Assembly (NCBI GenBank): GCA_017455845.1
Contig: JAFSYY010000089.1
Span: forward strand, 1 to 38,281
From: Prevotella sp.
Lineage (GTDB): Bacteria; Bacteroidota; Bacteroidia; Bacteroidales; Bacteroidaceae
Length of the DNA stretch: 38,281 nt
Direction: 5' to 3'
Under the pieces are notes generated by a model. That model had not been told where the DNA came from. It did no database searches and saw nothing but the letters and a program-made list of their open reading frames with translations. Both the position numbers and the translations under genes were made by a program. Shown here in pieces: positions 1 to 38,281 of this stretch (within the stretch, counting starts at the first letter, position 1; the number at the start of each line of letters is the position of its first letter).

Positions 1-1
1 T

Positions 2-1126
2 ACTGGAACATACACTGCTGATGCATATGTGTATTACCCCTATGGTATCATGAAAGATGGTGTATGTTACTCAAAAGCCAAGAATAGTTCAGAGCCTTAT
101 TGGGGCTTTACTAATATCGCTGCTGGTCTAAGGACAATTGTTTACACGGCAAACGATTGGGCATACTATTCAGAAATGGAGGATATGAATGGGGCCAGTT
201 TGGGCGGAACAAGATACTCCTTGGCTAGCAGATCGTCCAACGGTAATTGGAAATGGATGAATAAAAACGCTAAAATGTATTCTGCAGGCCTTGAAGCGGG
301 AACCTATTCTATTACAGTATATGGTAGAAACTCAAAGGGCACTGCTCAAACTCCTCCTGTTGTGATTTTAAGAAGTCCTAGTGGATCCTATACAGGAACA
401 GTGGCAACATTTGGCTCTTGGTCAGGTTCTAGTACTGCAGAATATACGGCTATCAATGTCATTATTCCTGAAGATGGTTATGCTTTCTGTTTATTCCAAG
501 TTGACTATACTTCTAATATTGACTTGGATTATGTTTATGCAGTAAAAACCAGTGATAACACTTCTGTTTCTCCCTCTGTCACCGACTACGCCACCTTCTC
601 TAGTCCATACGCTCTTGACTTCACTTCCGCCACAGGCGTAAAGGCATACTATGCTTCTGCATCCGACGGTTCGGCTGTTACAATGACGAAGGTGACAGGT
701 GCCGTGGCCGCAGGCACAGGTTTGCTGCTGCAAAAGACTGAGGGCGACATCAGCATCCCTACTGCTGCTTCTGGCACAGACCTGTCTGCCTCGAACCTTC
801 TGAAGCCTGGTACGGGTGCTGCTGTAAAAACTGAGGGAAACACCCACCGTTATGTTTTGGCTGGTGAGGGTGCTTCTACATCTTTCTATGAACTGTCAGC
901 ATCGGATGATGCCGTGACTATCCCCGAGGGCAAGGCATACTTGGAGGTAGTAAATGCAGGTGCTCGTCTGAGCATTTCTTTCAGCGATGGCGAAGCAACA
1001 GGCATTGCCAATGTGAAACTGCCTAATGCTACAACAGAAGGCGTATACAATCTGAACGGCCAGCGCGTTGCATACCCGACGAAGGGCCTGTACATCGTGA
1101 ATGGCAAGAAGGTCATCAAGAAGTAA
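2..1126 (+). CDS. Secreted or surface protein, 3' part, with T9SS-like C-terminal tail (5' end outside window)
   Basis: The frame is open from base 2, so the gene begins upstream and no signal peptide can be seen. The visible part is about 374 residues, rich in Ser, Thr, Gly and aromatic residues, as in extracellular beta-rich proteins. I recognise no catalytic domain. The C-terminus has a Prevotella-type tail: a 'GVYNLNGQRV' strand, then 'KGLYIVNGKKVIKK'. Such tails resemble type A sorting domains of the type IX secretion system, and a PorE-like component is encoded at 14.8 kb. Export by that route is an inference. The first ~550 bases are more AT-rich than the rest, which may reflect joining of a foreign N-terminal domain to a host-style C-terminal module. 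The MKKTYINP peptide gene follows 68 bases downstream and could be co-transcribed. Confidence 0.85.
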   Translation, partial: TGTYTADAYVYYPYGIMKDGVCYSKAKNSSEPYWGFTNIAAGLRTIVYTANDWAYYSEMEDMNGASLGGTRYSLASRSSNGNWKWMNKNAKMYSAGLEAGTYSITVYGRNSKGTAQTPPVVILRSPSGSYTGTVATFGSWSGSSTAEYTAINVIIPEDGYAFCLFQVDYTSNIDLDYVYAVKTSDNTSVSPSVTDYATFSSPYALDFTSATGVKAYYASASDGSAVTMTKVTGAVAAGTGLLLQKTEGDISIPTAASGTDLSASNLLKPGTGAAVKTEGNTHRYVLAGEGASTSFYELSASDDAVTIPEGKAYLEVVNAGARLSISFSDGEATGIANVKLPNATTEGVYNLNGQRVAYPTKGLYIVNGKKVIKK

Positions 1127-1194
1127 TTCATGAATAATTCGTGGATAATTAACGACAATTTGTGTTTAACATCAAAAAGAAAGGAACAACGACA

Positions 1195-1380
1195 ATGAAA
1201 AAGACATATATCAATCCAATGACATACGTTTTCCAGATGCAGATGCAGCACCATGTGCTGACTGGCTCTGGCGTAACCACGAACTCTGACGGTGATGTCG
1301 TGAGTGTAGGTTTCGGTGGTGACTACGACGGAAACGGCTTTAAGTCGCGCCAAGGTGGTTTCTGGGACGACGAGGAGTAA
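1195..1380 (+). CDS. Small MKKTYINP-type peptide (61 aa), function unknown
   Basis: I chose ATG 1195, which gives a product beginning MKKTYINPMTYVFQMQMQ. An upstream in-frame start at 1162 would add eleven unlike residues. The N-terminal MKKTYINP block followed by a 'LTGSG' segment is a pattern I associate with many unannotated short Prevotella and Bacteroides proteins. There is no evident transmembrane helix. The C-terminal half is Gly- and Asp-rich (VGFGGDYDGNG) and ends acidic (WDDEE). The leader-like conserved N-terminus, Gly-Ser junction and variable tail resemble a precursor peptide layout, but no modification enzyme lies next to it. A strong hairpin terminator follows the stop codon, which supports a real transcript. 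Function is unknown. Confidence 0.7.
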   Translation: MKKTYINPMTYVFQMQMQHHVLTGSGVTTNSDGDVVSVGFGGDYDGNGFKSRQGGFWDDEE

Positions 1381-1397
1381 TCCTCTTCGAGATAAAG

Positions 1398-1436
1398 AGC
1401 TGCACGGCCAGCCCGTGAGGGTTTCGCCGTGCAGCT
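1398..1436 (+). terminator. Hairpin terminator after the small peptide gene
   Basis: An 11-bp perfect inverted repeat (AGCTGCACGGC / GCCGTGCAGCT) lies 17 bases after the stop codon and is followed by TTATTTC. The 17-nt loop can itself fold as CCC-GTGA-GGG, a 3-bp stem capped by a GNRA tetraloop. Confidence 0.8.
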
Positions 1437-1489
1437 TTATTTCCCGCCCCGCCACGCATGGGGCGAGAATCATTGAATTTTTTAAAGTA

Positions 1490-1660
1490 GTTTTGTTTAC
1501 TGCCGCTGCGCTGCGGCCAGTAGGCCCAGCACAGAATGCAGGGCAGTAAATCGTTTTTGTTAGAAAAAGCCGCGCACTAAGTCCGCGAGGATGCCAGCAA
1601 GGCAAAAAAGTTTGTATAAGGTGGCGGCCCATCCGTGAGGACGAGCCGCCACCGTCTGTT
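1490..1660. other. Gene-free stretch with further hairpins
   Basis: No credible gene lies between about 1440 and 1840. Two more inverted repeats are visible: TTTACTGCC (1496-1504) with GGCAGTAAA (1542-1550), followed by TCGTTTTTG, and GGTGGCGGC (1620-1628) with GCCGCCACC (1645-1653), followed by a pyrimidine-rich run. The second encloses TCC-GTGA-GGA, and a related TCC-GCGA-GGA lies between the two hairpins. The segment could be a stack of terminators or a structured non-coding RNA. The sequence alone does not decide. Confidence 0.45.
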
Positions 1661-1847
1661 TCTTTCGTATAGCAATCAGGCACTTCTTTGTTTTCGCCCT
1701 ATACAGGATTATATTCTATAGGCCGTCCGTCGTGGCGGTCTTTTTCTTTGCCCCTTTGATAGAGGTAATGTACAGAGCCAGACAACTGACGGAGGAAGTC
1801 AGGATTGCACAAGAGCGGAAGGGCAATCATCTGTAGTATGAGGACAA

Positions 1848-2342
1848 ATGCAGCCAAGTGAACGCCCAGGTGGGGAACTGGCCAATGCGATTGGATTGAA
1901 CCACGAGAATGCCTCAAGTGATGTCAAGTACAAATGTTCTTCTTGCGCACATTATTGGGTAGGACTAGATAACCCATCAGGATTTAATCAGATACAACTC
2001 AACACAGTCAAAAGAGAGCACAATTCCAGAACGGAAGAAATGAAATCTGATTATAAGAAATCTTTGAAGGGAATACTCTATGCTGCCGTCTTCGTTGCCA
2101 TATCGTTCTGGATTTGGAGCGGTCGAAGTGCTGTTGACGTAACAAATTCTTTTTGGGGATTCACATCAACCTCTACCAACTATTCATGGCACTATTACCT
2201 CTTCTGGCCAATGGTAATTATCTCAGGAATATGGTTGATAATCAAGATATTCGACACTGTCACAAACTACAAATTCTATGTCGCATTAAGGGATCTAAGC
2301 GACTTGGAGTTTGCCAAGGGATATATGGGCTTGGGCATATAG
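1848..2342 (+). CDS. Hypothetical membrane protein, possibly 5'-truncated
   Basis: The predicted protein has 164 residues. Near residues 30-33 there is a single CxxC (KCSSCAHYW) that looks like half of a zinc ribbon. Two hydrophobic segments follow, near residues 75-90 (GILYAAVFVAISFWIW) and 115-135 (YLFWPMVIISGIWLII). A stop codon sits in frame just before the ATG. The missing first CxxC and the lack of a recognisable promoter suggest this may be the surviving part of a longer gene. The alternative is a genuine small membrane protein of unknown role. I do not recognise a family. Confidence 0.4.
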   Translation: MQPSERPGGELANAIGLNHENASSDVKYKCSSCAHYWVGLDNPSGFNQIQLNTVKREHNSRTEEMKSDYKKSLKGILYAAVFVAISFWIWSGRSAVDVTNSFWGFTSTSTNYSWHYYLFWPMVIISGIWLIIKIFDTVTNYKFYVALRDLSDLEFAKGYMGLGI

Positions 2343-2478
2343 ACAAAGCAACAGAATTCTGGGGCTTGCGCCCAAAAAGCGTTTCTGTGGGCGGGCGGCA
2401 CCTGGTGCAGCCTTATCCCGATGTACTTAATCAATCTCAGCCCATAGGCAGTTGCGGTTTTAAAGGGTTACACATTAT

Positions 2479-2847
2479 TTATTTCTTATCCCACTGTTCC
2501 CAGTCGGTTTCAGCAAGATACTTGAGAATATGCTTCTTTAACTCGACGATATCACCATGAATGACTGCCCAAACCGTGTCGTTATCAACTTGGAAATACT
2601 CGTGAACAAGGAAGTTACGCATGTTGGAGATGGGGCGCCATTCTACTTCAGGATGAGTATCCTTGAACAAAGGAGTAAGCATATTGGCTGCTTCGCCAAT
2701 AATCTCGATATTCTTCACAATACCATAATATCTGAGAACATCGGCCTCCAATTCTTCTCTTGACAGGCTTCCTGCATATTTCTCTAGGCGTTCAATAGTT
2801 TCGAGGATATGCTCTAAACGGGTTTTATCTCTAAGAGGCTCTCTCAT
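2479..2847 (-). CDS. hepT: HepT-like toxin (DUF86 family ribonuclease)
   Basis: The protein has 122 residues, a typical length for the family. It is mostly alpha-helical and carries the family signature RX4HXY as R77-NFLV-H82-E-Y84, the RNase active-site motif of HEPN toxins. In characterised pairs HepT is an RNase that is inactivated when MntA adenylylates a tyrosine near this motif. Its start overlaps the end of the mntA-like gene by 17 bases on the same strand, the usual antitoxin-first arrangement. Role and pairing rest on motif and context. The main uncertainty is whether the pair is active here. Confidence 0.85.
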   Translation of the reverse strand: MREPLRDKTRLEHILETIERLEKYAGSLSREELEADVLRYYGIVKNIEIIGEAANMLTPLFKDTHPEVEWRPISNMRNFLVHEYFQVDNDTVWAVIHGDIVELKKHILKYLAETDWEQWDKK

Positions 2848-3124
2848 AAATCAGGATTTTATCACGGTCGGCGCTCTCGCGGGCAAAAGGCCTCAGACCT
2901 TTTACTGTAACAAGGTCAACCTCAAGATTTAACAGTTCTTGCAGGTCGAGATGCATACCACTGAGTTTGAACAATCCAACAGACTTATCGGGCTGAATCA
3001 GTATGTCGATATCCGAGTCTGCCGTCTGCTCACCACGGGCAAAGGATCCAAAGAGCCATGCTTTCAGGACAGGCTGCGTCTTGAAATATTCGGCTATCTG
3101 TTGTGTCATCGTCTGTGTACTCAT
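2831..3124 (-). CDS. mntA: MntA-like minimal nucleotidyltransferase antitoxin
   Basis: The protein has 97 residues and the full nucleotidyltransferase signature GSX10DXD (G26-S27, then D38-I-D40). A later acidic strand, 'LEVDLVTV' near residue 70, probably supplies the third metal-binding Asp. MntA-type antitoxins transfer AMP to HepT and so silence its RNase. The gene is first in a two-gene operon with hepT, overlapping it by 17 bases. A minus-strand -7 element (TATATTTG, 3157-3150) lies about 25 bases before the start. All key residues are present, so there is no sign of decay. Confidence 0.87.
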   Translation of the reverse strand: MSTQTMTQQIAEYFKTQPVLKAWLFGSFARGEQTADSDIDILIQPDKSVGLFKLSGMHLDLQELLNLEVDLVTVKGLRPFARESADRDKILIYERAS

Positions 3125-3149
3125 TGTCTGACTATTGATATTTACGGTG

Positions 3150-3180
3150 CAAATATATGAAAAATCTTCGAATAATGAAA
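3150..3180 (-). promoter_or_regulatory. Candidate promoter of the mntA-hepT operon
   Basis: On the minus strand a TATATTTG (matching TAnnTTTG) occupies 3157-3150. A TTTC, close to the TTTG -33 element, lies 19 nt further upstream. Confidence 0.5.
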
Positions 3181-3263
3181 GAAAAAAGAGAAAAAGATTC
3201 GTCTTTTTCCGTTGCCTGGTTTTTTGTCGCTTCTGTTATCAATACAATTTTATTTATAGTTCA

Positions 3264-3980
3264 TTATAACTTAATTCTTCTCCATATACACCTTGGAATC
3301 CTGCGCCACATAGCAGTTAGAATCCTGTATTTCCAGTCGATGACACGGATATGCGCCCGATGATTGATAGCATTGACGATTTCCTTTGCAACCTTCTCTG
3401 GCCGTAGCATCATGGGGTAGTGGAAGTCACCACTCAGCAGGGCCGTATCGACAAAGCCAGGCCGTAAATCAGTAAATCGGATGTTCAACTTACGACTTCG
3501 AGCCTGTTGTTCAAGGGCCTGTAGATAGACGTTCTGCATGGCTTTTGTGGCTGAATATGACGGCGCAGGGCCTAGGCCCTTTGTTCCTGCTATTGAGGTG
3601 ATGGCAGCGATATGTCCGCTTCTTTGGTTGGCAAAGTATCGGTATGCCTCCCCTATCATCCTGGTAAAGCCCATGCCGTTAGTCTGTACGGTTGCCAGTT
3701 CTATATCTTCTTTCAGTTCACGATTCTGCTTGCCTATGCCTGACGCATAGAAGAACAAATCCATGCCTCCTATCTTACTGATAAGCCTCTGTAATGCCTC
3801 GGTTGCGTCATCTGTCGTTACGTCGATGCGCTCTATGGCAGTCGCTCCGATGTTTTGCAGCAATTCTGTTCGACGTGCAGCAACACCCACCGTCCAGCCT
3901 TGCTCCATCAGAATCTTAGCCACTTCCAGTCCTATACCGGAAGATGCACCGATTACTATCGCTCTCTTGTCCTGTTGCAT
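3264..3980 (-). CDS. Short-chain dehydrogenase/reductase (SDR)
   Basis: This is a 238-residue classical SDR that reduces or oxidises a substrate with NAD(P)H. The nucleotide-binding loop is GASSGIG (residues 11-17). The catalytic set is visible as S129, Y142 and K146 (YSATK), with an 'YASG' strand at 78-81 in the place of NNAG. A basic 'AARR' after strand 2 favours NADP. After the Rossmann fold come a substrate loop (RPGFVDTALL) and a C-terminal extension rich in Arg and Trp (WRRIPRCIWRRIKL), perhaps for membrane association. The substrate cannot be deduced. The decayed NUDIX gene lies 21 bases upstream on the same strand, so the two may once have formed an operon. Confidence 0.85.
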   Translation of the reverse strand: MQQDKRAIVIGASSGIGLEVAKILMEQGWTVGVAARRTELLQNIGATAIERIDVTTDDATEALQRLISKIGGMDLFFYASGIGKQNRELKEDIELATVQTNGMGFTRMIGEAYRYFANQRSGHIAAITSIAGTKGLGPAPSYSATKAMQNVYLQALEQQARSRKLNIRFTDLRPGFVDTALLSGDFHYPMMLRPEKVAKEIVNAINHRAHIRVIDWKYRILTAMWRRIPRCIWRRIKL

Positions 3981-4001
3981 CGTTTTCGTAGTTTTCGTTC
4001 T

Positions 4002-4240
4002 TTATTTCATGCTCCCCAAATCCTTCCCAAAACATCTATTAAACTCGCTCTCGAAGTTAGGTGTCAGAACATCTTTTCCCCTTACATCCTCACGAACCTC
4101 ACGACGTAGAGCCTCCTCTGGCGACTCACCATAGTCAACATGCCCGCCAACAGCAGTGTCCCACTTCCCTGGCTGTATATCTTTCCACTATGACACTCGC
4201 CCCTTGTAGCGGAGCCAATGACTGTGCCGTTTTCGTCTAC
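4002..4240 (-). pseudogene. Decayed NUDIX hydrolase
   Basis: On the minus strand, 'VDENGTVIGSATRGECH' is encoded just below 4240. This is the typical start of a Bacteroidota NUDIX protein. About 25-30 residues that should follow are missing. In another frame the sequence resumes with 'KDIQPGKWDTAVGGH' and a NUDIX box (GGHVDYGESPEEALRREV, then RED instead of REE). After the box the protein ends within about 30 unlike residues at a stop near 4002. No start codon remains, and stops lie in frame just upstream. A deletion, a frameshift and a lost start together make this a relic. Confidence 0.8.
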
Positions 4241-4282
4241 TCAAATGTCCTAATCAAGTGATCTTGAAGTGGCAAGAACAAT

Positions 4283-4311
4283 AAAGCCCCGAGGTTTTGC
4301 CTCGGGGCTTT
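4283..4311 (-). terminator. Terminator of tRNA-Ser
   Basis: A 12-bp inverted repeat, AAAGCCCCGAGG with its complement, closes over a 5-nt loop. It lies about 20 bases downstream of the tRNA 3' end on the minus strand. The stem ends in A/T pairs, so the hairpin could work in both directions. Confidence 0.8.
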
Positions 4312-4331
4312 GAACCTGTTCTCGGTTCCTG

Positions 4332-4419
4332 CGGAGAGAACAGGATTCGAACCTGCGAGCCAGTTTTGCCGGCTACACGCTTTCCAGGCGTGCCTCTTCA
4401 ACCACTCGAGCACCTCTCC
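4332..4419 (-). tRNA. tRNA-Ser (anticodon GGA)
   Basis: On the minus strand this 88-nt sequence starts GGAGAGGTG and ends TTCTCTCCG, giving a 7-bp acceptor stem with discriminator G. The anticodon arm reads CACGC-CTGGAAA-GCGTG, with anticodon GGA (Ser, UCC/UCU). A long variable arm (AGCCGGCAAAACTGGCT) marks it as class II, as expected for serine. The T arm is CAGG-TTCGAAT-CCTG. CCA is not encoded. A -7-like TACCTTTG lies at 4443-4436, just upstream. Confidence 0.95.
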
Positions 4420-4514
4420 TTGCGATAAGCGGTTGCAAAGGTACAAATAAAAGTTGAAAGTAGAGAGTTGTGAGACGATAGTTTCCTGATATTTAACTTT
4501 CTTTATATATTTAC

Positions 4515-4620
4515 TGCTCACATCGACAATGCCGTCACCATCCACATCTCCCTTCTGCGTTGTCTCAGTAACGTCTGTTACCCAACAGTCATCAACAAAT
4601 ATGGTTGTGACAACATTAAA
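4515..4620 (-). pseudogene. Remnant of a dockerin-like C-terminal module
   Basis: Read on the minus strand, the segment gives '[20 protein letters not shown]' and then [12 protein letters not shown]. GDVDGDGxVDV is the calcium-binding loop of dockerin-like or EF-hand repeats common at the end of Prevotella surface proteins. The second half of the module is absent: the sequence runs into unrelated residues and then towards the tRNA. No intact gene surrounds it, so I read it as a leftover fragment. Confidence 0.55.
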
Positions 4621-4715
4621 AAGTTGTTCATTGTTGTCATGGTTGTTTTTAAAAGAAAAATTCTTGTTGTGGATTTTGGGGGTTTATTGGTTTTTCTTGA
4701 AAAACTGCTTTAAAA

Positions 4716-4747
4716 TTTGGTGTTTTACTCGCTTATTTGTAACTTTG
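4716..4747 (+). promoter_or_regulatory. Promoter of der
   Basis: TTTG (4716-4719), 20 nt, then TAACTTTG (4740-4747) is a full match to the Bacteroidota housekeeping promoter. It predicts a start of transcription near 4754 and a leader of only about 12 nt before the der ATG at 4766. Confidence 0.8.
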
Positions 4748-4765
4748 CAGGCAAAATGTGCGATT

Positions 4766-6079
4766 ATGGGAAATTTAGTAGCGATTGTGGGACGCCCCAA
4801 CGTGGGAAAGTCCACATTATTTAATAGGCTGACCAACAGCCGCCAGGCCATCGTGAGCGACGTGGCCGGCACCACACGCGACCGGCAGTACGGCAAGTGC
4901 GAATGGACGGGGCATGAGTTCTCCGTCGTAGACACCGGCGGATGGGTGGTCAACAGCGACGATATCTTCGAGGAGGAGATACGCAAGCAGGTGGTCATCG
5001 CCACCGAGGAGGCCGACCTGGTGCTCTTCGTCTGTGACATCAGGAACGGTGTCACGGACTGGGACATGGACGTGGCACAGATTCTTCGGCGTGCCAAGAT
5101 GCCCGTGGCGCTGGTGGCCAACAAGGCCGACGACAACAAGGACCACTACGGCCAGTATGAGTTTTATAAACTGGGGCTGGGTGACCCTTATTGCATCAGT
5201 GCTGCCACGGGCAGCGGTACGGGCGACCTGCTCGACAAGGTGTTAGAGATGCTGCCCGACAGGCCCAACGACGACCTGGAGGAGGGCATCCCCCGCTTTG
5301 CCGTGGTGGGAAGGCCCAATGCGGGCAAGTCGAGCCTCATCAACGCTTTTATTGGCGAGGACCGCAACATAGTGACCGACATTGCCGGCACCACACGCGA
5401 CAGCATCTATACGCGCTACGATAAGTTTGGCTTCGACTTCTACCTGGTAGATACCGCCGGCATCCGCCGCAAGAACAAGGTCGTCGAGGACCTGGAGTTC
5501 TACAGCGTGATGCGCTCCATCCGTGCCATCGAGAACAGCGACGTGTGCATCCTGATGATTGATGCCACACGCGGCATCGAGGCTCAGGACATGAACATCT
5601 TCCAGTTGATACAGAAAAACAACAAGAGCCTCGTCGTCGTGGTCAACAAATGGGACCTGGTGGAGGACAAGTCGCAAATCGTTATCGACACCTTTGAGCA
5701 GGCCATCCGCAAGCGCATGGCCCCCTTCGTGGACTTCCCCATCATCTTTGCGTCGGCACTCACCAAGCAGCGCATCTTTCGCGTGCTCGAGACGGCCAAG
5801 CAGGTGTATCTGAACCGCAAGGTGCGCATTGGCACCACGAAACTCAACGAGGTGATGCTGCCCATCGTTGAGGCTACACCTCCCCCCTCCATCAAGGGCA
5901 AGTACATCAAGATTAAGTACGTCAGTCAGGTGCCCGACACGCAAATACCTACCTTTATCTTCTACGCCAACCTTCCGCAGTATGTCAAGGAGCCCTACCG
6001 CCGCTTTCTGGAGAACCAGATACGCCAGCACTGGACGCTGACAGGCTCGCCCATCAACGTGTTTATCCGTCAAAAGTGA
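4766..6079 (+). CDS. der: Ribosome-associated GTPase Der (EngA)
   Basis: Der is a 50S ribosome assembly factor with two tandem GTPase domains and a KH-like C-terminal domain. The first P-loop is GRPNVGKST near the N-terminus and the second is GRPNAGKSS near residue 182. Both domains have DTAG/DTGG and NKxD motifs (NKADD, NKWDL) and an 'AGTTRD' switch. The C-terminal KH domain ends in a basic stretch. I chose ATG 4766 because it starts right at [16 protein letters not shown], gives the usual ~437 residues, and lies just behind a good promoter. The open frame extends upstream to 4529 but has no family match there. The stop overlaps the GTG start of the lipoprotein gene by three bases, inside a repeat element. 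Confidence 0.97.
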
Positions 6080-6101
6080 AGAGTGAAATATTTTCTACCG
6101 C
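6074..6101 (+). repeat. Short copy of the GAGTGAA/CTACCGC repeat at the der-lipoprotein junction
   Basis: The junction reads AAGTGAAGAGTGAA, then ATATTTTCTACCGC. This is a shortened form of the element seen in cydA, porE and the sigma factor gene (GAGTGAA units ending in TTTGCTACCGC). It supplies both the der stop codon and the GTG start of the next gene. Confidence 0.65.
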
Positions 6102-6477
6102 TGTTGTCTCATTGGTGGCCTGCATGGTGGTTTGTGGTTGTGGCAAAGGCACGGCTGAAGAGCAGGCCATGAAGTCGGCGGCCGACTGTTATGCTAGTCT
6201 GCTGGAAGGCGACTATGACGGCTTCCTCGGCGGGCGTGCAGGCATGGACAGCATCCCCGACAGTTTCCGCGAGCAGTTGCTGGTGTCGTATAAGCAGTTT
6301 GTGCACCACCAGCAACAGGCACACCAGGGCATCAGGGCCGTTGAACCCGTCCGTGCCGTGGCCGACTCTTCGCTCAACGTGATGCAGGTGTTCCTCCTGG
6401 TCAGTTATGCTGACAGCACTCAAGAGGAAATCGTGGTGCCCATGGTAGAGCACAACGGCGAGTGGAAGATGAAATAA
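6076..6477 (+). CDS. Lipoprotein with DUF4878-like (NTF2-type) domain
   Basis: The N-terminus is a type II signal peptide: a hydrophobic core ([14 protein letters not shown]) followed by a Cys-Gly-Cys lipobox, predicting an envelope lipoprotein. The remaining ~110 residues ([36 protein letters not shown]) fit the small alpha+beta fold of DUF4878 proteins. Those are NTF2-like domains of unknown function in Bacteroidota. The start is GTG 6076, overlapping the der stop, so translation is probably coupled to der. The start codon and first residues (MKSEIFSTA) come from a copy of the dispersed repeat. The mlaE gene ends convergently 9 bases downstream. Confidence 0.8.
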
Positions 6478-6485
6478 TGCGGCGG

Positions 6486-7232
6486 CTATGACAGCAACTG
6501 GGTGAGGAACACATCGCTGAAGAGTATCAGTACGCTGGAGGTTACCACGGCATCGGTGGATGCCTTGCCCACGTTGACCGAGCCGCCCTCAACGGTATAG
6601 CCGAAGAACGCCGGCACGCTGCTGATGATAAAGGCAAAGAACTGGCTCTTGATGATACTCATCCACAGGAACCATGGCACAAAGTCGTGCTGCAGGCCCA
6701 GCGTCAGGTCGTCGGGCGGCATGATATGTCCGATATAAGCCGTGCCGTAGGCACCCACGATGCCCATGGCGCTTGAGAAGATCACGAGTATGGGCATGAT
6801 GGTAAGCATGCCCATGATTTTTGGTAGTATGAGATAGCAGGCCGAGTTGACACCCATGATGTCCAGGGCGTCAATCTGCTGGGTGACACGCATGGTGCCT
6901 ATCTCCGAGGCAATGTTCGAGCCTACCTTTCCTGCCAGGATGAGACACATGATAGACGACGAGAACTCCAGGAGCATGATCTCGCGGGTGGTATAGCCGG
7001 CGACCCAGCGCGGCATCCACGGGCTCTCAATGTTCACCTTCATCTGTATGCATATCACGGCACCTATGAAGAAGGATATGAGCAGCACAATGCCAATGGA
7101 GTTGATGCCCAGTTGCGACATCTCCTTCACGTACTGTTTGCGGAACATGCGCATGCGCTCCGGAACGGAAAACGTGCGCCCCATCAGGATGATATATCGG
7201 CCGAAAGCGGTCAGCCAGCGTTGTAGTAGCAT
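6486..7232 (-). CDS. mlaE: MlaE-type ABC transporter permease (lipid transport)
   Basis: This is the inner-membrane permease of an MCE/Mla-type system that moves phospholipids between the membranes. It has 248 residues, the usual size, with about five hydrophobic segments. The family core is clear: 'ISFFIGAVICIQMK' with a following helix, the 'LEFSSSIMCLILAGKVGSNIASEIG' region, and 'GTMRVTQQIDALDIMGVN', where ExGxMxxxxQxxAL is the characteristic coupling motif. The ATPase (mlaF) and MCE (mlaD) genes that often follow are not downstream here. The gene instead ends convergently with the lipoprotein gene, so partners must be elsewhere. It is transcribed divergently from lptB. Confidence 0.92.
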   Translation of the reverse strand: MLLQRWLTAFGRYIILMGRTFSVPERMRMFRKQYVKEMSQLGINSIGIVLLISFFIGAVICIQMKVNIESPWMPRWVAGYTTREIMLLEFSSSIMCLILAGKVGSNIASEIGTMRVTQQIDALDIMGVNSACYLILPKIMGMLTIMPILVIFSSAMGIVGAYGTAYIGHIMPPDDLTLGLQHDFVPWFLWMSIIKSQFFAFIISSVPAFFGYTVEGGSVNVGKASTDAVVTSSVLILFSDVFLTQLLS

Positions 7233-7255
7233 CTTTTAATTACGCAATTTGCCTG

Positions 7256-7288
7256 CAAAATTACGAATAATCTGCAAAAAACCGCAAT
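7256..7288 (-). promoter_or_regulatory. Candidate mlaE promoter
   Basis: On the minus strand, TAATTTTG (7263-7256) matches the -7 element. An ATTG lies 21 nt upstream in the -33 position. Confidence 0.5.
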
Positions 7289-7333
7289 ATCCGTCTGCAA
7301 TAAGAGTTAAAAAAAGTCAAGCACTCATAAATC

Positions 7334-7361
7334 CTTCAACCTTCAACCTACAACCTTCAAC
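7334..7361. repeat. Heptanucleotide tandem repeat (CTTCAAC x4)
   Basis: Four consecutive 7-bp units, CTTCAAC, CTTCAAC, CTACAAC and CTTCAAC, lie just before the lptB -7 element (TAACTTTG, 7370-7377). They occupy the place where the -33 element should be. Confidence 0.8.
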
Positions 7362-7385
7362 CTTTTTTGTAACTTTGCACTCCCT

Positions 7386-8198
7386 ATGGATACAACGATC
7401 GAGATAAACAACGAGCCGGAGCATATCGTGCTCAGGACAGAAGGACTGGTGAAGCGCTATGGCAAGCGCACCGTGGTGAGCGATGTGAGTTACTATGTGC
7501 GCCAGGGAGAGATTGTGGGGCTGCTGGGACCCAACGGGGCCGGCAAGACCACCTCTTTCTATATGACCACCGGTCTGGTGCTGCCCAACGAAGGACATAT
7601 CTTCCTTGGCGACAAGGAGGTGACCGACTTCCCCGTGTACAAGCGTGCCCGTGCCGGCATAGGCTATCTGGCACAGGAGCCCAGCGTGTTCCGCAAGATG
7701 TCGGTAGAGGACAATATCCTCTCTGTGCTGGAGATGACGGGCAAGCCCCGCGACTATCAGCGTGAGAAACTGGAGAGCCTCATCAGCGAGTTCCGCCTGG
7801 AGAAGGTGCGCAGGAACAAGGGCGACCAGTTGAGCGGTGGCGAGCGGCGCCGTTGCGAGATAGCCCGCTGCCTGGCCATCGAGCCGAAGTTTATCATGCT
7901 CGACGAGCCCTTTGCCGGTGTGGATCCCATTGCCGTGGAGGACATCCAGTTTATTGTCTGGAAACTGAAGGACCGCAATATCGGCATCCTCATCACCGAC
8001 CATAACGTGGAGGATACGCTCTGTATCACCGACCGTGCCTATCTGCTGTTCGAGGGCCGCATCCTGTTTCACGGCACGCCCGAGGAACTGGCCGCCAACA
8101 AGATTGTGCGCAAGAACTATCTCACAGATTCCTTCGTGTTGCGTCAGAAGGACTTCCAGAAACTGGAAGAGGAACGAAACAAGAGTGAGGAGAGTTGA
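7386..8198 (+). CDS. lptB: LPS export ABC transporter ATP-binding protein LptB
   Basis: LptB is the cytoplasmic ATPase that drives LptFG and moves lipopolysaccharide to the outer membrane. The protein has Walker [10 protein letters not shown] (48-56), a Q-loop ([17 protein letters not shown]), the signature LSGGERRR (~150), Walker B FIMLDEP (~170) and the switch His in ITDHNV (~204). '[11 protein letters not shown]' and 'EPFAGVDP' are typical of LptB rather than other ABC ATPases. A -7-like TAACTTTG lies at 7370-7377, 9 bases before the ATG. At 270 residues it is longer than the E. coli protein because of short extensions at both ends. The last residues (KSEES) and the stop codon come from a GAG-rich repeat array. 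Confidence 0.95.
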
Positions 8199-8240
8199 GG
8201 GTTGAGGGTTGAGAGACTTTAGTTGAGAGTTGAGAGTTAA
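8194..8240. repeat. Heptanucleotide tandem repeat (GTTGAGG/GTTGAGA)
   Basis: Three contiguous 7-bp units (GTTGAGG, GTTGAGG, GTTGAGA), one degenerate unit (GACTTTA), then two more GTTGAGA units. The array begins inside the lptB stop codon region. Confidence 0.8.
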
Positions 8241-8344
8241 AAAATCGTAATCGTGCTGTTTTTACGCCATTTATGCGTAATTTTGCACGCTCAAATAATA
8301 AATCGGAAAATAAATTGTAAATCGTAAAATAGTTAATAACCAAG

Positions 8345-9697
8345 ATGAACATCCAGTTTGAAAGTGCCGACAAGATTAATGGCTTGATGACCATCAGCAT
8401 TGAGCAGGCAGACTATCAGGAAGCAGTAGACAAGAAGTTGAAGGAGTATCGTAAGAAGGCTCAGGTGCCCGGTTTCCGTCCTGGCATGGTGCCCATGGGA
8501 CTCATTAAGAAGCAGTATGGCACGGCCGTGAAGGTCGATGAGGTGAACCGTATACTGGGCGAGAAACTCTATGAGTATATCCGTGAGAACAAGATTCAGA
8601 TGCTGGGCGAGCCCCTTCCCAACGAGGAGAAGCAGAAGCCACAGGACCTACAGGGCGACGGCCCCTTTGAGTTTGTGTTCGATATCGCCGTGGCTCCCGA
8701 GTTCAAGGCCGAGTTGACCAACAAAGACAAGGTTGACTACTATGTCATCAAGGCCGACGACAAACTCATCGACGACCAGGTGAAGATGTATGCTTCGCAG
8801 GCTGGCGAGTTTGTGGAGGCTCAGGAGTGGAGCGGCAACGACACCCTGAAGGGCGACCTGCGCCAGTTGGATGCCCAGGGCAACACCCTGGAGGGTGGCA
8901 TCACCACCGAGGGCGGCATGATCATGCCTTCTTATATAAAAGGTGAGGACGAGAAGAAGAAGTTCGATGGCTGTAAGCCTGGCGACATCATCACCTTCAA
9001 CCCCAAGAAGGCCTATCCCGACAACGATGCCGAGGTGGCTGCCCTGCTGAAGGTTGATAAGGCGCAGGTGAAGGATATGGACAGCGACTTCAGTTTCCAG
9101 GTAACGGAGATACGCCACTTCCAGCCCGCCGCCGTCGACCAGAAACTCTTCGAGCGTGTCTTTGGCGAGGGTGTGAAGGACGAGGCCGACTTCCGTCAGC
9201 GCATCGCCGACAGTATCAAGCCCCATTTGGCTGCCAACAGCGACTACAAATTCCTGCTGGATATACGCAAATACATGGAGAAGAAGGTGGGCGAACTGCA
9301 GTTCCCCGAGGCACTCCTGAAGCGTGTCATGCTGAACAACAACAAGGACAAGGGTGAGGACTTCGTGGAGAAGAACTTCAAGGCCTCCATCGACGAACTG
9401 AAGTGGCACCTCATCAAGGAGCAACTGGTCAGCGCCACGCAGGTCAAGGTGGAAGATGCCGACCTGAAGGCAGTGGCCAGGGAAGCCATCCGCGCACAGT
9501 TTGCACAGTATGGCATGAGCAACGTGCCCGACGATGTGCTCGACAACTATGCCGACGAGCAGTTGAAGAAACGCGAGAACGTAGAGAACTTCGTCGACCG
9601 TGCCATCGACCAGAAACTCATGCAGGCACTGAAAGGCATCGTGAAACTCAACGAGAAGGAAGTCTCTCTCGATGAGTTCAATAAGATGATGGCCTGA
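8345..9697 (+). CDS. tig: Trigger factor
   Basis: Trigger factor is the ribosome-bound chaperone that meets nascent chains at the exit tunnel. The N-terminal ribosome-binding domain carries the signature loop GFRPGMVPMGLIKKQYG (GFRxGxxP in the family). The middle domain has the FKBP-like position (DTLKGDLRQLDAQGNTLEGG) but looks degenerate as a peptidyl-prolyl isomerase. The C-terminal half is the helical substrate-binding 'arms' region (DEADFRQRIADSIKPHL, ENFVDRAIDQKLMQ). The 450-residue length fits Bacteroidota orthologues. A -7 element TAATTTTG lies at 8278-8285, about 60 bases before the ATG. A hairpin 30 bases downstream probably ends the transcript. Confidence 0.93.
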   Translation: MNIQFESADKINGLMTISIEQADYQEAVDKKLKEYRKKAQVPGFRPGMVPMGLIKKQYGTAVKVDEVNRILGEKLYEYIRENKIQMLGEPLPNEEKQKPQDLQGDGPFEFVFDIAVAPEFKAELTNKDKVDYYVIKADDKLIDDQVKMYASQAGEFVEAQEWSGNDTLKGDLRQLDAQGNTLEGGITTEGGMIMPSYIKGEDEKKKFDGCKPGDIITFNPKKAYPDNDAEVAALLKVDKAQVKDMDSDFSFQVTEIRHFQPAAVDQKLFERVFGEGVKDEADFRQRIADSIKPHLAANSDYKFLLDIRKYMEKKVGELQFPEALLKRVMLNNNKDKGEDFVEKNFKASIDELKWHLIKEQLVSATQVKVEDADLKAVAREAIRAQFAQYGMSNVPDDVLDNYADEQLKKRENVENFVDRAIDQKLMQALKGIVKLNEKEVSLDEFNKMMA

Positions 9698-9709
9698 CAA
9701 TCGTCTGTT

Positions 9710-10698
9710 TTATTGTTTTGATAAACGGTTGGCGTATCTCACAGGTACGCCAACTTGTTTAATGACATCGGCGAACTGCTGAGGTCGGATGGTGACGGGG
9801 CCGCGCATAAACTCGGGGATGTTATAGCACTTCAGGAACTGACGATGGTAGTCGGGGTTGGCACAGGGCAGTTCGAAGGGTTTGCTGCCGCGCCCGTTGT
9901 TGTCAATATGGGCGATGAAGGGCCGTGTGTAGTTGCCGTCGTAGCGTCGGCTGCTGAACACCACCCATCGCCCATTGCTCGACCAAGAGTGGTAACTCTC
10001 GGTGTCATCGCTGTTGATTTCCGTCAATGGTCGGGCGGACGATGTGTGTAAATCGATGAGCCAGAGGTCTGCGTCGTGATGCCAGATATGGAAGACTCCA
10101 TGATGAGCAAGTGTGAACATGAGAAAACGGCCGTCGGGCGAGAGACGCGGGAATGTGGCGGACATGCCATCGGCCGATGGTAGTTGTGGCAATTGATGCA
10201 CTGCCCTTTGTCTCCTCCGTCCGAGCAGAGCATGTTGTCGTAGACGACGCTCTCGTCGTAGTTCTCAAGGCAGCGCTGGTTGATGGTGAGATCCTCGTAG
10301 ACGACATACGACGGCGGTATAAGGCGGTAACTGATATAAGGGTCGATGCTGTCGGTCGAGACATAGATGTTGAAGGGCTTGTAGCGTGTCCAGCGGTCGT
10401 ACTTGTCCAGGTAGACCTCGACCTGAATGGCAGGGAGTGCCGACGGCTCACCTGCTGTCTGCTGCCTGCTGTTGATGGCGGCCTGTACCAATTGATGCCA
10501 TTCGTCCATGCTGGGCTGAATCATGCTGCCGCCACAGACCACCTCTTCATTGCCTGCCGTCAGTCGGGCAACGATGCCGTCGGCCTTGCCGTCGTACTCG
10601 AACGTCAGCGGCGCAATGTTCACTGGTACTGTAACATTGGTGTAGTCGGGGTAGATAGTGGGCAGTTCGTCCGACTGACTTATATCTTCGCCGGTTTC
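9710..10698 (-). pseudogene. Broken PD40 (TolB-like) protein with CxxCH motif
   Basis: Two overlapping minus-strand frames together cover one gene. The upstream part (10698 down to about 10165) encodes 'ELPTIYPDYTNVTVPVNIAP' and ends with GQCINCHNYHR, a c-type-haem-like CxxCH. The downstream part (9710-10201, another frame) continues 'SATFPRLSPDGRFLMFTLAH' and the PD40 repeats 'YHSWSSNGRWVVFSSRR', ending 'PEFMRGPVTIRPQQFADVIK'. A frameshift near 10165 separates them. The signal peptide is missing, with a stop codon in frame at 10701-10699. The protein also looks shorter between CxxCH and the first PD40 repeat than the Bacteroides relatives I recall. Those relatives are exported proteins of unknown function. 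Confidence 0.75.
9728..9754 (+). terminator. Bidirectional hairpin after tig
   Basis: A 9-bp perfect inverted repeat, GTTGGCGTA / TACGCCAAC, is followed by TTGTTT. It lies 31 bases after the tig stop and inside the 3' end of the convergent pseudogene. Confidence 0.7.
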
Positions 10699-10828
10699 TC
10701 ACCAGTCTTGTCATCGTCTCTGTGCAACGAAAGTTCGTCTCGTCACGTAAAACGGCTGCTTTGTCATTCCCAGAAGTGCTTTCATCAAAATGTGCATGGG
10801 CGATGCTGTCGGTTACAGTTTTTTTTCT

Positions 10829-10836
10829 TACCTTTG
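10829..10836 (+). promoter_or_regulatory. -7 element upstream of the repeat-rich surface protein
   Basis: TACCTTTG fits TAnnTTTG and lies 54 bases before the ATG at 10891, behind a T-run. No clear TTTG is seen at the -33 position. Confidence 0.5.
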
Positions 10837-10890
10837 TGGCGAAGTACCTGTTTTGACAAGAATCTAACAACATTTATAAATTAAAAAACC

Positions 10891-13800
10891 ATGACTATGA
10901 GAAAACTATTATTATTTTTTGTGGCATTTGTAACGATGGCCATCGGTGCCAAGGCACAGGACATGGCCGCCACGCCGCTCACCCTGGAGGCTGTGGAGGC
11001 TGGCACCATCACCGTTAAGAACCAAAACGCATTGACGCTGACCTACACCAGCAGCGTCAGTGGGGCACAGTCGTCAACGGCCAATCCCGTCACCATCGAC
11101 GTGACTGCGGGCGAGACCATCGCCCTGGCGTGCAATAACACCACCAAGGGCATGAACTTCAACATCACGTCGACCAACGACATCTATGTCTATGGCAACG
11201 CCATGAGCCTTGTCTTCGGCAGTGACTTCGTGGGGAAGACCGACCTGTCGGTGTGTACGGACTACGGTATTCTGGGTTGGCTGTTCTGTCTTGAAAGGGA
11301 CGGCCAGACCCTGAACCCCACCATCAGGAACCACCCCACAAAGGACATCGTGCTGCCTGCCACCACACTGAGCAGCGGCTGCTATTTCTGGATGTTCTCA
11401 GGCTGTAGCAACCTGACACGCGGCCCGCAACTGCCCGCCACCACGCTGGCCGAGGACTGCTACCATCGTATGTTTGAGTACACGGGCCTGGTGCTGGCAC
11501 CCGAACTGCCGGCCCCGACACTATTCGGACAGGTGTATGGCGGCATGTTCGACCATTGCGCCAACCTGCGCTACGTGAAGTGTCTCGCCACCAACCTTGG
11601 TGAGAACACTGGCACCTACGCAGCCCTGGCCTGCTGGCTCAACGGCGTGTCTGCCACGGGTACGTTCATCAAGGCTGATGGCGTGGACTCCTACACCGTA
11701 GGGCCGCAGGACAAATGGGGCACTGTCGACGGCATCCCCGAAGGCTGGACGGTGAAGAACGCCAGCGACTTCGACCCCTACGCTACGCCGTTGACTCTTG
11801 AGGCTGTCGAGGCCGGCACCATCAACATCTACAACCCCAACACGCTGACCATTGAGTACAGCAAGGATGGAGCGACGTGGACCTCGGACAACAGCAATCC
11901 CATCAGCATCGCAGTGGCAATAGGCGACCAGGTACGCTTCCGTGGCGACAACATGGCCTACGACATGTTTGGCGACCACGGCGAACAGCCCACGCAGTTT
12001 ACCGCTACCAACGATGTCTATGTCTATGGCAATGTGATGAGCCTCATCAGTTCCACAGGCTATCCCACACTGGCTACCCTGCCTAAAGTGGGAGGAGATG
12101 GCGAATACGACCTCGACGTCAATCTGGCCTTCCTGTTCTGCGCTCCAAGCGAGAATGTTGCCATCATGCCCAAAGCCAACACCACCATCAGGAACCACCC
12201 GACAAAGGACATCGTGCTGCCCGCCATCAACGTGACCCGCAGCGGCTATATGTATATGTTTGCCAGTTGTGAGGGGCTGACCCGCGCACCCGAACTGCCC
12301 GCCACCGACCTGGGCTGGGGATGCTACCACCAGATGTTCTCTAACTGCACCAACTTGACCACGGCTCCCGAACTGCTTACCCCCGCACCGCCGCACGATG
12401 CCTACAGTTGTATGTTCTGGGGATGCTCCAATCTGAATTACGTAAAGTGCCTCGCCACCGACATCTCGGCCGCCAACTGCACCGACGGCTGGCTGACGGG
12501 CGTGGCCGCCAACGGCACCTTCGTCAAGGCAGCGGGCATGAACGACTGGACGGTAGGTCCGCAGGGCGAGTGGAATGAGGTGAACGGCATACCCGAAGGC
12601 TGGACAGTAGAGGAAGAGGTGATACCCACACCCTACGTCGCTGCCGAGACACCGCTAACCCTTGAGGCCGTGGAGGACGGCACGACCGTCAGCATCACCA
12701 ACCCGCTGACGCTTACTATCGAGTACAGCACCGACGGCGGCACGACATGGACAAGCAGCAACAGTTATACTGAGATCCGAGACATCGCCGCCGGCGGCAC
12801 CGTGCTGCTGCGCGGCAACAACGCAGCCTATTCCGACGGTACCGTTGCCAACAGCACCATCATTAACTGCACCAAGGACTGTTACATCTACGGCAACATG
12901 ATGAGCCTGGTCAGCGCCGATGCCTTTGCTACGGCCACAGCACTGACAGCCAACTATGCCTTCTACGACCTCTTCGATAGCAACGCTCACCTGAAGAACC
13001 ACGACACGAAGGATCTGGTACTGCCTGCCACCACCCTGACCGACGGCTGCTATTCCTACATGTTCTACAAGTGCACGGCGCTGACCAAGGCTCCCGCCCT
13101 GCCCGCCACCACACTGGCCACGGCCTGCTACAAGTCGATGTTCAGCGGCTGCTCGGCCCTGGAAGAGCCCTGCACCCTGCCTGCCATGACGCTGACAACA
13201 GAGTGCTACGCCAGCATGTTCCGCACCTGCAAGGCCCTGGAGTACACCCCGTCGCTGCCCGCCACTACCCTGGCCGAGAAATGCTATAGTTACATGTTCT
13301 ATGGTGCCTCGTCGCTGCATCAAACATCGGCGCTGATGGCCCCGACACTGGCAGAAAGATGCTATGAATGTATGTTTGGCTTCTGCACGTCGCTGGTTAC
13401 TTCACCGGCTGTGAAGGCCACCACACTGGCCGAGAACTGCTGCTACAGAATGTTTATAGGCTGTTCGTCACTAACAAACATCTCCACGCTTTCGGCAACA
13501 ACGATGGCTCCGTATTGCTACAACGAGATGTTCCGTCAGTGCCAAGCACTGACAAAGGCACCCAAACTGCCTGCCACCACGCTGGCCGACTACTGCTACC
13601 GCTGCATGTTCCAGGCCTGCACGGCGCTGACCACGCCGCCTGAACTGCCTGTCACAACAATGGCACAGGGCTGCTATCTGGGTATGTTTGTCAATACAGG
13701 TCTGACGGCCGCTCCCGACCTGCCCGCCACCACGCTGGCCAAGAGTTGCTACTACCAGATGTTCCAGAACAATCCTAAGTTGGCATCCTCGCCTGCACTG

Positions 13801-14712
13801 CCCGCCACGGAACTGGCTGAGATGTGCTACTACAAGATGTTTGCCGACTGTCCGTTGTTGGCAACGGCTGGCGACCTCGAGGCCACCACTGCCGCAGAGA
13901 GCAGTTGTGAGTACATGTTCAGCAATTGTACTGGTCTGGTGATCGCTCCGGCCCTGCCTGCCACCAGTCTGGCTTCCGCCTGCTATAATTTCATGTTCCA
14001 GGGCTGTACGGCTTTGGAGAATGCACCCGTGCTGCCTGCCACGACGCTGGCCACACAGTGCTACCAGCGCATGTTCGACGGCTGCACAAGCCTCGTCACC
14101 GCTCCCGCGCTGCCCGCCACGGAGTTGGCCGAGTTGTGCTACAACGACATGTTCTGGGAGTGCACCGCACTGACGAACGCCCCGGATCTGCCTGCCACGA
14201 CGCTGGCTGACTATTGCTACACCATGATGTTCCTCGGCTGCACCAGTCTGAAGACCGCTCCCGTGCTTCCTGCCGCCACGCTGACTCCCGGCTGCTACGA
14301 GCACATGTTTATGAACTGCAATAGCCTGAACTACGTGAAGTGCCTGGCCACCGACCTGGGCGATGAAACCAGTACCGACGGCTGGCTGACGAACGTAGCC
14401 GCTACAGGAACATTTGTTAAGGCCGAGGGTGCCGACTGGAGCACGAAGGGCACCACCGAAGGCACATGGGGCGATCCTGACAGCAGCGAGGGTACTATTC
14501 CCGTGACGTTCGTCCACGGCATTCCCGACGGATGGACTGTGCAGAGCGATTCTTCAACGGGCATTGAAGCAATGACGCATGACCAGCCAGGAATGGCAGA
14601 CTCTGTCTACGACCTTACAGGCCGCAGAATCGTAAATGGAAAATCTGTAAATCGTGAATTGCACAAGGGCATCTATGTGAAGAACGGCAAAAAGTTCATT
14701 AAGAGTTTATAG
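10891..14712 (+). CDS. Large secreted surface protein with 26-residue CYxxMF repeats and T9SS-like tail
   Basis: The 1273-residue protein starts with a signal peptide (residues 1-22, MTMRKLLLFFVAFVTMAIGA). Three copies of an Ig-like segment beginning 'TPLTLEAVEAGT' lie near residues 28, 297 and 588. After each comes a set of leucine-rich-like repeats of about 26 residues with consensus CYxxMFxxCxxLxxxPxLPAttLa. Sets one and two have two or three copies, the third about seventeen. Sets end in 'NYVKCLATDL...IPxGWTV' modules. The pattern is related to DUF285/BspA-type repeats, which make extended surface solenoids in adhesion proteins. The C-terminus has 'VYDLTGRR' and 'KGIYVKNGKKFIKSL', a sorting-like tail, split by an unusual insertion (IVNGKSVNREL). 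Role in adhesion is an inference from related proteins. Confidence 0.9.
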   Translation: MTMRKLLLFFVAFVTMAIGAKAQDMAATPLTLEAVEAGTITVKNQNALTLTYTSSVSGAQSSTANPVTIDVTAGETIALACNNTTKGMNFNITSTNDIYVYGNAMSLVFGSDFVGKTDLSVCTDYGILGWLFCLERDGQTLNPTIRNHPTKDIVLPATTLSSGCYFWMFSGCSNLTRGPQLPATTLAEDCYHRMFEYTGLVLAPELPAPTLFGQVYGGMFDHCANLRYVKCLATNLGENTGTYAALACWLNGVSATGTFIKADGVDSYTVGPQDKWGTVDGIPEGWTVKNASDFDPYATPLTLEAVEAGTINIYNPNTLTIEYSKDGATWTSDNSNPISIAVAIGDQVRFRGDNMAYDMFGDHGEQPTQFTATNDVYVYGNVMSLISSTGYPTLATLPKVGGDGEYDLDVNLAFLFCAPSENVAIMPKANTTIRNHPTKDIVLPAINVTRSGYMYMFASCEGLTRAPELPATDLGWGCYHQMFSNCTNLTTAPELLTPAPPHDAYSCMFWGCSNLNYVKCLATDISAANCTDGWLTGVAANGTFVKAAGMNDWTVGPQGEWNEVNGIPEGWTVEEEVIPTPYVAAETPLTLEAVEDGTTVSITNPLTLTIEYSTDGGTTWTSSNSYTEIRDIAAGGTVLLRGNNAAYSDGTVANSTIINCTKDCYIYGNMMSLVSADAFATATALTANYAFYDLFDSNAHLKNHDTKDLVLPATTLTDGCYSYMFYKCTALTKAPALPATTLATACYKSMFSGCSALEEPCTLPAMTLTTECYASMFRTCKALEYTPSLPATTLAEKCYSYMFYGASSLHQTSALMAPTLAERCYECMFGFCTSLVTSPAVKATTLAENCCYRMFIGCSSLTNISTLSATTMAPYCYNEMFRQCQALTKAPKLPATTLADYCYRCMFQACTALTTPPELPVTTMAQGCYLGMFVNTGLTAAPDLPATTLAKSCYYQMFQNNPKLASSPALPATELAEMCYYKMFADCPLLATAGDLEATTAAESSCEYMFSNCTGLVIAPALPATSLASACYNFMFQGCTALENAPVLPATTLATQCYQRMFDGCTSLVTAPALPATELAELCYNDMFWECTALTNAPDLPATTLADYCYTMMFLGCTSLKTAPVLPAATLTPGCYEHMFMNCNSLNYVKCLATDLGDETSTDGWLTNVAATGTFVKAEGADWSTKGTTEGTWGDPDSSEGTIPVTFVHGIPDGWTVQSDSSTGIEAMTHDQPGMADSVYDLTGRRIVNGKSVNRELHKGIYVKNGKKFIKSL
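13021..14330 (+). repeat. Tandem 78-bp coding repeats (17 copies)
   Basis: Seventeen consecutive copies of a 78-bp unit each encode about 26 residues with a CYxxMF core. The copies differ in their variable positions, so they are old or diversified rather than recent duplications. The count was made by reading the CYxxMF motifs in the translation. Confidence 0.8.
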
Positions 14713-14748
14713 AAAGCCTTTAGAATAGGGTGCATACAATAAAAAAGA

Positions 14749-14783
14749 AAAGATTGCGTTATATTATGGTATGCGCAATCTTT
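14749..14783 (+). promoter_or_regulatory. Inverted repeat containing the porE start codon
   Basis: AAAGATTGCG (14749-14758) pairs with CGCAATCTTT (14774-14783), a 10-bp stem with a 15-nt loop. The porE ATG (14771-14773) is at the end of the loop. It could end the upstream transcript or restrict access to the start codon. Confidence 0.6.
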
Positions 14784-16942
14784 CCTTATATATATGCGTG
14801 GGCGTGACCTGTCTGATGATGACGGGATGCGGTGCTGACTCGGCGATGAAGAAGGGCGACAAGTTCTTCGCGCTGGGCGAGTACTATGATGCTGCCGCGC
14901 AATACAAGAAGGCTTATTCCCAGACCAAGGCCAAAGACAAGCCTCTGCGCGGTCTGCGGGCCCTGAAGATGGCCGACTGCTACCGGCGCATCAACTACAC
15001 GCAGAAAGCCATCGCTGCCTACAATAATGCTGTGCGATACAAGCAGGCCGACACCACGGCCCTCTTCCACCTCGGACGGCTGCAACTGAAGAATGGCTCG
15101 TACAAAGATGCCGAGAAAACCTTCCTCACTTTAAGTGAAGAGTTAAGAGTGAAGAGTGAAAAATTTGCTACCGCTGCAATAAATGACTCTGTCAAGGCTC
15201 ATGGCTCATCTGTGAGAAAAACAAGTGCGGTAGCAAATTTTTCACTCTTCACTCTTCATTCTTCACTTATCAAGAACGGCCTCGAGTCGGCCCGCATGGC
15301 TCCGAAATGGAAGGCCGAGGCCGAGTATTCGGGCTATACGGTGAAGAAGCAGGAACAGTTTAACTCGCGCCGTGCCGAATACTCGCCCATGCTGGCCGGC
15401 GACGATTACGACCAACTCTTTTTCTCATCGACGCGCAACCAGGCCAAGGGCGACGAACTGAGCGGCATCACCGGCACAAAGTATGCCGACATCTTCTTCT
15501 CGCAGAAGGACGACAAAGGCAAATGGTCGAAGCCGGAAACCATAGAGAGCGAACTGAACAGCGAACTGGACGAGGGTGCCTGCGCCTTCACGCCCGACGG
15601 GAAGACTATGTACCTGACCGTTTGCAAGACCGACCCGGAGTATCCGCGCTATGCACAGATAGCCACCTCGCAGCGCAGTGATGCCTCGTGGGGCAAGGCC
15701 ACACCGCTGGAAATCACCAAGGACACACTGTCGACGTTTGCACATCCTGCCATATCGCCCGACGGCATGTGGCTCTACTTTGTCAGCGACATGCCCGGCG
15801 GCTTGGGCGGCTACGACATCTGGCGCATAGAAATCACCAGTCACGGACTGGTAGGCCTGGAGAATCTGGGCGAGCCCATCAACACCCCCGGTAACGAGAT
15901 GTTTCCCACCTTCCGTCCCAACGGCGACCTCTATTTCTCCAGCGACGGACATCCCGGCTTCGGCGGACTGGACATCTTCATTGCCAAGCCACAAGAAAGT
16001 GAGGAGTCAGGAGTTCTTCACTCTTCACTCTATGAATTAGAGCATCCCGGTGCACCGCTCAACTCGGCGGGCGACGACTTCGGCATGACCTTCGAGGGCG
16101 TGTACAACAGGGGATTCTTCTGCTCAAACCGTGGCGATGCCCGTGGCTGGGATCATATCTACTCGTTCGAGAAGCATGAGGTGGTGCAGACGGTGAAGGG
16201 CTGGGTATATGAGAAAGACGGCTACGAACTGCCGCAGGGACTGGTGTATATGGTGGGCAACGACGGCACCAACCAGAAACTGAGCGTCAAGGGCGACGGT
16301 TCGTTTACCGAGGTCATCAAGCCGGGTGTCGACTATGTGTTCCTCGGCACCTGTAAGGGTTTCCTGAATCATAAGGAGGAACTGCGCGTAGAGCCGGTGC
16401 TGGAGTCGGAAGAATATGTGCTGCAGTTCCCCCTGGCCTCGATCACGGCCCCCGTGCTGATAGAGAATATCTTCTACGACTTCGACAAGGCCACCTTGCG
16501 GCCGGAGAGCACCGAGGCTCTCGACAAACTGATAGAACTGCTGAATGAGAACCCGAACATCACCATCGAACTGAGTGCCCACACCGACTACCGCGGGTCG
16601 GCGGCCTACAACGAGCGGCTGTCGCAGCGAAGGGCCGAGAGCGTGGTGAACTATCTCATAGACCATGGCATTGCCAAGGACCGTCTGTCGCCTGTGGGCT
16701 ATGGCAAGATGAAGCCGAAGACCATCAAGCGCAAACTGACCGAGAAATACGATTGGCTGAAGGAGGACGACGTGCTGACAGAGGAATTTATCCTTGCCCT
16801 GAAAGACGAGGAAAAGCAGGAGATCTGCAACCAGTTGAACCGTCGTACAGAATTCAAGGTGCTACGCACCACCTACGGCATGGAAACCATAGGCTCTTCG
16901 CCAGTGAAGCATGAAGATGCTTCACCAGAGAGTGAAGAGTGA
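14771..16942 (+). CDS. porE: PorE-like OmpA-family lipoprotein (type IX secretion)
   Basis: Domain order matches PorE, the peptidoglycan-binding component of the type IX secretion machinery. A lipoprotein signal (LMMTGC, Cys20) is followed by TPR helices (~20-120), a PD40 beta-propeller (~190-450, with repeats such as 'AHPAISPDGMWLYFVSDMPG' and 'MFPTFRPNGDLYFSSDG'), a carboxypeptidase-regulatory-like domain (~470-545, VKGWVYEKDG) and an OmpA C-terminal domain (~560-650, FYDFDKATLRPES, HTDYRGSAAYNERLSQRRA). A 135-bp composite repeat is inserted in frame between the TPR and the propeller (residues 122-166). It adds SEELRVKSEKFATA and a hydrophobic 'FSLFTLHSSL'. The last residues also come from repeat sequence. 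The alternative is a general OmpA/PD40 lipoprotein not tied to secretion. Confidence 0.85.
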   Translation: MRNLSLYICVGVTCLMMTGCGADSAMKKGDKFFALGEYYDAAAQYKKAYSQTKAKDKPLRGLRALKMADCYRRINYTQKAIAAYNNAVRYKQADTTALFHLGRLQLKNGSYKDAEKTFLTLSEELRVKSEKFATAAINDSVKAHGSSVRKTSAVANFSLFTLHSSLIKNGLESARMAPKWKAEAEYSGYTVKKQEQFNSRRAEYSPMLAGDDYDQLFFSSTRNQAKGDELSGITGTKYADIFFSQKDDKGKWSKPETIESELNSELDEGACAFTPDGKTMYLTVCKTDPEYPRYAQIATSQRSDASWGKATPLEITKDTLSTFAHPAISPDGMWLYFVSDMPGGLGGYDIWRIEITSHGLVGLENLGEPINTPGNEMFPTFRPNGDLYFSSDGHPGFGGLDIFIAKPQESEESGVLHSSLYELEHPGAPLNSAGDDFGMTFEGVYNRGFFCSNRGDARGWDHIYSFEKHEVVQTVKGWVYEKDGYELPQGLVYMVGNDGTNQKLSVKGDGSFTEVIKPGVDYVFLGTCKGFLNHKEELRVEPVLESEEYVLQFPLASITAPVLIENIFYDFDKATLRPESTEALDKLIELLNENPNITIELSAHTDYRGSAAYNERLSQRRAESVVNYLIDHGIAKDRLSPVGYGKMKPKTIKRKLTEKYDWLKEDDVLTEEFILALKDEEKQEICNQLNRRTEFKVLRTTYGMETIGSSPVKHEDASPESEE
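15134..15268 (+). repeat. 135-bp composite inverted repeat element inside porE
   Basis: The left arm (15134-15174) has GAGTTAA/GAGTGAA heptamers ending AATTTGCTACCGC. The right arm (15227-15268) is nearly its reverse complement, starting GCGGTAGCAAATTT and running into CTTCACT heptamers. The arms are joined by a 52-bp spacer. The element is 45 codons long and keeps the frame open. Confidence 0.85.
15998..16030 (+). repeat. Small GAGT.../CTTCACT inverted repeat inside porE
   Basis: AGTGAGGAGTCAGGAG is followed directly by TTCTTCACTCTTCACTC, a miniature opposed pair of the same repeat arms. It is translated between propeller blades as 'ESEESGVLHSSLYELE'. Confidence 0.6.
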
Positions 16943-16946
16943 GAAA

Positions 16947-17789
16947 TTACAACAGGGTGAGGGTGAACAGGTAGACCACGGCGGCGGGCATGGCTAAGAG
17001 CGTGGAGTCGAAGCGGTCCAGCATACCGCCATGGCCGGGCAGCACGTTGCCACTGTCCTTGATGCCGAGAGTGCGCTTGAAGAGGCTCTCCACCAAGTCA
17101 CCCCACGTGCCGAAGACCACCACTGTCAGCCCCAGGCCTATCCATTGCCAGGCGGTGAGGCTGGGCTGGTCGGGCACGTAGATGCCAAGCAGATACCAGA
17201 TAAGCACGGCCATCAGGATGACGAGCACGGCACCGCCAACGCTGCCCTCCCACGACTTTCCTGGCGAGATGCGCGGAAAGAGTTTATGGCGTCCCAGCAA
17301 CGAACCGATACAGTAGGCACCGGCATCGTTCATCCAAAGGAAGATAAACACACTGAGCGGCAGCACAAAGGAATACTGCCCCTCGGCAGGGAAGGCCAAC
17401 ACGTTGATCATCGAGAACGGCAGTGCGATGTATAGTTGCGGTAGCATGGTGTACGCCCAGTTGTTGATGGGGTCCTTAGCCTTCAGATAGAGTTCGGCCA
17501 CCAGGAGGTAGATAACCGTAATGAGATAAGGAATAAACACGGTGTCGCTCGTGACTCGCCCGCTGCAGTGACCTGCCATGGCCAGGAAGAAATACACGCC
17601 GGCCACGGTAGAGATGAAACGGTTGACCTGTACGAAGGGCCGCTCGTTGACCAGGCCCACGAACTCCCAGATGGCCATGCCCGTGACCAGTGCAAAGAGA
17701 AACACCATTGCCAGGGGGTTGAGGAAACTCACCACAACGGTCACGACGAAAAACACACTCGTTATAGTCCTAACAATAAAATTCTTCAT
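16947..17789 (-). CDS. cdsA: Phosphatidate cytidylyltransferase
   Basis: CdsA is the integral membrane enzyme that makes CDP-diacylglycerol from phosphatidate and CTP, the branch point of phospholipid synthesis. The protein has 280 residues and about eight hydrophobic segments. The signature near the C-terminus is clear: 'GDLVESLFKRTLGIKDSGNV' followed by PGHGGMLDRFDS, which carries the metal-binding Asp residues. The earlier 'SPGKSWEGSVGG' also fits. It is the last gene of a minus-strand series after the exporter genes, separated from them by an array of CTTCACT heptamers. It ends 4 bases from the convergent porE stop. Confidence 0.95.
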   Translation of the reverse strand: MKNFIVRTITSVFFVVTVVVSFLNPLAMVFLFALVTGMAIWEFVGLVNERPFVQVNRFISTVAGVYFFLAMAGHCSGRVTSDTVFIPYLITVIYLLVAELYLKAKDPINNWAYTMLPQLYIALPFSMINVLAFPAEGQYSFVLPLSVFIFLWMNDAGAYCIGSLLGRHKLFPRISPGKSWEGSVGGAVLVILMAVLIWYLLGIYVPDQPSLTAWQWIGLGLTVVVFGTWGDLVESLFKRTLGIKDSGNVLPGHGGMLDRFDSTLLAMPAAVVYLFTLTLL

Positions 17790-17806
17790 TATAGTATCTT
17801 ATAATT

Positions 17807-17883
17807 CTTCACTCTTCACTCTTCATTCTTCACTTTTCACTCTTCCCTCTTCACTCTTCACTCTTCTCTCTTCACTCTTCACT
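17807..17883. repeat. Heptanucleotide tandem array (CTTCACT, 11 units)
   Basis: Eleven contiguous 7-bp units: seven CTTCACT and four variants (CTTCATT, TTTCACT, CTTCCCT, CTTCTCT). The array fills the gap between cdsA and the ABC permease gene and overlaps the 3' end of the permease, supplying its last codons (SEE) and stop. Confidence 0.9.
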
Positions 17884-19125
17884 CACATGCTTCTTCCGGT
17901 TTTTCATCTCCCATATCCGCCAGATGGCATCCTGGCGTGTCAGGTAGATTTGGTAGCCATAGACCACGCAGGCCAACCAGAAATACAGGAAGACATGGAG
18001 CCACAACACACGCAGTTCGGTGGAGATGTCGCTGAGCGAAGCCCCCATGCTGTTGAGGCGCATGTATGCCTTTACGCCAAAGGTCGACGGGAACACCCAC
18101 GACACGCCCTGCCAGAAGCCGGGTATGTTGCTGCCTGGCCAACTCACGCCAGTGAGGAATAGCAGCGGCACGGACACAAAGACCATGAGCAGCATCACGT
18201 TCTCACGATATTTCACCATGCACGACACCACCATGCCGAAGAATATGCATGCCAGCGTATAGGGCAGCATGAGCAATAAAAGTGGGCGCCACGTGGCCAG
18301 TTGGGGGAAATGGAACAGTTTCGGCACCACCACCACGAGCCATGCACCCATTAGGGCATAGATCATGAAATAGCATAGCGACTTGCCAAAGACAATACGG
18401 AACACGTTCTGATAGGGACGGCTGATGGGAATGAGTTGCTTATAGCGGTTGGTCTCGCGGGCCGTGCCGGCCGACAGGCCGATGCCCAGCACCAAGGTCT
18501 GCTGCAAGATGAGCATCAGCACGCCCGGCAGCATAAAGGAGCCGTAGCCGCCCGAGGGGTTGAAGATAGCCACCTCGGCATAGTTCAGCGGACGGGCTGC
18601 GATAGCCTTCTCACGGGTGGTGAGAGGAGAGAGGTGGGAGGTGGGAGGAGAGATCTCCGTGCCCATCTGCATCGACACCAGTTGCGCCGTCTGGAAGATG
18701 GCCTTATAGGTCAGCATGAGGCTCATGTCGCAGTACACGCTGACGGTAGCCTGCTGCATGCGGTTGATGTTGTCGTCGAAATCGGAGGGAATCAAATAGA
18801 TGCCTCTCACCAACTGTCGGCTCACCAGCGACTTGGCCTCGTCCAGATCCTGGGCATAGTAGGCGATATGCACGTCGGGCGAGGCGTCGCACATTCTCAG
18901 GAACTGTCGCGATAGTCCTGTGTGCGAGTCGTCGACCACGGCCACCGGCACTTCATGCACCGTCTCGTTGTTGTAAATCCACGAATAGAGCAGCGGATAG
19001 ACCAGGGGCACGATGATAAAGAAGATGAGCACTCCCTCGTCCTTGAACACCTGCTTCATTTCCTGTCGCCAGATATAGAAGGTGTCGTCAATTCTCCTTC
19101 TGAAACTATTACGGTATGTAGACAT
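17872..19125 (-). CDS. ABC-2 type permease (drug/macromolecule exporter), second of two
   Basis: The protein has 417 residues with the ABC2_membrane_3 layout. A first helix (VLIFFIIVPLVYPLLYSWIY) is followed by a large periplasmic domain (~60-210) and five C-terminal helices ('GVLMLILQQTLVLGIGLSAG', 'MVFVSVPLLFLTGVSWPG'). It overlaps the upstream permease by 17 bases, so the two are probably co-translated and form a heterodimer. A short repeat-derived insertion (PPTSHLSPLTT) lies in the periplasmic domain. No ABC ATPase is encoded in this operon. The substrate cannot be told from sequence. Confidence 0.88.
   Translation of the reverse strand: MSTYRNSFRRRIDDTFYIWRQEMKQVFKDEGVLIFFIIVPLVYPLLYSWIYNNETVHEVPVAVVDDSHTGLSRQFLRMCDASPDVHIAYYAQDLDEAKSLVSRQLVRGIYLIPSDFDDNINRMQQATVSVYCDMSLMLTYKAIFQTAQLVSMQMGTEISPPTSHLSPLTTREKAIAARPLNYAEVAIFNPSGGYGSFMLPGVLMLILQQTLVLGIGLSAGTARETNRYKQLIPISRPYQNVFRIVFGKSLCYFMIYALMGAWLVVVVPKLFHFPQLATWRPLLLLMLPYTLACIFFGMVVSCMVKYRENVMLLMVFVSVPLLFLTGVSWPGSNIPGFWQGVSWVFPSTFGVKAYMRLNSMGASLSDISTELRVLWLHVFLYFWLACVVYGYQIYLTRQDAIWRIWEMKNRKKHVSEE
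18620..18653. repeat. Heptanucleotide repeat inside the permease gene
   Basis: The 7-bp units GTGAGAG, GAGAGAG, GTGGGAG and GTGGGAG, plus a partial unit. They are translated on the minus strand as 'PPTSHLSPLTT'. Confidence 0.7.
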
Positions 19126-20278
19126 AAGTCAGCATTGCATTCTTTATTTTCCTGATAACCAGCCACGGCAGCAGCGTAAAGGCGGCCAGCGCGGCAAAAT
19201 GGAACCATGCCTCGAGCAGCGGAAAGCCGTTGAACACGCTTATCTGGTAAATCATATAGTAGTGGCGCAGCGGAAACAGCCACGACAGCGACTGCAGCGC
19301 ACCGTCCATGGCCATGACAGGGAAGGCGGAGCCTACCATTGAGAAACTGAGCACCGCCCACAGCGAGCATACACTCATCGACATGCGGAGCGAGGGCATC
19401 AGGCCAAAGGTAAAGATGCCGAAGCCCTGAGACGCCATCACCTGCATAAGGCCCAGGAGAATAAGCATCCACGGACTGCCCAGATGTGGGAACTGGAGCA
19501 CGTAGAACACGTAGTACTCGTAGCCATAGACAATGGCCAGCCAGATAAGCATCTGTGGCATGAACTTGCCGATGATTGCCACCACCATGCGGTTGTCGGC
19601 CGTGGCCAGCCACTCCTTCGACGTGCCGAACTTCAGTTCCGTTCCCAGCGAATAGGCCGAGATGAGAAAGATGAACAGCATAATCATGCCCGGCACGAGC
19701 ATGGTAGACAGGTAGGAGTTGTAACTGGTCCAAGGGTTGGCTATCTGGTGCAGGTCTATCCTGATGGGCTGCAGGAGTGTCTGTATCTGCGCGTCCGTAT
19801 AGCCCTTGGCCCGCATGGTGGCCTGTCCTACGGCCGCCGACCCCAGGGTGGAGATAGTCTTCAGGTCTTTCATCAGCAGTGCGCCCGATGCCAGTGTAGT
19901 ATAGGAATAATAGAACGACACCTTCGGCTGTCGGCTGGCCAGCAGTTCGTCTGTCGTGCCCTTGGGAATGTAGAGAAACGCGTAGATCTTGTTCTCCTGC
20001 ATGGCACGGCGTGCCTCGGTCACACTGGGATAGCGGGCCACGACATGCGACATCTGGAAGGCATCGAGACGCCGTACCAGCGACCGTGACGTCGATGTGT
20101 TGTCAAGGTCGACCACACCCACGGGCATCTCAGTAGGCAGTCCGTCGTCCATCAGCGAGGTGAAAAACACCATCGTAAGCAATGGGAAGACCACCATGCA
20201 GAACCTGTAGATATGGTTACGCCTGATAATCAGCAGTTCGCGCAGTGCTACATTATATATTAATCTCAGCGTCTTCAC
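19109..20278 (-). CDS. ABC-2 type permease, first of two
   Basis: The protein has 389 residues and the same layout as its neighbour. A first helix (FCMVVFPLLTMVFFTSLMDD) is followed by a periplasmic domain and five C-terminal helices ('TMLVPGMIMLFIFLISAYSL', 'LIWLAIVYGYEYYVFYVL'). The relation to its partner (PVGVVDLDNT versus PVAVVDDSHT) suggests an old duplication. The start codon is GTG at 20278-20276, and this GTGAAG lies in the edge of a CTTCACT repeat array. It is followed by the second permease with a 17-base overlap and preceded by the HlyD adaptor. It is the inner-membrane part of a tripartite exporter. Confidence 0.88.
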   Translation of the reverse strand: MKTLRLIYNVALRELLIIRRNHIYRFCMVVFPLLTMVFFTSLMDDGLPTEMPVGVVDLDNTSTSRSLVRRLDAFQMSHVVARYPSVTEARRAMQENKIYAFLYIPKGTTDELLASRQPKVSFYYSYTTLASGALLMKDLKTISTLGSAAVGQATMRAKGYTDAQIQTLLQPIRIDLHQIANPWTSYNSYLSTMLVPGMIMLFIFLISAYSLGTELKFGTSKEWLATADNRMVVAIIGKFMPQMLIWLAIVYGYEYYVFYVLQFPHLGSPWMLILLGLMQVMASQGFGIFTFGLMPSLRMSMSVCSLWAVLSFSMVGSAFPVMAMDGALQSLSWLFPLRHYYMIYQISVFNGFPLLEAWFHFAALAAFTLLPWLVIRKIKNAMLTYVYIP

Positions 20279-20354
20279 TCTATAGCGGTAGCAAATTCTT
20301 CACTCTTCACTCTTCATTCTTCATTCTACACTCTTCACTCTTCACTCTTCACTT
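20272..20354. repeat. CTTCACT array with GCGGTAGCAAAT edge between permease and HlyD genes
   Basis: Heptamers CTTCACT, CTTCACT, CTTCATT, CTTCATT and variants follow GCGGTAGCAAATT, the same edge as in porE and cydB. On the minus strand the array provides the stop codon of the HlyD-like gene and the GTG start of the permease. Confidence 0.85.
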
Positions 20355-21338
20355 TATAATGAGTGACATGCCCGGGCGCAGGCCCTCGATGGTCTCAACG
20401 GGACGGGCCTTCACCTCAAAAGTCTTCAGGTCATACTGTCCGTTGGCCTTTGTGGCCTTCCATACGGCATACGAGCCCTGATCCTTCATGTGATAGACCT
20501 TCATCCTCATCTCCTTGTTGAAGGCGGGCACGAAAGCCGTAAACTCCGTACCTATCTGCATGCCGTTCAACTGGTCCTCGCGCACATTGAAGGTGCCCCA
20601 CATATCGTTCATCATCGAGATGGTCATGATAGGGCTACCGGTGCCCACCAGTTCGCCAATCTTCGGATAGATACTGCTCACCTCGCCATCCATCTGAGCC
20701 GTCTGCACCGTCTCGCCGATATAGGCGTTGACCTCCTGCACGGCACCCTTGGCACGGTTCAACTGTGCCTGTGCTGCCTGTTTCTCTTCCTGGCGTGCAC
20801 CATTCACAGCCATGTCATACTGGCTCTTGGCCGCCTTCATCTGGGCTTCCGATGCTTTGTACATGGCGTAGGCCTCGTCGCGTTTCTGGGCGCTCATCAC
20901 CCCTTCGTCAAACAGACGTTGCACGCGGTTGTACGACTTCTCGGCAATCTCCAGGGCGGCAGAAGCCTGCTGATACAGTTGATAGGCTCCCTGCACCTGC
21001 TCCTTGCGTGCTCCGTTCCTGGCCATCATGTCCAAAGCGGCGGCACCTTCTTCGGCTCCCTGTGCCTGCTGCATCTTCGCCCGCACCTCGGGTGCGTCGA
21101 GAATGGCCAGCGTGTCGCCGGCATGCACATAGTCGCCTTCTTTCACGCGCAACTCCAGGATGCGGCCTGGCACCTTGCTCGACACCCTATACTCTGACAC
21201 TTCCATCTGCCCCTGTATAATCTCCTGGTCACGGCCCAGGATGAAGAATCCGATGAGTGCCACGACGATAACAACTGCTGCAAAGCCGATGATGGCATAC
21301 AGAATGTTATGATGCTGTTTTTTTGCTTGATTACTCAT
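20349..21338 (-). CDS. HlyD-family periplasmic adaptor (membrane fusion protein)
   Basis: The protein has 329 residues. One N-terminal transmembrane helix (ILYAIIGFAAVVIVVALIGFF) anchors it. It is followed by a lipoyl/biotinyl half-motif (KVPGRILELRVKEGDYVHAG), a long coiled-coil hairpin rich in Ala and Gln (~90-200), the second lipoyl half (AQMDGEVSSIYPKIGELVGTG) and a beta-barrel domain (FNVREDQLNGMQIGTEF). Such adaptors connect inner-membrane permeases to a TolC channel, and the neighbours are exactly these. The stop codon lies in a repeat array, and another array precedes the start, in the gap to the TolC-like gene. Confidence 0.92.
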   Translation of the reverse strand: MSNQAKKQHHNILYAIIGFAAVVIVVALIGFFILGRDQEIIQGQMEVSEYRVSSKVPGRILELRVKEGDYVHAGDTLAILDAPEVRAKMQQAQGAEEGAAALDMMARNGARKEQVQGAYQLYQQASAALEIAEKSYNRVQRLFDEGVMSAQKRDEAYAMYKASEAQMKAAKSQYDMAVNGARQEEKQAAQAQLNRAKGAVQEVNAYIGETVQTAQMDGEVSSIYPKIGELVGTGSPIMTISMMNDMWGTFNVREDQLNGMQIGTEFTAFVPAFNKEMRMKVYHMKDQGSYAVWKATKANGQYDLKTFEVKARPVETIEGLRPGMSLIIK

Positions 21339-21348
21339 ATCTTTTTAA

Positions 21349-21444
21349 TTCACAATTCACAATTCATAATTCATAATTCACAATTCATAATTCAAAATAA
21401 AAAGCGGCAGCACATTTTTCACTTCTCACTTCTCATTTCTCATT
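21349..21444. repeat. Heptanucleotide arrays (TTCACAA/TTCATAA, then TTCACTT/CTCATTT)
   Basis: Seven contiguous 7-bp units (TTCACAA x3, TTCATAA x3, TTCAAAA; 21349-21397) are followed by AAAAAGCGGCAGCACA, a weak form of the GCGGTAGCAAA edge. Four more 7-bp units (21417-21444) run up to the TolC stop codon. Confidence 0.85.
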
Positions 21445-22997
21445 TAGTACAGTGTTCCCAGTGACTTCTGCAGGTCTACCTGCGAGAGTTTCACGTTAAT
21501 CTGGGCATCGATGAGTTGCGACTGCGCCTGCAGCCAGGCCGTCTGTGCCTCCATCACCACGGTAGGTGCGATGACACCTTCGGCAAAGCCGAGGTTGGCG
21601 GTGCGCAGGTTCTCGTTGGCTCGCTCGATGCCAGTCTTGGCCATGACCAGTCGTTTATTGGCCTCCTCCACCTTGAACGTGTTCTGGTTCACCTGCAGTT
21701 CTATCTTCTCGCGGGCCTCCTCACGCTCCAGGTTGGCAATGGCCGTGGCACCCTTCGATGCCCGCACCTTATAGGCCACGTCGCCCCAGTTCCATAGTGG
21801 CACGCGCACCATCACGCCCACATTCCAGAAGCCTCCAAACTTTTTCTGAAAACCATTGAGCACGTTAGGGTTGCTCACCACATAACCGCCCGTTAGGGCC
21901 ACCTGCGGCAGATTGGCCGCCTTCAGGATGTTGGTGACCTGTTTCGACATGCCCACGGCATTGTCGAGCATCTTCAGTTCGGGCCGGTTCTCCACGGCAC
22001 GCTCCACGTCCAACTGCGGCTGCAGCGTCACCACGGCCAAGTCCTCTATATCTTCGTCGGCCAGCGTCACCTGCTCGTTCATGGGCAGCCCCACCATCTG
22101 GCAGAGCAGCATCTTCGACAACACCAGGCCGTCGTCCACCTTCTGCAGGGTCATCTCGGCCTCGTTCACCTTCACGCTGACGCTCAGGCCGTCGCTGCGC
22201 GTAGCCACGCCCTCGTCAATCATCTTCTGGACATCTTGATCAAACTTCCGAATCAGTTCCAGATAACTCTCGGCCAGCGATTTCTTATGTTTCAGCGACA
22301 CCACCTGCCAGTAAGCCTGGTCGGTGGCATAGATAATGCCCTGCCGCCGCACGTCGGCCGAATTGGCGGTAAAGTTCTCGTTGATGTCGGCCAGTTTGTT
22401 CAGTGCTATGATGCTGCCACCCATGAAGACGGGCTGGGTAACCATCACTGAACCAGCAAACACATGGCGGGTGTCGGTATTCAGCGCATCCACCAGGTCC
22501 TGGCCTACTGCGTTCAGCGTTGTGGCCATGCCTGCGGTGGTCTGCTCCATCGACTGCTTCAGGTCGCCGGCCATCTGGGCATAGCCTTCCATGGGCATGC
22601 CCGTCTGCCCCAGTATCTTGCCTACGCCACCCACAAAATTCTCCAGGCCCGTGGCCAATGGCTGCATGCTCGACACCGTGGCAGTGCCCAGGTGTGGCAG
22701 CATGGTTTTCTGCTGGTCGTTGAGCAGCGACACGGGCTCGCTGGTGTACTGATAGGTGCCGATGGCACTGAGATGAGGCAGGTATTTGGTGCGTGCCGAC
22801 TTTTTTATGTTGGCGGCCACATCCTGTTTCAGCCTCGAGACCCCCAACTGCTTATTGTTGCGCAGGGCCATGGCACGGCAACTGTCAAGGCTCAATAGTT
22901 GCTGCGCACCGGCAGTTAAAGGTAAAAGGGTAAAGAGGTAAAAAGGTAAGAACCTTTTTGCCGCGTCTTTCACCATTTGATGACCTTTCATATACAT
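21444..22997 (-). CDS. TolC-family outer-membrane efflux protein
   Basis: The protein has about 500 residues and the typical duplicated outer-membrane efflux protein layout, with long helices such as 'ALRNNKQLGVSRLKQDVAAN' and 'LDVERAVENRPELKMLDNAV'. A helical C-terminal half ends in 'QINVKLSQVDLQKSLGTLY'. It forms the trimeric outer-membrane duct of the exporter. The start is uncertain: 22997, 22991 (MKGHQ) or 22976 (MVKDAAKR). The last gives the best signal peptide, MVKDAAKRFLPFYLF plus TLLPLTAGA. The hydrophobic core of that signal peptide is encoded by TTTTTACC-type repeat units. The coiled-coil gene ends 28 bases upstream and probably shares the promoter. Confidence 0.92.
   Translation of the reverse strand: MYMKGHQMVKDAAKRFLPFYLFTLLPLTAGAQQLLSLDSCRAMALRNNKQLGVSRLKQDVAANIKKSARTKYLPHLSAIGTYQYTSEPVSLLNDQQKTMLPHLGTATVSSMQPLATGLENFVGGVGKILGQTGMPMEGYAQMAGDLKQSMEQTTAGMATTLNAVGQDLVDALNTDTRHVFAGSVMVTQPVFMGGSIIALNKLADINENFTANSADVRRQGIIYATDQAYWQVVSLKHKKSLAESYLELIRKFDQDVQKMIDEGVATRSDGLSVSVKVNEAEMTLQKVDDGLVLSKMLLCQMVGLPMNEQVTLADEDIEDLAVVTLQPQLDVERAVENRPELKMLDNAVGMSKQVTNILKAANLPQVALTGGYVVSNPNVLNGFQKKFGGFWNVGVMVRVPLWNWGDVAYKVRASKGATAIANLEREEAREKIELQVNQNTFKVEEANKRLVMAKTGIERANENLRTANLGFAEGVIAPTVVMEAQTAWLQAQSQLIDAQINVKLSQVDLQKSLGTLY
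22919..22956. repeat. TTTTTACC-type repeat encoding the TolC signal peptide core
   Basis: The plus strand reads GGTAAAAG, GGTAAAGA, GGTAAAAA, GGTAAGAA in near-tandem ~8-bp units. On the minus strand they encode FLPFYLFTLLPL, the hydrophobic core of the signal peptide. A related stretch (TTACTTTCTTACC, 22998-23035) sits in the gap just before the gene. Confidence 0.7.
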
Positions 22998-23025
22998 ATT
23001 TTTACTTTTTTACTTTCTTACCTTC

Positions 23026-23895
23026 TTACTTAAACGTAAAGGTCTTTGTTCCAATCATATTACCGTCGGCAAAGATGCTCACACGATAGTCGCCGGCTTC
23101 CAGATATTCGCCCACCTGCCAAAAGGTCTGCACGTGGATCTCCTCGCCGGCATATTCCACCACCTTCTTCATGGAATATTCCAACTGGCGGTTCTCGTAG
23201 GGGAAGGTGCCGGCAGTCAGCGTCTGGCCGGCTGGGGTCTGGATGCGCACATAGAACGTGCGGTTGCCATTCTCGGCCGTCACATTACGGGCAATGGTGA
23301 AGCCAACCTGGATGGTCTTGCAGTCCTTCATCTTCTTGGCTTCCTTCTGACGTTTGTTCAGCGGTGTCATCGTGATGCCCGTAGCATCGAGTTGGGCAGC
23401 GATGGCCACCTTCGCCGTCAGGTTCTGCTTCTCCTGGCGCAGGCCTGCGTTGGCCTGGCTCTGCTGGGCCAGTTCATCCTTCACGCGGTCGTTCTCGGCC
23501 ACCAGTTGCTGGTTCACCTGATTGAGCGAGTCCACCTGACGGATATACGAGCGCAGCACCTCGCGCACCGTGGCGAGTTCTTTCTTCAGTCGGGCTATCT
23601 CGCGGGCATCCGAGGCTTTCACCTGCTTCAGTTCCTGCAGCAGTTGCTGGGTGCGCATCTGCTCCTGGGTCAACTGCGCAATGATGGAGTCGTTGTTGAT
23701 CTGCGTCATCATCTCGCTGTATTGCAGCGTCAGACGCTCGTAGTCGTTCTCCATCTCCTGCTTGTCCAGTTCGGCCAGTTCCTGCATCTCCAGTTTCTCC
23801 TGTTCCAGGCTGCGGTTATCCATCAGCAGATAGACAACAATAGCGGCCAAAGCCAAGAAGACTACCGTTGCCAATGCTATCAATATTTTTTTCAT
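23026..23895 (-). CDS. Membrane-anchored coiled-coil protein, function unknown
   Basis: The protein has 289 residues. One N-terminal helix (ILIALATVVFLALAAIVVYLL) anchors it, followed by a long coiled coil (~30-165) rich in Gln, Glu and Leu. A C-terminal beta-rich domain (~190-289, QVGFTIARNVTAENGNRTFY, 'GDYRVSIFADGNMIGTKTF') resembles conserved uncharacterised Bacteroidota proteins. It is the first gene of the exporter operon, 28 bases before the TolC-like gene, with a good promoter at 23963-23933. It might have a structural role with the exporter or be only an operon neighbour. The function is not known to me. Confidence 0.8.
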   Translation of the reverse strand: MKKILIALATVVFLALAAIVVYLLMDNRSLEQEKLEMQELAELDKQEMENDYERLTLQYSEMMTQINNDSIIAQLTQEQMRTQQLLQELKQVKASDAREIARLKKELATVREVLRSYIRQVDSLNQVNQQLVAENDRVKDELAQQSQANAGLRQEKQNLTAKVAIAAQLDATGITMTPLNKRQKEAKKMKDCKTIQVGFTIARNVTAENGNRTFYVRIQTPAGQTLTAGTFPYENRQLEYSMKKVVEYAGEEIHVQTFWQVGEYLEAGDYRVSIFADGNMIGTKTFTFK

Positions 23896-23932
23896 TTCTA
23901 TACCTTATAATAGTATATGCCTATATTTTTTG

Positions 23933-23963
23933 CAAAATTACATGTTTTATGTGAAACAACAAA
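23933..23963 (-). promoter_or_regulatory. Promoter of the coiled-coil/TolC/HlyD/permease operon
   Basis: On the minus strand, TTTG (23963-23960), 19 nt, then TAATTTTG (23940-23933): both elements match the Bacteroidota consensus. The start codon is 38 bases further on. Confidence 0.75.
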
Positions 23964-23970
23964 GAAAATG

Positions 23971-24002
23971 TTTGGTACTTTAATTTTTTTTTACTATCTT
24001 TG
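23971..24002 (+). promoter_or_regulatory. Promoter of the DUF4492-cydAB operon
   Basis: TTTG (23971-23974), 20 nt, then TATCTTTG (23995-24002): a full match with good spacing, 30 bases before the ATG at 24032. Its -33 lies only 7 bases from the -33 of the divergent promoter. Confidence 0.8.
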
Positions 24003-24031
24003 TCGCTTGAAACAGTCCTTGAAACGATGTT

Positions 24032-24253
24032 ATGAAAAAAAACAACTTTTGGTACAGGGCTTTCGACCTTTATTACGACGGCTTCCGCAACATGACCTTG
24101 GGGAAGACGCTCTGGGCTGTCATCATCGTCAAACTCATCATCATCTTTATCGTGCTGAAGATGTTCTTCTTTCCTAATTTCATCGGACAGCACGCCGAGA
24201 AGGGCGAGGAAGCCGACTTCGTGGCCAGCGAAATGCTGAACCGCTCGCCATAA
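24032..24253 (+). CDS. DUF4492 small membrane protein, cyd operon
   Basis: The 73-residue protein has one membrane helix (TLGKTLWAVIIVKLIIIFIVLKMFF) and a conserved aromatic N-terminus (WYRAFDLYYDGFRNM). This matches DUF4492, a family found just upstream of cydA in Bacteroidota. By position and size it may play the part that CydX plays in E. coli, stabilising the bd oxidase, but that is an inference. It is the first gene of the operon and follows a good promoter. The 127-base gap to cydA contains a 10-bp repeat array. Confidence 0.85.
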   Translation: MKKNNFWYRAFDLYYDGFRNMTLGKTLWAVIIVKLIIIFIVLKMFFFPNFIGQHAEKGEEADFVASEMLNRSP

Positions 24254-24269
24254 CGCCTAAAGTACAAGT

Positions 24270-24355
24270 CTATCGACTTCTAACTCCCTACAACTCTATC
24301 GACTTCTAACTCCCTCTAACTCCTTCTAACTCCCTCTAACTCCTTCTAATTCCCT
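24270..24355. repeat. CTAACTCCCT-type 10-bp tandem repeat before cydA
   Basis: Two copies of a 20-nt unit (CTATCGACTTCTAACTCCCT at 24270-24289 and 24296-24315) are followed by four 10-bp units alternating CTAACTCCTT and CTAACTCCCT, with one variant. The period is 10 bp here, not 7. Confidence 0.85.
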
Positions 24356-24380
24356 GTAATCAATAAAAACCTAAAACAAT

Positions 24381-26066
24381 ATGACAAACCTACTATTAAA
24401 CATCGATGCCGGTATGATTGACTGGTCAAGGGCGCAGTTTGCACTCACGGCCATCTACCACTGGCTCTTCGTACCGCTGACGCTTGGCCTGGCGGTTATC
24501 ATGGGCATTGCCGAGACCATCTATTACAAGAAACGTACCGACTTCTGGAAGGCGACGGCCCAGTTCTGGCAGCGGCTCTTCGGTGTGAACTTCGCCATGG
24601 GCGTAGCCACGGGCATCATCCTCGAGTTTGAGTTCGGCACCAACTGGAGCAACTACTCCTGGTTCGTGGGCGACATCTTCGGCGCACCGCTGGCGGTGGA
24701 GGGTATCGTGGCTTTCTTCATGGAGAGCACCTTCGTTGCCGTGATGTTCTTCGGCTGGAAGAAGGTGTCGGCTGGCTTCCACCTGGCCTCTACGTGGCTC
24801 ACCGGCCTGGGTGCCACTATCTCTGCCTGGTGGATCCTCGTGGCCAACGCGTGGATGCAGTATCCCGTGGGATGCACGTTTAATCCTGACACGATGCGCA
24901 ACGAGATGACCTCGTTTGCCGAGGTGGCCCTCTCTCCTTTCGCCATCGATAAGTTCTGCCACACGGTCATCTCTTCATGGATTATCGGTGCCGTCTTCGT
25001 GATTGCTGTCTGCGCCTGGTATCTGCTGAAGAAACGCCACACGCAGTTGGCCGTGCAGAGCATCAAGATTGCTGTCATCGTGGGATTTATCGCCGCTTTG
25101 GGCGCTGGTGCCACAGGTCATAAGAGCGGTCAGACCGTAGCCCAGGTGCAACCCATGAAACTGGCTGCCATGGAGGCTCTCTATAACGGCGGCCATGAGA
25201 TGGATCTCACCATGGTAGCGTGGGTGAACCCCCTGGAGCAGCCCGACTATACCAAGCAGGCTGAGCCCGCCATGAAACTGGCTATACCCTACGCCCTGTC
25301 GATGATGGCCACCAACACGCTCGACGGCTATGTGCCCGGCATCAACGACCTGCTGAACGGCTATACGAAGGAGGACGGCACTGTAGAGCCCTCTGCCGAC
25401 GAGAAGATAGCCCGCGGTAAACAGGCTATCCAAGCCCTTGCCGCCTACCGCCAATTAAGTGAAGAGTTAAGAGTGAAGAATGAAGAATTTGCTACCGCCG
25501 AACAGAAAGCGAAAGCCGATTCACTGCTCGCCTCTCACCTCGCCACTCTCAACGACAACTACCAGTACTTCGGCTATGGCTATGTGAAGGACAAGAAAGA
25601 CCTGGTGCCGCCTGTCGCCGTCAATTTCTGGGCGTTCCGCACGATGGTGGGTCTGGGATGTCTCTTCATTCTGTTCTTCGGCGTGGTGCTTGTCCTGTTC
25701 TTCGACATCCCGTTCGTGTCGTTAGTCATACGCCGACTGCTCTCTGCCATTGGACTGATTGACGAGAGGCAGTCAGACAAGGCCGACCTCAACACCATCA
25801 TGCCAAAATGGCTCTGTTGGGCTGCCATCGCCATGGTGCCGCTGGCTTATATCTGTTCGGAGAGCGGCTGGCTCGTGGCTGAGTTCGGCCGTCAGCCCTG
25901 GACTATCCAGGATATGCTGCCTACGTGGGCTGCCGTCAGCGACCTGCATTCATCGAGCGTCATGATTACCTTCTTCCTCTTCCTCATCCTCTTCACCACT
26001 ATGCTGGCTGTAGAGGTCAGCATCCTGCTGAAGCAGATTAAAAAGGGACCGAAAGTTAAGAGTTAA
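24381..26066 (+). CDS. cydA: Cytochrome bd ubiquinol oxidase subunit I
   Basis: CydA carries the haems and quinol site of cytochrome bd, which reduces O2 to water at very low oxygen. This fits a microaerotolerant anaerobe. The N-terminus has 'SRAQFALTAIYHWLFVPLTL' with the haem His. 'GWLVAEFGRQPWTIQ' is the GRQPW motif. About nine hydrophobic segments are present. The protein has 561 residues. An in-frame repeat (residues 360-373, SEELRVKNEEFATA) sits before the last helices, in a loop. The final residues (VKS) come from a GTTAAGA array. An intact frame indicates a functional gene despite the insert. Confidence 0.97.
   Translation: MTNLLLNIDAGMIDWSRAQFALTAIYHWLFVPLTLGLAVIMGIAETIYYKKRTDFWKATAQFWQRLFGVNFAMGVATGIILEFEFGTNWSNYSWFVGDIFGAPLAVEGIVAFFMESTFVAVMFFGWKKVSAGFHLASTWLTGLGATISAWWILVANAWMQYPVGCTFNPDTMRNEMTSFAEVALSPFAIDKFCHTVISSWIIGAVFVIAVCAWYLLKKRHTQLAVQSIKIAVIVGFIAALGAGATGHKSGQTVAQVQPMKLAAMEALYNGGHEMDLTMVAWVNPLEQPDYTKQAEPAMKLAIPYALSMMATNTLDGYVPGINDLLNGYTKEDGTVEPSADEKIARGKQAIQALAAYRQLSEELRVKNEEFATAEQKAKADSLLASHLATLNDNYQYFGYGYVKDKKDLVPPVAVNFWAFRTMVGLGCLFILFFGVVLVLFFDIPFVSLVIRRLLSAIGLIDERQSDKADLNTIMPKWLCWAAIAMVPLAYICSESGWLVAEFGRQPWTIQDMLPTWAAVSDLHSSSVMITFFLFLILFTTMLAVEVSILLKQIKKGPKVKS
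25457..25498 (+). repeat. GAGTGAA/TTTGCTACCGC repeat element inside cydA
   Basis: Heptamers GAGTTAA and GAGTGAA are followed by GAATGAA and AATTTGCTACCGC. The sequence is almost the same as the left arm of the element in porE. It encodes SEELRVKNEEFATA in frame. Confidence 0.85.
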
Positions 26067-26096
26067 GAGATAAGAGTTAAGAATTAAGAGTTAAGA
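26055..26096. repeat. GTTAAGA heptanucleotide array at the cydA-cydB junction
   Basis: Six contiguous 7-bp units (GTTAAGA x4, GATAAGA, ATTAAGA) begin inside the last codons of cydA, provide its stop codon (26064-26066) and end 10 bases before the cydB ATG. Confidence 0.9.
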
Positions 26097-26106
26097 AATA
26101 TAGACT

Positions 26107-27342
26107 ATGAGTTACGAATTCTTACAACACTACTGGTGCTTCATCATATCACTGCTGGGAGCACTGCTCGTCTTCCTGATGTTCGTGCAGGGAGCCAACT
26201 CCATGATATTCTCCTTGGGAAAGACCGACCAGGAGCGGCGTATGCTTATCAACTCTACAGGCCGCAAGTGGGAGTTCACGTTCACCACACTGGTCACCTT
26301 CGGCGGTGCCTTCTTCGCATCGTTCCCGCTGTTCTACAGTACCTCCTTCGGCGGTGCTTATTGGCTGTGGATGCTCATCCTCTTCTCGTTTGTGCTACAG
26401 GCCGTGAGTTATGAGTTCCAGAACAAACTGGGCAATTTCCTTGGCGCCAAGACCTTCCAGTGCTTCCTCGTATTCAACGGCATCGTAGGGCCGTTGCTCC
26501 TGGGCGGTGCCGTAGCCACGTTCTTCGAGGGTTCGAACTTCATCGTTGTCAAGGAGAACTTGGTTAATTCTCAATTGTCAATTGTCAATTCTCAATTAGA
26601 AATCACTCCTGTGATTTCCCATTGGGCCAATGCCTCCCACGGCCTCGATGCCCTGCTCAACCCCTGGGTGCTCGTCTTCGGACTGGCCGTGCTCTTCCTG
26701 GCCCGCACACTGGGCATCCTTTATACGATGAACAATATTGATGATGAAGTTATCCGCACGCGTGGCCGCTACCAGTTGGCAGGCTCTGCCACCGTCTTCG
26801 TGGTGCTCTTCGTGGCCTATCTGGTGCACCTGCTCCTCAAGGACGGCTTTGCCTACGACGACAGCGGCACCATCTTCATGGAGCCCAACAAATACCTGCA
26901 CAACGCCCTTGAAATGTGGTATCTCACCGTCGTGATGCTCATCGGCGTGGTACTCGTCCTCTACGGCATCCTCAGAGAACTGTTGAGCGGTAGCAAATTC
27001 TTCACTCTTCACTCCATTCCCGACCAATGGTCGCCTACCCGTAGCCTTTCACTCTTCACTCTACCCGGCATCTGGCCTGCCGGCATCGGCACCGTACTCA
27101 CCGTGACACCTTTGCTGCTCCTATCGGCCTGGAACCATACGGCCTACTATCCCTCTACGGCCGACCTGCAGTCATCGCTGACGCTCGAAAACTCATGCAG
27201 CAGTTACTTCACCCTCAACACCATGTTCTGGGTATCGCTGCTCGTGCCCTTCGTCCTGGCCTATATCGTCTATGCCTGGCGCAAGATTGACAGCAAGAAG
27301 ATTGACCGCGCCGAGATAGAAGCCGACGACCACGCCTACTAA
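26107..27342 (+). CDS. cydB: Cytochrome bd ubiquinol oxidase subunit II
   Basis: CydB is the second membrane subunit of cytochrome bd and pairs with CydA. The N-terminus 'LQHYWCFIISLLGALLVFLM' and 'VQGANSMIF' fit the family, and about eight or nine hydrophobic segments are visible. At 411 residues it is longer than usual (~380). Two in-frame repeat insertions explain the excess. One is an AATTCTC/AATTGTC array (residues 154-164, NSQLSIVNSQL). The other is a GCGGTAGCAAAT/CTTCACT element (residues 294-319, GSKFFTLHS ... SLSLFTLPG). Both fall in loops. The stop is followed by the GH43 gene after 46 bases. Confidence 0.95.
   Translation: MSYEFLQHYWCFIISLLGALLVFLMFVQGANSMIFSLGKTDQERRMLINSTGRKWEFTFTTLVTFGGAFFASFPLFYSTSFGGAYWLWMLILFSFVLQAVSYEFQNKLGNFLGAKTFQCFLVFNGIVGPLLLGGAVATFFEGSNFIVVKENLVNSQLSIVNSQLEITPVISHWANASHGLDALLNPWVLVFGLAVLFLARTLGILYTMNNIDDEVIRTRGRYQLAGSATVFVVLFVAYLVHLLLKDGFAYDDSGTIFMEPNKYLHNALEMWYLTVVMLIGVVLVLYGILRELLSGSKFFTLHSIPDQWSPTRSLSLFTLPGIWPAGIGTVLTVTPLLLLSAWNHTAYYPSTADLQSSLTLENSCSSYFTLNTMFWVSLLVPFVLAYIVYAWRKIDSKKIDRAEIEADDHAY
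26566..26598 (+). repeat. AATTCTC/AATTGTC heptanucleotide repeat inside cydB
   Basis: Four 7-bp units (AATTCTC, AATTGTC, AATTGTC, AATTCTC) and a partial unit. They encode NSQLSIVNSQL in frame. Confidence 0.85.
26986..27063 (+). repeat. Composite repeat with GCGGTAGCAAAT edge inside cydB
   Basis: GAGCGGTAGCAAATT with two CTTCACT units is followed by a small hairpin (CGACCAATGGTCG) and a second run of CTTCACT units. Two half-elements flank a short stem. The 78-bp stretch is a multiple of three and remains open. Confidence 0.8.
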
Positions 27343-27388
27343 GCCGATGGAGTTTCTTCCTCCTTTCTCGAACCTCAACAGCAAAAAC

Positions 27389-29083
27389 ATGAAGAGTAAT
27401 AATATGAAGACCATGCTCATGGCAGCCATTTGCTGCATGGCAGTGATGACTGGGTGCGCCCCCCAACCGACTGGAATGAAAGAGACCGCACTCACCACGC
27501 CGGGCAACCCCTTCCTGCCCCTCTGGGAACACATACCCGACGGCGAGCCCTACGTGTTTGAAGACCCCGACAACCCGGGCCAGTATCGCGTCTATCTCTA
27601 TGGCTCGCACGACAGCATGGTTGATGGCTATTGCGGCCGCGAGCAGGTGGTATGGTCGGCACCCGTCGACAGCCTCACACAATGGCGCTATGACGGCGAG
27701 ATATTCTGCGTTGACAAGAACGCCAACGGCGAACTGCTCGATGCTAACGGTCTGGCCGACGTGCTCTATGCGCCCGACGTGACGCTGGTGACAGGTCCCG
27801 ACGGCGAGAAGACCTATTACCTCTATCCCAACAACCAGGCGGACGGGCGCAACGGCATGGTGTGCAAGAGCAGCCGCCCTGACGGGCCCTTCGAGGTGTG
27901 CAACTGGAGCAAGGACAACCCTAACGAGACCGACGGCGTGCTGCGCTTCGACCCTGCTGTGTTTGTAGATGACGACGGCCGCATCTACGGCTACTGGGGC
28001 TTCGAACGCTCGTATGCCGCCGAACTCGACCCCGCCACGATGGCCACGGTGAAGCCCGGCACCAAGATTGTGGAGGACATGGTATCCGGCCGCAACCAGG
28101 AGGGCGTGTTCAGTTTCTTCGAGGCTTCATCTATCCGTAAGATCAAGGATAAGTACGTCTTCATCTATAGCCGCTTCACTAAAGACGGCGAGTTCGGCCT
28201 GCCCGTGTCCAACTACACCCTGGCCTATGCCTACAGCGACCATCCGCTGGGGCCCTGGACCTACGGCGGCACCATCATCGACGGCCGTGCCCGTGATGTC
28301 AACGAACAGGGCGACACCATTGCCACCGCCACCATCGACGGCAACACCCACGGCAGCATCTGCGAGATCAACGGACAGTGGTGGGTGTTCTACCACCGTC
28401 AGACGGGCACCGACGAGTATGCCCGCCAAGCCATGGTGGCGCCCATCGACGTGAAGGTTGAGGAGGGCGCAGGCGGCAAGGTGGAGATCTCTGAGGGCGA
28501 ATATACGTCGGAAGGCTTTTCGACGGAGGGCCTCAACCCGCTGGAGCGCCATTCGGCCGGCATCGCCTGCTGGTACACCGGACCCAGGACGGCCATCCAC
28601 GAATGGCCCAACAACACCTTCTCCGGCTCGTATGTGGCCTCCGACTACGGCACCGAAGACAAGTTCTCGGAACCCTACAACCTGCGAAACAACACCAACC
28701 CCGTGGTCAACAATACCGACGGCTCTATCGTGGGCTATAAGTATTTCAACTTCACCGAGACACAGGCCACCGAACCTCGTACCTCGCACCTCGCACCTCG
28801 AACTTCGCACCCCGCACCTCGCATCCTGCTTTACCTCGTGCCTGCCGGCATCGACGGACGTATCAGCGTGATGATTGACAGCCCGTGGGAGTCGCGCGGC
28901 GGCGTGTTGCTCGGTACCATCGACCTCAAGGCCGACATGCTGCAGGAGCCCACGGTCATGACGGCCGACCTGCCTGCCTTGGCAAACTATTCCGGCAAGC
29001 ATGCCCTCTTCTTCGTCTTCTCGTCAGACGTCAAGGAGCGGTCAATCTGTAAACTCAAGGATTTCGTATTCGAAAAAAAATAG
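27389..29083 (+). CDS. Glycoside hydrolase family 43 lipoprotein
   Basis: GH43 enzymes hydrolyse arabinose- or xylose-containing polysaccharides. After a lipoprotein signal (MLMAAICCMAVMTGCAPQ) the five-bladed propeller shows the family's acidic residues: a base Asp in 'EPYVFEDPDN', an Asp in 'VLYAPDVTLV', and a Glu acid in 'FEASSIRK'. A C-terminal beta-rich domain follows (~430-565). I chose ATG 27389; an earlier start at 27347 adds a non-signal leader, and 27404 is also possible. Repeat sequence (CCTCGCA units) inserts 'PRTSHLAPRTSHPAPR' near residues 463-479. The specific substrate cannot be told. There are no SusC/D genes nearby. Confidence 0.85.
   Translation: MKSNNMKTMLMAAICCMAVMTGCAPQPTGMKETALTTPGNPFLPLWEHIPDGEPYVFEDPDNPGQYRVYLYGSHDSMVDGYCGREQVVWSAPVDSLTQWRYDGEIFCVDKNANGELLDANGLADVLYAPDVTLVTGPDGEKTYYLYPNNQADGRNGMVCKSSRPDGPFEVCNWSKDNPNETDGVLRFDPAVFVDDDGRIYGYWGFERSYAAELDPATMATVKPGTKIVEDMVSGRNQEGVFSFFEASSIRKIKDKYVFIYSRFTKDGEFGLPVSNYTLAYAYSDHPLGPWTYGGTIIDGRARDVNEQGDTIATATIDGNTHGSICEINGQWWVFYHRQTGTDEYARQAMVAPIDVKVEEGAGGKVEISEGEYTSEGFSTEGLNPLERHSAGIACWYTGPRTAIHEWPNNTFSGSYVASDYGTEDKFSEPYNLRNNTNPVVNNTDGSIVGYKYFNFTETQATEPRTSHLAPRTSHPAPRILLYLVPAGIDGRISVMIDSPWESRGGVLLGTIDLKADMLQEPTVMTADLPALANYSGKHALFFVFSSDVKERSICKLKDFVFEKK
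28775..28823 (+). repeat. CCTCGCA heptanucleotide repeat inside the GH43 gene
   Basis: Seven contiguous 7-bp units (CCTCGTA, CCTCGCA x2, CCTCGAA, CTTCGCA, CCCCGCA, CCTCGCA). They encode a Pro/Arg/Thr/Ser/His-rich insertion in frame. Confidence 0.9.
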
Positions 29084-29149
29084 CACGACGTGCAACTTTT
29101 CTGTTTTTGGTTACGTCTAACGGATAGAAAGTAACAAACAAAAACAGAT

Positions 29150-29839
29150 ATGAATATGAAAAAAGTCTTATGGACTCTGGCCTTTGTACTTCCTTTGGCA
29201 ATGGCCGCGCAGGGTGCCTCGAACAACGCACCTCGCACCTCGCACCTCGCACCTCGCACCTCGACCACCGCACAGGCCGACACTACCGACGAGGTGGAGG
29301 CATTCTCTGACACCACATCCATCGACTCGGTGCAGGCCGGTGTCGCTGACCCCTGGGATGATTTCAACGACGACTGGGACGACTGGGAAGAGGCCGATGC
29401 CAACAGCATCATGAACGGTATCGGCATCAGCGGCGACGGGCTGGCCGGCGTGCTCGGAGGCATGCTTACCGTAGCGGCAATCCTCTTTATCATCTTCGTA
29501 CTTGCACCAGTGGCGCTGGTAGGCATCATACTCTATTTCGTCTACAAAAACCGTAAGGAACGCATGCGACTGATGGAGGCTGCCCTGAAGAGCGGCAAGC
29601 AGATACCGCTCGACGTGACGGGCACACCCTATATGAGAAACGACCAACTATGGAACAAAGGCATCAAACAGTTGTTCCTCGGCTTAGGGCTCGCCATCCT
29701 CCTCTGGGTAGTGCTCGGTAAACTGGGGCTGGCCATCGGTGCACTCATCGCCCTCATTGGTTGCGGCAATCTGGTCATTGCCCATAACTATAAGCAGAAG
29801 CAGAAGGAAAAGGAACTCAACGACCGCATTTTTGGATGA
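29150..29839 (+). CDS. Membrane protein with DUF6249-like domain
   Basis: The protein has 229 residues. A signal-like N-terminus (KKVLWTLAFVLPLAMAAQG) is followed by a low-complexity acidic stretch (~40-85, DDFNDDWDDWEEAD) and three hydrophobic helices ('VAAILFIIFVLAPVALVGII', 'LFLGLGLAILLWVVL', 'LAIGALIALIGCGNLVIA'). The layout matches a Bacteroidota membrane family often found next to ECF sigma factor genes. The stop overlaps the sigma factor start by four bases, so the two are co-translated, and a regulatory link is plausible but unproven. Repeat units CCTCGCA encode 'APRTSHLAPRTSTT' near residues 28-39, just after the signal peptide. Confidence 0.8.
   Translation: MNMKKVLWTLAFVLPLAMAAQGASNNAPRTSHLAPRTSTTAQADTTDEVEAFSDTTSIDSVQAGVADPWDDFNDDWDDWEEADANSIMNGIGISGDGLAGVLGGMLTVAAILFIIFVLAPVALVGIILYFVYKNRKERMRLMEAALKSGKQIPLDVTGTPYMRNDQLWNKGIKQLFLGLGLAILLWVVLGKLGLAIGALIALIGCGNLVIAHNYKQKQKEKELNDRIFG
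29231..29265 (+). repeat. CCTCGCA heptanucleotide repeat inside the membrane protein gene
   Basis: Four CCTCGCA units and a CCTCGAC unit, the same unit as in the GH43 gene about 410 bases upstream. Confidence 0.9.
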
Positions 29840-30438
29840 ACAGCGATATCTCTCTCGTGACGCAGGTGGCGGTATTTCACAACAGGAGGGCCTTCGACCT
29901 ACTGGTGCGCAAATACCAGTCGCCTGTGCGAAGGTTCCTCCTGAACCTGACGCTGGGCAACGAGAGCCTGAGCGACGACCTCGCACAGGACACCTTCATC
30001 AGGGCCTACGAACACATCACGCAGTTCAAGTGCATAGCGTCTTTCCAGACATGGCTCTTCCGCATCGCATACAACGTGTTCTACGACTATAAGAGAAAGG
30101 AAAAAAGAAGTGAAGAATTAAGAGTTAAGAGTGAAAGATTTGCTACCGCGCCACTATCTGTTGCGGCAGCAAATTCTTGCGTCCCTTCGGTAGCAAACGA
30201 CCAGAGGTCGAGCGTTTCACTCTTTACTCTTAACTCTTCACTCAATATGGACATCAGCACCGCCCTAGGCATCCTCAAGGAGGAAGAGCGTGCCTGCGTC
30301 ACGCTGCAACTCATCGACGGCTATCCCATCGCCGACATTGCCGCCATGCTCAACATGCCCGAGAATACGGTGAAAAGCCATATTCGACGGGGAAAAGAAA
30401 AACTGACTACTTACTTAAAACAAAACGGTTATGGCTAA
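29836..30438 (+). CDS. ECF-type RNA polymerase sigma factor
   Basis: The protein has 200 residues. The sigma-2 region is residues 1-85 (HNRRAFDLLVRKYQSPVRRF, 'LAQDTFIRAYEHITQF', 'SFQTWLFRIAYNVFYDYKRK') and the sigma-4 region is 137-195 ('EEERACVTLQLIDGYPIADI', 'LNMPENTVKSHIRRGKEKL', a helix-turn-helix). The usual short linker has been replaced by a 45-residue repeat-derived insertion (residues 92-136), although both DNA-binding regions are intact. It is overlapped by four bases by the upstream membrane gene and overlaps the DUF5056-like gene by eight. The three genes probably form one regulatory unit. Confidence 0.92.
   Translation: MNSDISLVTQVAVFHNRRAFDLLVRKYQSPVRRFLLNLTLGNESLSDDLAQDTFIRAYEHITQFKCIASFQTWLFRIAYNVFYDYKRKEKRSEELRVKSERFATAPLSVAAANSCVPSVANDQRSSVSLFTLNSSLNMDISTALGILKEEERACVTLQLIDGYPIADIAAMLNMPENTVKSHIRRGKEKLTTYLKQNGYG
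30108..30243 (+). repeat. Composite inverted repeat element in the sigma-factor linker
   Basis: The left arm has GAATTAA/GAGTTAA/GAGTGAA heptamers and ends GATTTGCTACCGC. The right part has CGGTAGCAAACGACC, a small hairpin (GACCAGAGGTC) and CTTTACTCTTAACTC heptamers. The order matches the element in porE, and the frame is kept. Confidence 0.85.
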
Positions 30439-30805
30439 TATAGACAACGAACAACCAACGGTTATGGCAGAAATAGACAACGAACTACTGGAACAGTTCT
30501 TCCGGCCGGCACGACAGATGCAGGTGGAAGACAATGGCTTTACGGAGCGGGTGATGCGACACCTGCCCGACCGTGCCATCTGCCTGTCGCGCTGGTGGAC
30601 GGCCACCTGCATAGCCCTGGGCATCGTGCTCTTTGTCGTTTTCAAGGGATGGCAGCCGCTGCTCGTCAGCATTCTGTCGCTCACCCATGATCTCGCCAGC
30701 AGCGTACATCCCATACCCTTCTTCATGACCCTGGGCGTCCTCTCCTGTCTCGCCGTCCTTGGAACAGTCAGGCAGATGGAGCAATTCAACTCCTTCTCAT
30801 ACTAA
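30431..30805 (+). CDS. DUF5056-like membrane protein
   Basis: The protein has 124 residues. The N-terminal cytoplasmic part (LLEQFFRPARQMQVEDNGFT, then RVMRHLPDR) is followed by two hydrophobic helices ('WWTATCIALGIVLFVVF', 'FFMTLGVLSCLAVLGTV'). This fits DUF5056, a Bacteroidota family seen after sigma factor genes. It starts eight bases before the sigma factor stop. By position it might act as an anti-sigma factor, but no such domain is recognised. The name rests on my recognition of the sequence pattern. Confidence 0.7.
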   Translation: MANIDNEQPTVMAEIDNELLEQFFRPARQMQVEDNGFTERVMRHLPDRAICLSRWWTATCIALGIVLFVVFKGWQPLLVSILSLTHDLASSVHPIPFFMTLGVLSCLAVLGTVRQMEQFNSFSY

Positions 30806-31184
30806 TCAAGACGCTACACTAGAAATAAGTCCTTTGCAACTGAAAGGTTACGTTGACGTAGCTCACTCGTGTAGGTTCTTTGCAAGCAAAGCGACCTGAG
30901 GTCGAGCGGTACGGGATTAGTATAAAAATGTGTATCGCACAGGGCAAGAGCCCCGTTAGTATCGGCAAGCGACTTGTTAAGACGGAGTTATTATTTTCTC
31001 AGTTCCGTTTCTGCTACCGCAAACGTATGATCATTGATGATGGCATAAGGCTTGTAGATGTATCCATCAGCAAGTCGCCGCATACATAGGATTGTTCTGC
31101 ATCCCAACTCTCTGCTAAATATGCAAAGTAAGCACTTTCAAAATGCTTTCTCATGAGTAAACTTAGTGTCTTGCGGCCATTTTG

Positions 31185-31239
31185 TAGCAAGGGAGAAGGA
31201 AGGGGGTAGCAAGGGCGTAGCATAGAGGTAGCATAGGTA
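31185..31239. repeat. 11-bp tandem repeat upstream of the Fic gene
   Basis: Five contiguous 11-bp units: TAGCAAGGGAG, AAGGAAGGGGG, TAGCAAGGGCG, TAGCATAGAGG, TAGCATAGGTA. The 54 bases at 31184-31237 recur downstream of the gene at 32829-32882 with one mismatch. Confidence 0.9.
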
Positions 31240-31275
31240 GAGCCTTACCTTCGATGGCTCGGAGATGGAGGCTAT

Positions 31276-31319
31276 ATGTAACGGTGATCTCACGGAGATG
31301 TAACGGTGATCTTGCGGAC
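31276..31319. repeat. 22-bp tandem repeat upstream of the Fic gene
   Basis: Two 22-bp copies: ATGTAACGGTGATC followed by TCACGGAG, then ATGTAACGGTGATC followed by TTGCGGAC. Each is twice 11 bp long, matching the period of the neighbouring arrays. Confidence 0.8.
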
Positions 31320-31433
31320 ATCTACGCTTGTGGGAGCATAGGTCTTCTGGCAGTTTATTCGAAAAAAAGCATTCACAAGGCTTATGGAAATGAGATTTTT
31401 TGATAAATAGGTAAAAAGATGGGAAAAAAGTTG

Positions 31434-31441
31434 TACCTTTG
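31434..31441 (+). promoter_or_regulatory. -7 element of the Fic gene
   Basis: TACCTTTG fits TAnnTTTG and precedes the start codons at 31465 and 31489. The nearest TTTG (31399-31402) is 31 nt upstream, too far for the usual -33. Confidence 0.5.
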
Positions 31442-31488
31442 CACTATCCAATACGTTGGAACTTATGAACTACCAAAAAGGACGAGAT

Positions 31489-32709
31489 ATGAGCGAGAAC
31501 AAGGAACTGTACTTGAACTTTGACGAATACATCCGTCAGGGGGAGCCGGCACAAAGAGAAAAAGCCGGTTATTGGCAGACTGCTATAGGACTGCAAGCAG
31601 TGGATGGTCTGAAAACTTCAGACTACTTGCAGAACACTGCGTGCAGGCACATTGATGGGGAAATCACCATCGATGAGGTTCGCGCTCTCATCAACCAATA
31701 CTATATCACCAAGACTGCCCACGATGCAAATGATGAGGACAAAGAAGAAGCAGACCGCGTATCGTCTAACATTGTAAAAGTGCTGTCGAGTCCTACTTTC
31801 GATTTTTCCACAGGTGGTTTTCAGTCTGTGCATCGTCGTGTCTTCGAAGGTGTGATGAAACATGCTGGCGAATTCCGCAAATACGATATCACTAAAAAAG
31901 AATGGGTTTTGGAGGGTGACACTGTACTGTATCTGAATTGGGAAGACTTGCGACGTGCCATTGACTACGACTTAGAGCAGGAGCGTTCATATAGTTACAA
32001 AGGAAAGAGTCACGACGAGATGATTAGCCACTTGACACGCTTTGTTTCTGGTTTGTGGCAGATACATGCATTTGGTGAAGGGAATACTAGAACTACAGCC
32101 GTGTTTACCATACAATATCTGCGTTCATTAGGATTTGATGTCGACAACGACCAGTTTGCGAAACATTCTTGGTATTTCCGCAATGCCTTGGTGCGTGCCA
32201 ACTATCATAATATAGCGAAAGAAATTGACTACACTCCAATTTATCTGGAGCGTTTCTTCCGCAACCTGCTGCTTGGTGAACAATGGGACTTGCGTAACCG
32301 CTATCTGCATATACATCCTACGGCTGAGTGGAAAGAGCAACCAGATCTTACAACCCGAACAAGCACCCCGACAAGCACCCCGACAAGCACCCCGACAAGT
32401 ACCCCGACAAGTACCCCGACAAGTACCCCGACAAGTACCCCGACAAGCACCCCGACAAGTTTAACTCATACTGACAATAAAAATATCATAAGATTAGTGA
32501 AAGTTTTGGGTGAAGAGCAACTGTCCGTCAAAATGATGATGGAAAAAATCGGTTTAAAAGACAGGGAGAATTTTCTCGATTATTCACTAAATCCTTCTGT
32601 ATATGAAGGCTTTGTCCGTCTTCTTTATCCACAATCTCCCCGCCACCCAAGGCAGAAATACCTGCTGACTGTAAAGGGGCTGGCTCTGTATAATGATTTG
32701 ATGAAGTGA
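31489..32709 (+). CDS. Fic family protein (probable AMP transferase) with TSTP repeat linker
   Basis: Fic proteins usually transfer AMP to hydroxyl groups of target proteins. The motif HAFGEGNTRTTAVF (HxFx[D/E]GNxR) is at about residue 193, and the catalytic His is present. The N-terminal part (ELYLNFDEYIRQGEP) is typical of this subfamily. A linker of eight TSTP units follows the Fic core. A C-terminal winged-helix-like domain then follows ('VLGEEQLSVKMMMEKIGL', 'YLLTVKGLALYNDLM'). I chose ATG 31489 (MSENKELYL); 31465 (MNYQKGRD) is possible. The gene stands alone between two 11-bp repeat clusters, with no obvious antitoxin partner. Its target is unknown. Confidence 0.88.
   Translation: MSENKELYLNFDEYIRQGEPAQREKAGYWQTAIGLQAVDGLKTSDYLQNTACRHIDGEITIDEVRALINQYYITKTAHDANDEDKEEADRVSSNIVKVLSSPTFDFSTGGFQSVHRRVFEGVMKHAGEFRKYDITKKEWVLEGDTVLYLNWEDLRRAIDYDLEQERSYSYKGKSHDEMISHLTRFVSGLWQIHAFGEGNTRTTAVFTIQYLRSLGFDVDNDQFAKHSWYFRNALVRANYHNIAKEIDYTPIYLERFFRNLLLGEQWDLRNRYLHIHPTAEWKEQPDLTTRTSTPTSTPTSTPTSTPTSTPTSTPTSTPTSTPTSLTHTDNKNIIRLVKVLGEEQLSVKMMMEKIGLKDRENFLDYSLNPSVYEGFVRLLYPQSPRHPRQKYLLTVKGLALYNDLMK
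32359..32460 (+). repeat. 12-bp tandem repeat inside the Fic gene
   Basis: Eight copies of ACAAG[C/T]ACCCCG and a half copy encode (TSTP)8-TS. C and T alternate at a silent position, so whole-unit copying is recent. A change in copy number keeps the frame and changes linker length. Confidence 0.95.
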
Positions 32710-32807
32710 GTTACCCCGTCAACTTGGAGCAGTCGTAAGACGTAAAACAGACAACCCAAGTCAGCGAACTTCAATATCGTGTGGATAGTGTGCGGATAGT
32801 GTAGCGA

Positions 32808-32884
32808 TAGCAAGGGAGTAGGAAGGGAGTAGCAAGGGAGAAGGAAGGGGGTAGCAAGGGCGTAGCATAGGGGTAGCATAGGCC
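32808..32884. repeat. 11-bp tandem repeat downstream of the Fic gene
   Basis: Seven contiguous 11-bp units, starting TAGCAAGGGAG, TAGGAAGGGAG, TAGCAAGGGAG. Two related units (TGTGGATAGTG, TGCGGATAGTG) lie at 32780-32801. The last five units match the upstream array at 31185-31239. Confidence 0.9.
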
Positions 32885-32915
32885 AAGCGTAGATCTGGCT
32901 TAAAGCGAGCCAGAG

Positions 32916-32970
32916 GGCTCGAAGATGGTTCGAAGGTGGCTCGAAGATGGTTCGGAGATGGAAGAAGATA
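32916..32970. repeat. Second 11-bp tandem repeat, GGCTCGAAGAT type
   Basis: Five contiguous 11-bp units: GGCTCGAAGAT, GGTTCGAAGGT, GGCTCGAAGAT, GGTTCGGAGAT and GGAAGAAGATA. A single GGCTCGGAGAT lies on the other side of the gene at 31256-31266. Apart from these arrays I see nothing in 32710-33049. Confidence 0.9.
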
Positions 32971-33049
32971 GGCAGAATGGTGCAAGCCTTGCTCTTCGTC
33001 TGTTCTTCGTTTTTTATTTGTCTGTTGTTTGACCTTTAATCGTATTCTT

Positions 33050-33403
33050 TCAAGAAATCATGAGGTCGGAGAATTTAAGGGGTAGTGTTTTGAGTTGCTC
33101 TTCAGTGATAAAGAACGAGAAACCTTGAAGTCGAGTATAGAAGTTTTCGTATTTGATTTTTACCTGCACTCTCATTCTTTCTAATAATTTTTCTTTGCCT
33201 TTTTTATCTACCAGGTGCATATAAAGGGCATCGCCTCGCATAGGCGGATGTGGCGCAAAGGTGGTTCCCTTTGGAACAACACATTTGTCTGCTCCAGTGA
33301 ATGGAGCCGCGAAATGTACCAGATACTCCAGTTCTGTATCTTCTGTCAGTTCAAAGACATTCTCGTCAATCTTCAGTGCTTCAATTTGTTCTTGTGTAGC
33401 CAT
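33050..33403 (-). CDS. Small hypothetical protein
   Basis: The protein has 117 residues, is likely soluble, and has a mixed alpha/beta composition. The visible pieces are 'NVFELTEDTELEYLVHFAAP' (strand-rich), 'PKGTTFAPHPPMRGDALYMH' and a basic 'KGKEKLLERMRVQVKIKYEN'. I do not recognise a family. It has a good own promoter on the minus strand (TTTG-20-TACTTTTG at 33455-33424), which supports a real gene. It is the only minus-strand gene in the accessory region and is convergent with the Fic gene. It could be an independent cargo gene, or an antitoxin- or inhibitor-type protein, but there is no evidence for either. Confidence 0.65.
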   Translation of the reverse strand: MATQEQIEALKIDENVFELTEDTELEYLVHFAAPFTGADKCVVPKGTTFAPHPPMRGDALYMHLVDKKGKEKLLERMRVQVKIKYENFYTRLQGFSFFITEEQLKTLPLKFSDLMIS

Positions 33404-33423
33404 CGATTTCTATTAATTTCTGG

Positions 33424-33455
33424 CAAAAGTAGGCATTTTTCTCGATTTATCCAAA
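33424..33455 (-). promoter_or_regulatory. Promoter of the small hypothetical gene
   Basis: Minus strand TTTG (33455-33452), 20 nt, then TACTTTTG (33431-33424). Both elements and the spacing match the Bacteroidota consensus. The start codon is 21 bases further on. Confidence 0.8.
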
Positions 33456-33616
33456 TAAAATGGCCTTCACCGCTCGGCCTTTGGACGCTTTTCCAGGAAA
33501 AGAAGGCTTGTGGAAGTAACTTTTTCAGTTTATTATGCATCTCGTTAGAAAATTATTCGTATCTTTGTAGTCAAAAATTGGCAATACAGAACAGGGACAC
33601 CTAAAACGTAAGGTAT

Positions 33617-33820
33617 ATGGTAGACGAAAAGAAGATATTACAGCATAGTACAGAGATGGCGAAACATGCAAATGGTGCCGCACAATATTTGGATGCTTTG
33701 TTTGGTGGTAGATATGTCACCAAGGAGCAGACTCGCGACATGGTTGATTATATGTTCGCTGGTACAAAACGCAATATTTTCGCTTCACAAGGAGAAAAGG
33801 AATACAATTCAAAACAATAG
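33617..33820 (+). CDS. Small hypothetical protein, first gene of the R-M cluster
   Basis: The protein has 67 residues, is charged and helical (KKILQHSTEMAKHANGAAQY, 'YVTKEQTRDMVDYMFAGTKR'), and has no signal peptide or membrane helix. It lies 50 bases after a -7-like TATCTTTG (33560-33567) and 7 bases before the nuclease-methylase gene, so the two are probably one transcript. I do not recognise a family. By position it could be a regulator (a controller protein) or a subunit of the restriction-modification system, but it lacks a recognisable helix-turn-helix. Confidence 0.6.
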   Translation: MVDEKKILQHSTEMAKHANGAAQYLDALFGGRYVTKEQTRDMVDYMFAGTKRNIFASQGEKEYNSKQ

Positions 33821-33827
33821 TTGACAG

Positions 33828-35990
33828 ATGAAGGACTACATACAATTAGGAATAGAAAAGGGGCTTATCGCATTCAACGACGATAAATCCCGCATCAGGT
33901 ATATCTATCAGAACAAGGAACGCAATTATAATAATCCAGAAGAGAAAGTACAGGCTGTCACATTCCTGAAACTGATTCTCGACTATCTTTACCCCGTGGA
34001 GAGGATAAAGATGTTTGTTCCTGTCACAAGAGGAAGTGAGGTACGTGAAGCAGACATTATTGTATATGATGATAGTATGTGTTTGGCACCACATATTGTA
34101 GTTGAGTGCAAACGGCAGGACATCAGCGAAGCTGAATTCCTGCAGGCTATTGAGCAAGCATACAGCTATGCCTATTATCTACCCTGTGATGTCAAGTATG
34201 TTTGGGTCACATCAGGTATCAGAAACGAGTATTATGAAGTTGACAAGAACCTGAACACGCGAAATCAGATTCCTGACATACCACAGTTCGGTGTAGATAA
34301 AATGGCATCCTACAAGTATGTCTATGGTGCGGAATACATGGAGCATGAGGAAGGAAAACAACAGTTCTTCGCCTTGTCTATCATCGACCAGTCAGAGCTG
34401 ACACGCAGATTTAAGCAAGCACATGAGGCGTTATGGGCTGGTGGACAGTTGAATCCTTCTGACGCTTTTGACGAGATGGACAAGCTCATCTTTTGCAAGA
34501 TATGGGACGAGCGCAAGCCCCGGAAAATAGGTGAGCCCTACGATTTTCAAATCATCACGGTGTCGAAACAGGAAGAAAAGGATGCTGACAAAAGGCGACA
34601 GAAGGAAAACGAGAACCTGCTCAACCGCATCAAGGCATTGTACGAGGAAGGACGGAAAAAGGACAAAGAGGTGTTCCGTGATGATATTCGCCTGACACCG
34701 GAAAAGGTGAGGACAGTGGTGGGTTATCTTGAAAGCGTGAACCTTGGTGAGACAGACCTGGACAGCAAAGGACGTGCATTCGAGACCTTCATGGGCTCTT
34801 TCTTCCGTGGGAACTTCGGTCAGTACTTCACACCTCGCGAGATTGTGAAGTTCATTGTCGATGTTCTGCCAATTACCCAGGATTCAAAGGTGCTTGACAC
34901 TTCCTGCGGCAGCGGCGGATTCCTGTTGTATGCCTTGAACAAAGTTCGTGAACAGGCAACGGCATATTACCCAAACCACGAACACGATGTCCGACAGCAT
35001 GACAGATGGTTTAAGCACTGGCATGATTTCGCAGAGAAGAACCTGTATGGCATTGAGATTAGCGAGCAGATTTCCCGTGCTGCCAAGATGAATATGATCA
35101 TCCACGACGATGGCCATACGAATGTCATTACGTCTGATGGCCTTGTTTCAGACGAAGTGATATTCGCCAAGACCAGCAATCAGGAGTTCAAGTATGGGAC
35201 GTTTGACTTCATCATCACCAATCCTCCGTTTGGAAGCACCATCCGCCAAAGCGAACAGGCCTACTTGAAGACCTACCAGTTGGGCAAGAAAGAGGAAGAC
35301 TGGCTGGCAGTCAAGGCGCAGCCGGAGAATACGCGGGATGGACAAAGCACTGAAGTGCTTTTCATCGAGCAGGATTATAAGTTCTTGAAAGAGGGTGGCT
35401 ACTTGGCCATTGTGCTGCCTGATGGAATCCTGACCAATAGCAGTATGCAATACGTGAGGACTCAGATAGAAGACTGGTTCCGTATTGTTGCTGTTATCAG
35501 TATGCCACAGACTGCATTTGCAGCTAACGATGCCGGAGTGAAGACCTCGGTCCTATTCCTCCGGAAATGGAAAAAGGAAGAAACAGACAGGCTTGTTGAG
35601 GCCAAAAAGGACATCGAGGACAAACTATTAGAGGACAGCAACTATTTGTCTTTACGCGCGCTTTGGGATAGAGAGATAAAGCATAAGCAAAAGTTGAAGG
35701 CGGAAGAGATAAAAGGCAAGCAGCGCATTACGGCAACAGAGGCGAAAAAGACTGAGGAATATAAGTCGTGGAATGCTGCAATGCTCGAAGAGTATGCAGC
35801 GAAGATTGACGAACTGAAAACCAGTCTTACGGAGCAGTATCAGGTTACCAAACAGCAACAGTTGCCTGACTATCCTATCTTTATGGCAATAGCTGAGGAG
35901 ATTGGCTACGATTCGACGGGTAAGAAGACGGCTACCAACGAGCTGGACTTTATCGGTGAAGAACTAAAGAAGTTTATTGCTACGCTATGA
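33828..35990 (+). CDS. Nuclease-N6-adenine methylase fusion (BcgI-like / type I-like R-M subunit)
   Basis: The protein has 720 residues and joins two activities. The N-terminal domain (1-130) is of the type I restriction HSDR_N kind, a PD-(D/E)xK nuclease: D76 in 'EADIIVYD', then E93-C-K95 in 'HIVVECKRQDIS'. From about 280 it is an N6-adenine methylase. Motif I is VLDTSCGSGGFLLYAL (~352-367) and motif IV is TNPPFGS (~464-470). A long Lys/Glu-rich C-terminal region (~540-690) probably contacts the specificity subunit. The fusion plus a separate S subunit is the arrangement of BcgI (type IIB), in which one protein cuts and methylates. The stop overlaps hsdS by four bases (ATGA). Confidence 0.85.
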   Translation: MKDYIQLGIEKGLIAFNDDKSRIRYIYQNKERNYNNPEEKVQAVTFLKLILDYLYPVERIKMFVPVTRGSEVREADIIVYDDSMCLAPHIVVECKRQDISEAEFLQAIEQAYSYAYYLPCDVKYVWVTSGIRNEYYEVDKNLNTRNQIPDIPQFGVDKMASYKYVYGAEYMEHEEGKQQFFALSIIDQSELTRRFKQAHEALWAGGQLNPSDAFDEMDKLIFCKIWDERKPRKIGEPYDFQIITVSKQEEKDADKRRQKENENLLNRIKALYEEGRKKDKEVFRDDIRLTPEKVRTVVGYLESVNLGETDLDSKGRAFETFMGSFFRGNFGQYFTPREIVKFIVDVLPITQDSKVLDTSCGSGGFLLYALNKVREQATAYYPNHEHDVRQHDRWFKHWHDFAEKNLYGIEISEQISRAAKMNMIIHDDGHTNVITSDGLVSDEVIFAKTSNQEFKYGTFDFIITNPPFGSTIRQSEQAYLKTYQLGKKEEDWLAVKAQPENTRDGQSTEVLFIEQDYKFLKEGGYLAIVLPDGILTNSSMQYVRTQIEDWFRIVAVISMPQTAFAANDAGVKTSVLFLRKWKKEETDRLVEAKKDIEDKLLEDSNYLSLRALWDREIKHKQKLKAEEIKGKQRITATEAKKTEEYKSWNAAMLEEYAAKIDELKTSLTEQYQVTKQQQLPDYPIFMAIAEEIGYDSTGKKTATNELDFIGEELKKFIATL

Positions 35991-37387
35991 GTTATCAGGT
36001 TCCACAACATATCAGCAAAGACAAAATCTTCATCGTCAATCGGTCGGAGATTGAAGACAGATTAGATCCATTATATTATGGCTCTGATTTTACCAAGTTC
36101 TTTAAGCATCCATTTAGCGTTAGACTAAAGGACGTTTGTGTAAAATTCGCTTCAGGTTTTGGGGCTGGCAAGAACGAACAGGCAACAAAGGACAATGGAT
36201 TTGTACAGATTAGACCAACCAATATTGATAATGATGGTTTCTTAAAGTATGAAAAGAATGTCTATGTGCCTTTTCACAAAGGAATATCGTTTGTGGAGAA
36301 AGGAACGATCTTGTTCAATAATACAAATAGTCAAGAATGGGTTGGCAAAACAGCTTTGTTGTCCGAGGACATTAAACTCTATACCTCTAATCACATAACT
36401 TCAATTGTTGTTAATCCCCAAAAGTTAATTCCTGAGTATTTATGGATTGTCCTAAACACCTATCAAAGGAATAAAGTCTTTTATTCTATATGCACCAATT
36501 GGAACAACCAGTCAGGAGTTGGTATAGATTTATTGCAATCAGTAAAGATTCCCGTTCTTCCAATCTCGGCACAACAAAAAATAGTCGATTTCTATATATC
36601 TTCTTGTTGGGAAAAACAGAAAAAGGATTCCGAATCTCAGCAACTCCTTGATGACATTGACACGTATCTGCTTCATGAACTTGGAATTACGTTGCCTGAG
36701 GTTCGTAATGGTTTGAAAGACCGCGTGTTCATTCTGAACAGAAGCGAGTTGGAAGGAAGATTCGATCCAACGGTTTATAAAGACGGCGTAAGGCTTGTCT
36801 CACCAATATGGGATAATGTAAAACTGTCAAAGGTGGCATTTGTGAACCTCGGGGGAGCATATAAAGGCAAAGTTGTCGAGACGCCTATTTCGTTCATACC
36901 AATGGAAGTCATCGATGAGACATTCTCAGAGATAACAGAGATGGGAGAAACGACCATAGAGCAATCGTCCGGATTCACCAAGTTCAAAGAGGGAGATTTG
37001 CTGTGGGCTAAGATAACCCCTTGTATGCAGAATGGAAAATCAGCCATAGCCAAGAACCTTAAAAATGGGCTGGGATGTGGTTCCACAGAGTTTTTCGTCA
37101 TGCGTCCCAAGGACGAGCGTCTCGCCATAGAGTACCTGCACGTGATTCTCCACATGAAGTGTGTCCGTGAAACCGCCATGCTCTATTTTGGCGGCTCTGC
37201 TGGTCAGCAACGTGTGCCCTCATTCTATCTCGAAAACTTTGACCTGCCCCTCCCGTCCAAAGAGAAGCAGATAGAGATAGCCCAACATGTTTATGAACTA
37301 CGCCATAGAGCTAAGACCTTGCAAGAAGAAGGCAAAAAGATATTGGAGAATGCAAAGTTGGAAGTAGAACGTATGATAATACAGTAA
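35987..37387 (+). CDS. hsdS: Restriction-modification specificity subunit (HsdS)
   Basis: This DNA-recognition subunit has 466 residues with two target recognition domains, ~40-225 and ~255-430. Each ends in a helical conserved region (LPISAQQKIVDFYISSCW, 'LPSKEKQIEIAQHVYELRHR'). The halves start alike: 'KIFIVNRSEIEDRLDPLYY' and 'RVFILNRSELEGRFDPTVY'. The target is probably a bipartite sequence, but it cannot be read from here. It starts at ATG 35987, overlapping the methylase stop, so it is co-translated. The AlbA_2 gene follows 15 bases after its stop. Confidence 0.9.
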   Translation: MSYQVPQHISKDKIFIVNRSEIEDRLDPLYYGSDFTKFFKHPFSVRLKDVCVKFASGFGAGKNEQATKDNGFVQIRPTNIDNDGFLKYEKNVYVPFHKGISFVEKGTILFNNTNSQEWVGKTALLSEDIKLYTSNHITSIVVNPQKLIPEYLWIVLNTYQRNKVFYSICTNWNNQSGVGIDLLQSVKIPVLPISAQQKIVDFYISSCWEKQKKDSESQQLLDDIDTYLLHELGITLPEVRNGLKDRVFILNRSELEGRFDPTVYKDGVRLVSPIWDNVKLSKVAFVNLGGAYKGKVVETPISFIPMEVIDETFSEITEMGETTIEQSSGFTKFKEGDLLWAKITPCMQNGKSAIAKNLKNGLGCGSTEFFVMRPKDERLAIEYLHVILHMKCVRETAMLYFGGSAGQQRVPSFYLENFDLPLPSKEKQIEIAQHVYELRHRAKTLQEEGKKILENAKLEVERMIIQ

Positions 37388-37402
37388 ATAACAGATAGAA
37401 TT

Positions 37403-38281
37403 ATGGCAGTAGAATCAAACGACAAGAAGCTTTACGATTTCCACGAACAAGAGGACTATACCATTAGTGACATTCAGGCATTGATTGAAAATCATGCTGA
37501 GGAAGGTGTCCATTTGGAATTTAAACGAGCTAATGCTCTTTCAAAAGATAATGCTGACAAAATCACTAAAACACTGTCTGCTTTTGCCAATTCCGATGGC
37601 GGTGTCGTTATATATGGTATCGCTGAGCAAGACCATGTGGCCAGTGATTATTCTTTTGTGGATGGAAATACAATAACAACAGAACAGATAAGCATACTCG
37701 CGCGATATGTGCAACCTGCTATTGAGGGGCTGACGATCTATCCAATCCGTAAGGATGATGATTTCTCGAAGTCAATATATGTTGTAAAAGTGCCCAGAAG
37801 CAATAAAGCGCCTCACATGGCTAAGGATCACAGGTATTACAAACGTAATAATGTGGAGTCTATACCAATGGAGGATTTCGACGTGAAGGATGTAATGAGC
37901 AGAATTAAGAATCCCCAATTAGGCATTTCCGCATGTTTTCTTAATAAGTTACCACAAAAGATTAAGGGCCAAGAGTACACGAAATTCTCCTTTATTGCAA
38001 TGATTGGCAACTATGGAAGAGTTTTGAGTCGCAACTATAAGCTCATTTCATATTTCTTTTGTATTGATGACAACCTATCTCCCAAGTATAGCCCATTGCA
38101 GCCTCTCGTTACAAGAGCAAAGACGCTTGTTATAAGAGATATGTATTGTACCAAAATATCAACGCCATCAATTGAATCCATCTTCCCAAACGAGAAGATA
38201 GAATTTGGCCATGTGGAAATTGAAGTTCCCGTTGACGAAACGGAAGCCTTCATGAACAAGGCTTTTGTCGTTTCTACCCTA
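37403..38281 (+). CDS. AlbA_2 (Schlafen-type) domain protein, 3' end outside window
   Basis: The frame starts at ATG 37403 and stays open to the end of the window (293 codons). Residues ~27-130 form an AlbA_2 domain: 'GVHLEFKRANALSKDNADKI' (the ExK-type core), then LSAFANSDGGVVIYGIAE (AFANxxGGxxxxGI), and 'RYYKRNNVESIPMEDFDV' at its end. This domain, related to Schlafen, occurs in putative regulators and in defence-linked proteins. A C-terminal domain of unknown type begins near residue 150. It lies 15 bases after hsdS, so it is probably the last or a middle gene of the same operon. The length beyond the window is unknown. Confidence 0.85.
   Translation, partial: MAVESNDKKLYDFHEQEDYTISDIQALIENHAEEGVHLEFKRANALSKDNADKITKTLSAFANSDGGVVIYGIAEQDHVASDYSFVDGNTITTEQISILARYVQPAIEGLTIYPIRKDDDFSKSIYVVKVPRSNKAPHMAKDHRYYKRNNVESIPMEDFDVKDVMSRIKNPQLGISACFLNKLPQKIKGQEYTKFSFIAMIGNYGRVLSRNYKLISYFFCIDDNLSPKYSPLQPLVTRAKTLVIRDMYCTKISTPSIESIFPNEKIEFGHVEIEVPVDETEAFMNKAFVVSTL

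Follow-up and report, generated by a model that had tools for sequence, protein, structure and literature searches.

The window considered here, a 38,281-bp stretch of a rumen Prevotella-type genome, carries many tandem arrays with a period of exactly 7 bp and with different units, raising the question of whether a process making 7-bp units is at work or whether these arrays are parts of something else. TRF recovers each period-7 array listed by the sequence-only reading of this DNA, at or within about 25 bp of its place, and bears out the excess over neighbouring periods. In 422,664 bp of this genome (423 kb), period 7 accounts for 142 of 406 TRF rows, with 46 canonical units and a density of 33.6 per 100 kb vs 0.9, 3.5 and 6.6 for periods 6, 8 and 9. 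Period-7 rows were 0 of 19 in second-order and 0 of 28 in fourth-order Markov copies of the sampled DNA. The sample comprises the window and, from 20 more of the 124 contigs, an initial stretch of at most 20 kb each, and it is non-random, being drawn mostly from contigs listed with matches to TCTTCACTCTTCACTCTTCAC; the match places themselves were not used for the choice. With at most 2 mismatches, TCTTCACTCTTCACTCTTCAC gives 199+171 matches in the 2.43-Mb genome vs 40+57 for its reversed control. The period-7 density is 12.1 and 10.8 per 100 kb in two other members of the genus, 6.7 in 15 further members pooled (one genome supplies 10 of the 20 rows) and 1.1 in stretches of 20 genomes from the order. 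The excess at 7 bp is sharp and lineage-dependent.

A heptamer excess is nothing new in itself: bacterial microsatellites of this kind have been reported from Xanthomonas, Nostoc, Microcystis and Beggiatoaceae (PMC4692102, PMC4679880; here and below, published systems are cited from excerpts). Like the arrays of Xanthomonas and Nostoc (GGGNATC) and of Beggiatoaceae, cyanobacteria and some Bacteroidetes (TAACTGA), those examined here are dispersed and of variable length, and lie more often outside genes. Xanthomonas and Nostoc arrays also prefer spacers between co-oriented genes, and inverted array pairs are mentioned for these two genera (PMC4692102; PMC4679880 for the spacers). Here, by approximate gene calls and at a coding density of 85%, 79 of the 147 arrays fall between genes and 68 in coding sequence, confirming that arrays occur in both settings. 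Where both neighbours of an array spacer were called, 59 of 67 lie between co-oriented genes, a raw count uncorrected for the background share of such spacers, and in 45 of these the G-rich strand is the sense strand. In contrast to the published microsatellites, one genome contains many units, the main unit has a fixed core next to it, arrays pair as palindromes around a homologous loop, and some copies are in frame. The description of the units as unrelated does not hold: by eye, most of them have one G-poor strand and follow a loose common pattern, and many of the arrays belong to a single element as its arms.

Many heptamer arrays in this genome lack the core of this element. On the plus strand of the window, (CCTTCAA)4.6 (7333..7364, no core seen) lies upstream of an lptB-like gene, (GAGAGTT)7 (8190..8238) runs from the end of that gene into the spacer preceding the trigger factor gene, and (TCTTCAC)11.3 (17806..17884) occupies the spacer of two minus-strand ORFs, overlapping the end of one. 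Further plus-strand arrays are a short (TCTTCAC)2.4 in porE (16015..16031), (AATTCAC)7.4 upstream of a minus-strand HlyD-like gene (21346..21398), and (AGTTAAG)6.1 (26054..26096), which covers the final codons of cydA and continues into the spacer towards cydB, directly upstream of the cydB ATG. The plus-strand array (AATTCTC/AATTGTC)4.6 in cydB (26566..26597) shows no insertion, since relatives align across it. Two plus-strand coding arrays follow, (ACCTCGC)7.1 (28774..28823) and (CGCACCT)5.3 with a 21-bp frame (29217..29273), and a weak minus-strand array with TCTCTCC/CCCACCT-type units and 72-84% matches (18615..18653) lies in the ORF 17872-19125.

The comparison of orthologous loci named by the sequence-only reading reveals that 16 of 32 aligned period-7/14/21 arrays differ in length between sister genomes, and 5 of 80 arrays of periods 9, 12 and 11/22. 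Length differences are equally frequent among period-8 arrays (7 of 13), and the one 10/20 array that could be aligned differs too, so array instability is not special to 7. Just 3 of the 16 period-7/14/21 length differences are multiples of 7, which, together with the period-8 instability, is not what plain 7-bp slippage would predict. The idea of a process making 7-bp units is thus only partly sustained. The sharp lineage-dependent excess and the changing arrays favour it, but no dedicated 7-bp-making system was found, period-8 arrays are equally changeable, and a palindrome with a fixed core accounts for the most striking arrays, which are its arms.

The commonest unit, CTTCACT, often adjoins a 13-mer core, GCGGTAGCAAATT; a search of this genome for core plus array gives 45+31 matches, and the reversed control gives 0. 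Two core-array halves can face each other over a loop of 12-60 bp, in the proposed order G-rich heptamers, AATTTGCTDCCGC, loop, GCGGHAGCAAATT and C-rich heptamers, which could fold into a long hairpin. Folded as DNA, positions 15130-15272 give -45 kcal/mol (z -12.25). The loop measures 18-31 bp in 114 of 141 distinct hairpins (12-60 bp among those examined), and loops look homologous, by eye, among copies within one genome. The fifth base of the core varies between T, C and A in the hairpins searched (GCGGHAGC), so that the tetranucleotide GTAG is not conserved. Nearby array pairs of opposite polarity have the G-rich array first and the C-rich second in 17 of 18 cases.

Two complete elements, neither assigned a strand, lie in frame in genes of the window. 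The first (15132..15269), in porE, consists of a G-rich arm (15134-15160), a minus-strand core (15162-15174), a loop (15175-15226), a plus-strand core (15227-15239) and a C-rich arm (15241-15267). The second (30109..30243) lies in an ECF-type sigma factor between sigma-70 regions 2 and 4, with a G-rich arm (30109-30132), cores on the minus (30137-30149) and plus (30163-30175) strands, an extended inner part and a C-rich array (30219-30243). Half elements on the plus strand are found at 20285..20353, between two minus-strand ORFs (core 20285-20297, then (TCTTCAC)8), at 21404..21445 (variant core GCGGCAGCACATT and (CATTTCT)4.7) and in cydB at 26987..27062 (core 26987-26999, arrays 26999-27014 and 27048-27062). 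On the minus strand, one lies in cydA at 25458..25498 (heptamer arm 25458-25486, core 25486-25498, reading SEELRVKNEEFATA), and a degenerate one at 6070..6101 consists of a core (6089-6101, 2 mismatches) and, after it, roughly two TTCACTC units. At the gathering threshold, an Rfam search of the window matched a tRNA alone and no family for the element, and no earlier description in Prevotella was found in the open-licence PubMed Central literature.

Among genomes that are nearly all metagenome assemblies, one per species, the palindrome is present in 41 of 299 members of the genus, this one included (controls 0), and in 3 of 30 genera of the family; beyond these carriers, it was found in no other genome of 295 from the order. 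The genome of the cultured Prevotella communis E15-14 also contains the hairpins. Hairpins sit at several contig ends. Viral contigs gave no match to a hairpin with a 12-42-bp loop, and phage carriage of such hairpins was set aside.

Most copies lie outside long open frames, which hold 30 of 168 hairpins. For the few host genes compared with their orthologues (porE, cydB, cydA and one gene of genome G065), the comparison shows the element to be an insertion in all but cydA, where insertion is likely. The porE copy is absent from L226 and from 35 of 36 other porE genes, which have 0-36 bp at the site vs about 126 bp here, and the 36th has a different, larger insert. The cydB residues about 295-320, the site of the half element 26987..27062, are missing in 20 of 20 others matching both sides. 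The conservation of arrays across distant species, which would have spoken against the sequence-only reading, was not seen for these two intragenic copies. A 78-bp in-frame hairpin of G065 is absent from G320, and the sigma-factor hairpin site is common to one near relative. Inspection by eye revealed no target-site duplication at porE or at the G065 gene, where heptamer edges blur the ends.

The intragenic copies share a reading phase. Of the 30 hairpins in long frames, 29 are read in one phase and code for the same kind of peptide; the exception, L409:3018, may not be a real gene. Four orthologous pairs reduce this sample to about 26 sites. Loop length is 1 mod 3 in 30 of 30, vs 39 of 138 elsewhere (p 2e-14), and the loop is still open when inverted in 28 of 30 (expected 0.718; p 0.004). 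Openness both ways may reflect shared loop descent, since gene-less loops of length 1 mod 3 are often open when inverted too (32 of 39). Stop-free arms, 1-mod-3 loops and a nearly uniform phase together predict that the host protein carries a SEELRVKSEEFATA-xPSAEGxA-AAANSSLFTLHSSL-like peptide, of the form SEEFATA...ANSSLFTLHSSL. In the common phase both strands of the palindrome encode the same kind of peptide, and most loops stay open after inversion. The hosts, from 20 host ORFs searched, include RNase R, ArgRS, DnaG, threonine synthase, phosphoglucosamine mutase and CTP synthase. Among the host genes are ones that are essential in other bacteria.

The two arms of a hairpin change together. 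At variable positions of the 141 distinct hairpins, arm positions 1, 8, 15 and 22 are complementary in 0.79, 0.80, 0.62 and 0.64, vs 0.42, 0.45, 0.38 and 0.43 after one random re-pairing of arms; at near-invariant positions true and re-paired arms are alike. Heptamer arms therefore stay complementary through covariation. Moreover, loops have turned over between sister genomes: at 14 resolvable orthologous sites with flank identity of at least 90%, the loop is inverted in 5 and the same in 9 (1 further site was unresolved), this comparison being between sister genomes and not within a strain. One inverted-loop example has intact inner arms.

One possible although rather unlikely alternative is an element of REP or MITE type, mobilised in trans by a RAYT-like transposase, a Y1 (HUH) tyrosine enzyme of a family present in these genomes. 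This genome encodes a 376-aa RAYT-like protein, and relatives occur in 37 of 41 genus genomes with the hairpin vs 138 of 258 without it (counted by eye; Fisher p 4e-6, uncorrected for phylogeny). Hairpin substrates and a lack of target duplications fit HUH enzymes, and short dispersed palindromes, single and paired, resemble REP/BIME. However, unlike REP/BIME, there is no conserved GTAG or CGTC tag, the RAYT-like family gives up to 12 matches per genome, and none of the 50 best-matching transposase loci, taken with flanks of about 1.5 kb, has the core at up to 1 mismatch. Four of the 50 have a 2-mismatch core, 2 of them among the 15 loci in hairpin-positive genomes; because only these 15 come from such genomes, the flank test has less force than its zero count suggests. 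This weak test gives no support to RAYT as the transposase of the element, and the family is kept as a rival because it co-occurs with the hairpins. The loci examined gave no convincing autonomous long-loop form with the core at both ends, only one 105-bp and one 1,488-bp chance-like pair.

It is improbable that these are ordinary microsatellites only, with slippage, perhaps through the polymerase footprint, making heptamer arrays independently and the shared core being incidental. The sharp excess, the 46 units and the length differences, alike in period-8 arrays, would suit this explanation, and footprint slippage has been proposed for the heptameric excess of other bacteria (PMC4692102). 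Nevertheless, one 13-mer adjoins arrays at dozens of sites with reversed controls at zero, arms covary, loops look homologous and 29 of 30 copies share a phase. The core weakens this explanation, which is still viable for core-less arrays. We also consider it improbable that selected regulatory hairpins (terminators, attenuators, mRNA stabilisers or protein-binding sites) have arisen repeatedly. The intergenic enrichment and the co-oriented spacers with a G-rich sense strand point towards them, and the hairpin kept in the acpP-fabF spacer (our reading) in 9 loci could mean function. Yet the loops flip and vary, and the element also sits in frame in genes essential elsewhere, where a terminator would be harmful. 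Very unlikely are phase-variable invertons flipped by a site-specific recombinase recognising the core, since, despite the inverted repeats and the observed inversion, loops of 20-30 bp look too short for the synapsis of two recombinase sites.

Invertons are known from gut bacteria, with DNA between inverted repeats in both orientations (PMC11892184), a likeness seen here between sister genomes rather than within a strain, and with a short loop. Of the same size, and counting against the inverton reading, are the minute inversions of plastid trnH-psbA, with a 25-27-bp loop and 18-bp inverted repeats, which flip between and within close relatives and are tied to hairpins, no recombinase being mentioned in the excerpt (PMC2903610); here, in contrast, the host is bacterial and the inversions affect several dispersed sites of one repeat family, also in genes.

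The reading that we favour, with a probability of roughly 0.6, has two layers: a lineage-specific excess of heptameric microsatellites and, on top of it, a palindromic element scattered through the genome, whose heptamer arms can change, whose loop can invert and whose intragenic copies resemble RPE. The microsatellite layer, with its many units, most of which have one G-poor strand, would change by replication slippage and local rearrangement. In the second layer, many CTTCACT-type arrays are arms of the element; strand exchange through the stem, by a cruciform or by template switching at the fork, may flip the loop and keep the arms matched, and a trans-acting enzyme recognising hairpins is our best guess for its spread. 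We regard the element as mostly selfish or neutral DNA that spacers and protein loops can tolerate. By description, it works like Rickettsia palindromic elements (RPE), small palindromes that sit in frame in numerous unrelated genes and are translated into a common peptide (PMC10969869), and membership is not claimed. In contrast to RPE of about 150 bp, cores plus loop measure about 40-90 bp, the arms are heptamer arrays, the short loop is invertible, most copies lie outside long open frames and the carriers are mostly rumen Bacteroidales assemblies. BrickBuilt, a non-autonomous MITE of Porphyromonas gingivalis, is likewise from Bacteroidales and contains a tandem repeat, but its 23-bp unit lies within an always intergenic element (PMC4596501), whereas the stem here is built of 7-bp units and genes contain some of the copies. 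Tentatively, and with more doubt than confidence, the element could also be a parasite adapted to reading frames: its C-rich arm would be open in all three frames, its 1-mod-3 loop would read alike on both strands, and flips would switch about 7-8 residues in conserved, partly essential proteins without breaking them.

The element joins three things that we found described separately: heptameric microsatellites, in-frame palindromic insertions and hairpin-loop inversion. It offers a natural and countable system for how bacterial palindromes flip and grow, and a test case for the tolerance of conserved enzymes towards one standard peptide insertion. At these hairpins, genome assemblies of rumen Prevotella may be broken or misread, and so may gene annotations. 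If the adaptation to reading frames is true, loop flipping would be a set of tiny protein-altering switches in these bacteria.

A 13-mer core, GCGGTAGCAAATT, was spotted through the frequent words adjoining the main heptamer array, and this core together with an array (a half element) gives 45 + 31 matches in the genome under study. A search of 60 genomes found core plus array in 13, counting this one, and all 13 belong to the same genus; the reversed control of core plus array matched none of the 60. Two such halves are often placed facing one another across a loop, with the G-rich heptamer arm first and the C-rich arm last; 41 of 299 genomes of the genus carry this hairpin (AATTTGCTDCCGC-loop-GCGGHAGCAAATT, loop of 12-42 bp). 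With slightly shorter cores, paired halves occur in 13 of 349 genomes of the family (3 of 30 genera); of 295 genomes sampled across the order, the only carrier is this genome. At least 119 stretches of GTDB contigs carry the hairpin, all but one of them from Prevotella, Prevotellaceae, Bacteroidaceae or Bacteroidales by their record titles, and Prevotella communis E15-14 is among the matches listed. None of the viral contigs searched for the hairpin (12-42-bp loop) matched, and no prior description of the element in Prevotella was found in the open-licence PubMed Central literature. Other described elements are BrickBuilt, a MITE of Porphyromonas that contains a 23-bp minisatellite (PMC4596501), and REP families (PMC3733652). 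Other dispersed palindromic words were seen in our sample of this genome, for example GACCTAGGTC, with spacers of the ATCGATCTGCC type, and GAATACAAGTTGTATTC.

Heptamers are found on both sides of the hairpin, and the arms pair beyond the core (≤2 mismatches) over a median of 18 bp, reaching at least 14 bp in 110 of 141 hairpins. Across these 141 hairpins, covariation between the arms is seen at the first, variable base of the heptamers; at near-invariant arm positions, random re-pairing of arms matches as well. The hairpin in porE folds at -45 kcal/mol (z -12.25). In 17 of 18 nearby opposite array pairs with other units, the G-rich array likewise comes before the C-rich one, and in 11 of these 17 the two units are complementary at 6 or 7 of their 7 bases; in a further 14 nearby pairs both arrays point the same way.

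The loops can be found turned between genomes. We compared 224 hairpins with flanks, many fetched repeatedly, leaving out pairs with ≥99.9% flank identity as duplicate records. At ≥90% flank identity, 15 orthologous sites in different genomes were recovered, with five loops inverted (locus pairs L162/L175, L126/L156, L265/L275, L383/L386 and L371/L374), nine in the same orientation and one ambiguous. Below 90%, where most pairs are not decidable and our script's rule scores some further ones as same, chiefly at one conserved spacer, L375/L422 (82.9%) is clearly inverted and L134/L240 and L163/L178 are clearly the same. In one example from the sister genomes G320 and G065, the core-adjacent arms are identical, the loop is turned and one base is changed. 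Metagenome assembly error is a possible source of the inverted loops, but elements of about 100 bp should fit within the read length. Some hairpins start within ~130 bp of contig ends (G327:C9, G327:C37, G325:C49 and G326:C63), and these ends are probably assembly break points. Flipping of 25-27-bp hairpin loops is described in plastids (PMC2903610), and invertons are treated in PMC11892184.

Comparison with orthologues shows sites with and without the element. The porE query matched in 38 other genomes, the matches in G021 and G027 being weak and elsewhere, and G010 had none. In the 36 usable genomes porE aligns as two pieces around residues 123-165, the gap between them being 0-36 bp in 35 of 36, against ~126 bp at that place in this genome. 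In G014 (L069), a 558-bp stretch stands where our porE has its hairpin, and the core, looked for in that locus, is absent. L226, a near relative, is without the porE hairpin, and the sigma-factor site is occupied in both, with differing loops. Residues about 295-320 of cydB, around its half element, are missing from all 20 other genomes matching both sides (14 matches split, 6 continuous but ~30 residues shorter; a partial match in G039 is outside these 20). The cydA region at its half element is variable, the window reading SEELRVKNEEFATA and the nearest relatives being shorter there. Over 169.7 kb aligned between G320 and G065, a 78-bp in-frame hairpin is present in G065 and not in G320, compatible with either gain or loss; its host gene, presumably resembling o-succinylbenzoate synthase, gave no family match at the strict search threshold applied.

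A candidate mover was sought among transposases. The Y1_Tnp search of this genome gave one protein of 376 aa, which scores 35.5 bits against REP_Tyr_transpos, under the cut-off of 80. Of the 299 genus genomes, 175 hold relatives of this protein, with as many as 12 matches in one genome; counted by eye, 37 of 41 hairpin-positive versus 138 of 258 hairpin-negative genomes have them. The core at ≤1 mismatch occurs in 0 of 50 transposase loci, only 15 of which are in hairpin-positive genomes, and two of these 15 contain a core match with 2 mismatches. Therefore, from this co-occurrence and these flank counts, an HUH enzyme is a candidate only. L091 (G000:C35:4050-5177, in this genome) and its relatives encode a Y1/RAYT-like transposase whose C-terminal part is long, the L091 gene having an internal, partly palindromic tandem stretch.

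Among the 168 distinct hairpins that have long flanks, 30 lie in long reading frames (open frames ≥200 codons; the 30 contain four orthologous pairs) versus 896 of 1380 random positions, and therefore genes are avoided. Where hairpins do lie in frame, loop length is 1 mod 3 in 30/30, versus 39/138 elsewhere, and one reading phase is used by 29/30. The inverted loop would stay open in 28 of these 30, where the share among shuffled loops is 0.718. Outside long frames, 32 of the 39 loops of length 1 mod 3 would likewise stay open when inverted. The 29-bp loops typical of genus g38 genomes are intragenic in 0/40. A family search of 20 ORFs identified as hosts RNase R (two sites), threonine synthase, phosphoglucosamine mutase, arginine-tRNA ligase, DNA primase, CobB, CTP synthase, a hybrid two-component sensor and others; a RecG match was incomplete and below cut-off. 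In-frame palindromes are also described as RPEs (PMC10969869). As for the arrays, the C-rich strand is sense in 49 of 68 coding ones and the G-rich strand in 45 of 59 in spacers between co-oriented genes; the bias of the coding arrays may be due to stop codons that the G-rich strand contains.

The sequence-only reading had claimed 7-bp tandem repeats with many units throughout the genome. TRF recovered the arrays it named at period 7, and the excess was borne out in 142 of 406 TRF rows over 422,664 bp, against 0/19 and 0/28 in Markov copies, in a non-random sample, since the 20 contigs beyond the window (contig 41 of 124; 2.43-Mb assembly, completeness 68%) came mostly from those listed as matching the array pattern. 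With a lower TRF score threshold, and counting periods 14 and 21 as well, merging gives 176 arrays in the sample, at 0.42 per kb and a median length of 33.5 bp. Between sister genomes, length differs in 16 of 32 aligned period-7/14/21 arrays (some being the same site), three by multiples of 7. At other periods it differs in 5/80 (9, 12 and 11/22), 7/13 (8) and 1/1 (10/20). The sample also shows a second class of arrays, with periods of 11/22 bp (23 rows at period 22 versus 2 at 20 and 1 at 23); after merging, 28 of its 31 arrays lie outside called genes, and those of the window are at 31184-31310 and 32779-33026. The window also contains an array of TCTAACTCCC with a 10/20-bp period (24263-24359), upstream of cydA, and 8.8 copies of the 12-bp unit CCCGACAAGCAC (32354-32459) within ORF 31456-32709.

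Heptameric repeats are described as over-represented in many bacteria, with slippage proposed (PMC4692102), and TAACTGA repeats are described from Beggiatoaceae, cyanobacteria and five Bacteroidetes (PMC4679880). In our samples, period-7 rows per 100 kb number 33.6 in this genome, 12.1 in G320 and 10.8 in G065. Pooling 20 kb from each of 15 further genomes of the genus gives 6.7, with G009 supplying half of the rows, and the order gives 1.1 (20 genomes, 3 rows over 261 kb, several of these genomes giving only short contigs). The period-7 excess is lineage-bound.
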